Source of the DNA: a virus
Virus record (IMG/VR): IMGVR_UViG_3300032285_001771
Location: 1 to 64,000 of that record
Reading direction: 5' to 3' (one strand)
Length of the DNA: 64,000 nt
This document shows, piece by piece, positions 1 to 64,000 of the stretch; positions within the stretch are counted from its first letter, which is position 1; the number at the start of each line of letters is the position of its first letter. The notes under the pieces were generated by a model. It had not been told where the DNA came from and made no database searches. It worked only from the letters and a program-made list of their open reading frames with translations. The position numbers and the translations under genes are program-made.

Positions 1-225
1 TTCGGTCTTCCAGTCATCTACCATCCAGATATTGTCCACGTACTGACGTTTGATAGTACGCTCTAGGGCTTTGGCTTTGGCACGTATGCCCGTATAGATA
101 TAGCTGAACTTGACTATGTCACCCGAGTGGCTGGCATAGTGTTTGTTACGCTCTCTATAGTCTTCAGCAATACCAAACCCAGCCCTGCCTCCGACACTGG
201 TCACTAGATACAGGTAGTAGCTCAT
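1..225 (-). CDS. GIY-YIG-like nuclease, 3' part cut off by window edge
   Basis: Leftward gene starting with ATG at 225 and still open at the window edge (75 codons visible). Residues 3-8 read YYLYLV, followed by a GFGIAEDYRER stretch at 17-26 and a conserved-looking Glu at 55 in a helix-like segment. This is the order seen in the N-terminal half of GIY-YIG endonucleases (paired aromatic strand, Gly-Ile strand with Arg, later Glu). Its start overlaps the stop of the upstream gene by ATGA, so the two are probably translationally coupled. The catalytic C-terminal part is not visible, so nuclease activity is inferred from pattern only. Confidence 0.5.
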   Translation of the reverse strand, partial: MSYYLYLVTSVGGRAGFGIAEDYRERNKHYASHSGDIVKFSYIYTGIRAKAKALERTIKRQYVDNIWMVDDWKTE

Positions 226-1349
226 GCTAGACTTATAATATCTTCGTCAAAGAACTCGACTAGGTCATCATAGCGATCTAACAAGCTGGGTGCAATCTTT
301 TCCTTACCCCCAAACTTTTGGTACAGTTGCACTAGGGCACAAGCATAGGCCTCATCACGCCAATTACCTTGATAGTTATGGCGAGCAATATGATGCAGTC
401 TGTAGGCTTCCTTACAGCTTTCGGCAAACTGTGCTAGATTACCAAATAGGCTTTGGATCAATGCGGCCAGTTCTTCTTTAAACTTGTCTGAGATAGGCAT
501 CTTGGCCGCACCAAACTCGCGACAGAGATCCTTATAGATAAAGAATAGGTTAACGTGAATGCCCTCGTAATGAAAGTATTGGTTGTGCCACTCACAGGCT
601 ACGTCTAGCTCTGTAGGAGTTAGAGTCTTAAAGATGCTAACGTTCGAAAACGTACCTGGATGTTTGAGTAGGTCGCTATCTTCTTCTACAGGGAAGCAGT
701 TGTGCTTTTCAGCAATAGATACCATACGCTCTGTTTCTACATCCTCAGGATCAGTGCGGTCTTTGTCAATTCGAACAACATATACACTGGTACGCAGTTG
801 TTGATATTGGCTTTGCTTTTTCTTACCTTTACCATTGAGGATACCAAAGGCCTTGCGAGCATAGGCCAAGTTGTCTGTTTCGATGTACCAAAATGCATAC
901 TCGAATTCGCGCCAATCTGTAACTCCGGGCATAAATCCTGCATCAATTAGACCTGCAAGGGTGGCCGCCGTGTGCTGTGCATCGATACTGATAAACTTGC
1001 CCTTGCTGGTTTTAATACAGATAACGGGCTGTAAGAGTGCAGGGTCAAATAGGTCTACATCGCCGATCTTGTTGGCACAATGTTTGTCATCTAGATCACG
1101 CTGGATAAGCTCTTCAATATCTAATACGCCCAGCTTTTCCATACTGAATTTGGGCATGCGATCGAGATCGACTTGTTTTTGTTCAGTGATCCATTTCTTA
1201 ACAGTCCTTTTCCAAGCAGAACTCTTGTTCAACTTGTCTACACGATCTTGTAGACTGACTGTTTTGCCTGTTTTGCGTTTAAGCGGGTTAATAGTGGACA
1301 TTGGATTGGGTACCCGTACCACTTGTTCGTACTTGAGATTGAATGCCAT
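222..1349 (-). CDS. ParB/DGQHR-like domain protein
   Basis: A 375-residue protein with the motif IDAQHT at 122-127, close to the ID-G-QH-R signature of ParB/DGQHR-type folds (DndB-like and plasmid/phage relatives). The Gly and Arg of the canonical motif are Ala and Thr here, so activity cannot be assumed. The region before it, about residues 75-122, has the strand-rich spacing of the same fold. The C-terminal 200 residues are not recognised. A good Shine-Dalgarno AAAGG lies 7 bases before the ATG, and a consensus sigma-70 promoter (1384-1412) reads into it, suggesting early expression. Family assignment is moderate and the function is unknown. Confidence 0.5.
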   Translation of the reverse strand: MAFNLKYEQVVRVPNPMSTINPLKRKTGKTVSLQDRVDKLNKSSAWKRTVKKWITEQKQVDLDRMPKFSMEKLGVLDIEELIQRDLDDKHCANKIGDVDLFDPALLQPVICIKTSKGKFISIDAQHTAATLAGLIDAGFMPGVTDWREFEYAFWYIETDNLAYARKAFGILNGKGKKKQSQYQQLRTSVYVVRIDKDRTDPEDVETERMVSIAEKHNCFPVEEDSDLLKHPGTFSNVSIFKTLTPTELDVACEWHNQYFHYEGIHVNLFFIYKDLCREFGAAKMPISDKFKEELAALIQSLFGNLAQFAESCKEAYRLHHIARHNYQGNWRDEAYACALVQLYQKFGGKEKIAPSLLDRYDDLVEFFDEDIISLA

Positions 1350-1383
1350 AAAGTTGCCTTTGCTGTAGTGTTAATATGTATAT

Positions 1384-1412
1384 ATTATACAGCCTAAGTG
1401 GTTTTATGTCAA
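1384..1412 (-). promoter_or_regulatory. Perfect sigma-70 promoter, leftward
   Basis: On the minus strand TTGACA (1412-1407) is followed by exactly 17 bases and TATAAT (1389-1384). Both hexamers are consensus and the spacing is ideal. It sits about 35 bases upstream of the ParB-like gene and overlaps the 3' end of the next gene upstream. A host-polymerase early promoter is the natural reading. Confidence 0.85.
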
Positions 1413-2120
1413 TGCTTTTTGGTAAATTCTTTCTAGGGCTTGTTCCGGGCTAACTGAGTAGAGCTTTTGGAAACGCTCATAGTACTCTGTTTCAGTTTGG
1501 GCATTGAATTCCCAGGTGATAAGATCGCGGTTCTTACCCAACAAGTTCATGTCCAAACGATCTAGTTTTTCCTGCAAGGGTGTAGTGCGTGTCATCCAAC
1601 CCGTACCCTGGCTCGCACCATATGCACGAAGTTTTGGGTAAGCATGCCCCCTGTATTTGATTTCGTCTACTAACTGTCTGGCTGTAAGCATAAACAGTTC
1701 ATAACGTTCTGGGCTCCACGCCTTAAAGAATAGATAGTAGGGCACATTCTCATAGAAACGGAACTGCTTGCCCCCAATACTACCCCCATCACGCAGAATA
1801 ACTTTGAGCTCTGCGTTATTGTAGCCTAGAGTCTTGTTAGGCCCGACCCAAATGTCGCCATAGTCATGCCCACGTTCATCTTCGGGTATATCCTGTGACT
1901 GTAGTTTGTTCCCTTTGAGAAGATGGGCTACCCAACCCTCGATATACTTCTCAGCTTGTTTACCACTTAGGGTGTTGTAGATAACCCACATGTCAGGGTA
2001 GGCCAGCTCATAGTATTCAGAGCTAGAGCCTATGCGTTTGCGTACTGCCTGGAGTTGTGTTAATACTGCCCTAGCTTCTGCTAGGAGTGCTTGTTGTTTA
2101 GAATGGTCCGTTGTTTCCAC
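1404..2120 (-). CDS. Phage protein of unknown function
   Basis: I do not recognise this protein. It is about 238 residues with an amphipathic, charged N-terminus and a middle part rich in Trp, Tyr and Gly. The frame extends to a GTG at 2159, which would overlap the previous gene by 62 bases. I prefer the GTG at 2120 (23-base overlap), because the extra residues lie inside the other gene and look unconserved. No signal peptide or membrane segment is visible. It follows the GT9-like gene in the same leftward operon. Start choice is uncertain; the stop at 1404 is firm. Confidence 0.6.
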   Translation of the reverse strand: METTDHSKQQALLAEARAVLTQLQAVRKRIGSSSEYYELAYPDMWVIYNTLSGKQAEKYIEGWVAHLLKGNKLQSQDIPEDERGHDYGDIWVGPNKTLGYNNAELKVILRDGGSIGGKQFRFYENVPYYLFFKAWSPERYELFMLTARQLVDEIKYRGHAYPKLRAYGASQGTGWMTRTTPLQEKLDRLDMNLLGKNRDLITWEFNAQTETEYYERFQKLYSVSPEQALERIYQKALT

Positions 2121-2919
2121 GTTCGCCCAATACCCAAGGGTTACGCCATAGTTCAACACCTGGTAGGCTTTGCACTAGATAGCGTTGGTTAATAGCTTGC
2201 GCTATGGCCGCACCCCAACCTGGAGTACAGATGATTTGTTGAGCACCGCTAATCCACTGTGCTAATTCTGCTACGTGCTTATAGCCCTGACGGGTCATTT
2301 TGATACCCGTTACTGCTACCCACTCTTTGTATTCTGCTTCTGAGCCCAAATACGTGCTCATGTTGCCTAGACCTTGTTGAGCCCATGTTTGATATACATC
2401 TCGAGCTTCCCAACCTGTGCCTGTTACAACAATACCCTTGCCCATTGGACGACCTACGTTAGCAGGAATGTCTAGCCAGCTTTTCATTTTGATCATGTTC
2501 CATTGACTCCAATGTACATTACAGACTTTGCCAAAGCGATCCATAGGGTGACGATTAAAGCGATTGTCCATATCTACTGTATAGTCAACCTTGTCTAGGT
2601 CCCAATCTACAATCTCACCAGACCAAGGTTCGATGCTACGAATATAACTGCAATTTTGGGCTAGGCTCTGGATGATTTCCAAATCTTCTGCGTTCAATCG
2701 ACCAGACATGTCTGGGGGTGCTGGGTGGCCAAGATAGTATTGATGCTTGGCTGACAATAAGCCCATACCAATCCGAACATGTCCACCACCTAATGCTTTC
2801 ACATAGGCAAGGGCTTGAATTACTTCCAGGGGGGTGCCTGAGATTTTGAAAATCTGTTCGGACGGTATGGATTCTGTGTTAAAATTTGGGTTTGTTGTGT
2901 GATCGATTTGTGTTTGCAT
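2098..2919 (-). CDS. GT9-like (heptosyltransferase-fold) glycosyltransferase
   Basis: A 273-residue protein whose C-terminal half has the layout of the GT9/ADP-heptose transferase nucleotide-binding domain: TGTGWEAR at 166-173 after a strand, LGSEAEY at 191-197 where the family has a G-x-x-x-E segment, and CTPGWGAAIAQA at 231-242 in place of the usual G-N-D-S-G-x-x-H-x-A-A helix. The GT9 acid/His pair is altered (PGWGAA), so donor use is uncertain. It is shorter than typical family members (320-350 residues). Expression is from a sigma-70-like promoter at 2950-2978. Likely role: transfer of a sugar to a surface or virion glycan (inference). Confidence 0.5.
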   Translation of the reverse strand: MQTQIDHTTNPNFNTESIPSEQIFKISGTPLEVIQALAYVKALGGGHVRIGMGLLSAKHQYYLGHPAPPDMSGRLNAEDLEIIQSLAQNCSYIRSIEPWSGEIVDWDLDKVDYTVDMDNRFNRHPMDRFGKVCNVHWSQWNMIKMKSWLDIPANVGRPMGKGIVVTGTGWEARDVYQTWAQQGLGNMSTYLGSEAEYKEWVAVTGIKMTRQGYKHVAELAQWISGAQQIICTPGWGAAIAQAINQRYLVQSLPGVELWRNPWVLGERGNNGPF

Positions 2920-2949
2920 GATTTTATTTAAGTATCACTATTACTGTCT

Positions 2950-2978
2950 ATTGTACATTCTGAGCTTTAAATAGTCAA
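2950..2978 (-). promoter_or_regulatory. Sigma-70-like promoter, leftward
   Basis: Minus-strand TTGACT (2978-2973), a 17-base spacer, then TACAAT (2955-2950). Each hexamer has one mismatch to consensus and the spacing is ideal. It lies 31 bases upstream of the ATG at 2919 in the divergent gap and so would drive the GT9-like gene and those beyond it. Confidence 0.65.
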
Positions 2979-2980
2979 GT

Positions 2981-3730
2981 ATGAGCCAGTCCAAAATATA
3001 CGAGTACTTTAACGATTTACACTTAAAGTACAATCCCCAAGAATATCATATAGACTACAAACATAAGTTGCCAGTACCTTATTTGGTAATAGACGATTTC
3101 CTACCTAATGATATACTTGAACAAGCACAGTCTGAAATAGCACAAATACCAGATTATCAATGGACCAAGTTTACACGCAACGGTAGTCTAATGCGTGAGT
3201 GCAAGATATTCTCACATGCTCCTATAATTCAAACTCTTACCCATTGCTTTAATAGTGGTGTGTTCCTAAATTGGCTAGAAGCTCTAACTGGCAAAGATAG
3301 GATCATTAGCGATCCTAAGCTGGTAGGTGCAGGACTGTCAACTTGCAACACAGGACACTTCCTTAATCTGCATACAGACTTCAATTGGAACGAGCAACTG
3401 CATCTAAATAGAAGTTGTAGTGCTATCCTGTACCTAAACCCCGAATGGGAAGAAGCATGGAATGGTGCATTAGAGTTTTGGGACTTTGAACGTAGGGAGT
3501 GCATGGTTAAAACATATCCCATGCCCAACAGACTTATCATATGGGACTATGACGAGCGTCTTATACATGGCTATCCCGAGCCATTAGAATGCCCAACTGA
3601 TCGTCAGCGTGAAAACCTGCGCCTGTTTTATTACTCAAGCAATTCAACACCTATAAGTACTCCACATAGAAGTTTATATTGGTGGGATGATAAAACCAAG
3701 ACACCATTTGACAATCGCAACGAGAGATAA
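2981..3730 (+). CDS. 2OG-Fe(II) oxygenase (prolyl-hydroxylase-like)
   Basis: A 249-residue protein with the full iron-binding facial triad of the double-stranded beta-helix oxygenases: H131-T-D133 and a distal H196 in a LIHGY context. Arg at about 214 (ENLRLFYYS) is placed to bind 2-oxoglutarate. The stretch around 145-170 (AILYLN...NGALEFWD) is typical of the prolyl 4-hydroxylase-like 2OG-FeII_Oxy_3 branch. The family hydroxylates peptide or small-molecule C-H bonds. The substrate here is unknown. It is read rightward from the divergent gap at 2920-2980; no strong Shine-Dalgarno is visible before the ATG. Confidence 0.85.
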   Translation: MSQSKIYEYFNDLHLKYNPQEYHIDYKHKLPVPYLVIDDFLPNDILEQAQSEIAQIPDYQWTKFTRNGSLMRECKIFSHAPIIQTLTHCFNSGVFLNWLEALTGKDRIISDPKLVGAGLSTCNTGHFLNLHTDFNWNEQLHLNRSCSAILYLNPEWEEAWNGALEFWDFERRECMVKTYPMPNRLIIWDYDERLIHGYPEPLECPTDRQRENLRLFYYSSNSTPISTPHRSLYWWDDKTKTPFDNRNER

Positions 3731-3755
3731 TACAATATACAAATAAGGAAATATT

Positions 3756-3965
3756 ATGCTAAAACCAACAGCAAACTATAGAATGACCAAAGCAACAAAA
3801 CGTTCATTGGCAACAAGCCGTATGATTGATCCGCACTTTCGTGGAGAACAAAAACGTCTAATGATCCAAGCAGAACTTTACGGCGCTCTTGCTCCAAAGA
3901 AAGAAAAACGTGAGTATAAAGGTACTAATACACCTTTAACTGACGTAGTAGCAGACTCTGAATAA
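3756..3965 (+). CDS. Small basic phage protein, unknown function
   Basis: A 69-residue basic protein (Lys/Arg-rich, with ALAPKKEKREY near the middle) preceded by AAGGA 7 bases before the ATG. It is co-oriented with the oxygenase upstream and followed within 15 bases by a clear terminator, so it is probably the last gene of a short transcript. No motif gives a function. The net positive charge would fit nucleic-acid binding, but this is only inference. Confidence 0.7.
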   Translation: MLKPTANYRMTKATKRSLATSRMIDPHFRGEQKRLMIQAELYGALAPKKEKREYKGTNTPLTDVVADSE

Positions 3966-3978
3966 TATACCTACTTTA

Positions 3979-4006
3979 TAGGGCAAAATGAGTCTTTTTT
4001 GCCCTA
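3979..4006 (+). terminator. Rho-independent terminator
   Basis: A 10-bp perfect stem (3979-3988 pairs with 3997-4006: TAGGGCAAAA / TTTTGCCCTA) with an 8-base loop, followed by TTTTAG. It lies just after the stop codon at 3965. Confidence 0.8.
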
Positions 4007-4105
4007 TTTTAGTTCAGATATTACAAAAAGATGTAACTAAACTTACCCGTAAAGGATTTCACACACATAGACAGTAGAAGTATACAAATATAGGAGGACA
4101 CGATT

Positions 4106-4819
4106 ATGTCAATAACACGATTTTTAGTGTTAGTAGCAGTATACGCCCTGACCGTAATGGCACCCGGTCATGCAGAAACAGTGGTAGAGCAGAACTTTTT
4201 TCAAAAGGGCGAAGCATACCAAGTAGCAAGTAACTCGTCATATAATACAAAAGACTTTTATGAAATGACAAGTGATAAAATACAAGCAATAGCAACAGCA
4301 ACGTTGACACCTATTGTAAGTATGAAGGAATTTAATTGCCTAGCAAGGAACATATTCTTTGAAGCTGGCAATGAACCCGAAGAAGGTAAAGTAGCCGTTG
4401 GCCTAGTTACGATTAATCGTACTACTGATGGTAGATTCAGCAAAACTATTTGTGGTGTTGTTGATCAGAAGCTGACTAAGGACATTCCTAAAACCCAAAT
4501 AATCGAAAAGAAGGAATACTTCCGTACGATTAAAGAAACACAAACAGTATGGTCCAAGATCAGCATCTGTCAGTTTAGCTGGCGTTGCATGTTTGTTAAA
4601 AACCCTAAGAGTAATGATGAGCGTTGGGTTGAAAGCCAACGTATTGCTTTGGAGTTATTAAACGAGTCTGGGAATTATGAGGACCTCAGATCGAAGTACG
4701 CAGATGCTTTATACTTTCACGCAACAGGAATTCGTCCTAGTTGGGTTCGTAGTAAAGATACTGTGAATAGAATTGGCGGTCACATCTTTTATAAGGATCG
4801 TGAATACGCTAAATACTGA
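4106..4819 (+). CDS. Secreted cell-wall hydrolase, SleB (Hydrolase_2) family
   Basis: A 237-residue protein with a clear Sec signal peptide: a short basic start, a hydrophobic run and a probable cleavage after GHA at 21-23. The mature part carries the SleB/CwlJ hydrolase signature LARNIFFEAGNE at about 79-90 with the presumptive catalytic Glu86, then GLVTINRT at 99-106. The family cleaves peptidoglycan as a lytic transglycosylase or amidase. In Gram-negative-infecting phages such proteins act as lysis enzymes that reach the periplasm through Sec. A very strong AGGAGG Shine-Dalgarno precedes the ATG. An isolated leader of about 100 bases separates it from the upstream terminator. Confidence 0.85.
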   Translation: MSITRFLVLVAVYALTVMAPGHAETVVEQNFFQKGEAYQVASNSSYNTKDFYEMTSDKIQAIATATLTPIVSMKEFNCLARNIFFEAGNEPEEGKVAVGLVTINRTTDGRFSKTICGVVDQKLTKDIPKTQIIEKKEYFRTIKETQTVWSKISICQFSWRCMFVKNPKSNDERWVESQRIALELLNESGNYEDLRSKYADALYFHATGIRPSWVRSKDTVNRIGGHIFYKDREYAKY

Positions 4820-4820
4820 T

Positions 4821-5072
4821 ATGAGAGCCATTGAATTCATATCAGAAATCGCAAACCCGACCCGTAGCCAATGCAAAGGCGGACATAGCATGAGCCGTGT
4901 TCGTTACAACCAGTGCGTTAGTTTAGGGTATACAGCCCATGACAGCGACCACACAGACGGTAGCGGTAAACAGGGCAAGAAAGGTTCCGGTGTTCACCTA
5001 AGAGGTAAAGCTGGAGCCAAGGGTCAAAGCGAACGTCACGGCGGCATAGTCAAAGACTACAGCGGCAAATAA
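4821..5072 (+). CDS. Small Gly/His/Lys-rich phage protein
   Basis: 83 residues, starting with ATG one base after the TGA of the lysin gene. An earlier in-frame ATG lies inside that gene and is less likely. The first nine residues (MRAIEFISE) resemble a short N-terminal segment I associate with small proteins of marine phages. The rest is Gly-, Ser-, His- and Lys-rich, with two Cys at about 18 and 32 and a GKQGKKGSG patch. No enzyme fold is evident. It sits directly before the big radical SAM operon, so a modified-peptide substrate role can be imagined but nothing in the sequence proves it. Confidence 0.6.
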   Translation: MRAIEFISEIANPTRSQCKGGHSMSRVRYNQCVSLGYTAHDSDHTDGSGKQGKKGSGVHLRGKAGAKGQSERHGGIVKDYSGK

Positions 5073-5082
5073 GGAGACCACA

Positions 5083-5202
5083 ATGGTTTTACATAATAAC
5101 TTCCTCGCGGAAGCAGTTCGGGTACCTAAAACATTAGGTGAAGCAGTTCATACGCTAATGATCCATTTGATTAATTCAATACCAAAACCACAAGATCGTT
5201 AA
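5083..5202 (+). CDS. 39-residue peptide gene
   Basis: A short reading frame of 39 codons with a good Shine-Dalgarno (AAGGAGACC) 7 bases before ATG 5083 and a stop at 5200-5202. The peptide begins MVLHNNFLAEAVRVPKTLGE and has an amphipathic helical look. It lies 10 bases after the preceding small gene and just before a stable hairpin. The spacing and ribosome-binding site argue that it is translated. Function is unknown. Confidence 0.55.
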   Translation: MVLHNNFLAEAVRVPKTLGEAVHTLMIHLINSIPKPQDR

Positions 5203-5210
5203 CCCGCACG

Positions 5211-5259
5211 AACCCTCAGATAATTACTACTATGAAAATAGTTTTAATCGCTGAGGGTT
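5211..5259 (+). terminator. Hairpin: terminator or Shine-Dalgarno-masking element
   Basis: The outer stem AACCCTCAG (5211-5219) pairs with CTGAGGGTT (5251-5259). Inside it ACTAT (5229-5233) pairs with ATAGT (5238-5242) around a GAAA tetraloop. The GAGGG that serves as ribosome-binding site for the ATG at 5264 lies within the right arm. The element could terminate upstream transcription, hide the start site of the following gene, or both. Confidence 0.6.
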
Positions 5260-5267
5260 TCTTATGA
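5232..5267 (+). other. Possible 11-codon leader peptide
   Basis: ATG at 5232 opens MKIVLIAEGFL followed by TGA at 5265-5267, which overlaps the ATG (5264) of the next gene as ATGA. The peptide looks like the first strand of a Rossmann-type glycosyltransferase. It may be a leader coupled to the downstream gene or a relic of an earlier N-terminus lost to a frameshift. No separate Shine-Dalgarno is seen. Confidence 0.3.
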
Positions 5268-6475
5268 TCTACAGCCCCACAACATCAAAACGTGCGGGAT
5301 GGAATGAAACTCGTTTAAATCATATTAGCAAGTGGAATAACGATTCTGGTATTTTCATATACTTAGAACATGATCTTGTCTTATCAAATTTAGAGTTAGC
5401 AGATGCTTTTAATCAAGAGCATTGGGATAAGATCAATTTCGATCCTAATAGTAAATTGTTAATTAGTTTTTCGGGCGATTACGTAAATGCATATGACCTT
5501 GAACGATTCGATAAAGATCTAACAGCAAATAATGTAGACAGGAGCAAGGTTTGGTTCCTTGCTATGGATCCACTATTTCAAAAGTTTGTACAAGATAGAT
5601 TAAACATACCGAAAGAAAATGTTGGATATTTTAACTATCTGCTGTCTAATGTAGATGTTCCTATGTATAACACAGACAGTACCAAATTTAGATTTAGTAT
5701 GCTAAGTCGTTGTTATAAAGAATGGCGATTAGATTTTTATCTAAGACTACTTTCAAAGCCATGTGACATTCTTAGTAAAACAATATATAGTTTCCATAAT
5801 TACGATCCTTACAACACCGCTGAAAAAACAATATCAATTAACAAAGTATTAGATGATTCTGACTCGCTTGGTTTCAACGATAGCAAAATTACTAATTGGA
5901 TCAAGGCATTACCTTACGATCTACCAAACACTATAGTTCAAAACAAATGGTCTAAAGTTACATACGACTCAATACAAGCATCTGCAATTAACATCTGCAT
6001 TGAAAGTCATTACGATCCTTTTATATACTGGAAAGAATTAAATGGAACTAACCCAGATGAGTTAAGCCCTGCGTTTGCTACAGAAAAAATTTATAAATCT
6101 ATAGCTTGTTCAAGACCGTTTATCGTAGTATCAACTCCGGGTTTTCTGAGAGGATTAAAAGAACTAGGATTTAAAACTTTTAATGGATACATCAATGAAG
6201 AGTATGATAACATATTAGACAACGATCTTCGTATGCAAGCTATTGTTGAGGAAATAGAAAGATTAAGTTTATTATCAGAAGACGATTTTGAACAAATGAT
6301 ACAAGGGTGTCGAGAAGCAGTTAAACACAATTACAAATTATTAACAGTAATGAAATCAACAAGTAACTTGGATGATAATTGGAAATGGATCAAACCTTAT
6401 ATTGCAGAACAACCACTTACAACAAGATTATATAATTTTTTCAATATGATATACACAAAAAGAGGCAAACAGTGA
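5264..6475 (+). CDS. Glycosyltransferase-like protein (paralogue A)
   Basis: A 403-residue protein that shares a C-terminal block with the product of 7787-9031. At about 270-320 it reads ATEKIYKSIACSRPFI, then a Gly-rich turn and LKELGFKTFNGY..EEYD. The TEK(I/F)-x-x-x-IAC-x-(R/H)-PF(I) segment resembles the donor-sugar loop of GT-B fucosyltransferase-like enzymes, which is the basis for the call. The N-terminal 250 residues are not recognised. No signal or membrane segment is visible. It opens a rightward string of tightly overlapping genes that runs to 18.8 kb. Translation starts at a GAGGG site inside a hairpin. Confidence 0.45.
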   Translation: MIYSPTTSKRAGWNETRLNHISKWNNDSGIFIYLEHDLVLSNLELADAFNQEHWDKINFDPNSKLLISFSGDYVNAYDLERFDKDLTANNVDRSKVWFLAMDPLFQKFVQDRLNIPKENVGYFNYLLSNVDVPMYNTDSTKFRFSMLSRCYKEWRLDFYLRLLSKPCDILSKTIYSFHNYDPYNTAEKTISINKVLDDSDSLGFNDSKITNWIKALPYDLPNTIVQNKWSKVTYDSIQASAINICIESHYDPFIYWKELNGTNPDELSPAFATEKIYKSIACSRPFIVVSTPGFLRGLKELGFKTFNGYINEEYDNILDNDLRMQAIVEEIERLSLLSEDDFEQMIQGCREAVKHNYKLLTVMKSTSNLDDNWKWIKPYIAEQPLTTRLYNFFNMIYTKRGKQ

Positions 6476-7812
6476 GCGAAGTTGATAGAATACGCAAAGT
6501 TATTCCGATTGTAAACGACATAAGCCCTACATTCTGCTTGGCTAAGTGGCATCATACAACTATATATCTACAGAGTGGACAAACACATAGTTGTTACCAT
6601 CCACGTCCTCACGACATTCCCTTAGATCTAGCAGATCCTAGTGTACTACACAATACCCCGCAGAAGAAATCAGAAAGACAACAAATGCTAGACGGTAAAA
6701 AACCTAGTGGCTGTCAGTACTGTTGGAACATTGAATCACTAGAAGGTAATCATATTAGTGATAGACACGAGCGCAATGCCAGCATCTACACAGAAGAACG
6801 ACTAGGAGCTATAAAAGCCGATCCTCTAGCTCCTGTTAATCCAGAATATATTGAGATTAGCTTTGGCAACGAGTGTAACTTTAAGTGCGGATACTGCCAC
6901 CCTAAACATTCTAGTGCCTATTACAAAGAGATCAAAGACTTTGGTCCTTACACAATGGTTAAGAATCATCGCAACGATGTTGATTACTTTAAAATATACG
7001 AAGAAGAAACTAATCCTTATGTAGAAGCATGGTGGAGATGGTGGCCAGAAGTTAGTAAGACGCTAAACATTCTACGTATTACAGGAGGAGAGCCTTTACT
7101 ACAACAATCAACATGGAGACTACTAGATGACTTATATAATAATCCTAAACCTAATCTTGAGCTTAATCTTAATACTAACCTCGGAGTTAAGCCAATCCTT
7201 ATTGAAAGGCTTGTGGAGAAAGTTAACAAGTTATTAAAGGAAAACAAGATTAAACATTTTAAGTTGTTTACCAGTATTGATACATGGGGAGCACCTGCAG
7301 AGTATATACGAACTGGACTGGATCTTGCTGTATGGGAAAAGAACTTAGATACATACCTAACCAAAACTAAACAACCAATCACTTTTATGTGTACCTTTAA
7401 CATATTGACCGTTACGAACTTTAGTTCTTTGTTGGTTAAGATATTAGAATGGCGCAAGAAGTACAACAGTTGGTTTAGCCGTAAAGAACGTATACGCTTT
7501 GATACACCTTATCTAAAAGAACCTCTACAATACGATATGAATCTATTGCCTAAAGAACACTTTATTAAGTATATGGAAATATCTTTAGAGTATATGCGCA
7601 GAAATAAATTTTCAGAACTAGAGCGCGAAAAATTTAGTCGCGTTGTTGAGTATATGAGAACTACAAATTATGATGAAAATAAACTTGCTGAAGGTCGCAG
7701 GGATTTTTATAACTGGTTTACTGAATACGACAAAAGACGTAACACCTCGTTTGAAGCAACGTTTCCAGAACTTACAAAATTCTATCATGACTGCGCGGCC
7801 TCCACCTCCTAA
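6472..7812 (+). CDS. Radical SAM enzyme with N-terminal twitch/SPASM-like cysteines
   Basis: 446 residues, GTG start overlapping the previous stop (GTGA) with AGAGG upstream. The cluster motif C135-x3-C139-x2-C142 (CNFKCGYC) is followed by TGGEPLL at about 203-209, the SAM-binding GGE motif. Before the barrel lie C22, C41 and C81-x2-C84, the layout of proteins annotated as twitch-domain radical SAM, with the auxiliary-cluster cysteines N-terminal. Such enzymes form a 5'-deoxyadenosyl radical for C-H chemistry on peptides or sugars. The gene is sandwiched between two paralogous glycosyltransferase-like genes, which hints at a carbohydrate substrate. Confidence 0.85.
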   Translation: MSEVDRIRKVIPIVNDISPTFCLAKWHHTTIYLQSGQTHSCYHPRPHDIPLDLADPSVLHNTPQKKSERQQMLDGKKPSGCQYCWNIESLEGNHISDRHERNASIYTEERLGAIKADPLAPVNPEYIEISFGNECNFKCGYCHPKHSSAYYKEIKDFGPYTMVKNHRNDVDYFKIYEEETNPYVEAWWRWWPEVSKTLNILRITGGEPLLQQSTWRLLDDLYNNPKPNLELNLNTNLGVKPILIERLVEKVNKLLKENKIKHFKLFTSIDTWGAPAEYIRTGLDLAVWEKNLDTYLTKTKQPITFMCTFNILTVTNFSSLLVKILEWRKKYNSWFSRKERIRFDTPYLKEPLQYDMNLLPKEHFIKYMEISLEYMRRNKFSELEREKFSRVVEYMRTTNYDENKLAEGRRDFYNWFTEYDKRRNTSFEATFPELTKFYHDCAASTS

Positions 7813-9031
7813 TTTTTCTTTTGAAAGTGGTAGCACACTTGAAAATTTTATTAATTGTCCAGACGTTAATCCATCTGGCCTAAGTCGGTTTCATCCCTCT
7901 GTGCTTGCTGTAAAGCTGATTGAGTTTTTAAACATAAAACCTAACAAAGGACTGTATCCTTATATTATTGCATCAGGTGTAAGACATCATCCAGATAACT
8001 GGACAACACCGAGGGGTAAAGATAACCTGTTCAATTGGCTCATACCTAAATACCTAAAGGATGTACAAGAAGGTAAGGCTATGATACTATTAGATCAATG
8101 TCTTGAAGGATATCATACTCCTTATCTATGGCAATGGTTCCACGACAGTTGCAGAACTTATAACATACCGCCTCAGGCTATTGTTTATGTAACAGGTAAC
8201 TGCACCACTGAAGAAAATTACGATAGTTGGTGTATTGCTAATAATATTGTTGATAGAATTAAAACTATACCCTATACAAACTTTGAACACTATGTTAAAT
8301 TCCTAGTAGACAAATCAAAGTTGTATCAAAGCTGGAGCATTAATCTACAATATAAAAAGACCAACGAGATTAAGACTTATAACTGCTTACAAAAAAGACT
8401 AAGGACACACCGCATTTGGTTTTATGGCGAATTGTATAATGCAGGGTTGCTAGATTGCGGACTGGTTAGTATGAACGATTACGGTACACATGTTAATCAT
8501 ATGGACAGTATTCCCCCTAATATGCTACTTCTTGAGGAAGCAAGATCTGTGCTACCTTTAGAAGTATACGGCAAATCAAATGTCCAATATGACGACAGTT
8601 TCTATATAGATAGGATACTCACAGAAGTATTTTTAGATACTTGGGTTAGCGTAGTAAGTGAACCTATATTTGCAGACAGCGACCAGGCTGTTTTCATTAG
8701 TGAAAAAACCTTTAAGCCTATAGCATGTATGCATCCTTTTATTATACTTGGTGGAAGAGGCAGTCTTGTTGCGTTGCGTAAACTAGGATATAAGACATTC
8801 GAAGGCTTTATTGATGAAACATACGACACCCTCTCGACATTTGAGAGAATAGATGCTATAATTAAAGAGCTAAAGAGAATAGATGCAATAGAAGATAAAC
8901 TATCTTGGTTTGCGGGAATGAAAGATATTATTGAACACAACTATAAAGTGTTTCATAATTCAATACAACATCAGTCTACTCCATCTGTTGAGTTAGTAAA
9001 ATATTATAGAGAGTACTTTAATGTATATTGA
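7787..9031 (+). CDS. Glycosyltransferase-like protein (paralogue B)
   Basis: 414 residues from ATG 7787. The frame is open back to 7670, but that would overlap the radical SAM gene by 143 bases, so the later ATG with a 26-base overlap is preferred. About residues 303-346 repeat the block of paralogue A (ISEKTFKPIACMHPF, then LRKLGYKTFEGF and DETYD). The N-terminus begins with a Pro-rich MTARPPPPNF. The two paralogues are well diverged outside the shared block. Sugar transfer is inferred from the GT-B fucosyltransferase-like motif and the genomic setting, not proven. Confidence 0.5.
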   Translation: MTARPPPPNFSFESGSTLENFINCPDVNPSGLSRFHPSVLAVKLIEFLNIKPNKGLYPYIIASGVRHHPDNWTTPRGKDNLFNWLIPKYLKDVQEGKAMILLDQCLEGYHTPYLWQWFHDSCRTYNIPPQAIVYVTGNCTTEENYDSWCIANNIVDRIKTIPYTNFEHYVKFLVDKSKLYQSWSINLQYKKTNEIKTYNCLQKRLRTHRIWFYGELYNAGLLDCGLVSMNDYGTHVNHMDSIPPNMLLLEEARSVLPLEVYGKSNVQYDDSFYIDRILTEVFLDTWVSVVSEPIFADSDQAVFISEKTFKPIACMHPFIILGGRGSLVALRKLGYKTFEGFIDETYDTLSTFERIDAIIKELKRIDAIEDKLSWFAGMKDIIEHNYKVFHNSIQHQSTPSVELVKYYREYFNVY

Positions 9032-9905
9032 ACACGTACCTAAGATAGCAAAAGGCGACAAATTAATTATTGGTCTAGGTGACAGCTTTACTCAAGGTGT
9101 TGGCGCCTACACTGATGAAACTTGGAAAAAACACAACGGCAAGATTGAAGTCTTTACGAATGAGCCGGAGTTGGTTGCAGAGCAGTACGAAGGTAGTTGG
9201 GTAAATCAACTTTGTCAAAGACATTTCAAAGGCTGGGTTCCTGTTAACATGGGACATGCCGGAGTAGGAAATAGAGCGGCTGTTAAACAATTATACATTA
9301 ACACGCGAGTTGATTTAGAAAATGCCAGCGAAGTTATTGTTGTGTTGTTGTTAAGTGGCATGGAACGTTTTGACTTTTTTAGAAAAGACTATAATAATAA
9401 AAATCATCATAGTTTTCAAGCTATGTGGCCTAATCCGCAAGATCCTGGGGCTACCCATGCCGAACTGTGGAAAGCCTATGCAGAAAATTTGTATTCAGAA
9501 AAGTTTATTGCGTTTGAAGTAATACTAAACATATTAGAAGCACAAACGTTCTGCCAAGCGCATGGCTATAAATTTGTTTTTGGAAGTGCGTTTGATCTAA
9601 GAGCCAACCGTCATTGGTTATTAAAAACCTTATGCGGACTGCTAACAGTACTTGAACCTACTAATAAAAAACTAATCGATAAAATTGATTGGAGCAATTA
9701 CATATATCCGAAAGGCTGTGATAGTTTCCTACAGTATCTATTAAAGCTAGAAGGAAAGGAACACTTATCTAGCGGTGGCTGGTGGCACCATTATACTGAG
9801 TTAGATGCTCCTGCAGAGTATATCACTAACTGTGCCCACCCTACTCGTAAAGGGCATACAGTAATGGCTGATATAATAGCCGAATTCATTAAAGATAAGA
9901 AATGA
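9021..9905 (+). CDS. SGNH/GDSL hydrolase-like protein with Asp-to-Asn in block V
   Basis: 294 residues. Block I is GLGDSFTQG with nucleophile Ser22. Block V reads NCAHPTRKGH, with His273 in place but Asn270 where the family has the catalytic Asp (D-x-x-H). NMGHAGVGNR at about 76-85 supplies the block II Gly. The family cleaves O-acetyl or other acyl esters on sugars and lipids, or transfers acyl groups. The Asn substitution may weaken or change activity; some SGNH enzymes work with a Ser-His dyad. It overlaps the previous gene by 11 bases and the next by ATGA. Confidence 0.75.
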   Translation: MYIEHVPKIAKGDKLIIGLGDSFTQGVGAYTDETWKKHNGKIEVFTNEPELVAEQYEGSWVNQLCQRHFKGWVPVNMGHAGVGNRAAVKQLYINTRVDLENASEVIVVLLLSGMERFDFFRKDYNNKNHHSFQAMWPNPQDPGATHAELWKAYAENLYSEKFIAFEVILNILEAQTFCQAHGYKFVFGSAFDLRANRHWLLKTLCGLLTVLEPTNKKLIDKIDWSNYIYPKGCDSFLQYLLKLEGKEHLSSGGWWHHYTELDAPAEYITNCAHPTRKGHTVMADIIAEFIKDKK

Positions 9906-10633
9906 AAATAGCAGTTTTAATTGTTGGCGAGTTAAGAACGTTTCCTTATTGTCGCAAGACAATGAGCTTTCTAAAACAACCACCCGGTACAGGAGTTGAT
10001 GTTGATGTATATTTCCATACGTGGGAAATAACTAAAATGCACAATCCGCCAATAGGTCGCCATTTAAATCCTAGGCCTTTAAGATTAGCTAGACAAGTTA
10101 CCGAAGAAGAAATACATAGTCTTCTTGGTAGACCAGCTACTGTAAAAGTGCATCCTGTATTAGATGACAAAGATGGTTTTCTTATTATGCGTAAAGGTTG
10201 GCTAATGGGCCTTGAAATGATAGAAGAATCTGGAATTGAGTATGACTTTGTTTACGTAATGCGTCCTGACTTGTTTTACAGGGGGCCTGTTGCTTGGTTC
10301 ATGCCATCCGGATATGAACGATACCAAAATGCTGTAGGATTCCTTCCGATACATCCTCCAGATGCTAAACTGATAGCTGATTGTGATTTTTTCTCTACAT
10401 ACGATAACATTAAAAAATTACTGTGCGAAGACGTATTAGAACTAGATCAAAAAAATGGAAGCATACACACTATTTGGTATGACTATGTTATGAGTAAAGG
10501 ACTAGAATGTACTACGCTTCCATTCTTTCATACAGAGCCACATATCATAGCAAGATTTCCTATGACTGCTGATAGTACATGGAAAGAAGTAGAGACGTTG
10601 TATTGGAAACTATTCCACGAAAGGCCAATATGA
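9902..10633 (+). CDS. Glycosyltransferase-like protein (MKIAVLIVGELR type)
   Basis: 243 residues. It opens with the Rossmann-like strand MKIAVLIVGELRTFP and carries YVMRPDLFYRG at about 118-128, resembling the R-x-D segment of capsule/LPS glycosyltransferases of the WavE type. The N-terminal GELR phrase is typical of uncharacterised surface-glycan genes that respond to sugar-nucleotide donors. There are no transmembrane helices. It overlaps both neighbours by four bases (ATGA), so it is probably made in step with the SGNH protein and the HAD-nucleotidyltransferase. The family call is from motif similarity only. Confidence 0.5.
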   Translation: MKIAVLIVGELRTFPYCRKTMSFLKQPPGTGVDVDVYFHTWEITKMHNPPIGRHLNPRPLRLARQVTEEEIHSLLGRPATVKVHPVLDDKDGFLIMRKGWLMGLEMIEESGIEYDFVYVMRPDLFYRGPVAWFMPSGYERYQNAVGFLPIHPPDAKLIADCDFFSTYDNIKKLLCEDVLELDQKNGSIHTIWYDYVMSKGLECTTLPFFHTEPHIIARFPMTADSTWKEVETLYWKLFHERPI

Positions 10634-12000
10634 ACAAGTTAATTATATTTGACCTAGACGGAGTTCTAATCGAAAGCAGAGAACTGCATTTTTGTGCGTT
10701 GAATGTTGCGCTAAACAGAGTTAGTCCGCAGTTTGTTATTACTACAGAAGAACATCTTAGCACATACGACGGCCTAACCACTACTCGTAAATTAGAGTTG
10801 ATTTCCGAATACAAAGGACTTGATCGTAAGTTTTTTAATCAAGTATGGGAAGACAAGCAAACAGCTACTTTTAAATTGATTAAAGAATTTCCTAAAAATA
10901 ATAAACTGCGGGGAATGTTTGCAAACATAAACTCGCAAGGTATTAAAATTGCTGTAGCAAGCAATAGTATTAGGGAAACAATCAAATTAGCATTATTGAG
11001 TACTGGTGTTATGGAATTTGTAGACTATTATGTTTCAAATGAAGATGTTAGTAGGACAAAGCCATATCCTGAAATGTATTGGAAATGTATGACTGCTATG
11101 AATGCATTGCCTAAGACCACTGTGATCATAGAAGATAGTCATATAGGGCGTCAAGGCGCAATAGATTCCGGAGCTCATTTGATTCCAGTAAAAAATAGTA
11201 ACGATCTAACATCTGATAAGGTTCAAGAAGCGATAGATATAGTTAATGGTGTAAGCACCAAAAAGATTCCTTGGAGAAATAATAAAATGAATGTACTAAT
11301 TCCAATGGCCGGTGCAGGCAGTAGATTTGCACAAGCAGGATACACATTTCCTAAACCATTAATCGAAGTCAATGGCAAACCTATGATACAGGTAGTTGTT
11401 GAAAATTTAAACATAGAAGCACACTATATTTTTCTAGTACAAAAAGAACATTATGAAAAGTACAATTTAAAACAGTTACTAGGGCTAATTGCTCCAGGTT
11501 GTGACATTGTGCAGGTAGACGGTATTACAGATGGTGCCGCTCGTACTACCTTATTGGCCAAAGAATATATCAATAACAATGAACCGTTACTTATGGCTAA
11601 CAGCGATCAGTTTGTTGATTGGAATAGCAACGAAACACTATATAGTTTCACAGCAGATGAGATTGATGGCGGCATTGTTACATTTAAAGCAACACATCCT
11701 AAATGGTCATTTGCTCGAGTTGGTACTGACGGATTCGTGCAAGAGGTTGCAGAAAAGAAACCAATCAGCGACGATGCTACTGTTGGGATCTATTATTGGA
11801 AGAAGGGCAGTGACTATGTTAAGTATGCTGAACAAATGATAGAAAAAGACATACGCACTAACAATGAATTTTATGTTTGCCCTGTGTTTAATGAAGCAAT
11901 TGGCGACAATAAAAAGATTAAAATTAAACAAGTTCCACGTATGTGGGGCATCGGTACTCCTGAAGATCTAGAATATTTTTTAAATCACTACAAAGAATAA
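10630..12000 (+). CDS. HAD phosphatase fused to sugar nucleotidyltransferase
   Basis: 456 residues starting at ATG 10630; an upstream in-frame ATG lies inside the previous gene. Residues 1-215 are a HAD hydrolase of the phosphoglucomutase/phosphatase subfamily, with D8-L-D10-G-V, the ASNS motif II, TKPYPEMY with its Lys, and IIEDS motif III/IV acids. Residues 220-456 form a nucleotidyltransferase starting MNVLIPMAGAGSRF, with FPKPLIEVNGKPMI containing the sugar-phosphate site Lys. The internal Met220 (nt 11287) has a GGAG 10 bases upstream, so a free nucleotidyltransferase may also be made. Likely role: produce an NDP-sugar for the surrounding transferases. Confidence 0.85.
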   Translation: MNKLIIFDLDGVLIESRELHFCALNVALNRVSPQFVITTEEHLSTYDGLTTTRKLELISEYKGLDRKFFNQVWEDKQTATFKLIKEFPKNNKLRGMFANINSQGIKIAVASNSIRETIKLALLSTGVMEFVDYYVSNEDVSRTKPYPEMYWKCMTAMNALPKTTVIIEDSHIGRQGAIDSGAHLIPVKNSNDLTSDKVQEAIDIVNGVSTKKIPWRNNKMNVLIPMAGAGSRFAQAGYTFPKPLIEVNGKPMIQVVVENLNIEAHYIFLVQKEHYEKYNLKQLLGLIAPGCDIVQVDGITDGAARTTLLAKEYINNNEPLLMANSDQFVDWNSNETLYSFTADEIDGGIVTFKATHPKWSFARVGTDGFVQEVAEKKPISDDATVGIYYWKKGSDYVKYAEQMIEKDIRTNNEFYVCPVFNEAIGDNKKIKIKQVPRMWGIGTPEDLEYFLNHYKE

Positions 12001-12963
12001 ATGATTCCATCGTCCATTCCTTTTGATAAGATAATCAAATTTGGCCAGCAAACAATGTTAGATAGACCATTGTTTAATGTCAGCTGGATTTTGGGCAGGT
12101 TTTGCAATTATAAATGTAGTTACTGTTGGCCATATGCTAGAGCAGATGTTCCTGATCATCAAACATTAGAAACCTATAAACGAGTAGTAGATGAAATCAA
12201 ACGTCAAGCTAGGGCGAATGGGTTTACTGAATTTCATTGGAGTTTCAGCGGTGGCGAACCAACTGCATACAAACAATTACCAGAATTGATAAAGCACTTA
12301 GATGAACTTGAAAGTCCTTATCAAAGTGTCCACATGACTACTAATTTAAGCCCAGGATCTAAATGGTGGAAGAGTTGGTGCGATAATACATCACTACTAC
12401 AACGGCGCAGTATCACAGCCAGCTTTCACGCAGAATTTGCCAAGGAGCAAGAGTTTGGAGACAAATGTTTACAACTCATGCACGAACTTGTACATGTTAC
12501 AGTTAACCAAGTAATGGTGCCCGACGTGTTTTATGAAACACTGGAACGCTGTGAACGTCTACGTAGTCGTGGAATTAATGTAACACTTAAACCGCAAAGC
12601 AATGATACTGCTACTGCTATTGTAGATGGTTATACTCCTGATATGGTTAAGATCATGCAAGATGATTTTGAGCAACAAGAAGGATTCCAGATACGCCTAA
12701 CAGATGGTACTGAAAACTATTTCATAGATCAGGCAGAGAGATTTAATGCATTGAGGTTTAACCAATTTAATAACTGGACTTGCAATAGTGGGTATCAAAG
12801 TGTTATAATAAAAGGTGCTGAGGTTAAAAGAGCATATAGTTGTAAAGAAGAAAGTCTAGGAACAATAGATAATTTTACTTTGTTTTCTGCTCCTAAACTT
12901 TGTATAACAGATCGATGTGTTAGCTCAGCAGATAGCAAAATACCTAAAGTTAAAAATGTTTAA
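12001..12963 (+). CDS. Radical SAM enzyme
   Basis: 320 residues, with its ATG directly abutting the TAA of the fusion gene. The [4Fe-4S] motif is C35-x3-C39-x2-C42 (CNYKCSYC), followed by WP as in two other enzymes of this cluster, and SGGEPT at about 83-88. C-terminal cysteines (C261, C278, C297, C303) are spaced as in a SPASM/twitch auxiliary-cluster region. It most resembles the products of 17777-18814 and 18794-19696, and the three form a paralogous set (CNYxCxYC). Substrate is unknown. Confidence 0.85.
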   Translation: MIPSSIPFDKIIKFGQQTMLDRPLFNVSWILGRFCNYKCSYCWPYARADVPDHQTLETYKRVVDEIKRQARANGFTEFHWSFSGGEPTAYKQLPELIKHLDELESPYQSVHMTTNLSPGSKWWKSWCDNTSLLQRRSITASFHAEFAKEQEFGDKCLQLMHELVHVTVNQVMVPDVFYETLERCERLRSRGINVTLKPQSNDTATAIVDGYTPDMVKIMQDDFEQQEGFQIRLTDGTENYFIDQAERFNALRFNQFNNWTCNSGYQSVIIKGAEVKRAYSCKEESLGTIDNFTLFSAPKLCITDRCVSSADSKIPKVKNV

Positions 12964-13717
12964 TAATCCATTCGATACAATACCTAGAAGAATTAGGAAT
13001 AACAAATTTTTACAGGTGGACCAGGGATTTGGAGACAAGTGGGCCGGCATGGACACGAAAGAAAGATATGCTGAAAATTTAAAAACTCAACCAGACGATT
13101 GGTATTATAGAAATAATACAGTTCAATACAAGTATAACTCAGATGGTTATAGAACAAAAGAATTTAAAGATGTAGATTGGGAAAATTCTATAGTAATGTT
13201 TGGATGTTCTGTAGTTAATGGAGTTGGAGTAGATGAATGTGATACTGTTCCTAGTCGATTAGAAGAATTACTAGGTACTCCTGTTATTAACATGGGAATA
13301 GGCGGAGGATCGATGTTGCTCAACTTGCATAACTTATCAATATTGCAAGACGGATATCCTACTCCAAAAGGCATAGTTGTGATATGGCCTAGTTATCGAA
13401 GAATAGTTGAATATCATAGATCTAATTTTTATTCTTACGGCGCCTGGGACAGCGAGCCTAATACGCTAATGGATGTGTGGTTTAAAAATAACAATCATGC
13501 GATTGCAAATGCAATGTTTATGAGTAAGATAAGTCGATCGATGTGGAAAGACAAATGTAAGTATCTTGAATATACTTGGTGCCACGACACTTCTAAAATT
13601 CTCAAATGTAAGAAGATTCCTGGAAATTTGGACTGGGCTAGAGACCTAGGACATCCGGGTATAAAAACAAACAAAGCGATTGCAAAATTTATAGAAGAAG
13701 AATTAAAAAATGTATAA
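12956..13717 (+). CDS. SGNH-like hydrolase with GCS block I
   Basis: 253 residues from ATG 12956 (8-base overlap with the radical SAM gene; earlier in-frame Met rejected). The nucleophile elbow is MFGCSVVNG with Ser85, where Cys84 replaces the usual Asp of GDS. A Gly-rich block II (NMGIGGGS) lies at about 114-121. Block V is present as DLGHPG near residue 233, so Asp and His are kept. The first 75 residues are charged and include WYYRNNTVQY, which is not part of the usual fold. Probably an esterase or acyltransferase acting on the same product as the other two SGNH proteins of this region. Confidence 0.6.
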   Translation: MFNNPFDTIPRRIRNNKFLQVDQGFGDKWAGMDTKERYAENLKTQPDDWYYRNNTVQYKYNSDGYRTKEFKDVDWENSIVMFGCSVVNGVGVDECDTVPSRLEELLGTPVINMGIGGGSMLLNLHNLSILQDGYPTPKGIVVIWPSYRRIVEYHRSNFYSYGAWDSEPNTLMDVWFKNNNHAIANAMFMSKISRSMWKDKCKYLEYTWCHDTSKILKCKKIPGNLDWARDLGHPGIKTNKAIAKFIEEELKNV

Positions 13718-14696
13718 CATTAATGAAGTTCGTGCAATACATCTTGAGGTTACATCTAAGTGTCAGGCTAGATGCCCTATGTGTCCTCGCCGCATTAATG
13801 GTGGTCCTTTAAATCCTTTTATTGAATTAAACGAAATTACACTAGAACGGTTTCAAGAATGGTTTTCTATTGATTTCATATCACAACTAAATCATTTAAG
13901 TATGTGTGGCAATTTAGGAGATCCTATTATTGCTAAAGATACATTAGAAATTTTTAGATATCTGCGCAACCACAACTCATCAATGGCATTAGTTATGCAC
14001 ACTAACGGTAGTGCAAGAACACCCGAATGGTTTGAAGAGCTTGCAAGATTACAAGTAAGAATTGTATTTGGTATTGACGGGTTAGAAGATACGCATCATT
14101 TATATAGAATAGATACAGACTGGAAAAAGATTATTGATAATGCAACAGCGTTTATTAATGCCGGCGGCGATGCACGTTGGGATATGTTAGCCTTCCAACA
14201 TAACGAACATCAAATTGATCAATGTAGGATCCTTAGTCAAGATCTTGGCTTTAAAGATTTTTATGTAAAGCACACGAGCCGGTTTAAAGACGGCAAGTTT
14301 AATGTATTAGATGATACAGGTAAAACAAAGTATATATTATATCCTACGAGTAAAAGCAACACTATGATCAGTAAGGTAGCAACAGCTGAACAAGATCTAT
14401 TGCCGACCATTAGTTGTAAAGCACAACGTGATAGTCAAATGTATATTAGTGCAGATGGAACAGTAACTCCTTGTTGTTGGATAGATTTGCGACCAATGCC
14501 CCCAACACAAGAATCTAGAATACAATACTTAGATACAATAGGTCACTGGCCTAACCTTAACACCCAAACTCTAAATGAAATATTCGACAGCGGATATTTT
14601 AATCAAATAGAAAGTAGTTGGAGTACATTCGGAATTAAAGAATGCTCAAAGCAATGTGGTAAGTTTGATAAACTAGGAGCACAGTTTGAACATTGA
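13710..14696 (+). CDS. Radical SAM/SPASM enzyme (RCPMCPR type, copy 1)
   Basis: 328 residues. The cluster motif is C18-x3-C22-x2-C25 in KCQARCPMCPR very near the N-terminus. The usual GGEP is replaced by CGNLGDP at about 70-76. A C-terminal SPASM-like region has ISADGTVTPCCW around 247-258 and C-x-KQCG near the end. The protein is paralogous to 15275-16369, from which it is separated by one methyltransferase gene. SPASM enzymes commonly modify peptides or act on sugars; which applies here is unknown. Overlaps the SGNH gene by 8 bases. Confidence 0.85.
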   Translation: MYNINEVRAIHLEVTSKCQARCPMCPRRINGGPLNPFIELNEITLERFQEWFSIDFISQLNHLSMCGNLGDPIIAKDTLEIFRYLRNHNSSMALVMHTNGSARTPEWFEELARLQVRIVFGIDGLEDTHHLYRIDTDWKKIIDNATAFINAGGDARWDMLAFQHNEHQIDQCRILSQDLGFKDFYVKHTSRFKDGKFNVLDDTGKTKYILYPTSKSNTMISKVATAEQDLLPTISCKAQRDSQMYISADGTVTPCCWIDLRPMPPTQESRIQYLDTIGHWPNLNTQTLNEIFDSGYFNQIESSWSTFGIKECSKQCGKFDKLGAQFEH

Positions 14697-15282
14697 TACA
14701 GAACACTTGCATCATTGGATGCAGGCTATACGACAAAGTCCAGATCCAATGCGTACCATGGATGCGTTCTGGTCTGGTCAACTTCGTAGCAAAGAATGGT
14801 TGATTAAGAATTTACGTAAAAATGTAAACAAGTTCGTCAGCATAGACATTCATGGCGGGTGGGTTGGCGTGTTAGCCAGTATGTTATTTCAAAGCGATAT
14901 CTATATCAATAGTATTCGCAGTATTGATATTGATCCTAGCTGTGAGCCTATTGCTACTATGATGAATAAGCAAGAAGAAATACAGGGCAAGTTTAAAGCG
15001 GTAACTGCTGACATGTGTGCTATCCGTAGTGATGCCGATGTTATTATTAACACAAGTTGTGAACATATCACTCAAGATCAATTCGATCTTTGGAAATCAG
15101 GTATGCCACATAATAGTTTATTAGTTCTCCAGAGCAATAATTATGATATACCCGAACATGTTAGAACAGCTAAAGACCTAGAAGAATTTAAAATACAATG
15201 CGGTGTTGATGTTATATGGGCAGGAGAATTAGAATTGCCGTTGTATACGCGATACATGATTATTGGAAAAAAGAATGTTTAA
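14686..15282 (+). CDS. Class I SAM-dependent methyltransferase
   Basis: 198 residues beginning with TTG at 14686, with AGGAG about 7 bases upstream and an 11-base overlap with the preceding gene. The SAM-binding strand reads FVSIDIHGGWVGVLA at about 47-61 (Rossmann motif I, with Asp-Ile-His-Gly in place of D-x-G-x-G), motif II has SIDIDP at 81-86, and INTSCEHI near 123-130 is motif IV-like. This matches a compact phage methyltransferase family. Its position between two paralogous radical SAM genes suggests that it methylates the same product. Confidence 0.65.
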   Translation: MNIDTEHLHHWMQAIRQSPDPMRTMDAFWSGQLRSKEWLIKNLRKNVNKFVSIDIHGGWVGVLASMLFQSDIYINSIRSIDIDPSCEPIATMMNKQEEIQGKFKAVTADMCAIRSDADVIINTSCEHITQDQFDLWKSGMPHNSLLVLQSNNYDIPEHVRTAKDLEEFKIQCGVDVIWAGELELPLYTRYMIIGKKNV

Positions 15283-16369
15283 CTTTAACGAATTTAAAAG
15301 AGTACACTTAGAGATTAGCAATAGATGCCAAGCGTCTTGCCCTATGTGTCCTCGAAACATTCACGGTGGCATCGATAATCCTTTGCTGTCTATTAACGAA
15401 TGGTCCTTAGCTGATTTCGTAAAGATATTTCCAACTGATGTGTTAGCACAACTTGAAAGAATTAACTTTTGTGGAAACTTCGGCGATCCTTTAATGAATG
15501 CTGATCTTATCGACATGTGCGAGTATATTAAAATTCAAGCGCCTACTATTAGAGTAGAGATACACACAAATGGCAGTCTAAGATCAACTGATTGGTGGAA
15601 ACGTTTATATCGAGCATTACCAGACAACCATATTGTAGTGTTTGCTCTTGATGGTCTAGCAGATACACACAGTTTATATCGTGTCGGTACTAACTACGAT
15701 TTGGTCTTAAAGAATGCTAAAACATTTATAGACGAAGGCGGCGTTGCCGAATGGATGTTTATTAGATTTAAACACAACGAGCATCAAGTCGGATCCGCTA
15801 GAGAGTTATCTGATAAAATGGGCTTTGCAAATTTTAATGTAAAAGACAGCAGACGAAATGCTAGGCCCTTTCCTGTTGTTGATAATCAAGGCAAGTTCTT
15901 GTACAACTTAGAACAACCATCCGACAGCGAAATTAAGTTTATTGGTAAAGCAGACATACAAGGACATCAGGATTGGCCACATGCGGATAGAATAAATTGC
16001 ATGGCATTTAATGACAAGGAATTATACATAGATGCTCATTATCAATTAAGCCCTTGCTGTATGATAAGTGCGTTCCTTTACACAAACTACGATATTGATT
16101 TGTTATCATCGTACGATCTATATGAAGAAGATTCTGTTGTAAGCGAAGGTGAGAAAGTGCGTCAGCAGGTATTAGATTTTCCAAGATTAAATGTATTAGA
16201 GTCCGGGCTAAGAAACATTATCGAAACTGAACAGTGGCAAACAATGTGGCAACAGAAATGGAAAGACAAGTCTAGTTCAACCTGTATAATAATGTGTAGT
16301 GATAACAAGCCTTTCATAAGTATAAAAGAACAAAGAAATGCAAACATGAGTAATATAGTTAATGAATAA
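15275..16369 (+). CDS. Radical SAM/SPASM enzyme (RCQASCPMCPR type, copy 2)
   Basis: 364 residues from ATG 15275 (a TTG at 15263 is possible). C18-x3-C22-x2-C25 sits at the same positions as in copy 1 (13710), and FCGNFGDP replaces GGEP exactly as CGNLGDP does there. HTNGS, ALDGLADTH and FKHNEHQ are shared landmarks, so the genes arose by duplication. The C-terminal SPASM part has YIDAHYQLSPCCM. About 35 residues longer than copy 1 at the C-terminus, with an insertion near residues 275-315. Overlaps both neighbours by 8 bases. Confidence 0.85.
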   Translation: MFNFNEFKRVHLEISNRCQASCPMCPRNIHGGIDNPLLSINEWSLADFVKIFPTDVLAQLERINFCGNFGDPLMNADLIDMCEYIKIQAPTIRVEIHTNGSLRSTDWWKRLYRALPDNHIVVFALDGLADTHSLYRVGTNYDLVLKNAKTFIDEGGVAEWMFIRFKHNEHQVGSARELSDKMGFANFNVKDSRRNARPFPVVDNQGKFLYNLEQPSDSEIKFIGKADIQGHQDWPHADRINCMAFNDKELYIDAHYQLSPCCMISAFLYTNYDIDLLSSYDLYEEDSVVSEGEKVRQQVLDFPRLNVLESGLRNIIETEQWQTMWQQKWKDKSSSTCIIMCSDNKPFISIKEQRNANMSNIVNE

Positions 16370-17780
16370 AGTATTTTGGTTACAATCAGAAACTACTCAG
16401 CTAGGTAAATGGCAACAACAGATAACTGAAGTATCCGGTAGTCCTAGTTTTTGTGTGTTGCCATGGATACATCTTGCAACTCGCCCAAATGGTGATATGC
16501 GTATATGTTGTGTTGCAAATGCATCTGGTGCAGACACCGGTGACTATACTGTAGGTCTAGTTAAAAAAGAAAATGGTAATCCTGCTAACTTTGCTCAGGA
16601 CTTACCTACAGAAGCATTTAACAACGACTACATGAAGTCAGTGCGCAAGACTATGTTAGCAGGAGAAGTACCTGCAAGCTGTGTTAAGTGCTACGAAGAA
16701 GAAGCAGAAGGAATAGCAAGCAAACGCATTTGGGAAACTGGCACATGGTATCTTAATGAAAAGATTGATATCAAAGAACTAATTGCTGAAACAGAATTAG
16801 ATGGGTCAGTGCCTTACAAGTTACAATACTTAGACTTACGTTTAGGACACACCTGTAATTTAAAATGTATTATGTGCAGTCCGCATGATTCAAGTATGTG
16901 GGTTCCGGAACATAAGAAAGTATTTCCTATATTCACCAGCCCTTTGATTAAGAAACAAATGAGTTGGGAAGCAGATGACTTCAACAACAAGTGGCACGAG
17001 AACCCTGCGTTTTGGGAAGAAGTCTACGATCAAATTCCTAACATCAAACAACTATACTTTGCAGGCGGCGAGCCATTATTAATTAAAGAACATAAAGTGT
17101 TTCTTTTAGAAATCATTAAACGTGGTTACGCTGGGCAAATTAGTCTGCGTTACAACACTAATGGTATACTTGTTAGTGATGAAATTATTGAAATATGGAG
17201 CCAGTTCCGTAAAGTTAAAGTGGGCGTTAGTTTAGATGGTATTGGACCGCGCGGCGAATACATACGTCATCCGTTAGATTGGAAGACTGTAGAGGAGAAT
17301 CTAATCAAATTAGACAATGCTCCAGACAACATACAAACTAATATTGCTATGGCCGTACAAATCCTAAACATCAAACACGTTCCAGATTTTATCAAATGGA
17401 AAGTGCGTATGAACTTTAAGAAAGTTAACTTTGATAAGAACGCCGCAGGACATATAATGGGCGGTGGATTAGTTGGAGTACACTTGCTTTGGATTCCTAC
17501 ATGGCTAAGTTTACGTGTGTTGCCCGCAGAGGATAAAGCAGAAGTTCGTAACCTGTTTGCTGAACTACAGGAGTGGCTGTGGAAGAATTACACACAGGAC
17601 AAAGAGTTTTGGGAAGTTAACCCTTACGGATGGAAACGCTGGGAAGGAATACTAGATTGGATGGATAAAGAAGACCATACTAATCTGTTGCCGGACTTTA
17701 GAGATTATATCACTACAATGGATAAACAACGTAGCACAGATTTTAAAAATACTTTTCCGGAGCTAGAACATATATTATGA
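16362..17780 (+). CDS. Twitch-domain radical SAM enzyme
   Basis: 472 residues. The N-terminal auxiliary-cluster half-domain has C31 (CVLPWIHLAT), C49-C50 (MRICC) and C107-x2-C110. The barrel motif is C165-x3-C169-x2-C172 (CNLKCIMC) with AGGEPLL at about 235-241 and SLDG near 289. The arrangement SPASM/twitch-then-barrel is shared with 6472-7812 and 20483-21730. Enzymes of this architecture in mobile elements are largely uncharacterised. ATGA-type coupling on both sides. Confidence 0.88.
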   Translation: MNKVFWLQSETTQLGKWQQQITEVSGSPSFCVLPWIHLATRPNGDMRICCVANASGADTGDYTVGLVKKENGNPANFAQDLPTEAFNNDYMKSVRKTMLAGEVPASCVKCYEEEAEGIASKRIWETGTWYLNEKIDIKELIAETELDGSVPYKLQYLDLRLGHTCNLKCIMCSPHDSSMWVPEHKKVFPIFTSPLIKKQMSWEADDFNNKWHENPAFWEEVYDQIPNIKQLYFAGGEPLLIKEHKVFLLEIIKRGYAGQISLRYNTNGILVSDEIIEIWSQFRKVKVGVSLDGIGPRGEYIRHPLDWKTVEENLIKLDNAPDNIQTNIAMAVQILNIKHVPDFIKWKVRMNFKKVNFDKNAAGHIMGGGLVGVHLLWIPTWLSLRVLPAEDKAEVRNLFAELQEWLWKNYTQDKEFWEVNPYGWKRWEGILDWMDKEDHTNLLPDFRDYITTMDKQRSTDFKNTFPELEHIL

Positions 17781-18814
17781 AACCTATAAAAATTGTATCA
17801 ACACAGCAATCTAATATTCTAGCAGTAAGATGGAATCCTAATAACGTTTGTAATTATCATTGCGAATACTGCTGGCCTGGTAGTAATGCGGGAACTTATC
17901 GTTCTCCACAGAATTTAGAGCTTATAATCAAAAACTTCAATCATATGATTGAAAGATATAGAACTAAGTTAGGTAAAACAAAAATACATCTTAGTATAGC
18001 AGGCGGCGAGCCTACTCTATGGAAAGACCTTGGTAGATTCATCGAAGCAGTTAAAAAAGAAAACGATATCTATTTTACAATAATCAGTAACGGATCAAGA
18101 ACACTTCGCTGGTGGAAAGAATACGGACACCTAATCGATAATGCAGGGCTATCATATCATATAGCAGAAGCAGATCCAGACCATATGATTGCAGTAGCAG
18201 ATACATTATTTGAATATGGCAAGAAGGTTACTGTAAAAGTCTTAATGGATCGTAAGCATTGGCAGAAAGGTATTGATGTAATTGCTTATATGAAAAAGCA
18301 TAGTAAACATCCGTGGTTTATAACAACCTGCGAAGTTATTGAACCAGAAGTTGCAAACATTAAGGGCATTAAAGTTATTGATGCCAATGATATACAATTA
18401 ACCAAAGAACAAAAAGGATTTTTAAAAAATTCGTTGAAACGAATACCTAATCTATTATGGTTCTGGAAAAATAGAAAACTGATACTTGGTGGTGAAATAA
18501 GACTTCACGAAAGTGTAGCCACGATGGATAATGGCAAAACTATAAAAGCCAAGTCTAATACATATATTAATAAGAATTGGACAGCGTTTGAAGGATGGAG
18601 TTGTGATATCGGCTTAGATAACGTTTTTATTGAGTGGACTGGTGCGATACAAGGATCTTGCCAGCAAAAGGTCTACGGACTTGATTATTCGTTTAATATA
18701 TTAGATGAAGATTTTGTAGAAAAGTTTGATCCTGAATTCAAACCTTCTATATGCTCTATTAAGAGTTGTTTGTGTGCTTGCGAAACACAGCAATCAAAGT
18801 TTAAACTTAGTTAA
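17777..18814 (+). CDS. Radical SAM enzyme (CNYHCEYCWPG type)
   Basis: 345 residues, with C25-x3-C29-x2-C32, AGGEPT at about 75-80 and auxiliary Cys at the C-terminus (WSCDI, GSCQQ, SICSIKSCLCAC). It is the last gene of the rightward string that starts at 5264. Its 3' end overlaps by 21 bases the 3' end of the opposing radical SAM gene. Because the shared DNA is palindromic, both proteins finish with KFKL. Closest relatives in the window are 12001-12963 and 18794-19696. Confidence 0.87.
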   Translation: MKPIKIVSTQQSNILAVRWNPNNVCNYHCEYCWPGSNAGTYRSPQNLELIIKNFNHMIERYRTKLGKTKIHLSIAGGEPTLWKDLGRFIEAVKKENDIYFTIISNGSRTLRWWKEYGHLIDNAGLSYHIAEADPDHMIAVADTLFEYGKKVTVKVLMDRKHWQKGIDVIAYMKKHSKHPWFITTCEVIEPEVANIKGIKVIDANDIQLTKEQKGFLKNSLKRIPNLLWFWKNRKLILGGEIRLHESVATMDNGKTIKAKSNTYINKNWTAFEGWSCDIGLDNVFIEWTGAIQGSCQQKVYGLDYSFNILDEDFVEKFDPEFKPSICSIKSCLCACETQQSKFKLS

Positions 18815-19696
18815 TGGAATATCAGCCGCGCAGGTACAGAAATCACGATCGCAAACTACTGGTTCACTAGGTACAACGAATGTTCCCTCGTATATATTTC
18901 CGAGTCTTCCACCAACTCTACAAGTTGCCCGGTGTACGTCTCCGTCCCAATTAATCATTAGGCTTTCTATACCTGCGTTGCATGACCATCCCTTATATTG
19001 ATTAAGGTGTTCTTTGATTACATCGTTAGCATGTTTTGGTATTTGAGTATACTTGTCATCTAACCAAATGATAACATTAGTCTTAACTGTAGCTTCTTGA
19101 TCCATCATCCATTTAAAATCATCAGGATGATATCGCATATCGTCAAATATATTATGGTCTCCTTCGGTCCAGCGTATCCTACGCACAGTAAAAGGAAACT
19201 CCATAATTTTTAAATATTCTGCAACATCTTTAACATTTGCCATATGATCGTGGTGTGCCATTAGCTGTACAACAATAGATGTTTTAGCAAAGTTCTTAAG
19301 GCTTGTTATAGTATGTATAATTCGTTTGTAGTCATATTCAAAGTGTACGCTAAACACAAATTGATCTACACGCAACTTATCGTACCATTCGGGCTTGCGT
19401 GTGCCGTTGGTAGTCACGCTGATCCAATGTATGCCAACGTGTTTAGCATAATTGATTAGCTCTTCAAACTTAGGATGTACTGTAGGTTCTCCGCCTGTAA
19501 AACTAAGACGCACAGGCTTACCTATAGCAACTAATTTATCTATAGTTGTTTTAAGTATTTCTATATCTGTGTGCTCGCTTGTATTATCGTGTATGGCAGG
19601 AGGACAATATGAACAATCATAATTGCATCGCTTGCCTAAATTCCATTCTACCTTAATAGAATTTTCATGTCCCCAGCGTCCTGTTACTTTAAGCAT
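18794..19696 (-). CDS. Radical SAM enzyme (CNYDCSYCPP type)
   Basis: 300 residues on the opposite strand. C24-x3-C28-x2-C31 is followed by TGGEPT at about 68-73 and C-terminal WSCNAG, ATCRVGG and FCTCAAD, which fit a twitch-type second cluster. It is clearly paralogous to the gene it meets tail to tail (17777-18814), so the convergence point looks like an inverted duplication that has since diverged. It is the distal gene of a leftward operon beginning at 23190. Confidence 0.87.
   Translation of the reverse strand: MLKVTGRWGHENSIKVEWNLGKRCNYDCSYCPPAIHDNTSEHTDIEILKTTIDKLVAIGKPVRLSFTGGEPTVHPKFEELINYAKHVGIHWISVTTNGTRKPEWYDKLRVDQFVFSVHFEYDYKRIIHTITSLKNFAKTSIVVQLMAHHDHMANVKDVAEYLKIMEFPFTVRRIRWTEGDHNIFDDMRYHPDDFKWMMDQEATVKTNVIIWLDDKYTQIPKHANDVIKEHLNQYKGWSCNAGIESLMINWDGDVHRATCRVGGRLGNIYEGTFVVPSEPVVCDRDFCTCAADIPLTKFKL
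18797..18808. repeat. 12-bp palindrome at convergent gene ends
   Basis: AAGTTTAAACTT is a perfect inverted repeat lying inside both convergent reading frames, so each encodes Lys-Phe-Lys-Leu before its stop. It may act as a weak bidirectional element or be a relic of inverted duplication. Confidence 0.5.
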
Positions 19697-20490
19697 TCTA
19701 CACTCTTTACTTTGTTAAATTTTAATAGTGTTGACTTATCTACAGTTGTTTGTAAATCGGCAACTGGAATCATACCTATGTTTAGATGTTTAAATTTAAA
19801 ATTCTGTTTTAGTAACCATAGTTTAATTATAATAGAACGGGCAAAGTATACAAATCGATTTGTAGATGGTCCAAATTTAATCATGAAATCTGCACTATAA
19901 TGAGTTTGTGGTCTTACAGCCTCTGACAAGTGATCTCTATCTTTGAATACATCTAATACAGTTTTACCTACATGGCAATAGTTAATGTATACTGTACCTG
20001 AAGTCCAGCAATATGTAAAATGTTTGTACTCATCAACTGTTAATTCGAACCTTGGCCTGTTATTAAATGTAATAACTACTGTTGGGTGTTTTCCTTTAGT
20101 TCTTAATTCCGATTCTAATTGATGTATTAAGATATTAAATTTACATACAGCATCTTTTACATGGTTAGGTGCATTTTTGAACCATTCAGTTTCGTTTACA
20201 ACCTCTCCTCGCAAATCTTCAAAAAATTTATGTAGATAATTTAACTCTTGTTGATTGGTATCTTTTGTAATCTTTTTATCTATAATATTCTCGTAAGAAT
20301 TGATAATGTCGATTTGTTCATTTAGTCTTTCTGGATAGTCCTGCTGTCCCCAATTACTAAACCTATCAGTTTCGTATAATTCATAATTTTTAGATAGTTC
20401 AGAGAACCATTTATTTGCTATATCAGTATCTCTTAACTTAAAAGTTAATACTAGATCATCAACGCCATTAGTAAAGGTTACATTAAACAT
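19684..20490 (-). CDS. Phage protein of unknown function
   Basis: 268 residues. The N-terminal part (MFNVTFTNGVDD to about 150) is charged and likely mostly helical; the rest has several beta-like runs (PTVVITFNNRPRFEL at about 139-153). No catalytic motif, signal peptide or membrane segment is seen. It sits between two radical SAM genes and overlaps both, so it is probably part of the same pathway, perhaps as a substrate carrier or partner (inference only). Confidence 0.6.
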   Translation of the reverse strand: MFNVTFTNGVDDLVLTFKLRDTDIANKWFSELSKNYELYETDRFSNWGQQDYPERLNEQIDIINSYENIIDKKITKDTNQQELNYLHKFFEDLRGEVVNETEWFKNAPNHVKDAVCKFNILIHQLESELRTKGKHPTVVITFNNRPRFELTVDEYKHFTYCWTSGTVYINYCHVGKTVLDVFKDRDHLSEAVRPQTHYSADFMIKFGPSTNRFVYFARSIIIKLWLLKQNFKFKHLNIGMIPVADLQTTVDKSTLLKFNKVKSVECLK

Positions 20491-21730
20491 AATCTTTAAA
20501 CTCTATTGTAACATCTGTAAAACTTTGATTTCTTGTGTTATCTAGGGCTTGATTAAACTTCACACAGTCGTCCCACTTATCACTTTGATCTACGGCATTA
20601 ATATAGTTTATATTATCTTGTATCTGTCCTAGCGTATAGGGTAACAGTTCAGGATGTTGTCTAACCATTTTAAATTCTGGCACACGTGATTTAATCGCCT
20701 CTAGTCGCATAATTGCTAATTCCTTTAAAGGCTTTGGCAATACTTGAACACTTAACACTTTAGGATATGCTACTCGGTGTGTATGGAACACAATGCCTAT
20801 GTCATTTAAAAAATATTCAATCATTTTATCTAATATAAGAACATTGCTGACTTGTACAGTAACAGCACCAACAATGCGACTGATATTTGTTATAGTTTGT
20901 ATCTGTTTGATGTTGTTAACAAGTTCGGCCCATGAGGCGTTACCACGTACATATTCATAACTACTACCAATGCCATCGATGCTTACGTTAACAGCTACGC
21001 TCTTAAACTTGGGCCAGTACTCCCATACTGTACGATTGCTCTTGCCCAATATACTTAGATTAGTCGCATACTTGATTTCAATTTGATGCCCGTACGGGGC
21101 AAGCATATCTAAAATCTTATAATGCTGTGGATCCATTAACGGCTCACCACCAGCAAACTCTACACGACGGAAGTATGGCAATAATTTTTCTAAACTTGCC
21201 CACCATTCTGGACTATCTTGAAATTTGTCAAGATGAGGTTTATTTTCTAAGTTGTGTTCTTCTACAATAGCATACATGATATTACCTTCTGCTTTGTAAA
21301 AGTCTTTAACTTCACTCCAATCGTTCCAGCTGGTACTATCCATTGGATGGCACATACGACATTTAAGATTGCACAAGTTGTTTAGTTTAAGTTCCATGGT
21401 AGGAATCTCAAACGGCATAACTTCTAACAATGGTGTGTTAGGATATAGATTAATACGTGCTTCTGGAATCTTACCACTAACGTGTCTTTGACGTAAACTT
21501 TCAACCCCTTGATCCTCTAAACTAAAACACGGTTCGCACTCGGCCGGGCGTTCTCCGTTTAACACTTGTCGACGGATACGTTGCATCGTATCGTTATTCC
21601 AAATATCTTCTAGTGTAGCATCTTGTATAAAACCTACAGGATGGCTACGACAGCAAGCGCAAATGGCTCCATCTTCGCGTGTTGCTAATCCTGTAAATGG
21701 ATGCATACAAAATGTTTTACTTTGATTCAT
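20483..21730 (-). CDS. Twitch-domain radical SAM enzyme
   Basis: 415 residues. N-terminal auxiliary cysteines C8, C24, C26-C27 and C65-x2-C68 precede the barrel motif C120-x3-C124-x2-C127 (CNLKCRMC). AGGEPLM follows at about 194-200 and VSIDGIG near 249. Same architecture as the product of 16362-17780 on the other strand, with which it shares the CNLKC-x-MC core and WPKFKSVAVNVS versus WSQFRKVKVGVS. Its overlaps with both neighbours (8 and 14 bases) indicate an operon. Confidence 0.88.
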   Translation of the reverse strand: MNQSKTFCMHPFTGLATREDGAICACCRSHPVGFIQDATLEDIWNNDTMQRIRRQVLNGERPAECEPCFSLEDQGVESLRQRHVSGKIPEARINLYPNTPLLEVMPFEIPTMELKLNNLCNLKCRMCHPMDSTSWNDWSEVKDFYKAEGNIMYAIVEEHNLENKPHLDKFQDSPEWWASLEKLLPYFRRVEFAGGEPLMDPQHYKILDMLAPYGHQIEIKYATNLSILGKSNRTVWEYWPKFKSVAVNVSIDGIGSSYEYVRGNASWAELVNNIKQIQTITNISRIVGAVTVQVSNVLILDKMIEYFLNDIGIVFHTHRVAYPKVLSVQVLPKPLKELAIMRLEAIKSRVPEFKMVRQHPELLPYTLGQIQDNINYINAVDQSDKWDDCVKFNQALDNTRNQSFTDVTIEFKDYV

Positions 21731-22352
21731 TGACTATCTCGTATAATTTTTTAGCCGCTTCTTTATGTGCTAATGGACCTGGGTGACTATTATCTAAAGC
21801 GATGTCTAATTTATGGTTGATTATACTCTTAGAAGTATAATGTTCTGGCTGGTTAATAAACACTGGCATCTTGTTATACCATTGATGTTGAAAAGCAGAA
21901 AAATGAAGCTGTTTTTCGACTTGTGTTTTCAAATAAGATTCTGCGTGATGTATATACAGTCCTGTCCTAACAGCTAAGTCATAATCGTTGTGTATGTCAA
22001 AATACTGTTTAACGAATTTAGTATCTTTATGCCACGCACTTACTCGAAGATCTGATTCAACACCAAATATGTTTTTATTAAAAATACAATCTCTTAGATT
22101 AAAAGTCCAACCTGCAATTACTACATCGGTCTTTTGAAAACCTTTAAACGTTATAATTTCTTTTAAGATCTGAATATTACTAGACCCGCATACTGCCTTA
22201 TTGATTACTTCAAGTTCTAACATGTCTCCTAACAGTTGGGGCCATGCAAATTTGCTAGGATTAGGACCAGGCCAATTCTTTTCAGGAATGTGGCAATCAT
22301 CTAATCCGTGCCCAAACGTAAAGCTATCCCCAAATGTTATTATTCTAGGCAT
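21717..22352 (-). CDS. SGNH/GDSL hydrolase, intact triad
   Basis: 211 residues with all catalytic landmarks: ITFGDSFTFG with Ser10, NKAVCGSSN as block II/III at about 51-59, and LDNSHPG with Asp and His near 187-190. Unlike the two other SGNH proteins of the region, no catalytic residue is replaced. No signal peptide, so a cytoplasmic esterase or acyltransferase on a biosynthetic intermediate is most likely. Overlaps the PLP enzyme gene upstream by 8 bases. Confidence 0.78.
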   Translation of the reverse strand: MPRIITFGDSFTFGHGLDDCHIPEKNWPGPNPSKFAWPQLLGDMLELEVINKAVCGSSNIQILKEIITFKGFQKTDVVIAGWTFNLRDCIFNKNIFGVESDLRVSAWHKDTKFVKQYFDIHNDYDLAVRTGLYIHHAESYLKTQVEKQLHFSAFQHQWYNKMPVFINQPEHYTSKSIINHKLDIALDNSHPGPLAHKEAAKKLYEIVNESK

Positions 22353-23190
22353 TTTCTAAATATCTTATTAACGGACTTACGCCAACTGGAATACCGTCAC
22401 GTAACGCAAGATAAATGCTGTTGGTCGGTGTAAGACTAAAATCTTTACAAACTTTGAGATAGTTTTCACCGTGCTTATTCCAAAGATAATCTGTTGGTAA
22501 ATTTCTAACAAAATGCAACCCAATCATAGCCGGAGCTCTAAGGTTCATATTGAAGTCGTTCATTATTGTAACACTATCTGGGTGTGTTTGTCTAGTCCAG
22601 CGTAAACCAATTCTGTTCCATCCTAACCCTAGTCCTTTGCTCAAACTGATAGCGACTGACTTAATAGATGGATGTGATAAATCAAAGTTAATTCCGCGAC
22701 AGCAAGTAAGCCAAGCGCCGTCCACATGTACACTAATTCCTTTGTCTTGCGCTTCATTTAGTATATCCTCCATTTGAGTATGTACTGCACCTGTGCTAGG
22801 AAATGGCATTGCTATTATTAAAGGAACTCCTTCTTTAAGCAAACCGGGGCGAGTACCCCAATTACCTAATCTATCATGATACCTATAATCGCCGACTATC
22901 ACTTGTGGTTGGCCCTGCATATAAAGGTTGTCAATAAACTGTGTGCAACCGTTCATAATATCTACACGATTAAAACTATCAAATCCTGTAATGGTGTTTA
23001 CCTTGCTATTAAACAACCACGATGTCATTTCTCTTTTAAAATTAGTGTAAACATTATCACTAATATCTTTATCTATTTTACCACTTAGTACATCCTGTAT
23101 CAACTGTTCGATATGATTATCAACAAGAGGTTGTGGCCTATCTATTTCTATGTAGGTTTCTGAATAGGTGGGAGCAATCTTATAACGCAT
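22345..23190 (-). CDS. PLP-dependent (fold type I) aminotransferase-like enzyme, short
   Basis: 281 residues. VHVDGAW at 154-160 supplies the Asp that pairs with the PLP pyridine nitrogen, and ISLSKGLGLG at 181-190 contains the Schiff-base Lys185. This is the arrangement of class I aminotransferases and decarboxylases. The protein is about 100 residues shorter than typical enzymes, with little of the C-terminal small domain left. It is first in its leftward operon. A role in making an amino sugar, or in supplying an amino donor for the surrounding enzymes, is plausible. Confidence 0.65.
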   Translation of the reverse strand: MRYKIAPTYSETYIEIDRPQPLVDNHIEQLIQDVLSGKIDKDISDNVYTNFKREMTSWLFNSKVNTITGFDSFNRVDIMNGCTQFIDNLYMQGQPQVIVGDYRYHDRLGNWGTRPGLLKEGVPLIIAMPFPSTGAVHTQMEDILNEAQDKGISVHVDGAWLTCCRGINFDLSHPSIKSVAISLSKGLGLGWNRIGLRWTRQTHPDSVTIMNDFNMNLRAPAMIGLHFVRNLPTDYLWNKHGENYLKVCKDFSLTPTNSIYLALRDGIPVGVSPLIRYLENA

Positions 23191-23219
23191 TGTAAATATT
23201 TAACCCTATTATAGTAGCA

Positions 23220-23227
23220 CATAAATA
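23220..23227 (+). promoter_or_regulatory. Late-promoter-like octamer CATAAATA
   Basis: CATAAATA differs from the T4 late-promoter core TATAAATA at one base and lies in the 42-base divergent gap. It is only 5 bases from the ATG at 23233, so a transcript from it would be nearly leaderless. Function is therefore doubtful. Confidence 0.3.
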
Positions 23228-23232
23228 TTTCC

Positions 23233-23898
23233 ATGCTAACCCCAACTACATACTCAGTTGACACAAGTCTATTGCAACAAGCCAGTGATTGTATTCCAAA
23301 TACAGGAATGAAAAATACAATTAACCAGCCAACTGGTAATTTCTTTTATGATCCTTGGGTATTGAAGGACGAATACAAAGATACAATTTGGGAAGCTCTG
23401 TACGATTCTTTGCCTGTGGTCAAAGGAGAAGCAAGGGTAATTATTTTAGAGCCTGGTCAGTGCTATACATCACATGCAGACATAGATGATAGATATCATC
23501 TAAACATATCTGGAAGTAAAAGTTATCTTGTTAATCTAGAAACAAATCAAATGCATTTTTTAGATCAGAACGGTATATGGTACGATATGAATGCCGGACA
23601 AACACACACAGCCGCCAACTTTGGTAGAACTGCAAGAGCGCAGTTAGTAATTAGAAAGCTATTGTTGAACAACTATATAAAAGACCCTGTGCCAATCACC
23701 ATACATACTACACTAACCAATCTTGACCAAGCTCGATTCATTTTTGATAATACCATTAGTCCTTGGCTTAACACAGCTAATAAAAAAGGATACATTGCTA
23801 ATTTTTCCTATACTAACAATCAAGCGACCTTTGACATTGAAGAATCTATGCTTTATGTTTTAAAAAATATATTACCAGAAGAATTTACTTTAGAATGA
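23233..23898 (+). CDS. Aspartyl/asparaginyl-hydroxylase-like 2OG oxygenase
   Basis: 221 residues. H81-A-D83 with distal H125 (AGQTHTAAN) and Arg135 form the iron and 2-oxoglutarate sites. LEPGQCYTSHADIDDRYHLNIS-type spacing, with a short loop between the HxD and a YLVNLE strand, is typical of the Asp/Asn beta-hydroxylase cupin branch. The C-terminal 70 residues are an extra region of unknown role. It begins the rightward operon with the B12-type radical SAM gene and overlaps it by ATGA. Confidence 0.7.
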   Translation: MLTPTTYSVDTSLLQQASDCIPNTGMKNTINQPTGNFFYDPWVLKDEYKDTIWEALYDSLPVVKGEARVIILEPGQCYTSHADIDDRYHLNISGSKSYLVNLETNQMHFLDQNGIWYDMNAGQTHTAANFGRTARAQLVIRKLLLNNYIKDPVPITIHTTLTNLDQARFIFDNTISPWLNTANKKGYIANFSYTNNQATFDIEESMLYVLKNILPEEFTLE

Positions 23899-25439
23899 AC
23901 CACGCATTATTCTTTTCATTAACAGGCAAACGCTGGGAGCGTATTCTATGGACACATCGCGTTGCTACCTTCTTACGAATGAATGACTGGGATGCTGAGG
24001 TTGTAGACTTTACAGCTTTTTGGAAACTAGAAGAACTACAAGAATTTGTACGTAGCAGAACAACAAACAAAACAGTAATGTTCTGTTTTGGAACAGCGTT
24101 CTTAAATCCGTGGAGTCCGTACTTAAATGATTTTATTGCGTGGCTTAAACAGGAATATCCTAAGATTCCTATTGTTGTAGGAGGGAATAATGCCTTAACG
24201 ACCCCAGCTAATCATGTAGACTATTGGGTAGACAGCTACGGAGAAAACGCCATACTCGCGGTATGTAAACATTTGTTAGGAACACTCGGAGCACCTTTAA
24301 TGCGCGACCCAACTTACTTTGGTGTTAAGAGTGTTGTCCGTGGACTGCATCATTATCCAAGTGCGCCATTAGACAGTTACTTGGTGGATTACGAAGCTCG
24401 TGACTTTATGATGCCTTGGGAATGTCCGCAAATTGAAACAGCACGTGGTTGTATGTTTAGTTGTTCTTACTGTAACTTCCCCTTGCTTGGACAAAGTAAA
24501 GACGTTAGTGTTAGCAAAGAAGAATTCAAACGTCAAATGCAAACAGGCTATGAAAAGTGGGGCATTAAGAACTGGCGTGTAATGGACGAGACATTTAACG
24601 ACCGTCCCGAAAAATTACAGAAGTATGCAGATGCAGTAGATGAACTAGGATACAATCCTTGGATATGTGGATTTGCTCGCGGCGACCTAGTCGTTAAACA
24701 TAGAGAACATTGGGACACTTATATCAGATTAGGATTTCTCGGACATAGCATGGGTATTGAAACATTCAATCGAGAAGCAGGTAAACTTGTACGCAAGGGC
24801 ATGGATCCTGGTCTACTACAACTAGGCCTATTAGATTTTGAAGCCTATACAGATATTCATGCACCGCAACGATATAGAGCAAATATACAAATGATATGTG
24901 GAATACCAGGAGAAACTAAAGAGTCTTGGAATCAATCACTAGAATGGTTAAACAAATATTGGACTAGACAAAGTGCATCCGCACACATACTAGAAGTACC
25001 AGATTATGACGAATCTCTAACTAATCAAAGTCGTTTTACTAAAGAGCTTGTTAGCAATGGTTTGATTAAATTAGAAGCTAGACAAAATCCTGGATACGAA
25101 GTTTCAAAAGACAGTAATGGAAACGTTGTGTTTAAATCTACTACTCCAAGAGGTGGTGGAGTTGGGAGTACTAGGAATGATATCGTTATTTGGAAACATA
25201 ATACAATGGATTGGTACCAAGCCGAATCTCTAGTACAAGAATTTTATACTGACGACGGTTTCAAAGGACTGCGAGGATGCAATCCATTCTTATCTGACAG
25301 ATTGTTTGCTTACTATGAAACAAACAGTTACGAAGAAGTGTATAATCATAAGGTAACTGATGTAGACACATCTGATCAGAAATTTAAAGAACAAATACAA
25401 TCATACATTGATAAAAAATTAAATTGGAGTAAGCAATGA
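23895..25439 (+). CDS. B12-binding-type radical SAM enzyme
   Basis: 514 residues. The N-terminal 150 residues have the alternating strand-helix pattern of a cobalamin-binding Rossmann domain (IPIVVGGNNA at about 91-100, DYWVDSYGENA at 109-119), but the classical D-x-H-x-x-G is not evident. The barrel follows, with C186-x3-C190-x2-C193 (GCMFSCSYC) and GIPGET near 336-341. Class B radical SAM enzymes methylate unactivated carbons or do other cobalamin-linked chemistry. Whether cobalamin is really bound is an open point. Confidence 0.82.
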   Translation: MNHALFFSLTGKRWERILWTHRVATFLRMNDWDAEVVDFTAFWKLEELQEFVRSRTTNKTVMFCFGTAFLNPWSPYLNDFIAWLKQEYPKIPIVVGGNNALTTPANHVDYWVDSYGENAILAVCKHLLGTLGAPLMRDPTYFGVKSVVRGLHHYPSAPLDSYLVDYEARDFMMPWECPQIETARGCMFSCSYCNFPLLGQSKDVSVSKEEFKRQMQTGYEKWGIKNWRVMDETFNDRPEKLQKYADAVDELGYNPWICGFARGDLVVKHREHWDTYIRLGFLGHSMGIETFNREAGKLVRKGMDPGLLQLGLLDFEAYTDIHAPQRYRANIQMICGIPGETKESWNQSLEWLNKYWTRQSASAHILEVPDYDESLTNQSRFTKELVSNGLIKLEARQNPGYEVSKDSNGNVVFKSTTPRGGGVGSTRNDIVIWKHNTMDWYQAESLVQEFYTDDGFKGLRGCNPFLSDRLFAYYETNSYEEVYNHKVTDVDTSDQKFKEQIQSYIDKKLNWSKQ

Positions 25440-26134
25440 CAGATACAAGTGCATGGGAACGTTACTATAAATTAAATCCCGACGGAAATCCTTGGCCATC
25501 AAACATGTTGTACACTCCAACAGTAAACCCAGAACAAACTATAATGTGTGCTCACTATTGCATCGATCCTGCGTATAGACCTAGAGAAACATTAACAGTT
25601 CCGGAAGATTTAATAGACTGGTTCTTTCAAAGAGACGTTAAATTCTTAAACCAATTGTCGCATCTTAAAACTACACCGATACTTTATGATGTGGACTATA
25701 CTAATAGAAAAATCTTTACAGAATGGAATAAAGAAACACTATCTCAAATACTATTCACACCAGGTAGAAGTCTAGACGATGAGCTACCAGATTGGAAAGA
25801 ACAAATGAAAGATTTCTTTATTTCAACAAAAGTAAATAATTTTTGGAAAGTATCGTTATACCCTAATTGTTTTTTTATCTCAAAAGACAGAGTATTAAAA
25901 ACTATAGACAATTACGGTATTGTTCCTTATGAAGAAAGATTTATGGAAAGAAAAATAATACAGGGTATCATAGGTAAAGATGGTGCATATAGATTCGATC
26001 AGTCAACAGACAACGATGGTGTTATTGATTTTAAGAAATTCTTTGAAATTACAGTAACAAAGCACTTGCCAGAACGCTCGTGGGGAACTACTGTATTTGC
26101 TGATATTTTTAAAGAGGTATTTGATAATGAATGA
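25436..26134 (+). CDS. Degenerate kinase-like protein (family copy 1)
   Basis: 232 residues. The stretch PDWKEQMKDF at about 122-131 followed by LYPNCFFISKDRVLKTIDNYG at roughly 140-160 has the rhythm of a kinase catalytic loop (Asn) and a DFG-like Asp. The same rhythm occurs in the products of 29891-30577 and 36721-37377. Key kinase residues (HRD Asp, glycine-rich loop) are not clear, so this may be a pseudokinase or an unrelated family. Translation is coupled to the radical SAM gene by ATGA. Confidence 0.4.
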   Translation: MTDTSAWERYYKLNPDGNPWPSNMLYTPTVNPEQTIMCAHYCIDPAYRPRETLTVPEDLIDWFFQRDVKFLNQLSHLKTTPILYDVDYTNRKIFTEWNKETLSQILFTPGRSLDDELPDWKEQMKDFFISTKVNNFWKVSLYPNCFFISKDRVLKTIDNYGIVPYEERFMERKIIQGIIGKDGAYRFDQSTDNDGVIDFKKFFEITVTKHLPERSWGTTVFADIFKEVFDNE

Positions 26135-26654
26135 TATTGATTGGGATTCGATCGTTACTTCGCTTATGGATCAAGAAGGGTCTGCTGTAACTACTGATCC
26201 TGCTAGGTGGAATTTAGATAACCCAGGATATAATGAAGTCTTTGGCATTTGGAACAAGGCAAAGTTTAACCCCGGAGCAATCAAATGGATTAATTATTAT
26301 CCTGATAAGCATTACCCTCGAGAGGTTGAAGATAAAGTTGCTAAATCTTTAAATTTAAAACATGTTCATCGATCTTGGATTAGTAGATTGGATCCAGGAT
26401 TTATTGCACCATGGCATTGGGATGGCGATGATAATGAAGAAGAATATTTAAGTCACGGTACTATCATACGATGTACAGTAATCATCAAAAAATTTGCTAT
26501 GGGACATCTGTTTATTTTAAATGACGAATATTATTATAAACAAGAAGAAGGAACTGTAATAGTATGGCCCAATCACAGTGATTGGCATGCTGGAATCAAT
26601 GGCGGACTTGAGCCAAATTTTATGTTACACATTTTAGGATCTTACGGCGAATAA
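26127..26654 (+). CDS. 2OG-Fe(II) oxygenase-like protein
   Basis: 175 residues from ATG 26127; AGAGG lies 11 bases upstream. H97-W-D99 and H154 (SDWHAGINGG) form the presumed iron triad, in a cupin-like layout with IVWPNH before the distal His. It is a diverged relative of the protein encoded on the facing strand (26656-27183): both have a Trp-Pro or Trp-Ser before the distal His region. The two genes converge with one base between their stops. Substrate unknown. Confidence 0.65.
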   Translation: MNDIDWDSIVTSLMDQEGSAVTTDPARWNLDNPGYNEVFGIWNKAKFNPGAIKWINYYPDKHYPREVEDKVAKSLNLKHVHRSWISRLDPGFIAPWHWDGDDNEEEYLSHGTIIRCTVIIKKFAMGHLFILNDEYYYKQEEGTVIVWPNHSDWHAGINGGLEPNFMLHILGSYGE

Positions 26655-26655
26655 T

Positions 26656-27183
26656 TTAATCGTCGTACATTGTTATCTGTAGAGTATACCTAGTATTGTA
26701 ACCTATATTAGCAGGGCCATGTACAGTCATAGGATCACTCCACTCATACATATCTCCTGCTTTGTAATTGGCTATGTACTGGTCATCCCAAACAAATATA
26801 TGCCCGGGCTCCCAATCCTGTAAGAACATTGTATAGCGCACTGGATTTTTAACTTCAGTTAATTGCGGATCAATATGCATCGCCTGAAACTCTCCAGGGT
26901 ACAACATCACAAACCACCAGTTAACATTTGTTCGTTGTTCAGGAACATTTGGTAATGTAAATTTAAAATCCTGCATTTCTTTAGACTTAGGATTTACTTG
27001 ATGAAAGAAGTGTTGATTATTAGAATATCCAGGACGAGCCATTTCTGTAAATCGTTCTAATATAGGATTGCCCTTCCATCTATCTGGTTGCCATACTGGT
27101 GTACGGTCACCTTGGCAAGATGTAAGGTGTTCTATAATTCGTTGCTCTTCAATCCAGGATTTATAGTTACTGATGAATTTCAT
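26656..27183 (-). CDS. 2OG-Fe(II) oxygenase-like protein
   Basis: 175 residues, the same length as the convergent neighbour. H103-I-D105, H155 (TVHGPANIG) and Arg165 match the iron and 2-oxoglutarate sites of small cupin hydroxylases. LYPGEFQAMHIDPQ places the HxD at the end of a strand as expected. Last gene of the leftward operon that starts at 29810, overlapping the methyltransferase gene by ATGA. Confidence 0.7.
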   Translation of the reverse strand: MKFISNYKSWIEEQRIIEHLTSCQGDRTPVWQPDRWKGNPILERFTEMARPGYSNNQHFFHQVNPKSKEMQDFKFTLPNVPEQRTNVNWWFVMLYPGEFQAMHIDPQLTEVKNPVRYTMFLQDWEPGHIFVWDDQYIANYKAGDMYEWSDPMTVHGPANIGYNTRYTLQITMYDD

Positions 27184-27962
27184 GTATTTTCTGGATACCC
27201 TTTTTTCTGCTCAGGATCAGAGTCGTACCATTCTTTCCATGTTAAAGGTAGTTGTTCGTCAGCAATCTTTTTAAATTTTAATATCTTCTTACCTATTGAG
27301 TTATTCTCGGGCTTTCTTTTAACATAGCCATACTCTGCTGGCCACTTCTGTTTTACTCTTTCATTTGTTTCTAAACACAATTGAAAACCTAGCCTTTCAA
27401 AAACTGCATTATAAAATCCAGTGCTGGCAACGGCCCAAATAAATTTGTTTGGATCATCTACATATTCTACAAACGTCTGCTTGTATTCTATAGAGTGTTT
27501 TATGTTTTCTATCAATTGTTGCTGTTCGTCAGACAACTCAGTAGATTTTAAAATTTCTAATAATTCAAATGCGGCATTGTTGATAGGAACTCCTGTTTCT
27601 ATCACTACTAAATTTGTAATCTTAGATAAATTCTGTAAAAGAGTTATAAGATTGTGAACTCCTTCTAGAGTTCGAGTTATAACAACGATATCAAAAAATT
27701 TACTTTCATTAACACAATTACTAATATAATCTTCTAAATCTTCTTGAATAAACGTAAGATCAGGAAAACTTTCTCTTGATCGATCTACCCAAAGTTTATC
27801 AATTTCAACACCTATGTATTCTTTGGCTCCGTTTTCTATACAGTATTTTCCTAGCCATCCTGTTTGACTTCCAAGGTCTAATACTGTTAAATTTTTAATT
27901 TCGTCGGCCGGTAGCCATTCTTGATATACAAGCTGATGATGTTCTTTAAAAAAATTGTTCAT
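27180..27962 (-). CDS. Class I SAM-dependent methyltransferase
   Basis: 260 residues. VLDLGSQTGWLG at about 29-40 is a standard motif I (D-x-G-x-x-x-G), GVEID at 51-55 is motif II with the ribose-binding Glu, and FIQEDLED at 75-82 is motif III. The C-terminal 100 residues are a less conserved, helical extension. The start overlaps the preceding stop by one base (TAATG). It probably methylates a small molecule or glycan made by neighbouring enzymes. Confidence 0.8.
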   Translation of the reverse strand: MNNFFKEHHQLVYQEWLPADEIKNLTVLDLGSQTGWLGKYCIENGAKEYIGVEIDKLWVDRSRESFPDLTFIQEDLEDYISNCVNESKFFDIVVITRTLEGVHNLITLLQNLSKITNLVVIETGVPINNAAFELLEILKSTELSDEQQQLIENIKHSIEYKQTFVEYVDDPNKFIWAVASTGFYNAVFERLGFQLCLETNERVKQKWPAEYGYVKRKPENNSIGKKILKFKKIADEQLPLTWKEWYDSDPEQKKGYPENT

Positions 27963-28762
27963 TAATAACTCTCTATATGATCGATGCCTAACTGCTTACG
28001 AAACTCTTCTGTAAACTTACCATCAATACGTAGGCTGTAACTTTGTTCCATAATCTTTTCACCGCCATGCCAATCGGTATCATTCCACCAAGCCGCACGG
28101 GTATTGAGATACACTTTGTTCTTATTCTCTGGATCCCACAGGTAAAATGCTTTCTTAGTATTAGGACGAACGTGTATAAACTCATTGCGATGTGGCCTAA
28201 CTACATCAACACCATTCTTAGCATCTAGGTCTCTATGTTCAAATGGAATACCGTCAGCTTCACAGTGAAAAAATATCACCCGTCCTATATGTTCAAACAC
28301 AGTACCTTGTAGTTGCTCAACCCATTTAACTACGTTAGGAAAGTACGCGGCTTCTTCAGTAAGTTTACGGGGTGCTGATCGATCATCCCAACTGCCCTCT
28401 TCCCATAGGAAATAGTATATGTAGGGATCATATGCACCCATAGCCATTTTAAGATAACGTGTAAACTTGTTGCGTTGTTTGTAATTGCTAAAGTCTTTAA
28501 ACAGATCGATGCCGCCTTGGTAGATAGGATCGTCTTTTGGCAACGACATAAACTCGTCCATTGCTTGATATATAGGTTTCCAAGATAACTTATAACTCAT
28601 ATTATCAAAACTAAAGCCTGGCTTCATCCAAGTGCCTTCTTTAGCAAACTCGCGAGCTTCTGCAAATCCGCGAATGATTTCTGGCTGTAGTCGATCAAAC
28701 TGATCCATATCTAAATATGGTGTCATATCGTAGTAGGGGTTGTTATTAATCCCGTGCATCAT
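27962..28762 (-). CDS. 2OG oxygenase-like protein (paralogue of 34718-35455)
   Basis: 266 residues. H176-R-D178 in PFEHRDLD, distal H232 in DWHGGE, and Arg245 in SLRIDGKF form a complete iron/2-oxoglutarate set of the Asp/Asn-hydroxylase type. The same order (EHAD, NWHGGE, TLRINGRF) recurs in the product of 34718-35455, and both start with an YLDMDQFDRLQPEI-like segment. A longer N-terminal helical half (1-160) is shared too. Overlaps the radical SAM gene upstream by 17 bases. Confidence 0.68.
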   Translation of the reverse strand: MMHGINNNPYYDMTPYLDMDQFDRLQPEIIRGFAEAREFAKEGTWMKPGFSFDNMSYKLSWKPIYQAMDEFMSLPKDDPIYQGGIDLFKDFSNYKQRNKFTRYLKMAMGAYDPYIYYFLWEEGSWDDRSAPRKLTEEAAYFPNVVKWVEQLQGTVFEHIGRVIFFHCEADGIPFEHRDLDAKNGVDVVRPHRNEFIHVRPNTKKAFYLWDPENKNKVYLNTRAAWWNDTDWHGGEKIMEQSYSLRIDGKFTEEFRKQLGIDHIESY

Positions 28763-29810
28763 ATTTCCTTTGATACTTTTCAGGTATTGTATCGTATAAT
28801 GGTAAGTTCTTGTTTACTGCGCCATCTCTTAATATAACTTGATGTACTAACGGACTTACTGGCTTGCCGGGCAACATGTCAGCCCACGACTCAGTTTGAT
28901 CTTCTTCTAGATCAATAGTACGAACATCAGGCCATTGAATAATTTTAACTAATATGCCGTTAATTCGCAATGGATAATGCACTCTAATACCATAAGACTG
29001 TTCGTATTTGTATTCCCAGCCTTTGCGCTCACATATTGCTATCACCATGTCAACTAACTCTGACAAGTATATTTTTTCTTCGCCCGGATGTCGTCCTATG
29101 TCCGTACCTACACGCACTCTGTAGTTGTGCGGACTAAGAGTTTTTCCAAACTCTTGTATTTCATCTAAGCAATACTCTAATTGATCTACAGTTTCGAGTG
29201 TATAGCTAACATTCTTGATTGGCATGTTTAACTTCATGCAGTTATCGATGCCTTCCATTTGTTTCTTTCTAACAGTTAGTCCTTGATAGTCTGGATGATT
29301 TAACCCAATCGTCCAAAACAAATTGGGCATATCCGCAAACTGCTTTGCGTAGTCGTAGTCTGAAAGATATACACCGTTCGTTAGTATCATTATACTTCGA
29401 GGTTTACCTGGTAGTGCTTGTATAGCACGACACAATTCAGGTAGGTCTTTTCTAGTTGTAGGTTCAGCACCCATTAGGGCAACAGCGTAGCCGTCGTCCT
29501 CCCATGCTCGAATAATATCAAGTATGCTTTCTATACTAGGATCCTTGCTCATGTTATCTGGAATTTGATAACAATGCGGGCAATTTAAATTACATCTATT
29601 TGTGATGTCTAAGCAATAGGTTTTGTTTGTAGGCCTATCGTATTTGTAATTAATATAAAAATCAGCATTGGGTTCTACTAGGTGTTCGCTTTCCCCATGC
29701 CACACACATCTTTTCCATAACCATATTTGTCCATCTCGTTCAAATTGGATAGCAGGAATGTGTCTGTAACAATGCTCACATAGAGATACTGTGTCTTTTA
29801 ATTTATTCAT
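28746..29810 (-). CDS. Radical SAM enzyme with N-terminal Cys/His metal site (Tes-like)
   Basis: 354 residues. Residues 1-40 carry C11-x2-C14 and C35-x2-H38 in the pattern L-C-x-x-C...I-x-A...dG-x-x-x-x-K-x-C-x-x-HG, which I know from archaeal tetraether-lipid-synthase-like radical SAM enzymes. The barrel motif is C73-x3-C77-x2-C80 (CNLNCPHC), with GAEPT in place of GGEPT at about 114-118. This is the only enzyme of the ten with this N-terminus. The substrate class is not evident; lipid or glycan C-C bond formation can be considered. First gene of its leftward operon. Confidence 0.82.
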   Translation of the reverse strand: MNKLKDTVSLCEHCYRHIPAIQFERDGQIWLWKRCVWHGESEHLVEPNADFYINYKYDRPTNKTYCLDITNRCNLNCPHCYQIPDNMSKDPSIESILDIIRAWEDDGYAVALMGAEPTTRKDLPELCRAIQALPGKPRSIMILTNGVYLSDYDYAKQFADMPNLFWTIGLNHPDYQGLTVRKKQMEGIDNCMKLNMPIKNVSYTLETVDQLEYCLDEIQEFGKTLSPHNYRVRVGTDIGRHPGEEKIYLSELVDMVIAICERKGWEYKYEQSYGIRVHYPLRINGILVKIIQWPDVRTIDLEEDQTESWADMLPGKPVSPLVHQVILRDGAVNKNLPLYDTIPEKYQRKYDARD

Positions 29811-29848
29811 ACCTATACTTTTTGATCCCTAATATTTTGCAAGTGAAA

Positions 29849-29856
29849 TATTTATA
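29849..29856 (-). promoter_or_regulatory. T4-type late promoter core TATAAATA
   Basis: An exact TATAAATA on the minus strand (CTATAAATA in context), 38 bases upstream of the ATG at 29810. The distance allows a normal leader. It would drive the leftward oxygenase/methyltransferase/radical SAM operon late in infection. Confidence 0.55.
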
Positions 29857-29890
29857 GGATAACTACTGTACAGAAAAGAAATTAGACACT

Positions 29891-30577
29891 ATGGACTTTG
29901 AATACTACTACAACAATGTACCTAGAATAGGTTTAACCAGAAACAATTTAATTTACACAAGTTTGATCAGTAAAGACAAAAAAACATTTTGTCAATGGTA
30001 TCATAACGACACTGAATACCATCAAGGTAAAAATCAAGTAGTAGATCCTGCTAAGATGGACGAGAAGTGGCACCGTGAAATGCATTACTTACACAATATG
30101 GCATATCACTTCCCGGATCTAGTTCCTGAGATACTAGAAGTCAATGTTCCTGAGCGTAAAATTTATCTTCGAATAGATGGTCCAGACTTTTGGGAACAAG
30201 CCGGATGCGATCAAGCAAACTATGATAGCGTGTTACCTGATTGGCAAGATCAAATGATCAATATCATTCAATCACACAAGTCGCACAATTGGCACAAGTA
30301 TAGTATGCACCCTAGCAGTTACTTTGTTGTAGATGGTAAATTGAAAAGTATCAATTACTTTTTCACCTATCACAGAGACGAAACACCTATTTCGATTAAA
30401 GATGTCGAAAGCCATATCTATACTACTAGACAAGATGAAATCCGCAAGCATTTAGGCACACTAGGAATTGAATGGGATAAACCGCAACCGTGGTCAGTTA
30501 TGGATCAACTATGCTGGGAAAGTTTTAGTACAAACTATCCAGTAGAATTCATAGAGCGTGTTAAATGTATAGTTTAG
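29891..30577 (+). CDS. Degenerate kinase-like protein (family copy 2)
   Basis: 228 residues. It shares with 25436-26134 and 36721-37377 the order: a strand ending in a D-G or similar (LRIDGPDF at about 97-104), PDWQDQM at 117-123, then MHPSSYFVVDGKLKSINYFF at roughly 139-158, resembling a catalytic loop and DFG-like strand. Conserved Trp and Tyr residues suggest a common ligand-binding core. Real kinase activity is doubtful. It starts the rightward operon leading to the QueC-like gene. Confidence 0.4.
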   Translation: MDFEYYYNNVPRIGLTRNNLIYTSLISKDKKTFCQWYHNDTEYHQGKNQVVDPAKMDEKWHREMHYLHNMAYHFPDLVPEILEVNVPERKIYLRIDGPDFWEQAGCDQANYDSVLPDWQDQMINIIQSHKSHNWHKYSMHPSSYFVVDGKLKSINYFFTYHRDETPISIKDVESHIYTTRQDEIRKHLGTLGIEWDKPQPWSVMDQLCWESFSTNYPVEFIERVKCIV

Positions 30578-31104
30578 TTCCCTGGTCTGAAGACTTAGAC
30601 CTTACTGCTTTTTACGACGAGGCCACTCGTAGAGGATTCACAAATAACTCTAGTCAACGTGCTATGGTTGATTGTTTTCGAAATGAAACTAACTGGGCTG
30701 TATGGATATTGTATTATAAAGATACAGCCGTAGGATCAGTTGCCGCACACACATTAGACGACTTGGGTTATAGAATCTGCGCTAGAACTTGTGCTTTTAC
30801 AGACATGATGCCTATAGATCATTTGCGTACTAGAGAAGGTATCACAAATCATCAAAATATAACAGCACAATTTTTTATTCCAAAATGCATCGAGTGGGCA
30901 GGTGATAATGATATGTACATAACAACACATCCTAGCGAAGTTGGTACACAGCGTCTGGTGCATACTGTTTGGGGACCTTTGCTATCTGCAACAGGTTGCT
31001 TAGAACAGGCATTTAATAAAGAGTACAGAGGACATGTACAAACATTTTGGAAACTAAACAAAGATGTATTCCTAGATCAATTAAGCAAGGTTAAAAAATG
31101 GTAA
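30565..31104 (+). CDS. GNAT-like acetyltransferase
   Basis: 179 residues. The strand AVWILYYKDTAVGSVAAHTL at about 46-65, followed by a turn and YRICART, matches beta2-beta4 of the GNAT fold, and FFIPKCIEWAGDNDMYITTHP at 108-128 fits the acetyl-CoA-binding helix and beta5. The R/Q-x-x-G-x-G/A loop is not clear, so the call is from overall layout. It could acetylate an amino sugar in the pathway. Overlaps its upstream neighbour by 13 bases. Confidence 0.5.
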   Translation: MYSLVPWSEDLDLTAFYDEATRRGFTNNSSQRAMVDCFRNETNWAVWILYYKDTAVGSVAAHTLDDLGYRICARTCAFTDMMPIDHLRTREGITNHQNITAQFFIPKCIEWAGDNDMYITTHPSEVGTQRLVHTVWGPLLSATGCLEQAFNKEYRGHVQTFWKLNKDVFLDQLSKVKKW

Positions 31105-32543
31105 TGAAGTTCCGAACAGAAAAAAGACAATCAATAGTCTTTTGTATATTAGATATTACTGATAATTGTAAAAGTGGATACGCTAAAGAAATTTGTGTTA
31201 ACCTAACTGACTTCCTGATTCACAGGATTGATCTGCATGATTATGATATCTTTATCAGTAAAGACGAAGATGCTTTGCTGGCAGAAGCAACTAAAGATTA
31301 CACACATGCTGTAATGATTTCAGCAGGAACCAGTTTAGGCTTATCAGATAGATTGTTTGATGCAGTAAAAGATCAATGCAAAGAAGACTTTTTTATTGCA
31401 GGACATATATTAGATAGATCAGGTAATCCTTACTTTAAAAATTCTTGCTTTGAACTGCATCAGCAGTTTTACATAATTAATCTTGATCAATATAGAGAAT
31501 TAGGTTGTCCTATTGTTGGCAAAGAAGAATCTGTAGAATACCAACAGCTTGCTCCATTGCGTAGTGAAGAATGTTTGTATGACGATCCAGAAATTCCTGT
31601 GTGGATAACTAGAGGCACAGAGCTTACTACCTACTCTATGAAATTGCATGGTTGGAATATATTAAATGTTGCCCTAGATAACAACAAAAAATTATTAACA
31701 TTGAATCAACATATACGCAGTAATAAAAAATACCTGTACTATGAATATGATCATGTTTTCCTAAGACAGTTAGCAAGTATAAAATACTATCAATTTTTTG
31801 CAATGAATCTGTTTGCAGGATGGAACTCAGATCGCTTAAAAGAACACATACCGTTTGACGGCCCAGTTGAGCAATATGCTACAGTTGGAATAGGATTTAA
31901 CTGGGTTAAAAATTTAGAACTCATTGGCTTTACTGATGATACAAAAGTTATCTTCACAGATATCAATTATAACTGCTTGATGTTTATGAAGAAATTAGTC
32001 GAGGAGTGGGATGGTAAAGACTATGAGGAATTTTATTGGAAGCATAGACCTATGTTGCCTAACAACCCTCCTTACATTCCAGAAAACTATAAAGACCTAA
32101 TAAAAGAGCAATGGCACAAATTTCTAACAACAATAGATGATTGGGATGCCTTGTGGACTAGAATTAAGAACTTAAAATACGATTATGTTCTTATTGACTA
32201 TACTGCGGCATTTAATTTTGATTGGTTAGAACCTGGTAAGAAAACATTGCTGAATTTAAGCAATCTCTATAATCATTCTCCGTTCGTAACTACATCTAGT
32301 TTGAAATACCGTATTAGTTGTGAAAACAGTTTGTTCCAAAAACTTAAAAATAAAGACCCAGATGTAAAAATTATGCTAACTGCTAGAGCCGCTGACGGAT
32401 TTTGGAAAGTAAAAGCGGACAAGCAATATTTTGACAAAGCAGGAGATTTCAGATATACTGACTTAGTAGATTTAAAAATTCCTACCTGGCACATTAAGGA
32501 TTGGGAACACGATAGCCCTAGACCGTTAGGCGTTGAACAATGA
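31098..32543 (+). CDS. Large phage protein with Rossmann-like second half
   Basis: 481 residues. The start is ATG 31098 with AAGG 7 bases upstream; a second ATG two codons later is possible. The first 160 residues contain YTHAVMISAGTS and similar strands. Residues about 255-300 (YATVGIGFNWVKNLELIGF, then KVIFTDIN) look like a methyltransferase-type nucleotide-binding fold, and YDYVLIDYT at 375-383 could be a later strand. I do not recognise a named family. ATGA overlap with the QueC-like gene suggests a joint function. Confidence 0.5.
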   Translation: MVMKFRTEKRQSIVFCILDITDNCKSGYAKEICVNLTDFLIHRIDLHDYDIFISKDEDALLAEATKDYTHAVMISAGTSLGLSDRLFDAVKDQCKEDFFIAGHILDRSGNPYFKNSCFELHQQFYIINLDQYRELGCPIVGKEESVEYQQLAPLRSEECLYDDPEIPVWITRGTELTTYSMKLHGWNILNVALDNNKKLLTLNQHIRSNKKYLYYEYDHVFLRQLASIKYYQFFAMNLFAGWNSDRLKEHIPFDGPVEQYATVGIGFNWVKNLELIGFTDDTKVIFTDINYNCLMFMKKLVEEWDGKDYEEFYWKHRPMLPNNPPYIPENYKDLIKEQWHKFLTTIDDWDALWTRIKNLKYDYVLIDYTAAFNFDWLEPGKKTLLNLSNLYNHSPFVTTSSLKYRISCENSLFQKLKNKDPDVKIMLTARAADGFWKVKADKQYFDKAGDFRYTDLVDLKIPTWHIKDWEHDSPRPLGVEQ

Positions 32544-33220
32544 ATTTAAATTATATAGATTTTGGCGGAATACCTATCGGTATATATAACGATGGCCCGA
32601 TTGGTGTAAGTATTAGCGGAGGCGCAGACAGTGCCTTATTGCTTTATATGTTAATGTCCAATGTAACACAACCTATACACATCTATAATATGTGGTCAAG
32701 CAGTAGAAAATTTTCTTTTGCTAAAAGTATTGACAATGTCATTGCGGTATGTTCAAAGCTAACAGGCAATGTCAATTACACAGTACATAAGGTTCAAGTA
32801 GAACCAAAGGAATCGATTGAATTTTGCGTCAATATGCTTTCAAATGCACTTAACAAAGACATTGATATAATATACTTGGGACTGACTAAATTTCCACCTA
32901 AACAAGTTTATCTACAGTTTGAGCAACAACAGCAAGATTGGCACAACGAATTTAGGAGTGATGAAATTGTGCATCCTTTATTTGGGTTGACTATAAATGA
33001 AGGACCAGACACATCCTCGAGCTTAGACAATAGGGCGTATGTGCCTTTATTCAATTATAATAAAAAAGATATTGCTCGATTATATAAGTTATTCGATCTT
33101 GAAAATACATTGTTGCCTGTAACAAGAAGTTGCGAAGATGACGACCATCCCGATTCTCATTGCGGCAAGTGCTGGTGGTGCCAAGAACGACTATGGGCAT
33201 TTGGCCATCTTGGAGAATAA
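32540..33220 (+). CDS. QueC-like PP-loop ATPase with zinc-binding cysteines
   Basis: 226 residues. SISGGADS at 24-31 is the ATP pyrophosphatase PP-loop of adenine nucleotide alpha hydrolases. Four cysteines at 198, 208, 211 and 214 (CGKCWWCQER) are spaced as in the QueC zinc site. QueC makes 7-cyano-7-deazaguanine; relatives adenylate carboxylates to form amides or nitriles. Phages use 7-deazaguanines to modify DNA, but no QueD/E, FolE or transglycosylase gene is seen in the window. The role could instead be amide formation on a glycan or peptide product. Confidence 0.7.
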   Translation: MNLNYIDFGGIPIGIYNDGPIGVSISGGADSALLLYMLMSNVTQPIHIYNMWSSSRKFSFAKSIDNVIAVCSKLTGNVNYTVHKVQVEPKESIEFCVNMLSNALNKDIDIIYLGLTKFPPKQVYLQFEQQQQDWHNEFRSDEIVHPLFGLTINEGPDTSSSLDNRAYVPLFNYNKKDIARLYKLFDLENTLLPVTRSCEDDDHPDSHCGKCWWCQERLWAFGHLGE

Positions 33221-33868
33221 ATGAAAGATTACTTTCAATCAGATGCCCGCTATTTAAAATTGGCCATAGAACTACCTTACAAAGAAATGTGCCAAGAAGC
33301 ATTTAATCTCCTTGACAAATTTACTCCTCACAGGAATGATGAATACGGTACTGAAGGTTGGGGAAGTTTAACCATACACGGTCTTGGTTGGGATAAACAT
33401 GAAAGCCATAAAGCATATGGGTATGCTAAAGGTAAAGATGCCAGCAAAGATATGCATTGGACAGAGATAGCAGATTCCTGTCCCATAACAACCAAATGGT
33501 TGAAGGAAGTATTTCCTTGCAACAAGTATGGTAGAGTTCGATTTATGTTACTCAAGGCAGGTGGCAAAATTGCCCTACACAGTGATTCAAGCATAAAAAT
33601 AATAGAAAATATTAATGTTGCTCTTAACAATCCTGTAGGTTGTAAATGGGTATGGGGTGACGGTGAAGAGCTTATTATGGAGCCGGGAGGAGTGTATGCT
33701 ATGAATTTACACTATCAACATTCTGTAATCAATGATAGCAATGAAGATCGTATGCACATGATCATTGCTAGACACGATGCACTTGCCGAGTGGAAAGATC
33801 TAGTAGAAGAAGCCGCTTACAATCAGGGCATCACTGGTAGCTATATTGTAATTGACGATCTGCCTTAA
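33221..33868 (+). CDS. Asp/Asn beta-hydroxylase-like 2OG oxygenase
   Basis: 215 residues, with its ATG directly after the previous TAA. H120-S-D122, distal H167 (NLHYQHSVIN) and Arg177 make a complete set. INVALNNPVGCKWVWGDGE at about 131-149 is the characteristic beta stretch of the family. Vertebrate and bacterial members hydroxylate Asp/Asn side chains or fatty acids. It ends four bases into the facing TauD-like gene, so the two converge. Confidence 0.75.
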   Translation: MKDYFQSDARYLKLAIELPYKEMCQEAFNLLDKFTPHRNDEYGTEGWGSLTIHGLGWDKHESHKAYGYAKGKDASKDMHWTEIADSCPITTKWLKEVFPCNKYGRVRFMLLKAGGKIALHSDSSIKIIENINVALNNPVGCKWVWGDGEELIMEPGGVYAMNLHYQHSVINDSNEDRMHMIIARHDALAEWKDLVEEAAYNQGITGSYIVIDDLP

Positions 33869-34713
33869 CGATAATCTTGATCTGGAAAATCGAACGCGGC
33901 ACGGTGTAGTAGTCGTTTTTCTATACTCTTAAACGGCCAGCGTTTGTGTATTCCTAACCATTGTTCTGCAATAACTATATCGCCATCTTCCCAGTCGTGG
34001 TGATAGCAAAATTTATCCTGCACAGTATATTCAGAAAGCCATTTAAATATTTCTTTACTTTCTTCTTTGCTCATTCCAACAAATCCCGAGTACTGAAGGA
34101 ACGGAAAGTAAAATCCTTTCTTACCTGCTATGTTTTCTATTACTAGGCTAGGAATGTAATCGTTGTTTTGACTTGTATCAGGATCGTCTAGATCGTTTGC
34201 TATATACACTCGTTCGATTAGTTTTAGATTTTCTAAAGGTTTACGTCTTTCTTCATCTAATTCATTATATGAAAGAATATTGTTGTTCCAGGTTGTCCTA
34301 GAACCTTTGCTTCCTCTCACACTATATAACCATATTAATGATCTTCTATTCGGGTTTGAGTGATCGTTACAATGCCATTGCATTTCTTCTTCCCAGCCTG
34401 CTATACCCGTTAGACCTTCTTCGTTCTTTTCGCCTGTTACACGAAGTAGATATCTATCAGATTCTGGGATCTCAGCTCCTTTAAAATACGAGTGATAATG
34501 ATTAACATCATCATGATAAAACTGTTCAGGATTCTTAAACATTTTTGCAATCTTAACTTCATCTTCAACACTAAGGTTTTGACCACGTGCTACTACAACA
34601 GTATTTGTTGCTAATAGTTTTGCTATTTGATTGATGTCGTCTTGTGTAGCCTGCTTGAAATCAAAATCTTCAAGCATCACAGTCCATCCGTTTTCGTGTA
34701 ATCTATAATTCAT
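33865..34713 (-). CDS. TauD/TfdA-like dioxygenase with altered HxD
   Basis: 282 residues. The N-terminal VVVARGQNLSVEDEVKIAKMF at about 39-59 is the TauD-type start. At the iron site it reads WHCNDHSN: His114 is there, but the HxD position 116 is Asn and an Asp follows at 117. Distal His256 (GIHKR) and the R-x-x-x-R pair (RLLHR, 267-271) are kept. Either the Asp is shifted by one residue or metal binding is altered. TauD relatives attack sulfonates, carnitine precursors or small amides. Confidence 0.7.
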   Translation of the reverse strand: MNYRLHENGWTVMLEDFDFKQATQDDINQIAKLLATNTVVVARGQNLSVEDEVKIAKMFKNPEQFYHDDVNHYHSYFKGAEIPESDRYLLRVTGEKNEEGLTGIAGWEEEMQWHCNDHSNPNRRSLIWLYSVRGSKGSRTTWNNNILSYNELDEERRKPLENLKLIERVYIANDLDDPDTSQNNDYIPSLVIENIAGKKGFYFPFLQYSGFVGMSKEESKEIFKWLSEYTVQDKFCYHHDWEDGDIVIAEQWLGIHKRWPFKSIEKRLLHRAAFDFPDQDYR

Positions 34714-34717
34714 TTTA

Positions 34718-35455
34718 TTATACCTTTATACCAATCTTTGTTCTAAATTCTTCAGTGAATCTACCATTAATTCGCAACGTATATGTAGGACGATTAATAG
34801 GTTCCCCACCATGCCAGTTTCTTTCATTCCAATAAGCAACTCTAGTATTCATATATGTTTTATCCTGCGTTTCGGAGTTAATAATATAAAAGGGTCTATC
34901 TATATCAGTTTTTATATGAATGAATTCGTGTATGAGATCTGGCTTATCGGCTTCTACATACTCTAGATCGGCATGCTCCCAGGGAATTCCGCCCGCTTCG
35001 AGCACTAATAGATTTGATGAGGATAAACTTTCAAATATACCTGATGTTTTAAAAGTTATAACCCAATCTATTAGTTTAGAAAAATGTATATAGAATTCGC
35101 CCATGCCCTGGGGATGCCATCCTTCTTGGAGTATTCTATATATAGAGTATAGATCGTAACCGCCAAACGCAAATTTAAGATACTCAGTAAGTTGATTATA
35201 GTTTAGATCCTTGCCAGCTATCTTTAAAGGATCTGTGTCTGGCAACGAGTTCCATAATTTATATGCATCCCATACCGGTTTGACTTTTAGTCCTTGTGCA
35301 TGGGGTCGAATAGTACCTTCGGGGATTTCATGTAATCCGTCTATAGCAAGATGTTTAGCAGTAGCTATCCCTCTACAAATTTCTGGATGTAGACGATCAA
35401 ATTCAGTCAAATCTATATAGTTTTCTAAATCTATAAAACTTTGATTATGTATCAT
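34718..35455 (-). CDS. 2OG oxygenase-like protein (paralogue of 27962-28762)
   Basis: 245 residues. EHADLE carries the HxD, NWHGGE the distal His, and TLRINGRF the 2-oxoglutarate Arg, in the same order and spacing as the 27962-28762 product. The opening LTEFDRLHPEICRGIATAKH is also shared with that protein. It lacks about 20 residues in the middle relative to the paralogue. Four bases separate it from the TauD-like gene; it overlaps the gene upstream by 11. Confidence 0.68.
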   Translation of the reverse strand: MIHNQSFIDLENYIDLTEFDRLHPEICRGIATAKHLAIDGLHEIPEGTIRPHAQGLKVKPVWDAYKLWNSLPDTDPLKIAGKDLNYNQLTEYLKFAFGGYDLYSIYRILQEGWHPQGMGEFYIHFSKLIDWVITFKTSGIFESLSSSNLLVLEAGGIPWEHADLEYVEADKPDLIHEFIHIKTDIDRPFYIINSETQDKTYMNTRVAYWNERNWHGGEPINRPTYTLRINGRFTEEFRTKIGIKV

Positions 35456-35750
35456 TTGTTACGATTTGATTGATTGTTATTTTATGATATGTGTTGTATC
35501 TATCTTGCAGGACGTTTTGATATTGTAAAACTTTGTCTTCTACAAAATTAACATAATCTTCTTGTGTATTAAACAAAAATGTTTTAGTTTGTGTTGAATA
35601 GTCTTCGCTGACCTTGCTAGAAATACTAACGAGTTTGTTAGTATCCTCAAATTTTTGTTTGATGTACTCTAAGATGCCCTCGTCAACTTTGTAAAATTGA
35701 CGTATGATACCATCTATTGGTCTTACACTAATTATTTCTAATTTTGTCAT
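35445..35750 (-). CDS. Small phage protein, unknown function
   Basis: 101 residues, mostly charged and probably helical in the middle (DEGILEYIKQKFEDTNK). No motif recognised. Overlaps by a few bases with both neighbours in a tightly packed leftward operon. Confidence 0.6.
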   Translation of the reverse strand: MTKLEIISVRPIDGIIRQFYKVDEGILEYIKQKFEDTNKLVSISSKVSEDYSTQTKTFLFNTQEDYVNFVEDKVLQYQNVLQDRYNTYHKITINQIVTNDT

Positions 35751-36343
35751 GTATAGTCCTTTACAAAGTTAACATCAAGTTTTGGACAAGATACAAAAGC
35801 ATCAGCTCTAGTCCAGTCCCAATTATGCGCACTATCTGGTATTAATTTGTTACCTATGCAAATAAATGTTTTTAATAAAAATTCATCATCTGTTTTGTTT
35901 TTTACTAATAAGTCGTAATCAACATGTAGATACTCTGCTATTTCTTCTAGACGAGGATCGTGGCAATCAAAGCTGTTACAAAATGCTAGAGCATAACCTC
36001 TCTTTAACGCTTCCATGCCTAACTTAGAATAAAATCTTCCTAGGTTGATCAAAGACTTTCCATCTAATAGACTAGGAGGAAGTACAATTAACAATGGCGC
36101 CCATAATTGAGGAATTTTAAAATCGCTATTGAACTCTCCGCTCCTATTCCAATGCCCGATATAGTAAATCTTTTTAATGATTTCTTTATCCTGGATTAGG
36201 CTTTTCTTGGCAATTGGATTACTGTCTAAAAAATCATCTATCATCTTTGATAGATATTTCACAGTTTCTGCATCTACAGGAGTATCGATATCGAAAGATC
36301 GATTAGCGTGTGATAGTGTATGATTTAGTGTGAGATTATACAT
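35747..36343 (-). CDS. Nitroreductase-like protein (tentative)
   Basis: 198 residues. LINLGRFYSKLGMEALKRGY at about 101-120, followed by a short strand with Cys and Asp (LAFCNSFDCHD), recalls the helix and strand of nitroreductase-type flavoproteins in which the enzyme packs against FMN. WAPLLIVLPPS at 81-91 would be the preceding strand. The N-terminal Arg/Ser FMN motif of the family is not visible, so this is weak. The overlaps mark it as an operon member with its 5' and 3' neighbours. Confidence 0.3.
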   Translation of the reverse strand: MYNLTLNHTLSHANRSFDIDTPVDAETVKYLSKMIDDFLDSNPIAKKSLIQDKEIIKKIYYIGHWNRSGEFNSDFKIPQLWAPLLIVLPPSLLDGKSLINLGRFYSKLGMEALKRGYALAFCNSFDCHDPRLEEIAEYLHVDYDLLVKNKTDDEFLLKTFICIGNKLIPDSAHNWDWTRADAFVSCPKLDVNFVKDYT

Positions 36344-36662
36344 CTACTAATACCTCAAAGTATTTGGGTGAATTAGATTCATCTATCCTGTATGGAATAT
36401 TGTTGTTTTGAAAAAAACATTCTAACGAACCAATAGCCATTCCTGTATGATGATGGCTTTCGTAGAAAGTAAAAGACGAAGGCATAGTCGCTTCTAAATC
36501 CGTTCTTTCGTCTATGTCAAAATACTTAGTGGTTGGTATAAATTTCAATCTAAGAGTTTCGTCTTCTTTTGTTATTATACATTCAAAATAAACTCGCCCG
36601 CATCTTGCAGGTGCGTTATTAATCACGTTTTTGATTGATTCTAATAGGCCGGGATATTTCAT
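36336..36662 (-). CDS. Small phage protein, unknown function
   Basis: 108 residues with alternating short strands (GRVYFECIITKEDETLRLKF at about 22-41) and no recognised motif. It opens the leftward operon at the divergent junction 36663-36720. No clear promoter is seen for it on the minus strand beyond an AT-rich stretch. Confidence 0.6.
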   Translation of the reverse strand: MKYPGLLESIKNVINNAPARCGRVYFECIITKEDETLRLKFIPTTKYFDIDERTDLEATMPSSFTFYESHHHTGMAIGSLECFFQNNNIPYRIDESNSPKYFEVLVDV

Positions 36663-36682
36663 TATATTACTACTTATCTATC

Positions 36683-36690
36683 AATAAATA
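36683..36690 (+). promoter_or_regulatory. Late-promoter-like octamer AATAAATA
   Basis: AATAAATA lies 30 bases upstream of ATG 36721, with an AAGGG Shine-Dalgarno in between. It is one base from the T4 late core and at a distance suited to a normal leader. It is embedded in a near-palindrome (TCAATA-AA-TATTGA). Confidence 0.45.
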
Positions 36691-36720
36691 TTGACACATA
36701 TTTTATGAAGGGTACTTGAA

Positions 36721-37377
36721 ATGAATGGCATAATGAGTGAAAATTGGGAGCTCAAGCAAGAAGATATATACTTTTTGTTCCAAAGTAAAGATAACAATTA
36801 TCTGTGTTTGAGCTATGCTGTTAGAGGCAACTATACCATGCACCTAATGCGAGCCTTATTTGTACGTGATATGAATATGATCGAGGGGGACATTAGAAAG
36901 TATCAATGGTGTCCAGTATTTGCTGATGAAAGTAGAGATAACTTTAAATTGTTTCTTCATTTTGACGGAATCTTGTGCCAAGACATAATAGATCGTGGCG
37001 AAGGTTTAGATGCCTATTGTCCAAATTGGAAAGACCAATTAGAACAAATTTGTTTAGATCTTAGGACTGAACGGATTTACAAAACTACTATGAGTCCTAG
37101 ATATTTCTTTATCGATAAAAACAAAGTATTGAAGATGTTTGGATTCTTCAGGGCATATACATACGGAGAACAGCCCGTTTCTACAGAGCTTATAATGCCT
37201 ACTTTTAGCAAAGAAGAATCGCAGTTAATACAAGGTCAAGGTATGATTGATTTTAAAATCTTTGAAGAACTTACGTTTAAGAACAGCAAGTGGCCAGACG
37301 ATGCTCTGATGGAAATTTACAATAAACATAGCACAGATACTGAGCAAAATTCACAACCCGCAGATTTGAATAAATAA
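36721..37377 (+). CDS. Degenerate kinase-like protein (family copy 3)
   Basis: 218 residues. LHFDGILCQD at about 80-89, PNWKDQLEQ at 100-108 and MSPRYFFIDKNKVLKMFGFF at 122-141 line up with the corresponding segments of 25436-26134 and 29891-30577. In this copy the DFG-like position is MFG. A Shine-Dalgarno AAGGG is 8 bases from the ATG; an internal ATG at 36733 is an alternative. It is the first of three rightward genes at 36.7-38.8 kb. Confidence 0.4.
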   Translation: MNGIMSENWELKQEDIYFLFQSKDNNYLCLSYAVRGNYTMHLMRALFVRDMNMIEGDIRKYQWCPVFADESRDNFKLFLHFDGILCQDIIDRGEGLDAYCPNWKDQLEQICLDLRTERIYKTTMSPRYFFIDKNKVLKMFGFFRAYTYGEQPVSTELIMPTFSKEESQLIQGQGMIDFKIFEELTFKNSKWPDDALMEIYNKHSTDTEQNSQPADLNK

Positions 37378-37381
37378 AGTT

Positions 37382-38050
37382 ATGCTAGATACCCTAAAAC
37401 AAAAATTACTCAGTTGGACCCCTACAAAAGCCAACGAATTCTTCAATAATATATCAAGATCTGCTCCAGGTACGAGCAGAATTTGGGAGTTAGCTCCTAC
37501 TGGGTATTTTTTATACGATTCCATGTACTCTGCATACTTCGATTACAATGGAAAATCTTATACCCTGTCAGTAACCGACACAACAGAAGACTATGCTAGA
37601 AAACAGTTATTAAGTAATGCGGCTGTTGAAAATGGCTTTATTGCAATTGAAAAGCCGTTATCATTTGAATCCTTAGATATTTGGGGAGTTACCTATACCT
37701 ATGCTGAAGAAGTTAGGCCATATGGTTCACTAGGAATTAGTCTGTTAAATCTAGTACTAACTGACAATCAAGAAGCTGTACTCCAAGGGTGCATTAATGA
37801 TTTTTTTAAGATAAGACAACAACTTATAGAGTTAAGAGACCTAACAGTATTACCTGTGCCTAACAGTTACTATAATGTTTTTGATCCGTTTAAGCATCTG
37901 TATTATGATCCTGCTTCGGGAAACTATTTTCTTGTAGGCGATTTTTGTAATGTCTTTGGTGCCCCACCAGAAGAATGGACAGACGAAGTATTCATTCAAA
38001 AATTAAGCAATCTTTTTCCAAATACAAAAATTACCATACCAACGAGATAA
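37382..38050 (+). CDS. Phage protein of unknown function
   Basis: 222 residues. Tyr- and Phe-rich with several beta-like segments (AYFDYNGKSYTLSVTDT at about 50-66) and a hydrophobic stretch near 117-128 too short and polar for a membrane helix. A structural or binding role is possible; nothing decisive is seen. Only 4 bases separate it from both neighbours. Confidence 0.55.
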   Translation: MLDTLKQKLLSWTPTKANEFFNNISRSAPGTSRIWELAPTGYFLYDSMYSAYFDYNGKSYTLSVTDTTEDYARKQLLSNAAVENGFIAIEKPLSFESLDIWGVTYTYAEEVRPYGSLGISLLNLVLTDNQEAVLQGCINDFFKIRQQLIELRDLTVLPVPNSYYNVFDPFKHLYYDPASGNYFLVGDFCNVFGAPPEEWTDEVFIQKLSNLFPNTKITIPTR

Positions 38051-38054
38051 CATT

Positions 38055-38810
38055 ATGTACAACGTATCGACATCATTAATTGAATATAAGATTTATGAAA
38101 ATGACCAGGAAATTTATGCCTGTAAAATTCCTTATGATTTATTGTACGTTGTAAGAAATTTAACTGAAGACGGAACTGGATCAAGATACTCAGAGGTTAA
38201 CATAGACGGTAACTTGTTTAGATTTGGAAGCATAGGCTACGATGTACCACAGGATTATTCTTCAGATGTACACGAAGCCCTAACTACTAATCAAATAATA
38301 GCCGAAGGGACTACACGTCACGAAGCTTTTATGCAGTTAGCAGAAGAGCAGTTAAATCTTGAAAAGGCAGAACACACTACTGCTGAGTTACAACGATTAG
38401 CTATTGAAGCATTCAACGCCTACGAACAACTGTTACTTGAGCAAAAGCAATTAACTGAAGAGCAGGCTCGATTAAACGAAGCAGAAAAATTAAGACAAGA
38501 TGAAAATAGAATTGCTCTTGTTAGAGGTGTTGCTTTAGATCCATCAACAGCACCTGCGGCCTTAGAGAGCGAATTTGGACAAAGCGGAGATATTCGCCGT
38601 CAAGTTGCGGCCGTGATGGAAAGAGATATTTCTATATCTAAAAGAATCGTTCAACTTCCGAGAGTGCTTTGGATGTCTAGTTACGAAATCATGGAAGTAA
38701 TTGGAGCTCAATCTAGCCAGGATCGAGAATTTTCACAATTAGTCTCAGATAATTTACCAGACGACAGCAGTTTAAAGATTCTGATAAAATCTTTTGGTTG
38801 GGCTAATTAA
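38055..38810 (+). CDS. Coiled-coil phage protein
   Basis: 251 residues. Residues about 90-155 are rich in Glu, Gln, Leu and Ala (LAEEQLNLEKAEH, LLEQKQLTEEQARL) with heptad-like spacing, so a long coiled coil is likely. A small N-terminal beta-rich domain (1-75) and a C-terminal helical part follow. It may be a virion or scaffold component. Its 3' end overlaps by 8 bases the facing carbamoyltransferase gene. Confidence 0.55.
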   Translation: MYNVSTSLIEYKIYENDQEIYACKIPYDLLYVVRNLTEDGTGSRYSEVNIDGNLFRFGSIGYDVPQDYSSDVHEALTTNQIIAEGTTRHEAFMQLAEEQLNLEKAEHTTAELQRLAIEAFNAYEQLLLEQKQLTEEQARLNEAEKLRQDENRIALVRGVALDPSTAPAALESEFGQSGDIRRQVAAVMERDISISKRIVQLPRVLWMSSYEIMEVIGAQSSQDREFSQLVSDNLPDDSSLKILIKSFGWAN

Positions 38811-40284
38811 AAATCTTAACCCCGTAAGTTTTCTCCCACTCCTCGCAATCCTCATGGTCGTTAACCATCGGCTTACCTTTAATGTTTAAGCTGGTGTTTA
38901 ACAGCATTGGGCATCCAGTTGCTTTATACCACATTACTAATAATTCGTAGAACTCGGGATTGTCTCGCTTTGATACAGTCTGTACACGACTACTGCCGTC
39001 AGCGTGAACGATAGCAGGAAATAACTCAGGATTCCTACAACGAGCGACCATTTGCATATAAGGACTACTGCCGTTACCAGGGATATCAAAGTAATAATGA
39101 GCCAACTCCTCCAGAATCGCTGGCGCAAATGGTCTAAATTGCTGTCGTTGTTTAATGTCATTTACTCGTTCCTTTATCTTGATACTTCTAGGATCTGCCA
39201 ACAAGCTTCTATTTCCTAATGCTCTAGGCCCGAACTCTGCAGGACCTCTAGCTACACCACATATTCCGGATGTTAACAATTCGTTCAATATGTTGCGGTT
39301 GTTATGTCTTGTGCTTATGTTATGTCCTAAGTAAGGACCCGTCCATTCTATATGTTTTCCTAACTTGGCCAGCACCGCACCGATAGCACTTCCGCTGTCT
39401 CCGGGCGCAGGCATTATCCATACTTTGTTAAAATACTTGTATGCTATAGGGTTTGCCGAACAGTTCAATGCACAGCCACCCATGAACACTAAATTTTGAC
39501 TTGGAACTGTTTGTAATGCATACTGTAATACTCGTTCAAATACTAATTCGTATACTGCCTGTGTTGCGGCCGCGATGTCAAACATATCCTGTTCTGTAGA
39601 CAACTCGGGTGCCCAGTCAAGACAGCCTTTGTGTAAATTTTGTCTCAGTCGAAATAAATGATTGTAATCGTCATTAGGAAACTGAAAGAAATCTAGAAGT
39701 ATTCTATTAAAATGTTTTTTAGGATCTCCGTATGCGGCCATACCCATCAGGATATATTCTTCTTCATTTGGTTTTAATCTGCAACGCTGAGTCATTGCGC
39801 TGTACCAAAGTCCTAGACTATTTGGGTAGTCTAAACTGTATACTTTAGTTAGATTATCTCCAGAGCCGTGCCAAATAGTAAGTGTTTCATATTCCCCTAT
39901 TGCATCAATGACTAACACACACGCATCATTAAATTTTGATGTATAATATCCTGCGGCCGCATGAGCATGATGATGGCTAACGTATTCTATTGGTAAAGAA
40001 AACAAATGTTTTTTTATGTATTGTCTAATATTGTTTTCTTTTAGATTCAACCCTTGTCCTGCTTCTAGCTGTCTAAGTGTTTTTAGTAAAGGCTTTTCAT
40101 ACCAAATAATTTTACTAGGTGTTAAGGTTTTGGTATGGAGATAGTAGTGTAAGTTGTGATCTAAATGAGCATCATTTTTAATGCCCGACCAGCGTTCAGT
40201 TTCAGAAGCAAATATCAGCCGGTCGTTGTCAAACACGGCAACTGCCGCATTATGACTGTTAGCCGATATCCCCCAAGTAATCAT
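38803..40284 (-). CDS. O-carbamoyltransferase (NodU/CmcH/TobZ family)
   Basis: 493 residues. It starts MITWGISANSHNAAVAVF, the ASKHA-type ATP-binding strand of the family (G-x-s-x-x-H-n/d-a-a). HHHAHAAAGYY at about 107-117 is the conserved His cluster of the YrdC-linked carbamoyltransferases. GPAEFGPRALGNRS and LNTSLNIKGKPM mark the C-terminal half. Family members move a carbamoyl group from carbamoyl phosphate to a sugar or antibiotic hydroxyl. It is about 60-80 residues shorter than NodU. A small partner gene ends on its start codon. Confidence 0.85.
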   Translation of the reverse strand: MITWGISANSHNAAVAVFDNDRLIFASETERWSGIKNDAHLDHNLHYYLHTKTLTPSKIIWYEKPLLKTLRQLEAGQGLNLKENNIRQYIKKHLFSLPIEYVSHHHAHAAAGYYTSKFNDACVLVIDAIGEYETLTIWHGSGDNLTKVYSLDYPNSLGLWYSAMTQRCRLKPNEEEYILMGMAAYGDPKKHFNRILLDFFQFPNDDYNHLFRLRQNLHKGCLDWAPELSTEQDMFDIAAATQAVYELVFERVLQYALQTVPSQNLVFMGGCALNCSANPIAYKYFNKVWIMPAPGDSGSAIGAVLAKLGKHIEWTGPYLGHNISTRHNNRNILNELLTSGICGVARGPAEFGPRALGNRSLLADPRSIKIKERVNDIKQRQQFRPFAPAILEELAHYYFDIPGNGSSPYMQMVARCRNPELFPAIVHADGSSRVQTVSKRDNPEFYELLVMWYKATGCPMLLNTSLNIKGKPMVNDHEDCEEWEKTYGVKIFN

Positions 40285-40382
40285 TTGTAAATGAATGGAT
40301 CTCGTTTGCGCAATTCTTTAATTCTCTGGCGATCTTTATACCATTGCCAAGGAGTTGTTAATATTCTTATAAACCAGTTCAT
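40281..40382 (-). CDS. 33-residue partner of the carbamoyltransferase
   Basis: A 33-codon gene on the minus strand. The peptide begins MNWFIRILTTPWQWYKDR and ends with KRDPFIYK. Its TGA overlaps the carbamoyltransferase ATG (ATGA), and its first 47 bases overlap the 3' end of the glycosyltransferase-like gene before it. Short Trp-rich proteins of this kind are known next to phage and bacterial carbamoyltransferases, so a subunit or membrane tether is plausible. Confidence 0.6.
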   Translation of the reverse strand: MNWFIRILTTPWQWYKDRQRIKELRKRDPFIYK

Positions 40383-41037
40383 ATTGTTCTTTTAACCACG
40401 TGTAATCGTTAATCTTACTTATTTCGGCTTTGTTCTCAAGGCCAAATTTTTTGCCAGCCAGTGCTCCTGCATATCCCTGTGCGCCAAATGGCACATCTGT
40501 GTTAAGCTGACACCATGCATCTAACCTATCTTCAGTTTCAGTATCTACCTGCCCATCAATAGTTTTGCTAGATAGTTTAGCACATTCTCTAAATGCACTA
40601 CGCCATGTACTAAATGCATCTGTGTTAAACGCTGTGATGTTGCTAACCTCCGGCATTGCTTTGAACTTGGTACTGATGCTGGTAGTCATATCTGGCTTAG
40701 TCAAGTCCATTGCTAGAGTAAGTTTCTTTGGAAGAAGTTTAACTCCTCCATATCCGTATTCTAAGTTATTAAGCGGGTTGCGACTGCGCCACACATGCAC
40801 ACATTCTAAATCCCATTCTGGTACTTTGTAATCAAAGTTAAATGAATCTAATATTTGTGCATCGCCGTCAACGACCCAAAACATTTCAGTAAAGCTCATA
40901 CGTGCCGCTTTTATATGCGCTTGATGTATGCCTGTGACATCCTTAACACGTTTAGCTAATGGGAACCGCGACTTAACACGCTGATAGTTTTCTTCAGCAG
41001 TTGGTTCTCCGTAACTGATAAAAATTAAATCATACAC
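40336..41037 (-). CDS. GT-A-like glycosyltransferase (copy 1)
   Basis: 233 residues from GTG 41037; a TTG at 41061 would lengthen it by 8 residues, but the shorter start aligns with the paralogue. YDLIFISYGEP opens the Rossmann-like sheet, and FWVVDGDAQIL at about 55-65 has the D-x-D metal and sugar-nucleotide site. It is paralogous to 41030-41905 (CIFISYDEP and VTVDADNIV). The C-terminus is helical. Likely a transferase acting on the same glycan as its neighbours. Confidence 0.6.
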   Translation of the reverse strand: MYDLIFISYGEPTAEENYQRVKSRFPLAKRVKDVTGIHQAHIKAARMSFTEMFWVVDGDAQILDSFNFDYKVPEWDLECVHVWRSRNPLNNLEYGYGGVKLLPKKLTLAMDLTKPDMTTSISTKFKAMPEVSNITAFNTDAFSTWRSAFRECAKLSSKTIDGQVDTETEDRLDAWCQLNTDVPFGAQGYAGALAGKKFGLENKAEISKINDYTWLKEQYELVYKNINNSLAMV

Positions 41038-41905
41038 GATTGAGCTTATAAAATTCGTCAAAAGTATGTACTACGTATGCACTAACGTCGGCATCGAGTA
41101 CAGGAACATCAATAAAGTCTTGTACTTTTTCTTTGTACATACAAACAATCCAACGTGGATCAGTTGTTGCTTGATCATTAAACATTGTTGTTAATACATC
41201 AAAGTCTCGAACGTGTGTAATATCCCAATCGGTACACATAGTTCGATACACGCCCTCCCAAGCTCCGGCAATAGCCCACATACCATTTTCTACATGTGCG
41301 CCCAGTGTAAGCCATTGTTTTAGCCTGTGTAGATTTTCCCACCAGATTACTTCTTTTGCCGGCTTACCTTGTTCAAGTCGTATACCTCGATCTAAACACA
41401 TTTTTACACCTTCACGGAATCCTGCTCTCCATGCTTGTAGCGGTGTTGTGTTTATAATTGTTTCGCTGTATGATTTAGTTAAAGGATAGTAACCTGTTTC
41501 CCAACAAAAATCTACTTGTCCTTTTTCTTCTAATGCGGCTTCGTGTGTGCGCATGTTCCACACAAACTCCCTGCGCCAAGCCTTGATGCTACCATTACCG
41601 TAGCGTAGTCCGTTAATACAATTACGTCCCGGCCAGTTAAATGCTTGGGCATTTGGATAATCATCTAAGTTTAGTTCAATGTCCCAGAATGTAGGATCTA
41701 CAATATTGTCTGCGTCTACCGTAACGAACCATTCAGTTTCGCTTTGATCAGCCGCGGCCTTATGGCAAGCGTCACTACCTTTAACACCATGTACACGTTT
41801 AGCCCAAGGTGCTTCTTGCAATAACCTAGCGTAGTTTAATTCTGCATTTGGTTCATCATACGAGATGAATATGCAATCTAATTCATTAATCTTTAGAGAT
41901 GACAT
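41030..41905 (-). CDS. GT-A-like glycosyltransferase (copy 2)
   Basis: 291 residues. LDCIFISYDEPNAELNYARL at 9-28 corresponds to the start of copy 1, and WFVTVDADNIVDP at about 59-71 carries a D-A-D motif of the GT-A fold. The remainder includes many Trp residues and GYYPLTKSYSE. It is some 55 residues longer than copy 1 at the C-terminus. The last bases overlap copy 1's start region. Confidence 0.6.
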   Translation of the reverse strand: MSSLKINELDCIFISYDEPNAELNYARLLQEAPWAKRVHGVKGSDACHKAAADQSETEWFVTVDADNIVDPTFWDIELNLDDYPNAQAFNWPGRNCINGLRYGNGSIKAWRREFVWNMRTHEAALEEKGQVDFCWETGYYPLTKSYSETIINTTPLQAWRAGFREGVKMCLDRGIRLEQGKPAKEVIWWENLHRLKQWLTLGAHVENGMWAIAGAWEGVYRTMCTDWDITHVRDFDVLTTMFNDQATTDPRWIVCMYKEKVQDFIDVPVLDADVSAYVVHTFDEFYKLNRV

Positions 41906-42446
41906 AAACTGATATTGGATTTGGTCCTGTATAATCTAATTCTATAGGTACTCCGTTGATAAAATCATTCAACTGAATTTCTTTAGTATCATACAGATTA
42001 TATGGATTGCCTTTTTCTGTAATATGCACATTATACACTTTTTCTTTGACCAATGTCAATCTTTCAATATTTTCTTGATTGGTTAAACTGTCAAAATGAT
42101 GTTGATCGTAGTGCAGTTTTAGGACATCATCATTCAGGTGTACAATTATAGCACAATCTGCTATAAAATTTTCGTAAGATCGAATAGATTTAACAGTTTC
42201 AAGATCGTCATTTTTTACGATCCTGCTGGTGAACATACGTTTACGTCTAAATCCTGTTATTGCATTTTTTTCAATCAACGGATAATATTCGTTTATATTT
42301 TTAAAATCGACAAAAAATGTTTTTATCAATTCCCACTGAACTTCCATTATAGAACAGTTAGGATCCTCTATATAGTGAGCTCCTATAGATTGTATGTCAA
42401 GTGTAGAGGAATTAAATTTTACATAATGTCTTTGTATTTGTTCCAT
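41886..42446 (-). CDS. Phage protein of unknown function
   Basis: 186 residues, with a strong AGAGGAG Shine-Dalgarno 5 bases upstream of the ATG. The middle region (IADCAIIVHLNDDVLKLHYDQHHFD at about 96-120) has a His-x-x-x-His-His run that could bind metal, but no full family signature is present. It lies between two glycosyltransferase-like genes with overlaps on both sides. Confidence 0.5.
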   Translation of the reverse strand: MEQIQRHYVKFNSSTLDIQSIGAHYIEDPNCSIMEVQWELIKTFFVDFKNINEYYPLIEKNAITGFRRKRMFTSRIVKNDDLETVKSIRSYENFIADCAIIVHLNDDVLKLHYDQHHFDSLTNQENIERLTLVKEKVYNVHITEKGNPYNLYDTKEIQLNDFINGVPIELDYTGPNPISVYVISKD

Positions 42447-43282
42447 ACTTTCTCCTCTAACATATTAACTAGGTTTTCACTGATTAAATTTTTTTGTGTG
42501 TAATGTAAGATGTCCTGTTGATGATATGGTCCAATCTTTACATTGAAATCTTTATTGTAATGAAAGGCAATGTAGTCAGTCCAGTTAGATGCTGATTCTC
42601 CAAATCCTTGTGATCTAGATTTCATATGTGTAAACCTAGGAAATGGCAATGTTGGGTCGCTCATATCTTCCACCATATCTAACATTTTTGCGGTTAATGC
42701 ACATGCTTCGTCAGTAGGTATACTTTCAAAATTACAGTTAGTCAATTGATTTTTCCAAGTTTCTGGATAATCAGTTAAGGCCCGCATTATATCCCAAAAC
42801 TTCGAAGTTTCTCTACTCTGTTTAAAATATAACCAGCCAGAATAAAAATCTGGTAGATCATTATCAATAAAAACTTGTCGATAATATTTGCTGGTCATTG
42901 TGTCGCCCCGGAATGTCATAGGACGAGTTGCACACCATAGGTCGTGTTTCTGCATGTGCGTCCACCAGTGGCTAACATCGTTAAGGAACAAGAAGTCACC
43001 ATCGATGAATACTGTTTCTTTGTAAGGAGTATGTTCATACGCCCGTGATCTAGCGTTCATTCCTTTAGGCCCTTCGTAATCTATAATGTCGTCAAACACC
43101 CAGGATAGTTTTAGAGATTGTACACTTTTTACATTTGTTGTAGCAACACTTACATTGTTGTACCCTTCTGGTTGGGTTAATTTTATAGTTAGAGCAGTTA
43201 TATAGGCCAGCCTGATATAATTTGTTTCTTTAACATTATTAGCTATCATAAAATAGCCTTTATCTAATAGTTTTTCAATCAT
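42419..43282 (-). CDS. GT8-like glycosyltransferase (copy 1)
   Basis: 287 residues. ETVFIDGDFLFLNDV at about 88-102 has the D-G-D metal-binding motif, and YSGWLYFKQS near 146-155 is the N/S-x-G-x-x-x-x-x strand found in GT8-type enzymes that use UDP-sugars. FHYNKDFNVKIGPYHQQDI later in the chain fits the usual His-containing C-terminal part. A diverged paralogue (IDSDFLV) is encoded next to it. Cytoplasmic, no membrane segment. Confidence 0.6.
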   Translation of the reverse strand: MIEKLLDKGYFMIANNVKETNYIRLAYITALTIKLTQPEGYNNVSVATTNVKSVQSLKLSWVFDDIIDYEGPKGMNARSRAYEHTPYKETVFIDGDFLFLNDVSHWWTHMQKHDLWCATRPMTFRGDTMTSKYYRQVFIDNDLPDFYSGWLYFKQSRETSKFWDIMRALTDYPETWKNQLTNCNFESIPTDEACALTAKMLDMVEDMSDPTLPFPRFTHMKSRSQGFGESASNWTDYIAFHYNKDFNVKIGPYHQQDILHYTQKNLISENLVNMLEEKVWNKYKDIM

Positions 43283-44084
43283 GTAAGTTAACCAATGCGT
43301 CTATTTTTTCTAGCAACTCAATCTTATTCATCATATGAATATCTTGATTAGTTGTTTTAACAAGTATATTCTGATCACTTACTGCCCAAGTTAAACCAGT
43401 GTCTGTTATTTTTAACAAAGAATCTCTGTCGTTAAACAAAATAGGACTAGGTAAAGCTGTATAATATTTTTCAGCTCCGAAGCCTCCCATAACATGGCAT
43501 GCTACAGTAAATGCATAGTCATTGCGAAACCTTCTAGTATCAAACTGATAGAGTGTTCCATACCATGCCCAATTTTCTCTAATATGATCTACTAGATCAA
43601 AAAGAATTTTATTTTCAGGAGTCTTATTGAATATGATATTTGTTGCCCAAAGCATATGAAGACTCTGCGGACTAAATGAAACACTACTACCGGGCCTATT
43701 AGGACATAGGTCTTTCATATTTTCACAAATCATGAAATCATAATCACTATCTAAGTACTCTTTCAGTCTATTACTGAATACTAGAAAATCACTGTCAATT
43801 AATAGTGTACGATCATAAGGGGTAAGATCATAGATTCTATTTCTGTTTATGTTTTTAAATGCAATTTGTTTTCCGGACAAGACACGTGAATTACCAGTAT
43901 CTTCAATTTCAGTTACAATGATTTGATCGAAGTTGCTAGGATCAATTTTTTCCAGTGTAATCTTATCTGTTACAAGACTTACTGGTATATTAAGATGTTT
44001 GTTGACTAGACCAGCCGCAAGAACTGCTTGTAGGCCATAAGCAATATCGCCGTCAAAGGCAAAAATACAGCATCCCTGATTCAT
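43275..44084 (-). CDS. GT8-like glycosyltransferase (copy 2)
   Basis: 269 residues. RTLLIDSDFLVFSN at about 93-106 holds the D-S-D motif, and MLWATNIIFNKTP at 144-156 gives the following acceptor-side strand. The N-terminal part (GCCIFAFDGDIAYGLQAVLAAGLVN) is a typical nucleotide-sugar entry. It is coupled by short overlaps to copy 1 and to the small gene upstream. Confidence 0.55.
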   Translation of the reverse strand: MNQGCCIFAFDGDIAYGLQAVLAAGLVNKHLNIPVSLVTDKITLEKIDPSNFDQIIVTEIEDTGNSRVLSGKQIAFKNINRNRIYDLTPYDRTLLIDSDFLVFSNRLKEYLDSDYDFMICENMKDLCPNRPGSSVSFSPQSLHMLWATNIIFNKTPENKILFDLVDHIRENWAWYGTLYQFDTRRFRNDYAFTVACHVMGGFGAEKYYTALPSPILFNDRDSLLKITDTGLTWAVSDQNILVKTTNQDIHMMNKIELLEKIDALVNLHD

Positions 44085-44422
44085 AGGTCTACCAGTTTTG
44101 CCGCAGTTCGTTTTTGTTTAATTGCTTTATAGTCTGTTAGGTATCTGTTCGTAACTTCAAAATACGTACTAACTACACGAGATTGGAAATCCTCTAAGTC
44201 TTCAATTTCTACGGGATATCCGTTATCATCAAGGATAACAGCAGACCCGTATTCTTTGATAGAATTTATAAAACCAATTAGAGTTCGATCAACTGTGAAC
44301 ATGCCACCGCAGTAACCTATAACAAGTTCTGCGTGTGCTTTGTCTTTTAACCGATGTCTTTCAATTCCGAGAGTTTGTCTATAATCAGCATGTTCTAATG
44401 CCTTAACCAATCTTTCGTCCAT
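44081..44422 (-). CDS. Conserved T4-like phage small protein
   Basis: 113 residues. It opens MDERLVKALEHADYRQTLG, a start I recall from a short protein located near tail-fibre genes of T4-like marine phages; VDRTLIGFINSI and VILDDNGYPVEI-type segments are also typical. GAAAGG precedes the ATG by 5 bases. Structure is probably helix, short sheet, long helix. Function is unknown. Confidence 0.55.
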   Translation of the reverse strand: MDERLVKALEHADYRQTLGIERHRLKDKAHAELVIGYCGGMFTVDRTLIGFINSIKEYGSAVILDDNGYPVEIEDLEDFQSRVVSTYFEVTNRYLTDYKAIKQKRTAAKLVDL

Positions 44423-44435
44423 TTCAACCTTTCAA

Positions 44436-47400
44436 TTAATTTGACGGCTCTATTCCTGGATAGTACACAGAATAATGTTGTACGCCGTCTATATAATTAT
44501 ACGCATGAGTCTGGCCTGTGGGTTGAATATTGAAAGGATATACAAGCGACTGTGTCAATCCGGCATTACCAGATGAAGTTATACTAGAACCTCCTGTTCC
44601 GGTGTATTGATTAAGTATAGCTGAAATTACTATAATAGATTTGGCTTGGAATAAATCAGAAGTGTCTAATCCAAGCCACATGGCAAAATAACTGCCGGTA
44701 TAATGTGCATCCGCTTCGTATACCCTAGCTGTGAAAGGAGTGCCCGGTGTAGCTATTAAATCTGGATTCACCAACATGTTTCCGCCATAAACCCCACCAG
44801 TGAGATTTAGTGTTGCAGGATAAGACCCAGATTGACCAAATTGACTGAAGGAGTCCTTAGTGAGTTTGAAAGCCCCTTGACCGCTGAGTAAGTCTGCCCA
44901 TCCCTGACTAATTGGATTTTGAACTGAAGGAACAAAGCTATAATTCCATGCTATATATCCACCACCATTCCAGAAACTTCTAAAACTGGCATTATTTGCG
45001 AAATCAATTTGATAACGGAAGCCGTGACCACTATCAAAGGTAATATTGCCGCTATGTGCAGACCATGTACTTAAAGTTAGGTTAGTTGGAGCGACTGTAT
45101 TTCTATTAGTGTAAGTGTAATCAACCGCGGCACTTAATCCGTTGTAGTCAGATTGTGTAACCAAATATTTTGTAGTCACAGGAACCCTAGATATAGGTTG
45201 ATATCTTGTGTTAGCAATGTGTTGATAACATTTGTCAACGTCTTGGGCGATTTGATCGTATTCTATACCAGTGATCTTATCATTAGTGTTTACTGCACTA
45301 CTTGTATAACTTTGATTCCAACCTACGTCTAAGGTTCCGCTATTTGGCGCACCTAGAACTGCGGTTACTTTCCCTTGCAAAAGATTCCAGTCACTGTGAC
45401 TTACAGCGTTTGATGATCCTTGCACAGGTGCAGACTGTATCGATAATGTGAAAGTACCAGATGCCGTATTGCTGGTAGCATCTGTCCCTGTAACAGTATA
45501 TGTGGTTGTCTGCAGAGCTCCGGTTGGAGTTCCGGAAATAGCTCCATTTGATGTATTGAAACTTAGCCCTGCCGGAAGACTTGGACTAATGCTGTAAGTC
45601 ACAGTTCCGGCGCCACCAATAAACGATACTGGAATAAATCCAGTTATCAGAGTTCCGGCTGTGCCTAGTTTTGATGGGACTAAAACCGAAGCAGTTATTG
45701 TATTGCCTATAACGGCCCCTCTTTCTGCAAGAGTTGAAATTTGACTGGTTAGATTGTGATTAGGATATGCAATATTAGCGGCCGCCCAATCACCCCCCTC
45801 ATCTAATTTAAAATACTTTACTCTATTGTTTCCTAGTTCTGCTTGTAGAGTATTAATAAAATTGTCAGTAAGAATCGCAGGCACTAATGTGTCATTTATA
45901 TTATTAAAGAAAATAAATTTAACACTAGAGTTCTTTACAGCATTGTGCCATGTACCAGGACTGCTATTTGTGCCGTATTTGTACCTAGGCGAAGCCGCTT
46001 GTAATGCTGTGCTGTTACCTGTACTGTTTACATAATTGTTTACAATATCTTTTGCAGTCTGCGTGATAGTTCCATCATTTAGAGTAACATAGTCTAAGTC
46101 CATCGGCCCGACTATAGGACATATTGCAGTAATCGGACCTTGTCCGTAATCATAGATATATTTCATACCAGCATACGCCACCAAATGTCCTCCAGCACTT
46201 TCTCCTGCTAGAATAAGTCCATATGTGTTGGCCGCGGATACTATCTGATTCCATAAACTATTATACGAAGAACCGGCATTTTGTATAGTACAAAATCTTA
46301 GAATAGTTTCAATATCATCAGCTCCGGCGGGATGATAATTTCCAACACTGCCTCCCGGTGGAATATAATTTGTGTCAGTAGTGGCCATTCGGTAGTTACA
46401 GTTAACAACAATATAACCTTTAGATACTAATTGTCTTATTTGATCGTCATCGTTAATCCAATATCCTCCTTGGCTTGTAGTAAAAGTTGACGAAGATTTT
46501 GCTCCACCGACCCAACCACCGCCATGAACCCAAATTATGACTCCTTTTGGAGCACCACTATCTAATTGAAAGATGTCGCAAGTTTGAATAGGATCTGATC
46601 CGTACTGCACATCATATGTCTGGTGATATGATATAGGACTGGTTATTGCTAGGTTGAACTGAGCAGTTGCCGACACACCACCGCCAGTGACTGTAACAGT
46701 ATAAGTAGTTGCCCCTTGAGTAGTTGTTGTTCTTCCTGTGATCTCACCAGTTTTGGAATTTATATGTAGGCCGGTATCAAAATAAACAGGACTGCCAGCA
46801 CTACCTACGTTAGAAGTATAGCCAGGCGAGATGGTCCAGGTTAGCTTGCCTGAATCTGTTGGAAATTGTAACACTGAACCATCTGTTATCCCTGCTCCAA
46901 AAATCCCGTCCCCTACTTTAAAGTTACCGACTGGCGTTGCAGATACTAAATGAAAGTATGCTACATCAGTTCTTCCGGGGATGGCCTCGATCCAACATTG
47001 TGCAGTACCGTTTAATGTGCTCATCGGTAACGAAGGACTAATAGTATAAACAAGTTGGCCAACACCTCCCGATCCAATTACGGGAGTAAATTTTGCTACA
47101 GTTCCTGCTTTGATAGTTGTTGAAGGCAATGCGACAGTTGCCGATGGTGCTGGAGGAAAGTATGCGTACAATGTTCTATTTGGTGCACCTTGAAGTAGTC
47201 CGGTGTCGTACAGCGGGTTGACAACGTTATAACCGCCGTCCTGCATAGTGCCTTCTTTACCGTGGTCGATTAAGTACTGTTGTGCATCTGCTTGAGTAGT
47301 TGTTGGGAACAATTCTAATAAACATGCTAATAGTCCTGTAACTTGAGGACTCGCCATTGATGTTCCATTAATCTTAACTTGATAATAGTTGCTATTTCTA

Positions 47401-48767
47401 GCATCGGCTACGGCACCGCTGTAAGTGGTATTATTAAAAACTGAGCTTGTAATGTAAGAACCAGGAGACCATACATCGATTCTAGGACCTGTTTCAGAAT
47501 ATCCTGATTTAATATCAATGTAGGAAGAACTTAGAGCACCAACTACAATACCATTAGAAACTGTAGTAAATGTTCCTCTATTATAGTAATATGTCGTTCC
47601 AGAAGTTACAAGACTATTATTATAATCAGGATCAGTTGTAGATTGATCGTCTCTGGCTATCTTTGTAGAATAATTACCAGCGGCACTGACTACTATGATT
47701 CCTGCATTAATACAGTCTTGTAATTGTGATTCATATGCAGGATATCGGTATAGTATTCTAACCTGAGTATTACTATAAGTTGGAAAACCATAACCATTAA
47801 GGGTAGCTACACTAAATCCGCCCGACGGTGCTGTGTAAGTAGTTCCTCTGTAGGTAACCGAACTGATAGTAGATATATCAATAACTTTTTGAATGACCCA
47901 ACTGTTGTTTATAATGGTCGGATTTCTAGTACCAGTCGCAGGGTTAACCGCCTTGTTCTGGTGCCAATATTTTATGTACTCAAAAAAGTATCCGTTAATA
48001 AACTGATTAGTGGTAAAGTTAAAAGGATTGCTATCATTGCCATATGGATATATGTTGTAGATGTTGGCGCCCCTTGCCCAACCGTTAGTATTACCACATG
48101 CAATGCCAGCGACGTGAGAACCGTGCATATTGTTGGATTCTAAGGCCGCGGTCGCTCCTTGGGATTGACGATATGGGGTGTATATGTAATTGCCGTTAGT
48201 CGATCCCCAAAGTCCGTTACTAAGACTTAACCAGTTAAATTGATTATACCGACTCCCACCACTACCATCCGAGTTAACCGCGTACTCTGGGTGCGCCGGA
48301 TCAGCGTGGCCATCTACAATTACTACGTCAACGTTAGTGCCGCTAAATGGAATATTCACAGTTGCTGATACATCGAATAATTGTTGAGGACTGTCACTTC
48401 CCCACTGAAATCTTTGAACACCTTCCACTGCCCTTAAGATGCCCCAATTGTTGTCTCCTTGAGCAGTTGTATAACCTCTACTCCATAAATTAGAAGTTTG
48501 TGTGTAACCGCCAGCAGGTACAGCTTCGATTCCTAAATCCTTCATGGTTCTAGTTATTTCCCACACCCTTGGATCTTGCCTTAATAATTCAGCTTCTGCT
48601 TCAGTCATCATGTAATGAGTGGAACGACTGGCAGTTGGATTTAAACAGCAATCAACAGCTCGATCAGGCACGCATTCGCTACCGCCGGAATTTATAATTT
48701 CGTCGTGTAGTGCTGGTTTGTCTTCAATGTTGTGTACAATTACAATATATTCAATTAATTCGTTCAT
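44436..48767 (-). CDS. Subtilisin-esterase-Ig fusion tail-fibre-like protein
   Basis: 1443 residues with four parts. (1) S8 protease, about 90-485: Asp152 (VIVDG), His215 (NMHGSHVAG), oxyanion Asn365, Ser470 (NGTSMASP). (2) Ig-like He_PIG-type segment, about 550-710. (3) Alpha/beta hydrolase (BD-FAE/HSL-like), about 715-1010: oxyanion HGGGW at 748-752, Ser857 (GESAGG), Asp959, His1004. (4) A second He_PIG-type domain, about 1030-1110, then a 330-residue module also found as whole proteins in 48776-49657 and 49668-50582. All six catalytic residues are kept. No signal peptide, as expected for a virion protein. AGGAA Shine-Dalgarno. Confidence 0.82.
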   Translation of the reverse strand: MNELIEYIVIVHNIEDKPALHDEIINSGGSECVPDRAVDCCLNPTASRSTHYMMTEAEAELLRQDPRVWEITRTMKDLGIEAVPAGGYTQTSNLWSRGYTTAQGDNNWGILRAVEGVQRFQWGSDSPQQLFDVSATVNIPFSGTNVDVVIVDGHADPAHPEYAVNSDGSGGSRYNQFNWLSLSNGLWGSTNGNYIYTPYRQSQGATAALESNNMHGSHVAGIACGNTNGWARGANIYNIYPYGNDSNPFNFTTNQFINGYFFEYIKYWHQNKAVNPATGTRNPTIINNSWVIQKVIDISTISSVTYRGTTYTAPSGGFSVATLNGYGFPTYSNTQVRILYRYPAYESQLQDCINAGIIVVSAAGNYSTKIARDDQSTTDPDYNNSLVTSGTTYYYNRGTFTTVSNGIVVGALSSSYIDIKSGYSETGPRIDVWSPGSYITSSVFNNTTYSGAVADARNSNYYQVKINGTSMASPQVTGLLACLLELFPTTTQADAQQYLIDHGKEGTMQDGGYNVVNPLYDTGLLQGAPNRTLYAYFPPAPSATVALPSTTIKAGTVAKFTPVIGSGGVGQLVYTISPSLPMSTLNGTAQCWIEAIPGRTDVAYFHLVSATPVGNFKVGDGIFGAGITDGSVLQFPTDSGKLTWTISPGYTSNVGSAGSPVYFDTGLHINSKTGEITGRTTTTQGATTYTVTVTGGGVSATAQFNLAITSPISYHQTYDVQYGSDPIQTCDIFQLDSGAPKGVIIWVHGGGWVGGAKSSSTFTTSQGGYWINDDDQIRQLVSKGYIVVNCNYRMATTDTNYIPPGGSVGNYHPAGADDIETILRFCTIQNAGSSYNSLWNQIVSAANTYGLILAGESAGGHLVAYAGMKYIYDYGQGPITAICPIVGPMDLDYVTLNDGTITQTAKDIVNNYVNSTGNSTALQAASPRYKYGTNSSPGTWHNAVKNSSVKFIFFNNINDTLVPAILTDNFINTLQAELGNNRVKYFKLDEGGDWAAANIAYPNHNLTSQISTLAERGAVIGNTITASVLVPSKLGTAGTLITGFIPVSFIGGAGTVTYSISPSLPAGLSFNTSNGAISGTPTGALQTTTYTVTGTDATSNTASGTFTLSIQSAPVQGSSNAVSHSDWNLLQGKVTAVLGAPNSGTLDVGWNQSYTSSAVNTNDKITGIEYDQIAQDVDKCYQHIANTRYQPISRVPVTTKYLVTQSDYNGLSAAVDYTYTNRNTVAPTNLTLSTWSAHSGNITFDSGHGFRYQIDFANNASFRSFWNGGGYIAWNYSFVPSVQNPISQGWADLLSGQGAFKLTKDSFSQFGQSGSYPATLNLTGGVYGGNMLVNPDLIATPGTPFTARVYEADAHYTGSYFAMWLGLDTSDLFQAKSIIVISAILNQYTGTGGSSITSSGNAGLTQSLVYPFNIQPTGQTHAYNYIDGVQHYSVYYPGIEPSN

Positions 48768-48775
48768 GTTATTCC

Positions 48776-49657
48776 TTAGGTCAGGATTCCGTTTGAGGAA
48801 GTTGCCGCACCTGCCGCATAGGTGTACGGATATTTTTGAGTTATAGTTACTGCAAAGTTACCATCTATGGTGTCTGGTCCTGCTCCTACAGGAGTATGAG
48901 CATCAACAAGTAATATTTGAATATTCATAGTCTTTGCCGATCCGGGAGTATTGTCTAACCACACACTTGCTCTATAATAATTTGATGTATAGTTTGTGTC
49001 TTGATCATATACTTGAATAAATGTTACCGGTATAACACTGAATCCGCTGATGCCTGAAGTATTGTTAACTGTACCAGTCCACGTGTTACCCGATTGTCCG
49101 CTTGCTGTAGCATTAATATAAAAAAACCCAGCGTTTGATAATAAGTTTGTCCAGCTTTGATTTTGTGAATTTGTGGCGCCTGCGTATCTAGACACATTCC
49201 AATAAACTTGTCCACCTGCATTCCAAAAACCGTTAAATTCAGCTACGCTTGCCCATGAGAACGTATAAGTTGCACCCAATGTAGCTGTCCAAGTGTATGC
49301 TTGTGTGTTACTGAACATGTTTGATGTGGTCAGCTGTGATGCGGCCGCGTATGTTTTATAAGTGTTAATATAAGTTGCCGCCGCTGAGATGTTGGTTAGA
49401 TCTGCCTGAGTAATCTGCGTCCCAGCATTCCTAGTAGGCAATGCTGATGCCGACCCTGTGATGTGTGTATAGCAATAATCAATGTCAGTTTTTAGTGCAT
49501 TGTAATGAGTATGATTAATTTGAAGTGAGCTATTAACCTGACTACTGGTAATACTGCTGGCTTTACCCCAACCCTTGCTTAGGTCAGTAGCCGTTCCCAT
49601 TACACCGGCTATCGTTGACTGTAAAGGATTCCAATCTGATGCGAATACTTTTCCCAT
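48776..49657 (-). CDS. Virion/tail-fibre module protein (copy 2)
   Basis: 293 residues, Thr/Ser/Asn/Trp-rich and beta-like throughout. MGKVFASDWNPLQSTIAGVMG matches SHSDWNLLQGKVTAVLG of the 1443-residue protein and the start of 49668-50582. The NTHY...DIDYCYTHI helix-like stretch, the FNGFWNAGGQVYWN core and the C-terminal DxxYTSNYYRASVWL also recur. Lies 8 bases after the copy 1 gene and directly before the fusion protein gene. Confidence 0.7.
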   Translation of the reverse strand: MGKVFASDWNPLQSTIAGVMGTATDLSKGWGKASSITSSQVNSSLQINHTHYNALKTDIDYCYTHITGSASALPTRNAGTQITQADLTNISAAATYINTYKTYAAASQLTTSNMFSNTQAYTWTATLGATYTFSWASVAEFNGFWNAGGQVYWNVSRYAGATNSQNQSWTNLLSNAGFFYINATASGQSGNTWTGTVNNTSGISGFSVIPVTFIQVYDQDTNYTSNYYRASVWLDNTPGSAKTMNIQILLVDAHTPVGAGPDTIDGNFAVTITQKYPYTYAAGAATSSNGILT

Positions 49658-49667
49658 ATTATTTCTC

Positions 49668-50582
49668 TTATGTTATAGAATTAGTTGTACCAGCTACTGC
49701 CGGTACTTGTGCCGCGTAGGCATAGTAAGTGTTAACAGACCATGAAAATAAAGAATCAACATAGTCATCAGTTGTATGTGCCGGTGCAGTATGTGGATCA
49801 TTCAATGTTGCTGTTATTGTAAAACCTGTACAGTCAAATACTCCTTTACCTAAGGGGTATGGATTTACAGTAAGAGCATAAGCATTGGATGTATAGTGCG
49901 CTTCGGTAGATAACAGTCTAAACATGAGACCATCGTGCCCTGGAGACTGTCCATTTTGTATTATATTATATAAACCGCCGTTAGGAAAAGTACCTGCTCG
50001 ACTGTTGTTGTTTTGGATAGCGGCATCGCCTGAAATTACAATAGTTCCTACTGAGTTTAACAAGGTTGCCCATGCGCCTGTTTGCGGTGTACCACTGCCT
50101 CCAGAAAACCCAGCCGACACTGATATGAATCCGCCCGAGTTGGCCCACCCTCGAAAGTTAGCATTGCTTCCCCAATCTAGTGTTGCGCTATGTTGTCTTG
50201 ATGTACTCCAAGTATCGCCGTTGCTGTAAGAATCAGAAGCGGTTACTGCTAACAATGATGGTCCTACTTTATTACGATTTGTAACGGCAGATGTAGTGAT
50301 AGATGAAAATTGGGTCAGATCGTCTATGCCAATTATTTGTCCGGGAGAAAACAATGACAAGTCTGTTTGATTGCCTGTCTGGTGTTGTACGATAGTATTA
50401 AGATCTCCGATAGCTCGGTTTACGTCAGCACCGTAAACTATCGCACCAGTTTGTACCTGAGAACTGCTAACAGTTAGATTGTATCCTAAATCTACTATAC
50501 CTGAGTCGGGTGCTCCTAGAATAGAAGCTATTTTAACCTGTATAGCATTGAAGGTATCTTTTGTAATTTTACTCGACGCCAT
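49668..50582 (-). CDS. Virion/tail-fibre module protein (copy 1)
   Basis: 304 residues with the same module: ITKDTFNAIQVKIASILGAPDSG at the start, FRGWANSGGFISV in the middle and AHYTSNAYALTVN near the end. AGGAA lies 7 bases before the ATG. Low in charge and rich in Gly, Ser, Thr and Asn, as in exposed fibre or adhesin parts. Only 11 bases separate it from the IscA gene upstream on the same strand. Confidence 0.7.
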   Translation of the reverse strand: MASSKITKDTFNAIQVKIASILGAPDSGIVDLGYNLTVSSSQVQTGAIVYGADVNRAIGDLNTIVQHQTGNQTDLSLFSPGQIIGIDDLTQFSSITTSAVTNRNKVGPSLLAVTASDSYSNGDTWSTSRQHSATLDWGSNANFRGWANSGGFISVSAGFSGGSGTPQTGAWATLLNSVGTIVISGDAAIQNNNSRAGTFPNGGLYNIIQNGQSPGHDGLMFRLLSTEAHYTSNAYALTVNPYPLGKGVFDCTGFTITATLNDPHTAPAHTTDDYVDSLFSWSVNTYYAYAAQVPAVAGTTNSIT

Positions 50583-50593
50583 TTATTTTCCTA

Positions 50594-50920
50594 TTAAACT
50601 CTAAAAGATTCGCCGCATCCACAGCGATCTCGTTCATTTGGATTAATAAAGTCAAAACCTTCGTTAAGTCCTCGTCGGACCCAATCTATTGTCATGCCAT
50701 CCAAATATGGGTTATTCTTTTGATCAATTAATACAACAAAGTCACTTTGAGCGTAATTAGTTACACCTACTTCGGCTTCGTATTTGTCTACGTATTCTAA
50801 TACATAGGCCATGCCACTGCACCCTGTAGTTTTAACACCTATACGTATACCAACGCCCTTACCACGTTTTTTCAAGTTTTCTTTGATTTTCTTAGTGGCT
50901 TCAGTTGTTAAAATAACCAT
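50594..50920 (-). CDS. iscA: A-type Fe-S carrier, IscA-like
   Basis: 108 residues. The three conserved cysteines are C34 (TGCSGMAY), C100 and C102 (CGCGESF), matching bacterial IscA (C35, C99, C101 in E. coli) almost exactly. The protein carries or helps assemble [2Fe-2S]/[4Fe-4S] clusters for apo-enzymes. It is read leftward from the divergent gap next to IscU. It differs from the ErpA-like copy at 52598 by ending CGCGESF rather than CGCGSSF and by the KTTGCSG context. Confidence 0.85.
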   Translation of the reverse strand: MVILTTEATKKIKENLKKRGKGVGIRIGVKTTGCSGMAYVLEYVDKYEAEVGVTNYAQSDFVVLIDQKNNPYLDGMTIDWVRRGLNEGFDFINPNERDRCGCGESFRV

Positions 50921-50938
50921 TTTGCTGTATAATAAATA
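50905..50938 (+). promoter_or_regulatory. Sigma-70-like promoter plus late octamer, rightward
   Basis: TTGTTA (50905-50910), 17 bases, TATAAT (50928-50933). Overlapping the -10 is AATAAATA (50931-50938), a late-promoter-like octamer, 29 bases before the GTG of IscU. The region could be read both by host and by late phage polymerase. The -35 lies inside the iscA coding region. Confidence 0.55.
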
Positions 50939-50967
50939 TTGTATTCATATTTAGTACAGGAGAACAC

Positions 50968-51348
50968 GTGGCATATTCAGAAAAGGTGATAGATCACTAC
51001 GAAAATCCTCGCAACGTTGGTAATTTTCCAAAAGACGATACTGATGTTGGTACCGGCATGGTAGGTGCGCCTGCCTGTGGTGACGTTATGAAATTACAAA
51101 TTAAGGTAGACGAAGATGGTATTATTAGAGATGCTCGTTTCAAGACATATGGATGCGGTTCAGCAATCGCCAGTTCGTCGTTGGTTACAGAGTGGGTTAA
51201 GGGTATGCATATTGATGATGCTGTTAACCTTAAAAACTCGCAAATCGCAGAAGAGCTTGCACTCCCGCCTGTAAAGATACATTGTTCAATTCTAGCAGAA
51301 GATGCTATCAAAGCCGCAGTGGCAGATTACAAAGAAAAACATAAATGA
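50968..51348 (+). CDS. iscU: Fe-S scaffold protein IscU
   Basis: 126 residues from GTG 50968, with an AGGAGA site just upstream. C37, D39, C63, H105 and C106 occupy exactly the positions of E. coli IscU, and LPPVK at 99-103 is the HscA/Hsc66 recognition motif. The protein receives sulfur from IscS and builds [2Fe-2S] and [4Fe-4S] clusters. No iscS, hscA or hscB is seen in the window, so it would have to work with host partners. First gene of a rightward cassette. Confidence 0.93.
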   Translation: MAYSEKVIDHYENPRNVGNFPKDDTDVGTGMVGAPACGDVMKLQIKVDEDGIIRDARFKTYGCGSAIASSSLVTEWVKGMHIDDAVNLKNSQIAEELALPPVKIHCSILAEDAIKAAVADYKEKHK

Positions 51349-52601
51349 AAATAGCTGTCATTGGTGCAGGTTCTGCCGGAGTAATTTCAGCCGCCCAGTT
51401 GTGTGCAAACGTACCCAATGGATTTGAAATCGTTAGCATATATGATCCAAACACAAAAATATTAGGCATTGGCGAAAGCACTAATAGTGGGTTAATAACA
51501 GTACTAGAACAGGCATGCGGATTCAGCTTCATGGATGATCTAGATGCTATGGACAGTACACTGAAATTTGGCAATAAGTTTATAGACTGGCGGGCAGACG
51601 ACTGGTTTAATCCGTTACTCGATGGCGGCGTTGCTATACACATTAATAATTTCAAATTAAAAGATTTCGTATTTCCTCGTATCGCTGAACGCTTTCCTCT
51701 AAAGTTTAAAACTGTGGAAGGCCTAGTAGACGATATTGTTAGTACGGGAGACGGTGCAGATGTTATAGTCGACGGTGTTGTCCATCATTTTGATCATGTG
51801 GTAGACACACGGGGCTTTCCTAAAGATTATACAGATTACAATATAGTAGACAGTTTGCCCTTAAATCACGGCATCATACATACAGAATATAAACCCGGTG
51901 ATTGGCAATATACTGAACACCGTGCGACTGCCAATGGTTGGATGTTTGGCATTCCGTTAAAGCATCGAAGAACATACGGATATCTGTTTAATGATACTGT
52001 TACTACTAGAGAAGAAGCCTATGAAGATATTGCTCGGATATTCAATATAGATGTTGACAACATAGGAAGAGTAGAAGGACAGATAGAATACGAGTTTAAA
52101 AGCTATTATGCTAAAACTGTATACAAAGACAGAATACTCAAGAACGGAAACCGTGCTATTTTCTTTGAACCTATCAGCGCCAGCAGTATCTACTTTTATG
52201 TTTATACCAATTATATATTCATCGAATATCTCAAGGGCAACATTACAGAAGCTGTGCTAAATGAGCGATTTGTAGACTATGCCCAACAGCTAGAAGACAT
52301 GATTTGTTTCTTTTATCACGGTGGTAGCACATTTGATACACCATTCTGGGATATGGCAAAAGAGCGCACTACTGCCCATTTAATGAAAAGCAAGAACTTT
52401 AAACGAGCATTAGTTGATTGTTATAGTAAGAACCAAATGGGGTTACCGCACTATGCAGAAGGTTGGGTGTTTAGTGGATACCATTTAAACTTAATTGATA
52501 AAAAGTTTGGCTACAATTATTTTACTGATCCTGTGAAGAACAAGAAAACTATAGAAGCTATTGATGCTAACTTAAATACTGGTGGAAGAATTATACTATG
52601 A
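51345..52601 (+). CDS. Flavin halogenase-like FAD protein with altered EPLES motif
   Basis: 418 residues. GAGSAG at 7-12 is the FAD Rossmann loop; GWMFGIP at 198-204 is the WxWxIP-like loop of tryptophan halogenases (the first Trp is kept, the second is Phe). Lys74 in [12 protein letters not shown] corresponds to the active-site Lys79 of PrnA. The EPLES-T-G motif reads EPISASS at 275-281: Glu346 and Ser347 of PrnA are Ser and Ala. Halogenation is therefore doubtful and another flavin oxygenation is possible. ATGA coupling to iscU is unusual. Confidence 0.7.
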
Positions 52602-52906
52602 TTACTATTTCAGAATCTGCAAAGATTAAAATAGCAGACATCTTGTTAGAAGATGGAAGCAAATATGTCCGTGCATTTGTACAAGGTGGCGGATGCAGTG
52701 GTATGCAATACGGTTTTACCATAGAGGATACACTCAATGAAGATGATTTTCAATTTGATAATGTAGTAGTAGATTCTATGAGTATGCAGTATCTCACAGG
52801 TGCTGAAATCGATTACAAAGAAGATATAAATGGATCACAATTTAATATTAAAAACCCCAACGCTCAAACAACCTGCGGATGCGGCTCCAGCTTCAGTCCA
52901 GGGTGA
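52598..52906 (+). CDS. erpA: A-type Fe-S carrier, ErpA-like
   Basis: 102 residues. C33 in [11 protein letters not shown], and C93 and C95 in CGCGSSF, are arranged as in ErpA, whose signature is GGGCSG-x-QYGF. It donates clusters to apo-proteins. Its C-terminal CGCGSSF codons lie in a 77-base overlap with the next gene in another frame. Together with IscA and IscU this gives the phage two carriers and one scaffold. Confidence 0.82.
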
Positions 52907-53555
52907 ATGGACGGCGGGCTATTTTAAAATAAAACAGTTAGATCTAGATCTCAATAACCTAATGGCGGCAACACTAATGGCCGCAAACACGGTTAAACTT
53001 CGTTATCCAGAAGAGTCTGTAGAATCCAATGGTTTCAAAGGCACTACAAAGACATTTGAAAAATACAACGTGTTTATGTTTTCAGCACAACCACTGTGGG
53101 AGCTGTTTAAAGAAATAAGCAAGTTTTGGCAAGACACTAGGACAACTAACAAGATACACTATATGCAGGCGTGGATCAATGTTTATGAAAAAGGTGCTGA
53201 AAGCATTGGGTGGCACCACCACTGGCCTGAACACATGCAGGCATGGCATGGGTACTACTGCTTGGATGTTGATGTAAGTAAAACTACCTATGCTCTACAG
53301 CCTAAGTATTATAAACAAAGCAGAGATGTAGCAGATCAATATCAAGGTGTGCTAGAACACAATGATGAATATGAACTGATTGATGTAATAGGTAGAAACA
53401 ACATGCTGATCATGGGCCCTAGTAGCAATGACCTACATAGAAACATACCTTGGAAAATTAAAGACAGACCACGCATCACTATTGCGTTTGATATTGTCCC
53501 CGGTGAGTTTATTGATAATCGTGCATGGGAAAATCACTGGATTCCTTTACTCTAA
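52830..53555 (+). CDS. 2OG-Fe(II) oxygenase-like protein overlapping erpA
   Basis: 241 residues from ATG 52830; a later in-frame ATG at 52965 would lose a likely conserved part. [21 protein letters not shown] at about 128-148 resembles the H-x-H-P...S-G-x-Y-Y segment of the TIGR02466-type putative 2OG oxygenases. Distal DLHRNIP and [10 protein letters not shown] at the C-terminus supply the second His and the Arg. If the first ATG is used, the N-terminal 25 residues are read across erpA in another frame. Confidence 0.55.
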
Positions 53556-53803
53556 TGCTGTACAAACAACTACAAACAAAAACTATACAACTAGGCGCTA
53601 GAAGCGTTTTGGACTATGATTTTGGCGAAGAAGCCATCCTAGTTCCTAGCCCAAACTGCAAGGTTTTCCTGCATTGGTTAACCGAAAAAGGCGCTATTCG
53701 TTCAACTTTTACAATGACTTATGCAACCAAAGTGTGTGGAAAAGTGCGTTTAACCAACGGTTTAGACTCAGATTTGAGCATACAAGTCTTGACAAACTGG
53801 TAA
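53555..53803 (+). CDS. Small phage protein, unknown function
   Basis: 82 residues from the ATG at 53555, which shares a base with the upstream TAA (TAATG). A possible beta-barrel-like run (AILVPSPNCKVFLHWL) spans about 27-42. No motif recognised. The promoter for the ligase gene begins just before its stop codon. Confidence 0.6.
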   Translation: MLYKQLQTKTIQLGARSVLDYDFGEEAILVPSPNCKVFLHWLTEKGAIRSTFTMTYATKVCGKVRLTNGLDSDLSIQVLTNW

Positions 53804-53817
53804 AAGAGTGCTATAAT
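53789..53817 (+). promoter_or_regulatory. Perfect sigma-70 promoter for DNA ligase
   Basis: TTGACA (53789-53794), 17 bases, TATAAT (53812-53817), both consensus. It lies 26 bases before the ligase ATG, where AAAGG serves as ribosome-binding site. This is one of two perfect promoters in the window and marks ligase as an early gene. Confidence 0.88.
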
Positions 53818-53843
53818 TTAACTATACACTTAGAAAGGTAACC

Positions 53844-55139
53844 ATGCATAACATCATTAAAGAACTTGAAGCAGACAATAGTCGTTTGGCCAAAGAAGCC
53901 ATTATTGAACGCGAAGCCAAAGCAGGTAACGTTGAATTCTTTGCAGGTGTGCATCTTGCTCTGAACAATTACATTACCTTTGGTGTTAAGAAAGTTCCTA
54001 CACACTCGGGGCCAGATGGTCAAGGACTTCCGTACGAAGCATTTAAAGAACTTGCTCACTTGTTGTATACTCGCCAACTAACTGGCAACGATGCAAAAGA
54101 TGCTATTGAACTGGCGCTTGGTGCAAGCACACAAGATCAGTGGAACTATTGGTATCGTCGTATTCTAATCAAGGACTTGCGTTGTGGTGTAAGCGAAAAG
54201 ACTGTAAATAAAGCAGTAAAAGGTACAAGCATCGATCCTGTCCCTGTATTCGAATGTATGCTTGCCCATGATGGAGCGAACCATGAGAAGAAAATTACGG
54301 GTGTTAAATTGCTCGAACCAAAGTTGGACGGAGTACGATGTATCACCGTTGTCAACTATGAAGCTCGAACCGTTGTTCAATACACAAGAAATGGTAAAGT
54401 GCTGGAAAACTTTAGCCACATATCAGATAGCATTTTGGCTAACATCGATGACATTGGTAGAAGCTATGTTCTCGACGGGGAAGTAGTCAGCAAGAGTTTT
54501 CAGGACCTGATGAAACAAGTACATCGCAAGGATGATGTACAAGCACAAGACGCTCGTCTTATGTTGTTTGATATCGTTCCTCTTTCAGAATTTCAAAAGG
54601 GCAAGTCTGTAATGGGCCAGCGCCGCCGTAGCACATTGTTGAACACATTTAAAACAGTATTTGACAAGTGCGGTCACATTGACATTATCTCACAAACTGA
54701 AGTAGACCTTGACGGCTATGTAGGAGAGATGCAATTTAAGGAATTTAATAAAGAAGCTATTGCTAAAGGCTTTGAAGGCATTATGATCAAAGATCCTAAT
54801 GCTCCGTACGAATGCAAACGCAGTACCAGCTGGCTCAAACAAAAGCCATTTATTGAAGTTAGCCTTACTGTTAAAGAAACTGAAGAAGGCACAGGCCGCA
54901 ATGTGGGCAAGATGGGTGCATTGGTATGCGAAGGTACTGAAGATGGCAAATTGATCAAGGTCAATGTTGGATCTGGCTTCACAGACGAAGATCGTGACGA
55001 GTTTTGGTCATGTAAAGTAGACGGACAGGTAGTTGAAGTCCGTGCTGATGCTATTACCCAAAATCAAGACGGTACCTACAGTTTGCGCTTTCCACGATTC
55101 TTGCGATTCCGTGGATTCACAGCAGGTGAGAAGATTTGA
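53844..55139 (+). CDS. ATP-dependent DNA ligase, T4 gp30-like
   Basis: 431 residues. Motif I is EPK160-L-D-G-V-R; the adenylated Lys is at 160, as in T4 gp30 (159). YVLDGEVVS is motif III, EGIMIKDP motif IV, and STSWLKQKP motif V. RRILIKDLRCGVSEKTVNKAV upstream of motif I matches the T4 ligase N-terminal domain. It is about 55 residues shorter than gp30. It seals nicks during replication and recombination. Strong early promoter; translation of the following gene starts with an overlapping TTGA. Confidence 0.9.
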   Translation: MHNIIKELEADNSRLAKEAIIEREAKAGNVEFFAGVHLALNNYITFGVKKVPTHSGPDGQGLPYEAFKELAHLLYTRQLTGNDAKDAIELALGASTQDQWNYWYRRILIKDLRCGVSEKTVNKAVKGTSIDPVPVFECMLAHDGANHEKKITGVKLLEPKLDGVRCITVVNYEARTVVQYTRNGKVLENFSHISDSILANIDDIGRSYVLDGEVVSKSFQDLMKQVHRKDDVQAQDARLMLFDIVPLSEFQKGKSVMGQRRRSTLLNTFKTVFDKCGHIDIISQTEVDLDGYVGEMQFKEFNKEAIAKGFEGIMIKDPNAPYECKRSTSWLKQKPFIEVSLTVKETEEGTGRNVGKMGALVCEGTEDGKLIKVNVGSGFTDEDRDEFWSCKVDGQVVEVRADAITQNQDGTYSLRFPRFLRFRGFTAGEKI

Positions 55140-55744
55140 CAGATATTGTAGTAATTGACGATCTAGTATCGCCAACATACCAAAATGCCATAGAAGAAAT
55201 GTCTATCGACTATACCTTCGATTGGCATTTTGGTCCATCTAACATTTATACTGTTGAAACTGCCAAACCCGAATTATTCGTAGATGAGAATACAATTGAT
55301 TCTTATCAATACACACATCTATTTTATCACAGCCAAGTTCAAACTGCTGATAAACACTTTGATTTTATCAAACCGTTAATATACACGGCTATAGATAAAT
55401 TTTCTATCAAGTCTCCAGATTTGCACAGAATCAAAGCTAACATGCTAACAAACAATCGTCGTTTCCAACCTGGAAAATATAATCCAGCTCACGTTGATGC
55501 TGGATTTAGTCACGTTGTAGTACTATACTATATAAACGAATCAGATGGAGATACTGTCATTTTTAATGAGATTTACGGCTCGGACTTTACAAGTTTGACC
55601 GAAAAACAGCGCATTTCACCTAAGAAGGGTCGTGCAATATGTTTTCCTGGTAAGTATTTTCACGCCAGTTCAAATCCAATTAATTATGATACAAGATCAG
55701 TAATCAATATTGATCTTATTGTACCTACAAAGATTATTTTATAA
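55136..55744 (+). CDS. 2OG-Fe(II) oxygenase
   Basis: 202 residues from TTG 55136, which overlaps the ligase stop. H119-V-D121 (NPAHVDAGF), H176 (KYFHASSNP) and Arg187 complete the iron and 2-oxoglutarate sites, with [11 protein letters not shown] as the strand before the distal His. A prolyl-hydroxylase-like architecture. The start is supported by GGTGAG upstream but not by an ATG. It precedes IF-1 in the same operon. Confidence 0.75.
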
Positions 55745-55760
55745 AGGAGAAAGTAGCCCC

Positions 55761-55976
55761 GTGGCAAAAGATGATGTTATTACCGTAATAGGTAAAGTGG
55801 AAGAAGTACTACCCAACGCAATGTTTAGAGTATTGTTAGATAACGGTATTCTAATACTGGCCCATGTATCGGGTAAAATTAGACAAAATCGCATTCAGAT
55901 ATTGTTAGGTGACAATGTTAAAGTAGAGATGAGTGCGTATGACCTGACTAAAGGCAGGATTGTATACAGACAATGA
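55761..55976 (+). CDS. infA: Translation initiation factor IF-1
   Basis: 71 residues from GTG 55761 (residues 2 on read [20 protein letters not shown]). LPNAMFRV at 17-24, [10 protein letters not shown] at 34-43, GDNVKVEM at 50-57 and [11 protein letters not shown] at 60-70 are the OB-fold landmarks of bacterial IF-1 (72 residues in E. coli). IF-1 binds the ribosomal A site with IF-2 and IF-3. AAAGGAG lies upstream at a long spacing of 11 bases. The last bases form ATGA with the epimerase gene, so it is built into the phage operon. Rare in phage genomes. Confidence 0.9.
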
Positions 55977-56812
55977 ATATAATAGTAACAGGAAGCGACG
56001 GCTGGATTGGCCGACATGTTTGCCAACAGCTTGACCAAGCAGATGTAGGTTATTACGGTTTTGACCGTAAAACAAATTATGACCTTAATAGTCCTGAAGG
56101 TAGACGGGAGTTCCAATATGCTCTCACAGATGTTGATGCTGTGATACATTTAGCGGCACGCCCTAGGATTCCTACAAGTTGGGGATCAACATCTGCATAT
56201 ATTAAAGACAATATTGAGTTAACTGAATACGTTGCCCAGATGTGCGCAACATTCGGAGTACACTTAGTATTTGCCAGCTCTAGTTCAGTTTATGGTAATG
56301 GTGACGGTCCTCTTAACCCTTACAGTTGGACCAAGCAGTCGGGCGAACAGATCATAGAAGCATATAGTCGCTCATTGGATCTAAGTTATACCATCTGTAG
56401 AATCTTTACCTGCTACGGAGAAGATGCTCCCTACGGAGATAAAGGGTTAGTAATCGGTAATTGGTTACACTCTGCGTTAAACAACAAACCTATTTTACTT
56501 CGTGGTAGTGGACTACAACGTAGAGACTTTGTCCACGTAGATGATGTAGCCGATGCACTAATTCGTGCAGTAAAATATAAGCCAAAGAATGTTACTTTCG
56601 ATTTAGGCACAGGACAAAACTGGAGTTTAGCAGAAATCGCTCCTCTTTTTAATTGCCCAATTATTACAGAGCAAGAATTACTTGGCTACGCAAAAGATAC
56701 CTGTGCGAATACCAACCAAGCAAAAGAATTACTCGGTTGGTCTGCTACTAGATTGCTTCCAGATTGGATTAAGACTCTAAGCCTAAATACGCCTTCCACG
56801 CAGGATGGCTGA
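55973..56812 (+). CDS. NAD-dependent sugar epimerase/dehydratase (extended SDR)
   Basis: 279 residues. G7-x2-G10-x2-G13 (GSDGWIG) binds NAD, and Y117-x3-K121 (YSWTK) with Ser near 104-105 forms the catalytic triad. VIHLAAR at about 57-63 and [13 protein letters not shown] near 183-195 are classical extended SDR marks. Likely makes a modified NDP-sugar (UDP-glucose/GlcNAc epimerase-like) for the glycosyltransferases. Its 3' end overlaps the facing HNH gene by 44 bases. Confidence 0.85.
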
Positions 56813-57290
56813 TATGAAATTCAAAAAGTTTGCGCTTTTCTACTAATTCATAGTAGTTAGGGCGATGAGGGGCTTTCTTTGGTTTAAAGCCCGATTTATT
56901 ACCTTTATGGCTGTTACACTTAGAACAAGCACATACAGCATTATCCCAAACTGATTTTCCGCCCTTGGATACAGGAATCAAGTGATCCAATGTGGCCGTG
57001 CGACGGTTAACATCAATACCGCAGTATTGACATTTGTACCCGTCACGTAGGAACACGTTCTGCTTGGAATAACGAACACTTGTTTTCTTTTTCATGTATT
57101 CTTTAACCATAATGACAGCAGGAACACGAGTTTCCCATCGTGCTGATCTTACGATCCAGTCATCGTGCCATTCAAGTACATGAGCTTTTTCCAAAACCAT
57201 ATATTTGATAGCATCTTGCCATGTGATCGTGCTTAATGGAAGCAATGAAACTGGGCTTCCGTCCGTATTCAAAATTAAACAGTCTGACAT
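56769..57290 (-). CDS. HNH endonuclease
   Basis: 173 residues. C87-x2-C90 and C122-x2-C125 bind the structural zinc; D102-H103 (LDHLIP), Asn117 and His128 form the HNH motif. The N-terminal 70 residues form the SPVSLLPLSTITWQDAIKYMV part known from phage HNH proteins. Such enzymes nick or cut DNA and may act in packaging, homing or host DNA attack. Served by a sigma-70-like promoter at 57326-57354. Confidence 0.85.
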   Translation of the reverse strand: MSDCLILNTDGSPVSLLPLSTITWQDAIKYMVLEKAHVLEWHDDWIVRSARWETRVPAVIMVKEYMKKKTSVRYSKQNVFLRDGYKCQYCGIDVNRRTATLDHLIPVSKGGKSVWDNAVCACSKCNSHKGNKSGFKPKKAPHRPNYYELVEKRKLFEFHISHPAWKAYLGLES

Positions 57291-57298
57291 AATATGTC

Positions 57299-57306
57299 TA
57301 TTTATA
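57299..57306 (-). promoter_or_regulatory. T4-type late core TATAAATA close to HNH start
   Basis: Exact TATAAATA on the minus strand, but only 8 bases before the ATG at 57290. Initiation about 6 bases downstream would leave almost no leader, so its role is uncertain. Confidence 0.35.
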
Positions 57307-57325
57307 GGGTGTTAAACAACGTTTA

Positions 57326-57354
57326 ATTATAACACATCACAATGGTTTAATCAA
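57326..57354 (-). promoter_or_regulatory. Sigma-70-like promoter for the HNH gene
   Basis: Minus-strand TTGATT (57354-57349), 17 bases, TATAAT (57331-57326). It lies about 35 bases upstream of the ATG at 57290, giving a leader of roughly 25-30 bases with no clear Shine-Dalgarno. Confidence 0.65.
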
Positions 57355-57365
57355 GAGCTCAAACC

Positions 57366-57373
57366 AATAAATA
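57366..57373 (+). promoter_or_regulatory. Late-promoter-like octamer AATAAATA
   Basis: AATAAATA six bases before ATG 57380 in the divergent gap 57291-57379. The position is too near the start for a standard late leader. It may be a coincidence of the AT-rich gap or serve the fibre genes downstream. Confidence 0.3.
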
Positions 57374-57379
57374 CCTTGT

Positions 57380-57631
57380 ATGAACCGCCAAAGAACCATT
57401 TTACAAGAAATAGCCACCAGCGCACATGCGATTAAAGAAGCTCGCTCGGAACCAATTCCTCAGCCTACTGTAGATCGCAGTATGAGTTTTTTACGCAGTT
57501 TTGTTTTGGATTTGCCCATGCAAACTGGTGGATTTGTAGATACCGTACAAGAACAGGTAATGGAAGATACCAAAACTGTTGTTGAACAACAGGATTTAGA
57601 AACAATGAAACGATTAGCAGGATTAAAATAA
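57380..57631 (+). CDS. Small phage protein before the tail-fibre genes
   Basis: 83 residues, charged and probably helical, beginning MNRQRTILQEIATSAHAIKEA. Its last codons overlap nothing, and the ATG of the fibre gene follows its TAA directly. No family recognised. The position suggests a virion or assembly role. Confidence 0.6.
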   Translation: MNRQRTILQEIATSAHAIKEARSEPIPQPTVDRSMSFLRSFVLDLPMQTGGFVDTVQEQVMEDTKTVVEQQDLETMKRLAGLK

Positions 57632-59371
57632 ATGACAACAGCAACAATACTCGTAATTAACACTGGAACATCTGCTAACAAAGGGGACGGCGATAGTTTA
57701 CGCACAGCTTTTTATAAAGTTAATAAGAATTTTGAAATCTTAGGAGCAACCTCCGGTCTTAATACCAATGCCATTATTGACGCAGTAGCTCCTGCGTTCA
57801 TAGCCAACATAGGTGATTATGGAATACAGTATTCTTACAATACAGCGACTCATATCATCAGCGCCAGTTTAACTTCTGCAACAAATACGCTCATCGGAGG
57901 AGTTAAGATTGGCTCCGGAATCAACATAACAGCAGATGGTACGATATCAGCCGCGTCTGCTTATACATTGCCTATCGCAAATGCAAACGTCGTTGGCGGT
58001 GTGCGTATTGGAAACGGATTATCGATTAATCAGTTTGGGGTACTATCTAACGCAGGTGTTACTACGTTTGATGGACGTAGTGGTCCTATAACTTTAACCA
58101 GCGGTGATGTAACAGGCGCCCTTGGATTTACTCCAGCAAATGAATTTACACTTGGTCAACCAAATGGTATTGCAACATTGGACTCAACTGGCCATGTTCC
58201 GTTGACACAAATAGCCAGTAACGTTTTAGGTGCGTTAAATTATCAAGGTACATGGAACGCTAACACAAACCATCCTGTGCTTACAGCCAGCACCGGAACT
58301 AAAGGATCTTATTATAAGGTAAATTTTGCAGGTACAACTAACTTAGATGGCATTGCAATTTGGAACGTAGGCGACCTAGCCCTATTCAACGGCGGCAATT
58401 GGGATAAGATTGACGGTATCATAGCCGAAGTTGTTTCAGTTGCAGGAAGAACTGGCGATGTCGTACTTAACTACTCAGACCTAAATGGACAAATAACACA
58501 ACGCTCAGTATTCAGCTCAACAGTTACCGCAACTAATGTTTCTTTAGGTGTTGTTAAAATTGGAGCAGGTATACTTACAAGCGGTGATGGTACTATCAGC
58601 ATCGACACTAGATCAGTTTCAACCGCTACTACCAGCACACTTGGCTTAATTAAAATCGGTGTTGGATTACAAATTTCAGGAGATGGTACTGTTAGCACAA
58701 ACACAGCAAACGGTATCCAAGACATTACATTTAATGTAAACGAAATTGGCACGTTGAATGCCGCAGAAGATTTAGTATTACGCCCAACCAGCGGCGTAGT
58801 TCGAGTATATAATACAATCTTGAGTCAAGTCGGTAATAACGCATTATTATTAAGAACAAACCCTTTCTTAAATGCTGGACTTGCAACTGATGCAACAAAT
58901 TTTAGTTTGCGTATTGTTGGCGACAGTAACGTAGGTGCAAATTTATTTGATGCTGGTATCTACAATAGCCCAATCGCTACTACAGGTTGGTCTAGCAAAA
59001 TGTTACTACGCAAAAACGGTAACCTAACACTTGCTGGTAGTTTACAAATTAACGGTTCTGGAGGAATTATATTCCCTGACTCTACAGTACAAACAACTGC
59101 CGCTGTTATTACTACAGCGTCGAACGCAACAGTTGGTGGTATTATTGTCGGAAACGGATTAGCTATCGACGGAAGCGGGGTATTGAGTGCTACAGCAGGA
59201 ACTACCGGAGGACAGATTACTAATCGAGGCCCTAGTACACTAGGGTCAAGTACAGATGCTGGTAATCCAGGAGAAGTAACGTATGACGGATCATATTTCT
59301 ATCTGTGTGTAGCAACTAATCAATGGGTAAGAATACCAATTGCGTCAGGCGATGCTCCAGGTACATGGTAA
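57632..59371 (+). CDS. Tail-fibre/virion structural protein
   Basis: 579 residues. It opens with a short conserved head, INTGTSANKGDGDSLRTAFYK, which I associate with baseplate or fibre proteins of marine myoviruses. The body holds a repeat of the form (L/I)GG(V/I)(K/R)IG-x-GL-x-I-x-x-(D/F)G-(T/V)-(L/I)S at least five times (near residues 88, 121, 305, 342 and 504). These beta-solenoid-like units recur in the next gene. The C-terminus (VTYDGSYFYLCVATNQWVRI) is a common phage head for binding or trimerisation. AGGA precedes the ATG. Confidence 0.75.
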   Translation: MTTATILVINTGTSANKGDGDSLRTAFYKVNKNFEILGATSGLNTNAIIDAVAPAFIANIGDYGIQYSYNTATHIISASLTSATNTLIGGVKIGSGINITADGTISAASAYTLPIANANVVGGVRIGNGLSINQFGVLSNAGVTTFDGRSGPITLTSGDVTGALGFTPANEFTLGQPNGIATLDSTGHVPLTQIASNVLGALNYQGTWNANTNHPVLTASTGTKGSYYKVNFAGTTNLDGIAIWNVGDLALFNGGNWDKIDGIIAEVVSVAGRTGDVVLNYSDLNGQITQRSVFSSTVTATNVSLGVVKIGAGILTSGDGTISIDTRSVSTATTSTLGLIKIGVGLQISGDGTVSTNTANGIQDITFNVNEIGTLNAAEDLVLRPTSGVVRVYNTILSQVGNNALLLRTNPFLNAGLATDATNFSLRIVGDSNVGANLFDAGIYNSPIATTGWSSKMLLRKNGNLTLAGSLQINGSGGIIFPDSTVQTTAAVITTASNATVGGIIVGNGLAIDGSGVLSATAGTTGGQITNRGPSTLGSSTDAGNPGEVTYDGSYFYLCVATNQWVRIPIASGDAPGTW

Positions 59372-59391
59372 TAGAATTTTAGGATAAAGAC

Positions 59392-62300
59392 ATGGGAATT
59401 AAAATTTCACAACTGCCGGCCTTAGCCGTAGGCAACATAAGAGCAAATGATACGCTACCTATTGTTGATTCATTAACACTAGGAACAAAGAAAATATCAA
59501 TTGGCGATATTAAATCTTATGCTACCGCAGGGTTAAGTGGTCTTGCATATTCAGGAGCCTACACAGATATTCAAGGACTTCCAGCAACATTTCCAGTAGC
59601 TATTGCTACTATTAATCAGCTTGGTGGGGTTAAGGTCGGTCCGCACTTGACCATCACACAAGATGGCGTGTTAGATATGGGCCCAGCGTTTGATACAATC
59701 AACGTTGGTAACGATCAGCTATCAGCTATGGGTGGCATGAGTACTCTTAACTTCTTAGCTGGTAACAATGTAACTATTACAGCAGATCCAGTAACAAATA
59801 CTATTACATTCAACTCTAGTGGCGGTGGTGGAGGAGGTGGTTCAGGTAACGTAGGTAAAGGTACTACTGGCACAATGGCCATTTACTTTAACACTACTAC
59901 TGTTACTGCTACCAGCATTACCAGCGATGGTGCTAACCTTAATGTACCTGGTCCTATATCTGCGGCAGGCGTACTTACTGGTTATGTAACACTTACAAAC
60001 ATTATTACACAAATTGGTGATCTAATAGTTGCTCCTGCCGGTAATATGAGTTTAACAGGCAAACGTATTACTAACTTGGCCGCACCTGTCGGTTCAAGCG
60101 ATGCGGCAACCAAGGGATACGTAGACAATGCCAGTGCTAAGGCATTTGGTAAAATTACAGTTCCTGGTCAAGGTATAATATCAGCTACAAGCGGAACAGA
60201 CAGTTTGAACTTTGTGGCAGGTAACAACGTAACGCTATCAACTAACCCTGGCACAAAGTCGGTTACTATCGCAGTTAACAACACATTATCATTCCAATTG
60301 CTACCAGCCAGCACAAGTAGTATTGGTGGTATTATTGTCGGTACTGGTTTACAAATTGACGGCAATGGTATTCTAAGCAGTCAAGCAACAGCATTGACAA
60401 CAGCAACAACATCAACTATTGGTGGTGTTAAGATTGGCTCAGGATTGGCTATTTCAGGCGACGGAACATTAAGTTCGGCCGCGGCATTCGTTCTTAACAC
60501 AGCTACTACTGCTACATTAGGTGGTATCCAAATTGGTTATGGTCTACAGATTGATAAATTTGGTACTGTTAGTGTTCCTAGCCAAGTATTAACAACTGCT
60601 ACAAAATTCTTAGTCGGTGGCGTAAAAATTGGTAACTCAATCGCGGCCGCAGTTGACGGTACTATTGATGTTAATGCGGCAAATATTCCTCCAGCAACAA
60701 CAGCAACTAACGGTGTTGTTCGTCCAGGTTATGGTTTAAGTGTTAGCCAAGATGGTGCATTGAGCCTTGGTGTTAACGGAAACTTTACTATCACTGGCAA
60801 CTTGTCAGTGAACGGTGTTATTAGTGCTACTAACATTTTTACAACAGGCACAGCAGTTACTATTATTTCAAGTGCTAACGATCTACAGTTACGTGCAGTT
60901 GGACAGGTTATTACAAACACTACATTGTTTGTTAATACATCAACTCCTGCAACATCAACATCAACTGGTGCGCTACAAGTATGGGGCGGCATTGGTGTAG
61001 GTAAGAATATCATTACAGGCGAACCAAGTACAATCAACGGTGTGTTGATCGGTGCTGGTGGTTCTGCACAACCATACAACATTGCTATCGGTGCAGGTGC
61101 ATTACAAAATAACACTGGCGCAAAATATATTACAGCAGTTGGTTTCAATGCATTAATCAATGTTAACGCAGACCAAAACACAGCCTACGGTTTCAACGCA
61201 GGTACAACATTAGTCAGCGGTAGTAACAACACATTAGTTGGTATCGGTTCTGGTCTTGGAGTAGTATCAGGAACATTCAACTCTGCGTTTGGTCATCAGA
61301 CTTATGTAGGTATTGGTGCAAGTGCATATAATACAGTAGTAGGCGGCTATACAAACTATCAAAGTGTTGTAGCACAAACAAACAACGTATATGTTGGTTA
61401 CAATATCCAAAACGGTACAGTACGTCCGGGCTCATATAATACTGTTATTGGTAACAATACCCTACAAGCAACTACAGGTTCATACAATACTGTAATTGGT
61501 TATGGCGCTGGTTCTAACTTAACTACAGGTAGCTTTCAAGTCATCATCGGCGGATATAATGGTTCCGCTATTGCAACACTAACCAACTATGTTAGTTTGT
61601 CAGATGGTGCTGGTAATCTGTATGCACAGTGGGATAATAAAGGACAGCTGACACAGTATAACACAGCTACGTTCTACGCAACACAAGACGCAGTAGACTC
61701 GACAGGATCGGGTGCTGTTATTGTTGCAGGCGGCATGGGAGTTGCTAAGAGTCTATGGGTTGGTACAAACTTATATGTAAATGGTAGCCCGGTGGTTACA
61801 TCAGCAAACTTAGGTACTCCATTGACTGGATTGCAGGCCGGCACTGATACACGAGTAGCATTAGTATCAAGTGGGGTTTATGCTATATGGAACACTTCAA
61901 CATTACAGACTATTGTAAGTCGTGGCGCAACTTCTACAACACCAATTCATATTACATCACTTGCAGGTTCAACTGGTACATCGACCGGTGCCCTAGTTGT
62001 TGATGGTAGTATTGGTGTTTACGGTGATTTATATCTAGGTGGTAGAATATTTGCAGGTGCTGATAGTACAGCATCTACTACTGCAACTAACGTAGGTTTG
62101 TTTGATCGTGGCCGCCGTGTAATGACTCAAGCAATATTAATACCAGATATTGGCATTGATATTACAACGTCAAGCAATACCGCAACTGTTGTTGCTTACA
62201 ATATTAAAAACACTGGTGTTCAACAAATTGCTCCAGGTAATGATATCTCTTTATTAACCAACGGTACAGCGAGTATTATTGGTACAGGTACTGTTACAAT

Positions 62301-63285
62301 TAACGTTACCAGTAACTTAGATACTGTTACCCGTCGAGGTGGTGATTCAGGGGTACCGGTTAGAATTTTACAAACAAGTACAGTATCAACTGGTACGAGT
62401 TCAGGTGGTCTAGTCGTATTAGGTGGTATGGGTATCACTGGTCCTGTTAACATTAACGGAAGTTTATTCCTTAACGGTGCTCAATTAACTACGTCATCAG
62501 TGTTTAACGGCGGCCCTATTACTGGTGCGTTATTTGTCAACAATGCTACTGGATCAACCAGTACAAGTATTGGTACAAGTGGTAACGGTGCTATTGCAGT
62601 AGCTGGCGGTATATCCGTAGGTCAGGACGTAAACGTAGCTGGTAAGATCTTTATTAACGGTTTACAACTATCAACAAGCACCATCTTTAACGGTGGTGCG
62701 ATCACTAACACGTTGCAGGTTAATAATGCAACAGCTTCTGCAAGTACTAACTCGGGTGCTTTACAAGTTACCAATGGTGGTATGGGTGTAGGCGGTCGTA
62801 TTAATGCTACCAGTTTTTATATTACAACTGCAACAGGCACGACACCTGTACCAGTCGGATACGGACCGATCGTGGGAGCATACCTAAGTGTTGCACAGTC
62901 AGGTGTAGTTTCCGGTGTAGCAACTAAGATTACATTCCAAACTAAAGAATATGATAGTGGTGGTTACTTTGATGCTACTTCAAACTTTAGATATACTCCT
63001 TTAGTCAGTGGTTATTATCAAGTGTCTGCATCAATGCAACCTGCAGGTAGCGGTACTGGTCTAGTTGGTATAAGCATTTATAAAAACGGAGCTTCTTACA
63101 AAGCAGGTAATAAGGTAGCAAACAACGCAAGTGGTGTAATCGTAACAGCAAGTGCGATTGTACAATGTAACGGCAGTACAGACTTTATAGAAGCGTGGGG
63201 ATTCCAAACTACTGGTGCTAACATGACATTGCCTATCAGTTCAACAGCCACATACTTCCAAGCAACATTCTTACGTGGACTATAA
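59392..63285 (+). CDS. Large tail-fibre protein with YadA-like and C1q-like parts
   Basis: 1297 residues. Beta-solenoid GGVKIG-type repeats occur near 74, 309, 341, 374, 406 and 438. Residues about 564-723 consist of YadA-head-like repeats (NIAIGAGALQNNTG, YGFNAGTTLVSGSNNTLVGIGS, SYNTVIGNNTL), which form trimeric left-handed helices in bacterial adhesins. From about 835 to 1150 SGA-x-x-VAGG(M/I)G(V/I) units repeat (GGMGVAKSLWVG, GGMGITGPV, GGISVGQDV). Residues 1152-1297 look like a C1q/TNF-type globular tip (YDSGGYFDATSNFRYTPLVSGYY). Probably a trimeric host-binding fibre. Confidence 0.78.
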   Translation: MGIKISQLPALAVGNIRANDTLPIVDSLTLGTKKISIGDIKSYATAGLSGLAYSGAYTDIQGLPATFPVAIATINQLGGVKVGPHLTITQDGVLDMGPAFDTINVGNDQLSAMGGMSTLNFLAGNNVTITADPVTNTITFNSSGGGGGGGSGNVGKGTTGTMAIYFNTTTVTATSITSDGANLNVPGPISAAGVLTGYVTLTNIITQIGDLIVAPAGNMSLTGKRITNLAAPVGSSDAATKGYVDNASAKAFGKITVPGQGIISATSGTDSLNFVAGNNVTLSTNPGTKSVTIAVNNTLSFQLLPASTSSIGGIIVGTGLQIDGNGILSSQATALTTATTSTIGGVKIGSGLAISGDGTLSSAAAFVLNTATTATLGGIQIGYGLQIDKFGTVSVPSQVLTTATKFLVGGVKIGNSIAAAVDGTIDVNAANIPPATTATNGVVRPGYGLSVSQDGALSLGVNGNFTITGNLSVNGVISATNIFTTGTAVTIISSANDLQLRAVGQVITNTTLFVNTSTPATSTSTGALQVWGGIGVGKNIITGEPSTINGVLIGAGGSAQPYNIAIGAGALQNNTGAKYITAVGFNALINVNADQNTAYGFNAGTTLVSGSNNTLVGIGSGLGVVSGTFNSAFGHQTYVGIGASAYNTVVGGYTNYQSVVAQTNNVYVGYNIQNGTVRPGSYNTVIGNNTLQATTGSYNTVIGYGAGSNLTTGSFQVIIGGYNGSAIATLTNYVSLSDGAGNLYAQWDNKGQLTQYNTATFYATQDAVDSTGSGAVIVAGGMGVAKSLWVGTNLYVNGSPVVTSANLGTPLTGLQAGTDTRVALVSSGVYAIWNTSTLQTIVSRGATSTTPIHITSLAGSTGTSTGALVVDGSIGVYGDLYLGGRIFAGADSTASTTATNVGLFDRGRRVMTQAILIPDIGIDITTSSNTATVVAYNIKNTGVQQIAPGNDISLLTNGTASIIGTGTVTINVTSNLDTVTRRGGDSGVPVRILQTSTVSTGTSSGGLVVLGGMGITGPVNINGSLFLNGAQLTTSSVFNGGPITGALFVNNATGSTSTSIGTSGNGAIAVAGGISVGQDVNVAGKIFINGLQLSTSTIFNGGAITNTLQVNNATASASTNSGALQVTNGGMGVGGRINATSFYITTATGTTPVPVGYGPIVGAYLSVAQSGVVSGVATKITFQTKEYDSGGYFDATSNFRYTPLVSGYYQVSASMQPAGSGTGLVGISIYKNGASYKAGNKVANNASGVIVTASAIVQCNGSTDFIEAWGFQTTGANMTLPISSTATYFQATFLRGL

Positions 63286-63286
63286 A

Positions 63287-64000
63287 ATGCAGTATAGATA
63301 TTATGTTGTTGCACAAGATCCTGAACATAAGCCAAGTATCCATCAAGATCTTGTTGCACCTGCAGGAACAGATTTTGTTCCCGCTCGCCCTATTGTGTGT
63401 CAAAATCCGATGCATCAAAGCGAGTACAACGGTGTATACTATCTAACAGAAAAAGAAGCAGGCTTATTAGTTAATGATCCGAGAATCGCAGACGTGCATA
63501 GAGATCCTGCAGATTTGGGTCTACATCCTAAATCATTTACTCTAACTACTGCTACATTTGCCAAACCTGGCTATACAAATACATCAACAGACAAGAACTG
63601 GGGACTGTTAAGAAGCATAAGTCCGATAGAGCCGTTTGGTGTTAATACTGCAACAGTTGCGGCATTTAGCTGGAACTTAGATGGAGCAGGAGTTGACGTT
63701 GTAATGATGGACACAGGCATAATTAAATACCATCCAGAATTTGCAGTCAACCCAGACGGTACTGGTGGCACTAGAGTAGTTGAAGTCAATTGGTCAACTT
63801 ATGGTATCATACCAGGAACAGGTGTTACATCTTGGATAGGAGATGTCGACGGGCATGGTAGTAACTGCGCCAGCATTGCCGCAGGCAATACACAAGGTTG
63901 GGCAAGAGCCGCTAACATCTACAGCTTTAATATTATTGATCCTAATCTAAGTAACTATACAGATCCTGTGAGCGCATTACAGACTCTACGTGCATGGCAC
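63287..64000 (+). CDS. Second subtilisin-like S8 protease, 3' part beyond window
   Basis: 238 codons to the window edge, starting with ATG one base after the fibre stop. Asp142 (MMDTGI) and His190 (DGHGSNCASIA) are the first two S8 catalytic residues; the usual HGTHVAG is HGSNCAS here. TEKEAGLLVNDPRI at 54-67 matches TEAEAELLRQDPRV of the 1443-residue protein, and KNWGLLRS matches NNWGILRA, so both proteins share the same N-terminal plan. The Ser is outside the window. Likely another protease-bearing virion protein. Confidence 0.8.
   Translation, partial: MQYRYYVVAQDPEHKPSIHQDLVAPAGTDFVPARPIVCQNPMHQSEYNGVYYLTEKEAGLLVNDPRIADVHRDPADLGLHPKSFTLTTATFAKPGYTNTSTDKNWGLLRSISPIEPFGVNTATVAAFSWNLDGAGVDVVMMDTGIIKYHPEFAVNPDGTGGTRVVEVNWSTYGIIPGTGVTSWIGDVDGHGSNCASIAAGNTQGWARAANIYSFNIIDPNLSNYTDPVSALQTLRAWH

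What the first reader, a model, noticed from the sequence alone, without database searches (positions are those of the whole stretch)
6472..29810. Ten radical SAM enzymes within 23 kb of a phage genome
Seen: CxxxCxxC enzymes at 6472, 12001, 13710, 15275, 16362, 17777, 18794, 20483, 23895 and 28746, in at least five architectures (N-terminal twitch, short CNYxCxYC, RCPMCPR-SPASM, B12-type, Tes-like). Known: each such enzyme needs an Fe-S cluster and generates carbon radicals. Inference: a multi-step, viral C-H functionalisation pathway, with the surrounding glycosyltransferases, SGNH and PLP enzymes suggesting a glycan or glycolipid as product.
Basis: partly seen in the sequence, partly recalled or inferred. 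Interest (0 to 1): 0.92.

Follow-up and report, generated by a model that had tools for sequence, protein, structure and literature searches.

The report
Phage radical-enzyme island, substrate unknown
A fragment of what is probably a giant T4-like virus of water bacteria carries a tightly packed, evolutionarily conserved block of ten radical-chemistry enzymes together with its own iron-sulfur assembly proteins, most likely to build or decorate an unusual molecule (best guess a sugar-based surface coat); similar enzyme-rich blocks have been noticed in other phages before, but nobody knows what any of them makes.

Summary
Ten intact radical SAM (rSAM) genes lie at 6.5-29.8 kb, in four to five architectures. 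They are not scattered singly in relatives. A core cassette (rS2, rS3/4, a class I methyltransferase, rS5-rS8, a PLP-like enzyme, 2OG-oxygenase-like proteins) keeps its order in about 80 viral contigs. All 24 larger related records examined carry 7-16 rSAMs each, the genes overlap end to end, and dN/dS is 0.02-0.15. A 331-kb relative, largely collinear with the window, has T4-type capsid and terminase genes, so the window is probably a piece of a jumbo T4-like phage. The record also encodes IscU and two A-type carriers, which fits a supply of Fe-S clusters. There is no room for a precursor peptide, so a classical RiPP cassette is unlikely. The glycan/glycolipid product remains inference: a carbamoyltransferase, a HAD-nucleotidyltransferase-like fusion, and sugar, sulfo- and amidino-transfer genes in relatives support it, but most 'glycosyltransferase' and 'SGNH' calls have little family support. 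Multi-rSAM T4-like phages are already known (Campylobacter CP220/CPt10 with 11-12; a 183-kb TARA phage with 12). This is a new, well-defined variant of a known kind, with an unknown product.

The parts
6472..7812 (+). rS1: N-terminal-twitch radical SAM (NF033640)
   Evidence: NF033640 313 bits vs cut-off 170; PF04055 27.2 bits; 74% identical homologue in the island of the 331-kb relative
10579..12000 (+). HAD phosphatase fused to a nucleotidyltransferase-like domain (sugar activation candidate)
   Evidence: PF13419 87.9 bits; PF12804 23.2 bits, below its cut-off
12001..12963 (+). rS2: short radical SAM with SPASM-like C-terminal cysteines
   Evidence: PF04055 51.8 bits; homologues in 61 of 80 loci; alignment A3
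12917..13717 (+). SGNH-like protein (tentative; no family match)
   Evidence: no Pfam match; homologues in 5 of 80 loci
13710..14696 (+). rS3: RCPMCPR radical SAM + SPASM
   Evidence: PF04055 39.4, PF13186 27.9 bits
14686..15282 (+). class I methyltransferase-fold protein (MT), the most conserved non-rSAM gene of the cassette
   Evidence: 77 of 80 loci; AlphaFold pLDDT 88.5; Foldseek E 5e-10 to class I SAM methyltransferases; no Pfam match
15263..16369 (+). rS4: RCPMCPR radical SAM (start probably ATG at 15275)
   Evidence: PF04055 31.9 bits; relatives in 42 contigs
16362..17780 (+). rS5: N-terminal-twitch radical SAM
   Evidence: NF033640 394.9 bits; 101 viral relatives; AlphaFold model with a radical SAM barrel, best Z 9.9
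17777..18814 (+). rS6: short radical SAM with C-terminal cysteines
   Evidence: PF04055 51.4 bits; dN/dS 0.02-0.03
18794..19696 (-). rS7: short radical SAM with SPASM-like C-terminus
   Evidence: PF04055 59.8 bits; at least 585 viral relatives
20483..21730 (-). rS8: N-terminal-twitch radical SAM
   Evidence: NF033640 327 bits; N-terminal SPASM PF13186 34 bits
21717..22352 (-). SGNH/GDSL-like hydrolase (weak)
   Evidence: PF00657 21.1 bits, below cut-off; 20 of 80 loci
22345..23190 (-). PLP-dependent fold-type-I-like enzyme (motif only)
   Evidence: invariant DGAW and SLSKGLGLGWNR motifs in 7 homologues; 48 of 80 loci; no Pfam or PDB family match
23233..23898 (+). Asp/Asn-hydroxylase-like (2OG oxygenase) candidate
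   Evidence: motif reading only; 54 of 80 loci; no Pfam match
23895..25439 (+). rS9: B12-type radical SAM
   Evidence: PF04055 45.7 bits; PhpK model 53.6 bits over residues 21-354, below its cut-off
26097..26654 (+). 2OG-oxygenase-like protein (motif only)
   Evidence: 39 of 80 loci; no Pfam match
26656..27183 (-). 2OG-oxygenase-like protein (motif only); four adjacent copies in one relative
   Evidence: G007 60434-62578; no Pfam match
27180..27962 (-). SAM-dependent methyltransferase
   Evidence: PF13489 31 bits
28746..29810 (-). rS10: HMPTM zinc ribbon + radical SAM (Tes/TrsS-like)
   Evidence: PF23545 47.2 bits, PF04055 56 bits; Tes 75 bits vs cut-off 450
38803..40284 (-). Nol-like (Carbam_trans) carbamoyltransferase
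   Evidence: PF16861 170 and PF02543 141 bits; phrog_1601
50594..50920 (-). A-type Fe-S carrier-like protein (C..CGC ligands intact)
   Evidence: phrog_17776, unnamed family; sequence
50968..51348 (+). IscU scaffold
   Evidence: PF01592 179 bits; solved IscU 2l4x E 9e-66; conserved Cys and LPPVK motif in the sequence
52598..52906 (+). A-type Fe-S carrier
   Evidence: PF01521 55.1 bits

Best explanation
The block is a virus-encoded biosynthetic island in the tail-fibre/host-recognition region of a jumbo T4-like phage. Shown: ten intact, overlapping, purifyingly selected rSAM genes whose core order is conserved across many phages, with phage-encoded IscU and A-type carriers in the same record. 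Inferred: the carriers help load the Fe-S clusters, so the radical enzymes (core plus auxiliary clusters) become active during infection. They act one after another, with the conserved methyltransferase, the PLP-like enzyme and Fe(II)/2OG oxygenases, to oxidise, epimerise, deaminate or C-methylate a common substrate. The most likely substrate is a (nucleotide-)sugar or glycan, because carbamoyl-, sulfo- and amidino-transfer and nucleotide-sugar genes accompany the cassette in different phages, and because several cellular twitch-rSAM homologues sit next to glycosyltransferases and PhyH oxygenases. The decorated glycan would be placed on the host envelope or on the virion and would block superinfection or mask the phage.
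For: Ten rSAMs. 24 of 24 larger related records carry 7-16. Core order conserved: MT next to rS3/4 in 74, rS5-rS6 in 47 and rS6/rS7 convergent in 51 adjacent pairs. 560 adjacent same-strand cassette pairs: median gap -8 bp, none of 120 bp or more. dN/dS 0.02-0.15. IscU in 10 of 25 records, including the 331- and 266-kb ones, and it is a bona fide IscU by sequence. Largely collinear 331-kb relative with Gp23 and terminase, island near tail-fibre-like proteins. Carbamoyltransferase, TauD, Asp_Arg_Hydrox and 2OG families. In relatives: sulfotransferase, UDP-sugar dehydrogenase, epimerase, amidinotransferase related to HsvA, SxtG and inosamine-phosphate amidinotransferase. Cellular N-twitch rSAMs beside GT2/GT4, PhyH and asparagine synthase. 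Pelagimyophage rSAM cassettes lie in the host recognition cluster (PMC7029224).
Against: The putative glycosyltransferases in the window have almost no family support. No rSAM comes near the cut-off of any family of known substrate. The rS5 fold match is equally good to peptide-acting (anSME, CteB) and sugar-acting (DesII) or nucleoside-sugar-acting (BlsE) enzymes. Some cellular homologues lie in a fatty-acid/ACP-type cluster (L243) or with no visible glycan genes (L248). No expression or metabolite data.
Confidence: 0.42

Rival explanations
1. The SPASM/twitch enzymes modify a protein or peptide encoded elsewhere, for example tail-fibre or head proteins (side-chain crosslinks, epimers, beta-hydroxylation).
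For: SPASM/twitch rSAMs in PDB that align best include peptide maturases (anSME, CteB, SkfB, EpeE). The island is near tail-fibre-like proteins. An Asp/Asn hydroxylase family member is present (33221).
Against: No room for a precursor gene inside the cassette; no rSAM passes a RiPP-maturase cut-off; carbamoyltransferase, nucleotidyltransferase, sulfo- and amidino-transfer genes are not needed for it.
Confidence: 0.2
2. The island makes a diffusible small molecule (modified amino acid, nucleoside or guanidino compound) that acts on the host, on competing phages or on defence.
For: An amidinotransferase related to HsvA/SxtG in relatives, PP-loop and PLP-like enzymes, a tryptophan-halogenase-like gene at 51345 (phrog_2928), 2OG enzymes. 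In Paenibacillus (L243) a twitch rSAM sits among ACP-, ligase- and ketosynthase-like ORFs, read from sequence only.
Against: No NRPS/PKS assembly line or exporter was recognised in the window; the viperin model is far below cut-off (55 vs 180 bits).
Confidence: 0.2
3. The genes are independent auxiliary metabolic genes giving the host a fitness gain at low oxygen, as proposed for the Campylobacter phage modules.
For: Authors' proposal for CP220/CPt10 (PMC2853527); Fe-S scaffolds are known AMGs in T4-like phages (PMC5332604).
Against: Conserved order, overlap and joint presence across about 80 contigs argue for one joint function; O2-requiring 2OG oxygenase families are encoded nearby.
Confidence: 0.12
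4. The enzymes hypermodify phage DNA or nucleotides.
For: A QueC-like PP-loop gene at 32540 (PF06508 32.8 bits); rSAM and PLP enzymes occur in known thymidine hypermodification pathways (own knowledge).
Against: No other 7-deazaguanine or HMU-kinase-type genes were recognised in the window; QueE-type matches are far below cut-off.
Confidence: 0.05
5. The record is a mis-binned bacterial genome fragment.
For: No capsid or terminase on this record itself; the rSAM families also occur in Bdellovibrionia MAGs.
Against: Largely collinear with a 331-kb record carrying Gp23, terminase, portal and a phage ssDNA-binding protein; endolysin and tail proteins on the record.
Confidence: 0.01

Closest known systems
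Multi-rSAM modules of Campylobacter T4-like phages CP220/CPt10 (Timms et al. 2010, PMC2853527)
   Same: Virulent T4-like phages with 11-12 rSAM genes, one interchangeable cluster of five, paired with a putative glycine amidinotransferase; 11 PF04055 hits counted here in CPt10. Some relatives of our cassette also carry an amidinotransferase.
   Different: rSAM families are different: rS5 has no match in CPt10 and rS7 only 31% over 91 residues. Our block has N-twitch and short SPASM-like enzymes, a methyltransferase and 2OG-like enzymes in a conserved order.
T4-like environmental viral genomes with Fe-S assembly genes, e.g. TARA_ERS488813_N000010 (PMC5332604)
   Same: 183-kb T4-like genome with an A-type carrier and 12 rSAM genes; other genomes carry IscU.
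   Different: Marine; the cassette structure was not described there. Here IscU plus two A-type carriers accompany a conserved gene order in records up to 331 kb.
Pelagimyophage host recognition cluster (PMC7029224)
   Same: Hypervariable island with glycosyltransferases and rSAM cassettes beside tail fibres.
   Different: That paper reports no rSAM genes in the freshwater (fonsimyophage) genomes; HTVC008M has only one rSAM.
NF033640 N-terminal twitch rSAM subfamily
   Same: rS1, rS5 and rS8 score above the curated cut-off.
   Different: The subfamily name gives no function; the full-length cellular relatives found are only 23-34% identical.

Membership tests
NF033640 twitch-domain rSAM | score above curated cut-off (170 bits) | tested here: met
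   313, 395 and 327 bits for rS1, rS5, rS8
Radical SAM superfamily | PF04055 match with CX3CX2C and GGE motif in an intact ORF | tested here: met
   ten matches, no stops; invariant Cys and GGE in the alignments of rS1, rS2, rS5-rS8
RiPP maturation cassette | precursor peptide gene next to the maturase | tested here: not met
   adjacent cassette genes overlap; no gap of 120 bp or more in 560 pairs
RiPP maturation cassette | rSAM above the cut-off of a known RiPP maturase model | tested here: not met
   all such models far below cut-off
Prokaryotic viperin | NF038283 cut-off of 180 bits | tested here: not met
   best 55.5 bits (rS7) and 55.2 bits (rS6)
Tetraether synthase Tes / TrsS | NF045702 (450) or NF045646 (490) cut-off | tested here: not met
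   rS10 75 and 76 bits
PhpK / B12 rSAM methylase (rS9) | TIGR04479 cut-off of 600 bits | tested here: not met
   53.6 bits over residues 21-354: resembles the class, not a member of the subfamily
Known solved rSAM enzymes (rS5) | clear best structural match to one enzyme | tested here: inconclusive
   anSME, CteB, BlsE, DesII and ChlB tied at Z 9-10, rmsd about 5 A over 209-230 residues
Class I SAM methyltransferase (14686) | Rossmann-type MTase fold | tested here: met
   Foldseek E 5e-10, probability 1.00
IscU scaffold (50968) | PF01592 above cut-off, conserved Cys ligands | tested here: met
   179 bits vs 22; solved IscU E 9e-66
T4-like jumbo phage | Gp23 capsid and T4-type terminase | tested here: inconclusive
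   absent from this fragment, present in the largely collinear 331-kb relative
Glycan biosynthesis locus | verified glycosyltransferases | tested here: inconclusive
   no Pfam match above cut-off; 42419 family only E 0.003 to glycogenin
Glycan biosynthesis locus | a modified glycan in infected cells | not testable with these tools
   needs mass spectrometry

The most novel reading that the evidence does not exclude
A virus-encoded, multi-step, radical-based biosynthetic pathway with its own Fe-S cluster supply that makes a previously unknown C-H-functionalised molecule or glycan, spread widely among jumbo T4-like phages as a conserved cassette of about 15 genes.
Probability: 0.4. Interest if true: 0.88.

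Novelty: new variant of a known kind. Interest (0 to 1): 0.64.

Why it matters
Multi-rSAM phages have been noted since 2010 without any product or substrate being identified in the papers found here. A cassette with a fixed core order, defined partners and hundreds of relatives turns that puzzle into a testable pathway. If it makes a new glycan or metabolite, it is a large virus-encoded source of radical biochemistry and possibly a new way of changing the cell surface or defence during infection. The co-encoded IscU and A-type carriers would give a reason for the Fe-S assembly genes seen in aquatic viromes.

Tried and rejected
RiPP reading: no precursor space, no maturase cut-off met. Viperin, MoaA, QueE and Tes as identities: all far below curated cut-offs. 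Bacterial contamination: rejected by collinearity with a 331-kb phage. Structure of rS5: a good radical SAM barrel but no single closest enzyme; parts modelled poorly (pLDDT under 50 around 50-68 and 164-178). The tied structural rows say nothing about substrate, and families not listed there are not excluded. PLP family and 41030 family against PDB sequences: no relevant match. One search is a meaningless alignment and is not used. Cultured phages hold almost no close relatives.
Full report
OBSERVATION. Family scans give the architectures as stated: N-terminal twitch rSAM (6472, 16362, 20483, all above the NF033640 cut-off), short rSAMs with a SPASM-like C-terminal Cys pattern (12001, 17777, 18794), RCPMCPR with SPASM (13710; 15263 is a sibling in which Pfam does not see SPASM), a B12-type enzyme (23895) and a zinc-ribbon Tes/TrsS-like enzyme (28746). 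I name them rS1 to rS10 in window order.

IS IT A PHAGE? This fragment has no capsid or terminase gene, but it has an endolysin and tail-type proteins. A 331,570-bp viral record (G011) is largely collinear with it: homologues of most genes from 38.8 to 59.4 kb of the window lie in almost the same order at 272-292 kb of G011, at 29-87% identity, with rS1 placed next to the 41030 homologue; the rSAM part (234-272 kb) is rearranged and expanded. G011 carries T4 Gp23, a T4-type terminase, a portal and a phage ssDNA-binding protein. The island of G011 (234-280 kb) is followed by tail-fibre-like and virion proteins and preceded, some 20 kb upstream, by a tail-fibre-like protein. The window is therefore best read as a piece of a jumbo T4-like myovirus; completeness is unknown.

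CONSERVATION. The viral collection holds 101 relatives of rS5, 42 of rS4 and at least 585 of rS7. In 80 contigs retrieved with rS5, relatives of MT (14686) occur in 77, rS7 in 67, rS2 in 61, rS8 in 59, rS6 and rS4 in 55 each, the 23233 protein in 54, rS3 and the PLP-like protein in 48 each. Gene order is kept: MT beside rS3/4 in 74 pairs, rS5-rS6 in 47, rS6 and rS7 convergent in 51, rS7-rS8 in 37. Of 560 adjacent same-strand cassette pairs the median gap is -8 bp and none is 120 bp or more (the ORF caller takes the most upstream start, which exaggerates overlaps, but the window's own genes also overlap by a few bases). 24 larger related records, chosen for size among these hits, carry 7-16 rSAM genes each. 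This sample was drawn through rS5, rS4 and rS7, so it shows that the enzymes travel together, not how common such phages are. Controls, picked by me: P-SSM2, phiKZ and phage G 0; T4, HTVC008M and SynMITS9220M01 1; KVP40 5; Vibrio K566 6; a 735-kb phage 9 (spread over 570 kb); Campylobacter CPt10 11.

FUNCTIONALITY. Pairwise dN/dS against close homologues is 0.02-0.15 for those rSAM genes with close homologues, MT and the PLP-like gene (rS1 and rS10 had none close enough; several dS values are near or beyond saturation, so the ratios are rough). No sign of decay.

FE-S SUPPLY. The record encodes an IscU (50968; E 9e-66 to a solved bacterial IscU; conserved cysteines and LPPVK in the sequence) and two A-type carrier-like proteins (50594, 52598). 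IscU occurs in 10 of 25 records, including the two longest. Nishimura et al. determined 1,352 environmental viral genomes, found IscU in six of them, and noted a T4-like genome with an A-type carrier and 12 rSAM genes (PMC5332604). The records here are related to each other, so this is an association, not independent evidence.

PARTNERS. The most conserved non-rSAM gene (14686) has no Pfam match but a confident class I methyltransferase fold. The PLP reading of 22345 rests on invariant DGAW and SLSKGLGLGWNR motifs. True 2OG families are present elsewhere in the window (2981, 33221, 33865; 55136 weak); the cassette's own 23233, 26097 and 26656 are 2OG-like by motif only. A Nol-like carbamoyltransferase (38803) is well supported. 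Relatives add a sulfotransferase, UDP-sugar dehydrogenase, epimerase, fatty-acid desaturase and a further 2OG oxygenase, and an amidinotransferase related to HsvA, SxtG and inosamine-phosphate amidinotransferase.

CELLULAR HOMOLOGUES. Full-length N-twitch rSAMs in bacteria are mostly in Bdellovibrionia and a few others at 23-34% identity. Neighbours include GT2 and GT4 glycosyltransferases, PhyH oxygenases, a formylglycine-generating-enzyme-like protein and an asparagine synthase, but one Paenibacillus copy lies among fatty-acid/ACP-type genes and one Bdellovibrionales locus (L248) is simply four rSAMs in a row (read from the sequences, not scanned).

STRUCTURE. The rS5 model (pLDDT 78) is a radical SAM barrel; its best structural neighbours, tied at Z 9-10, act on peptides (anSME, CteB, ChlB) and on sugars or nucleoside sugars (DesII, BlsE) alike, so the substrate cannot be read from the fold.

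MECHANISM. Shown: conserved, overlapping, selected rSAM island with Fe-S assembly genes in the same record of a jumbo-type phage. Inferred: Fe-S loading by the phage proteins; sequential radical chemistry on one substrate; substrate most likely a nucleotide-sugar or glycan; role in envelope or virion decoration. The last two steps are the weakest. Precursor-dependent RiPP chemistry is disfavoured; modification of a distant protein or of a small metabolite is not excluded.

PRIOR KNOWLEDGE. Large rSAM sets in phages are not new: CP220 and CPt10 carry 11 and 12, with an interchangeable module of five and an amidinotransferase (PMC2853527); pelagimyophages carry rSAM cassettes in their host recognition cluster (PMC7029224). 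I found no paper describing this cassette or any product; the library holds only open-licence papers. I therefore rate it a new variant of a known kind.

Noticed in passing
window 50594-52906: IscU divergently transcribed from one A-type carrier and close to a second, next to a tryptophan-halogenase-like gene (51345); possibly the Fe-S supply for the island.
   Followed up: partly
window 51345-52601: Tryptophan-halogenase-like flavoprotein (phrog_2928) in a phage genome; substrate unknown.
   Followed up: no
window 25436-26134, 29891-30577, 36721-37377: Three similar proteins of about 220-230 aa that look kinase-like by eye; one or two accompany the rSAM cassette in many relatives; no Pfam match for the first two.
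   Followed up: no
window 2981-3730: Matches PHROG 'DNA endonuclease V' but also Pfam 2OG-FeII_Oxy_3 with 52 bits: the PHROG name is probably wrong.
   Followed up: partly
L248 6358-11066 (Bdellovibrionales CG12 MAG): Four rSAM-like ORFs in a row, of the rS5-, rS2/6/7- and rS1-like types, in a bacterial MAG; possible source or phage remnant.
   Followed up: no
L271 (Vibrio phage K566) 4325-21692: A Vibrio phage genome with a cluster of five rSAM genes near PagP and nicotinamide phosphoribosyltransferase genes; a possible laboratory model.
   Followed up: partly
G007 60434-62578: Four adjacent copies of the 26656 family (2OG-like), a local gene amplification.
   Followed up: no
phage record LR756501 (735 kb): Nine rSAM genes spread over the genome rather than clustered.
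   Followed up: no
Marine virus AG-345-D19 (MH319724, MH319727): Marine single-cell virus records holding a twitch rSAM relative and amidinotransferase relatives.
   Followed up: no
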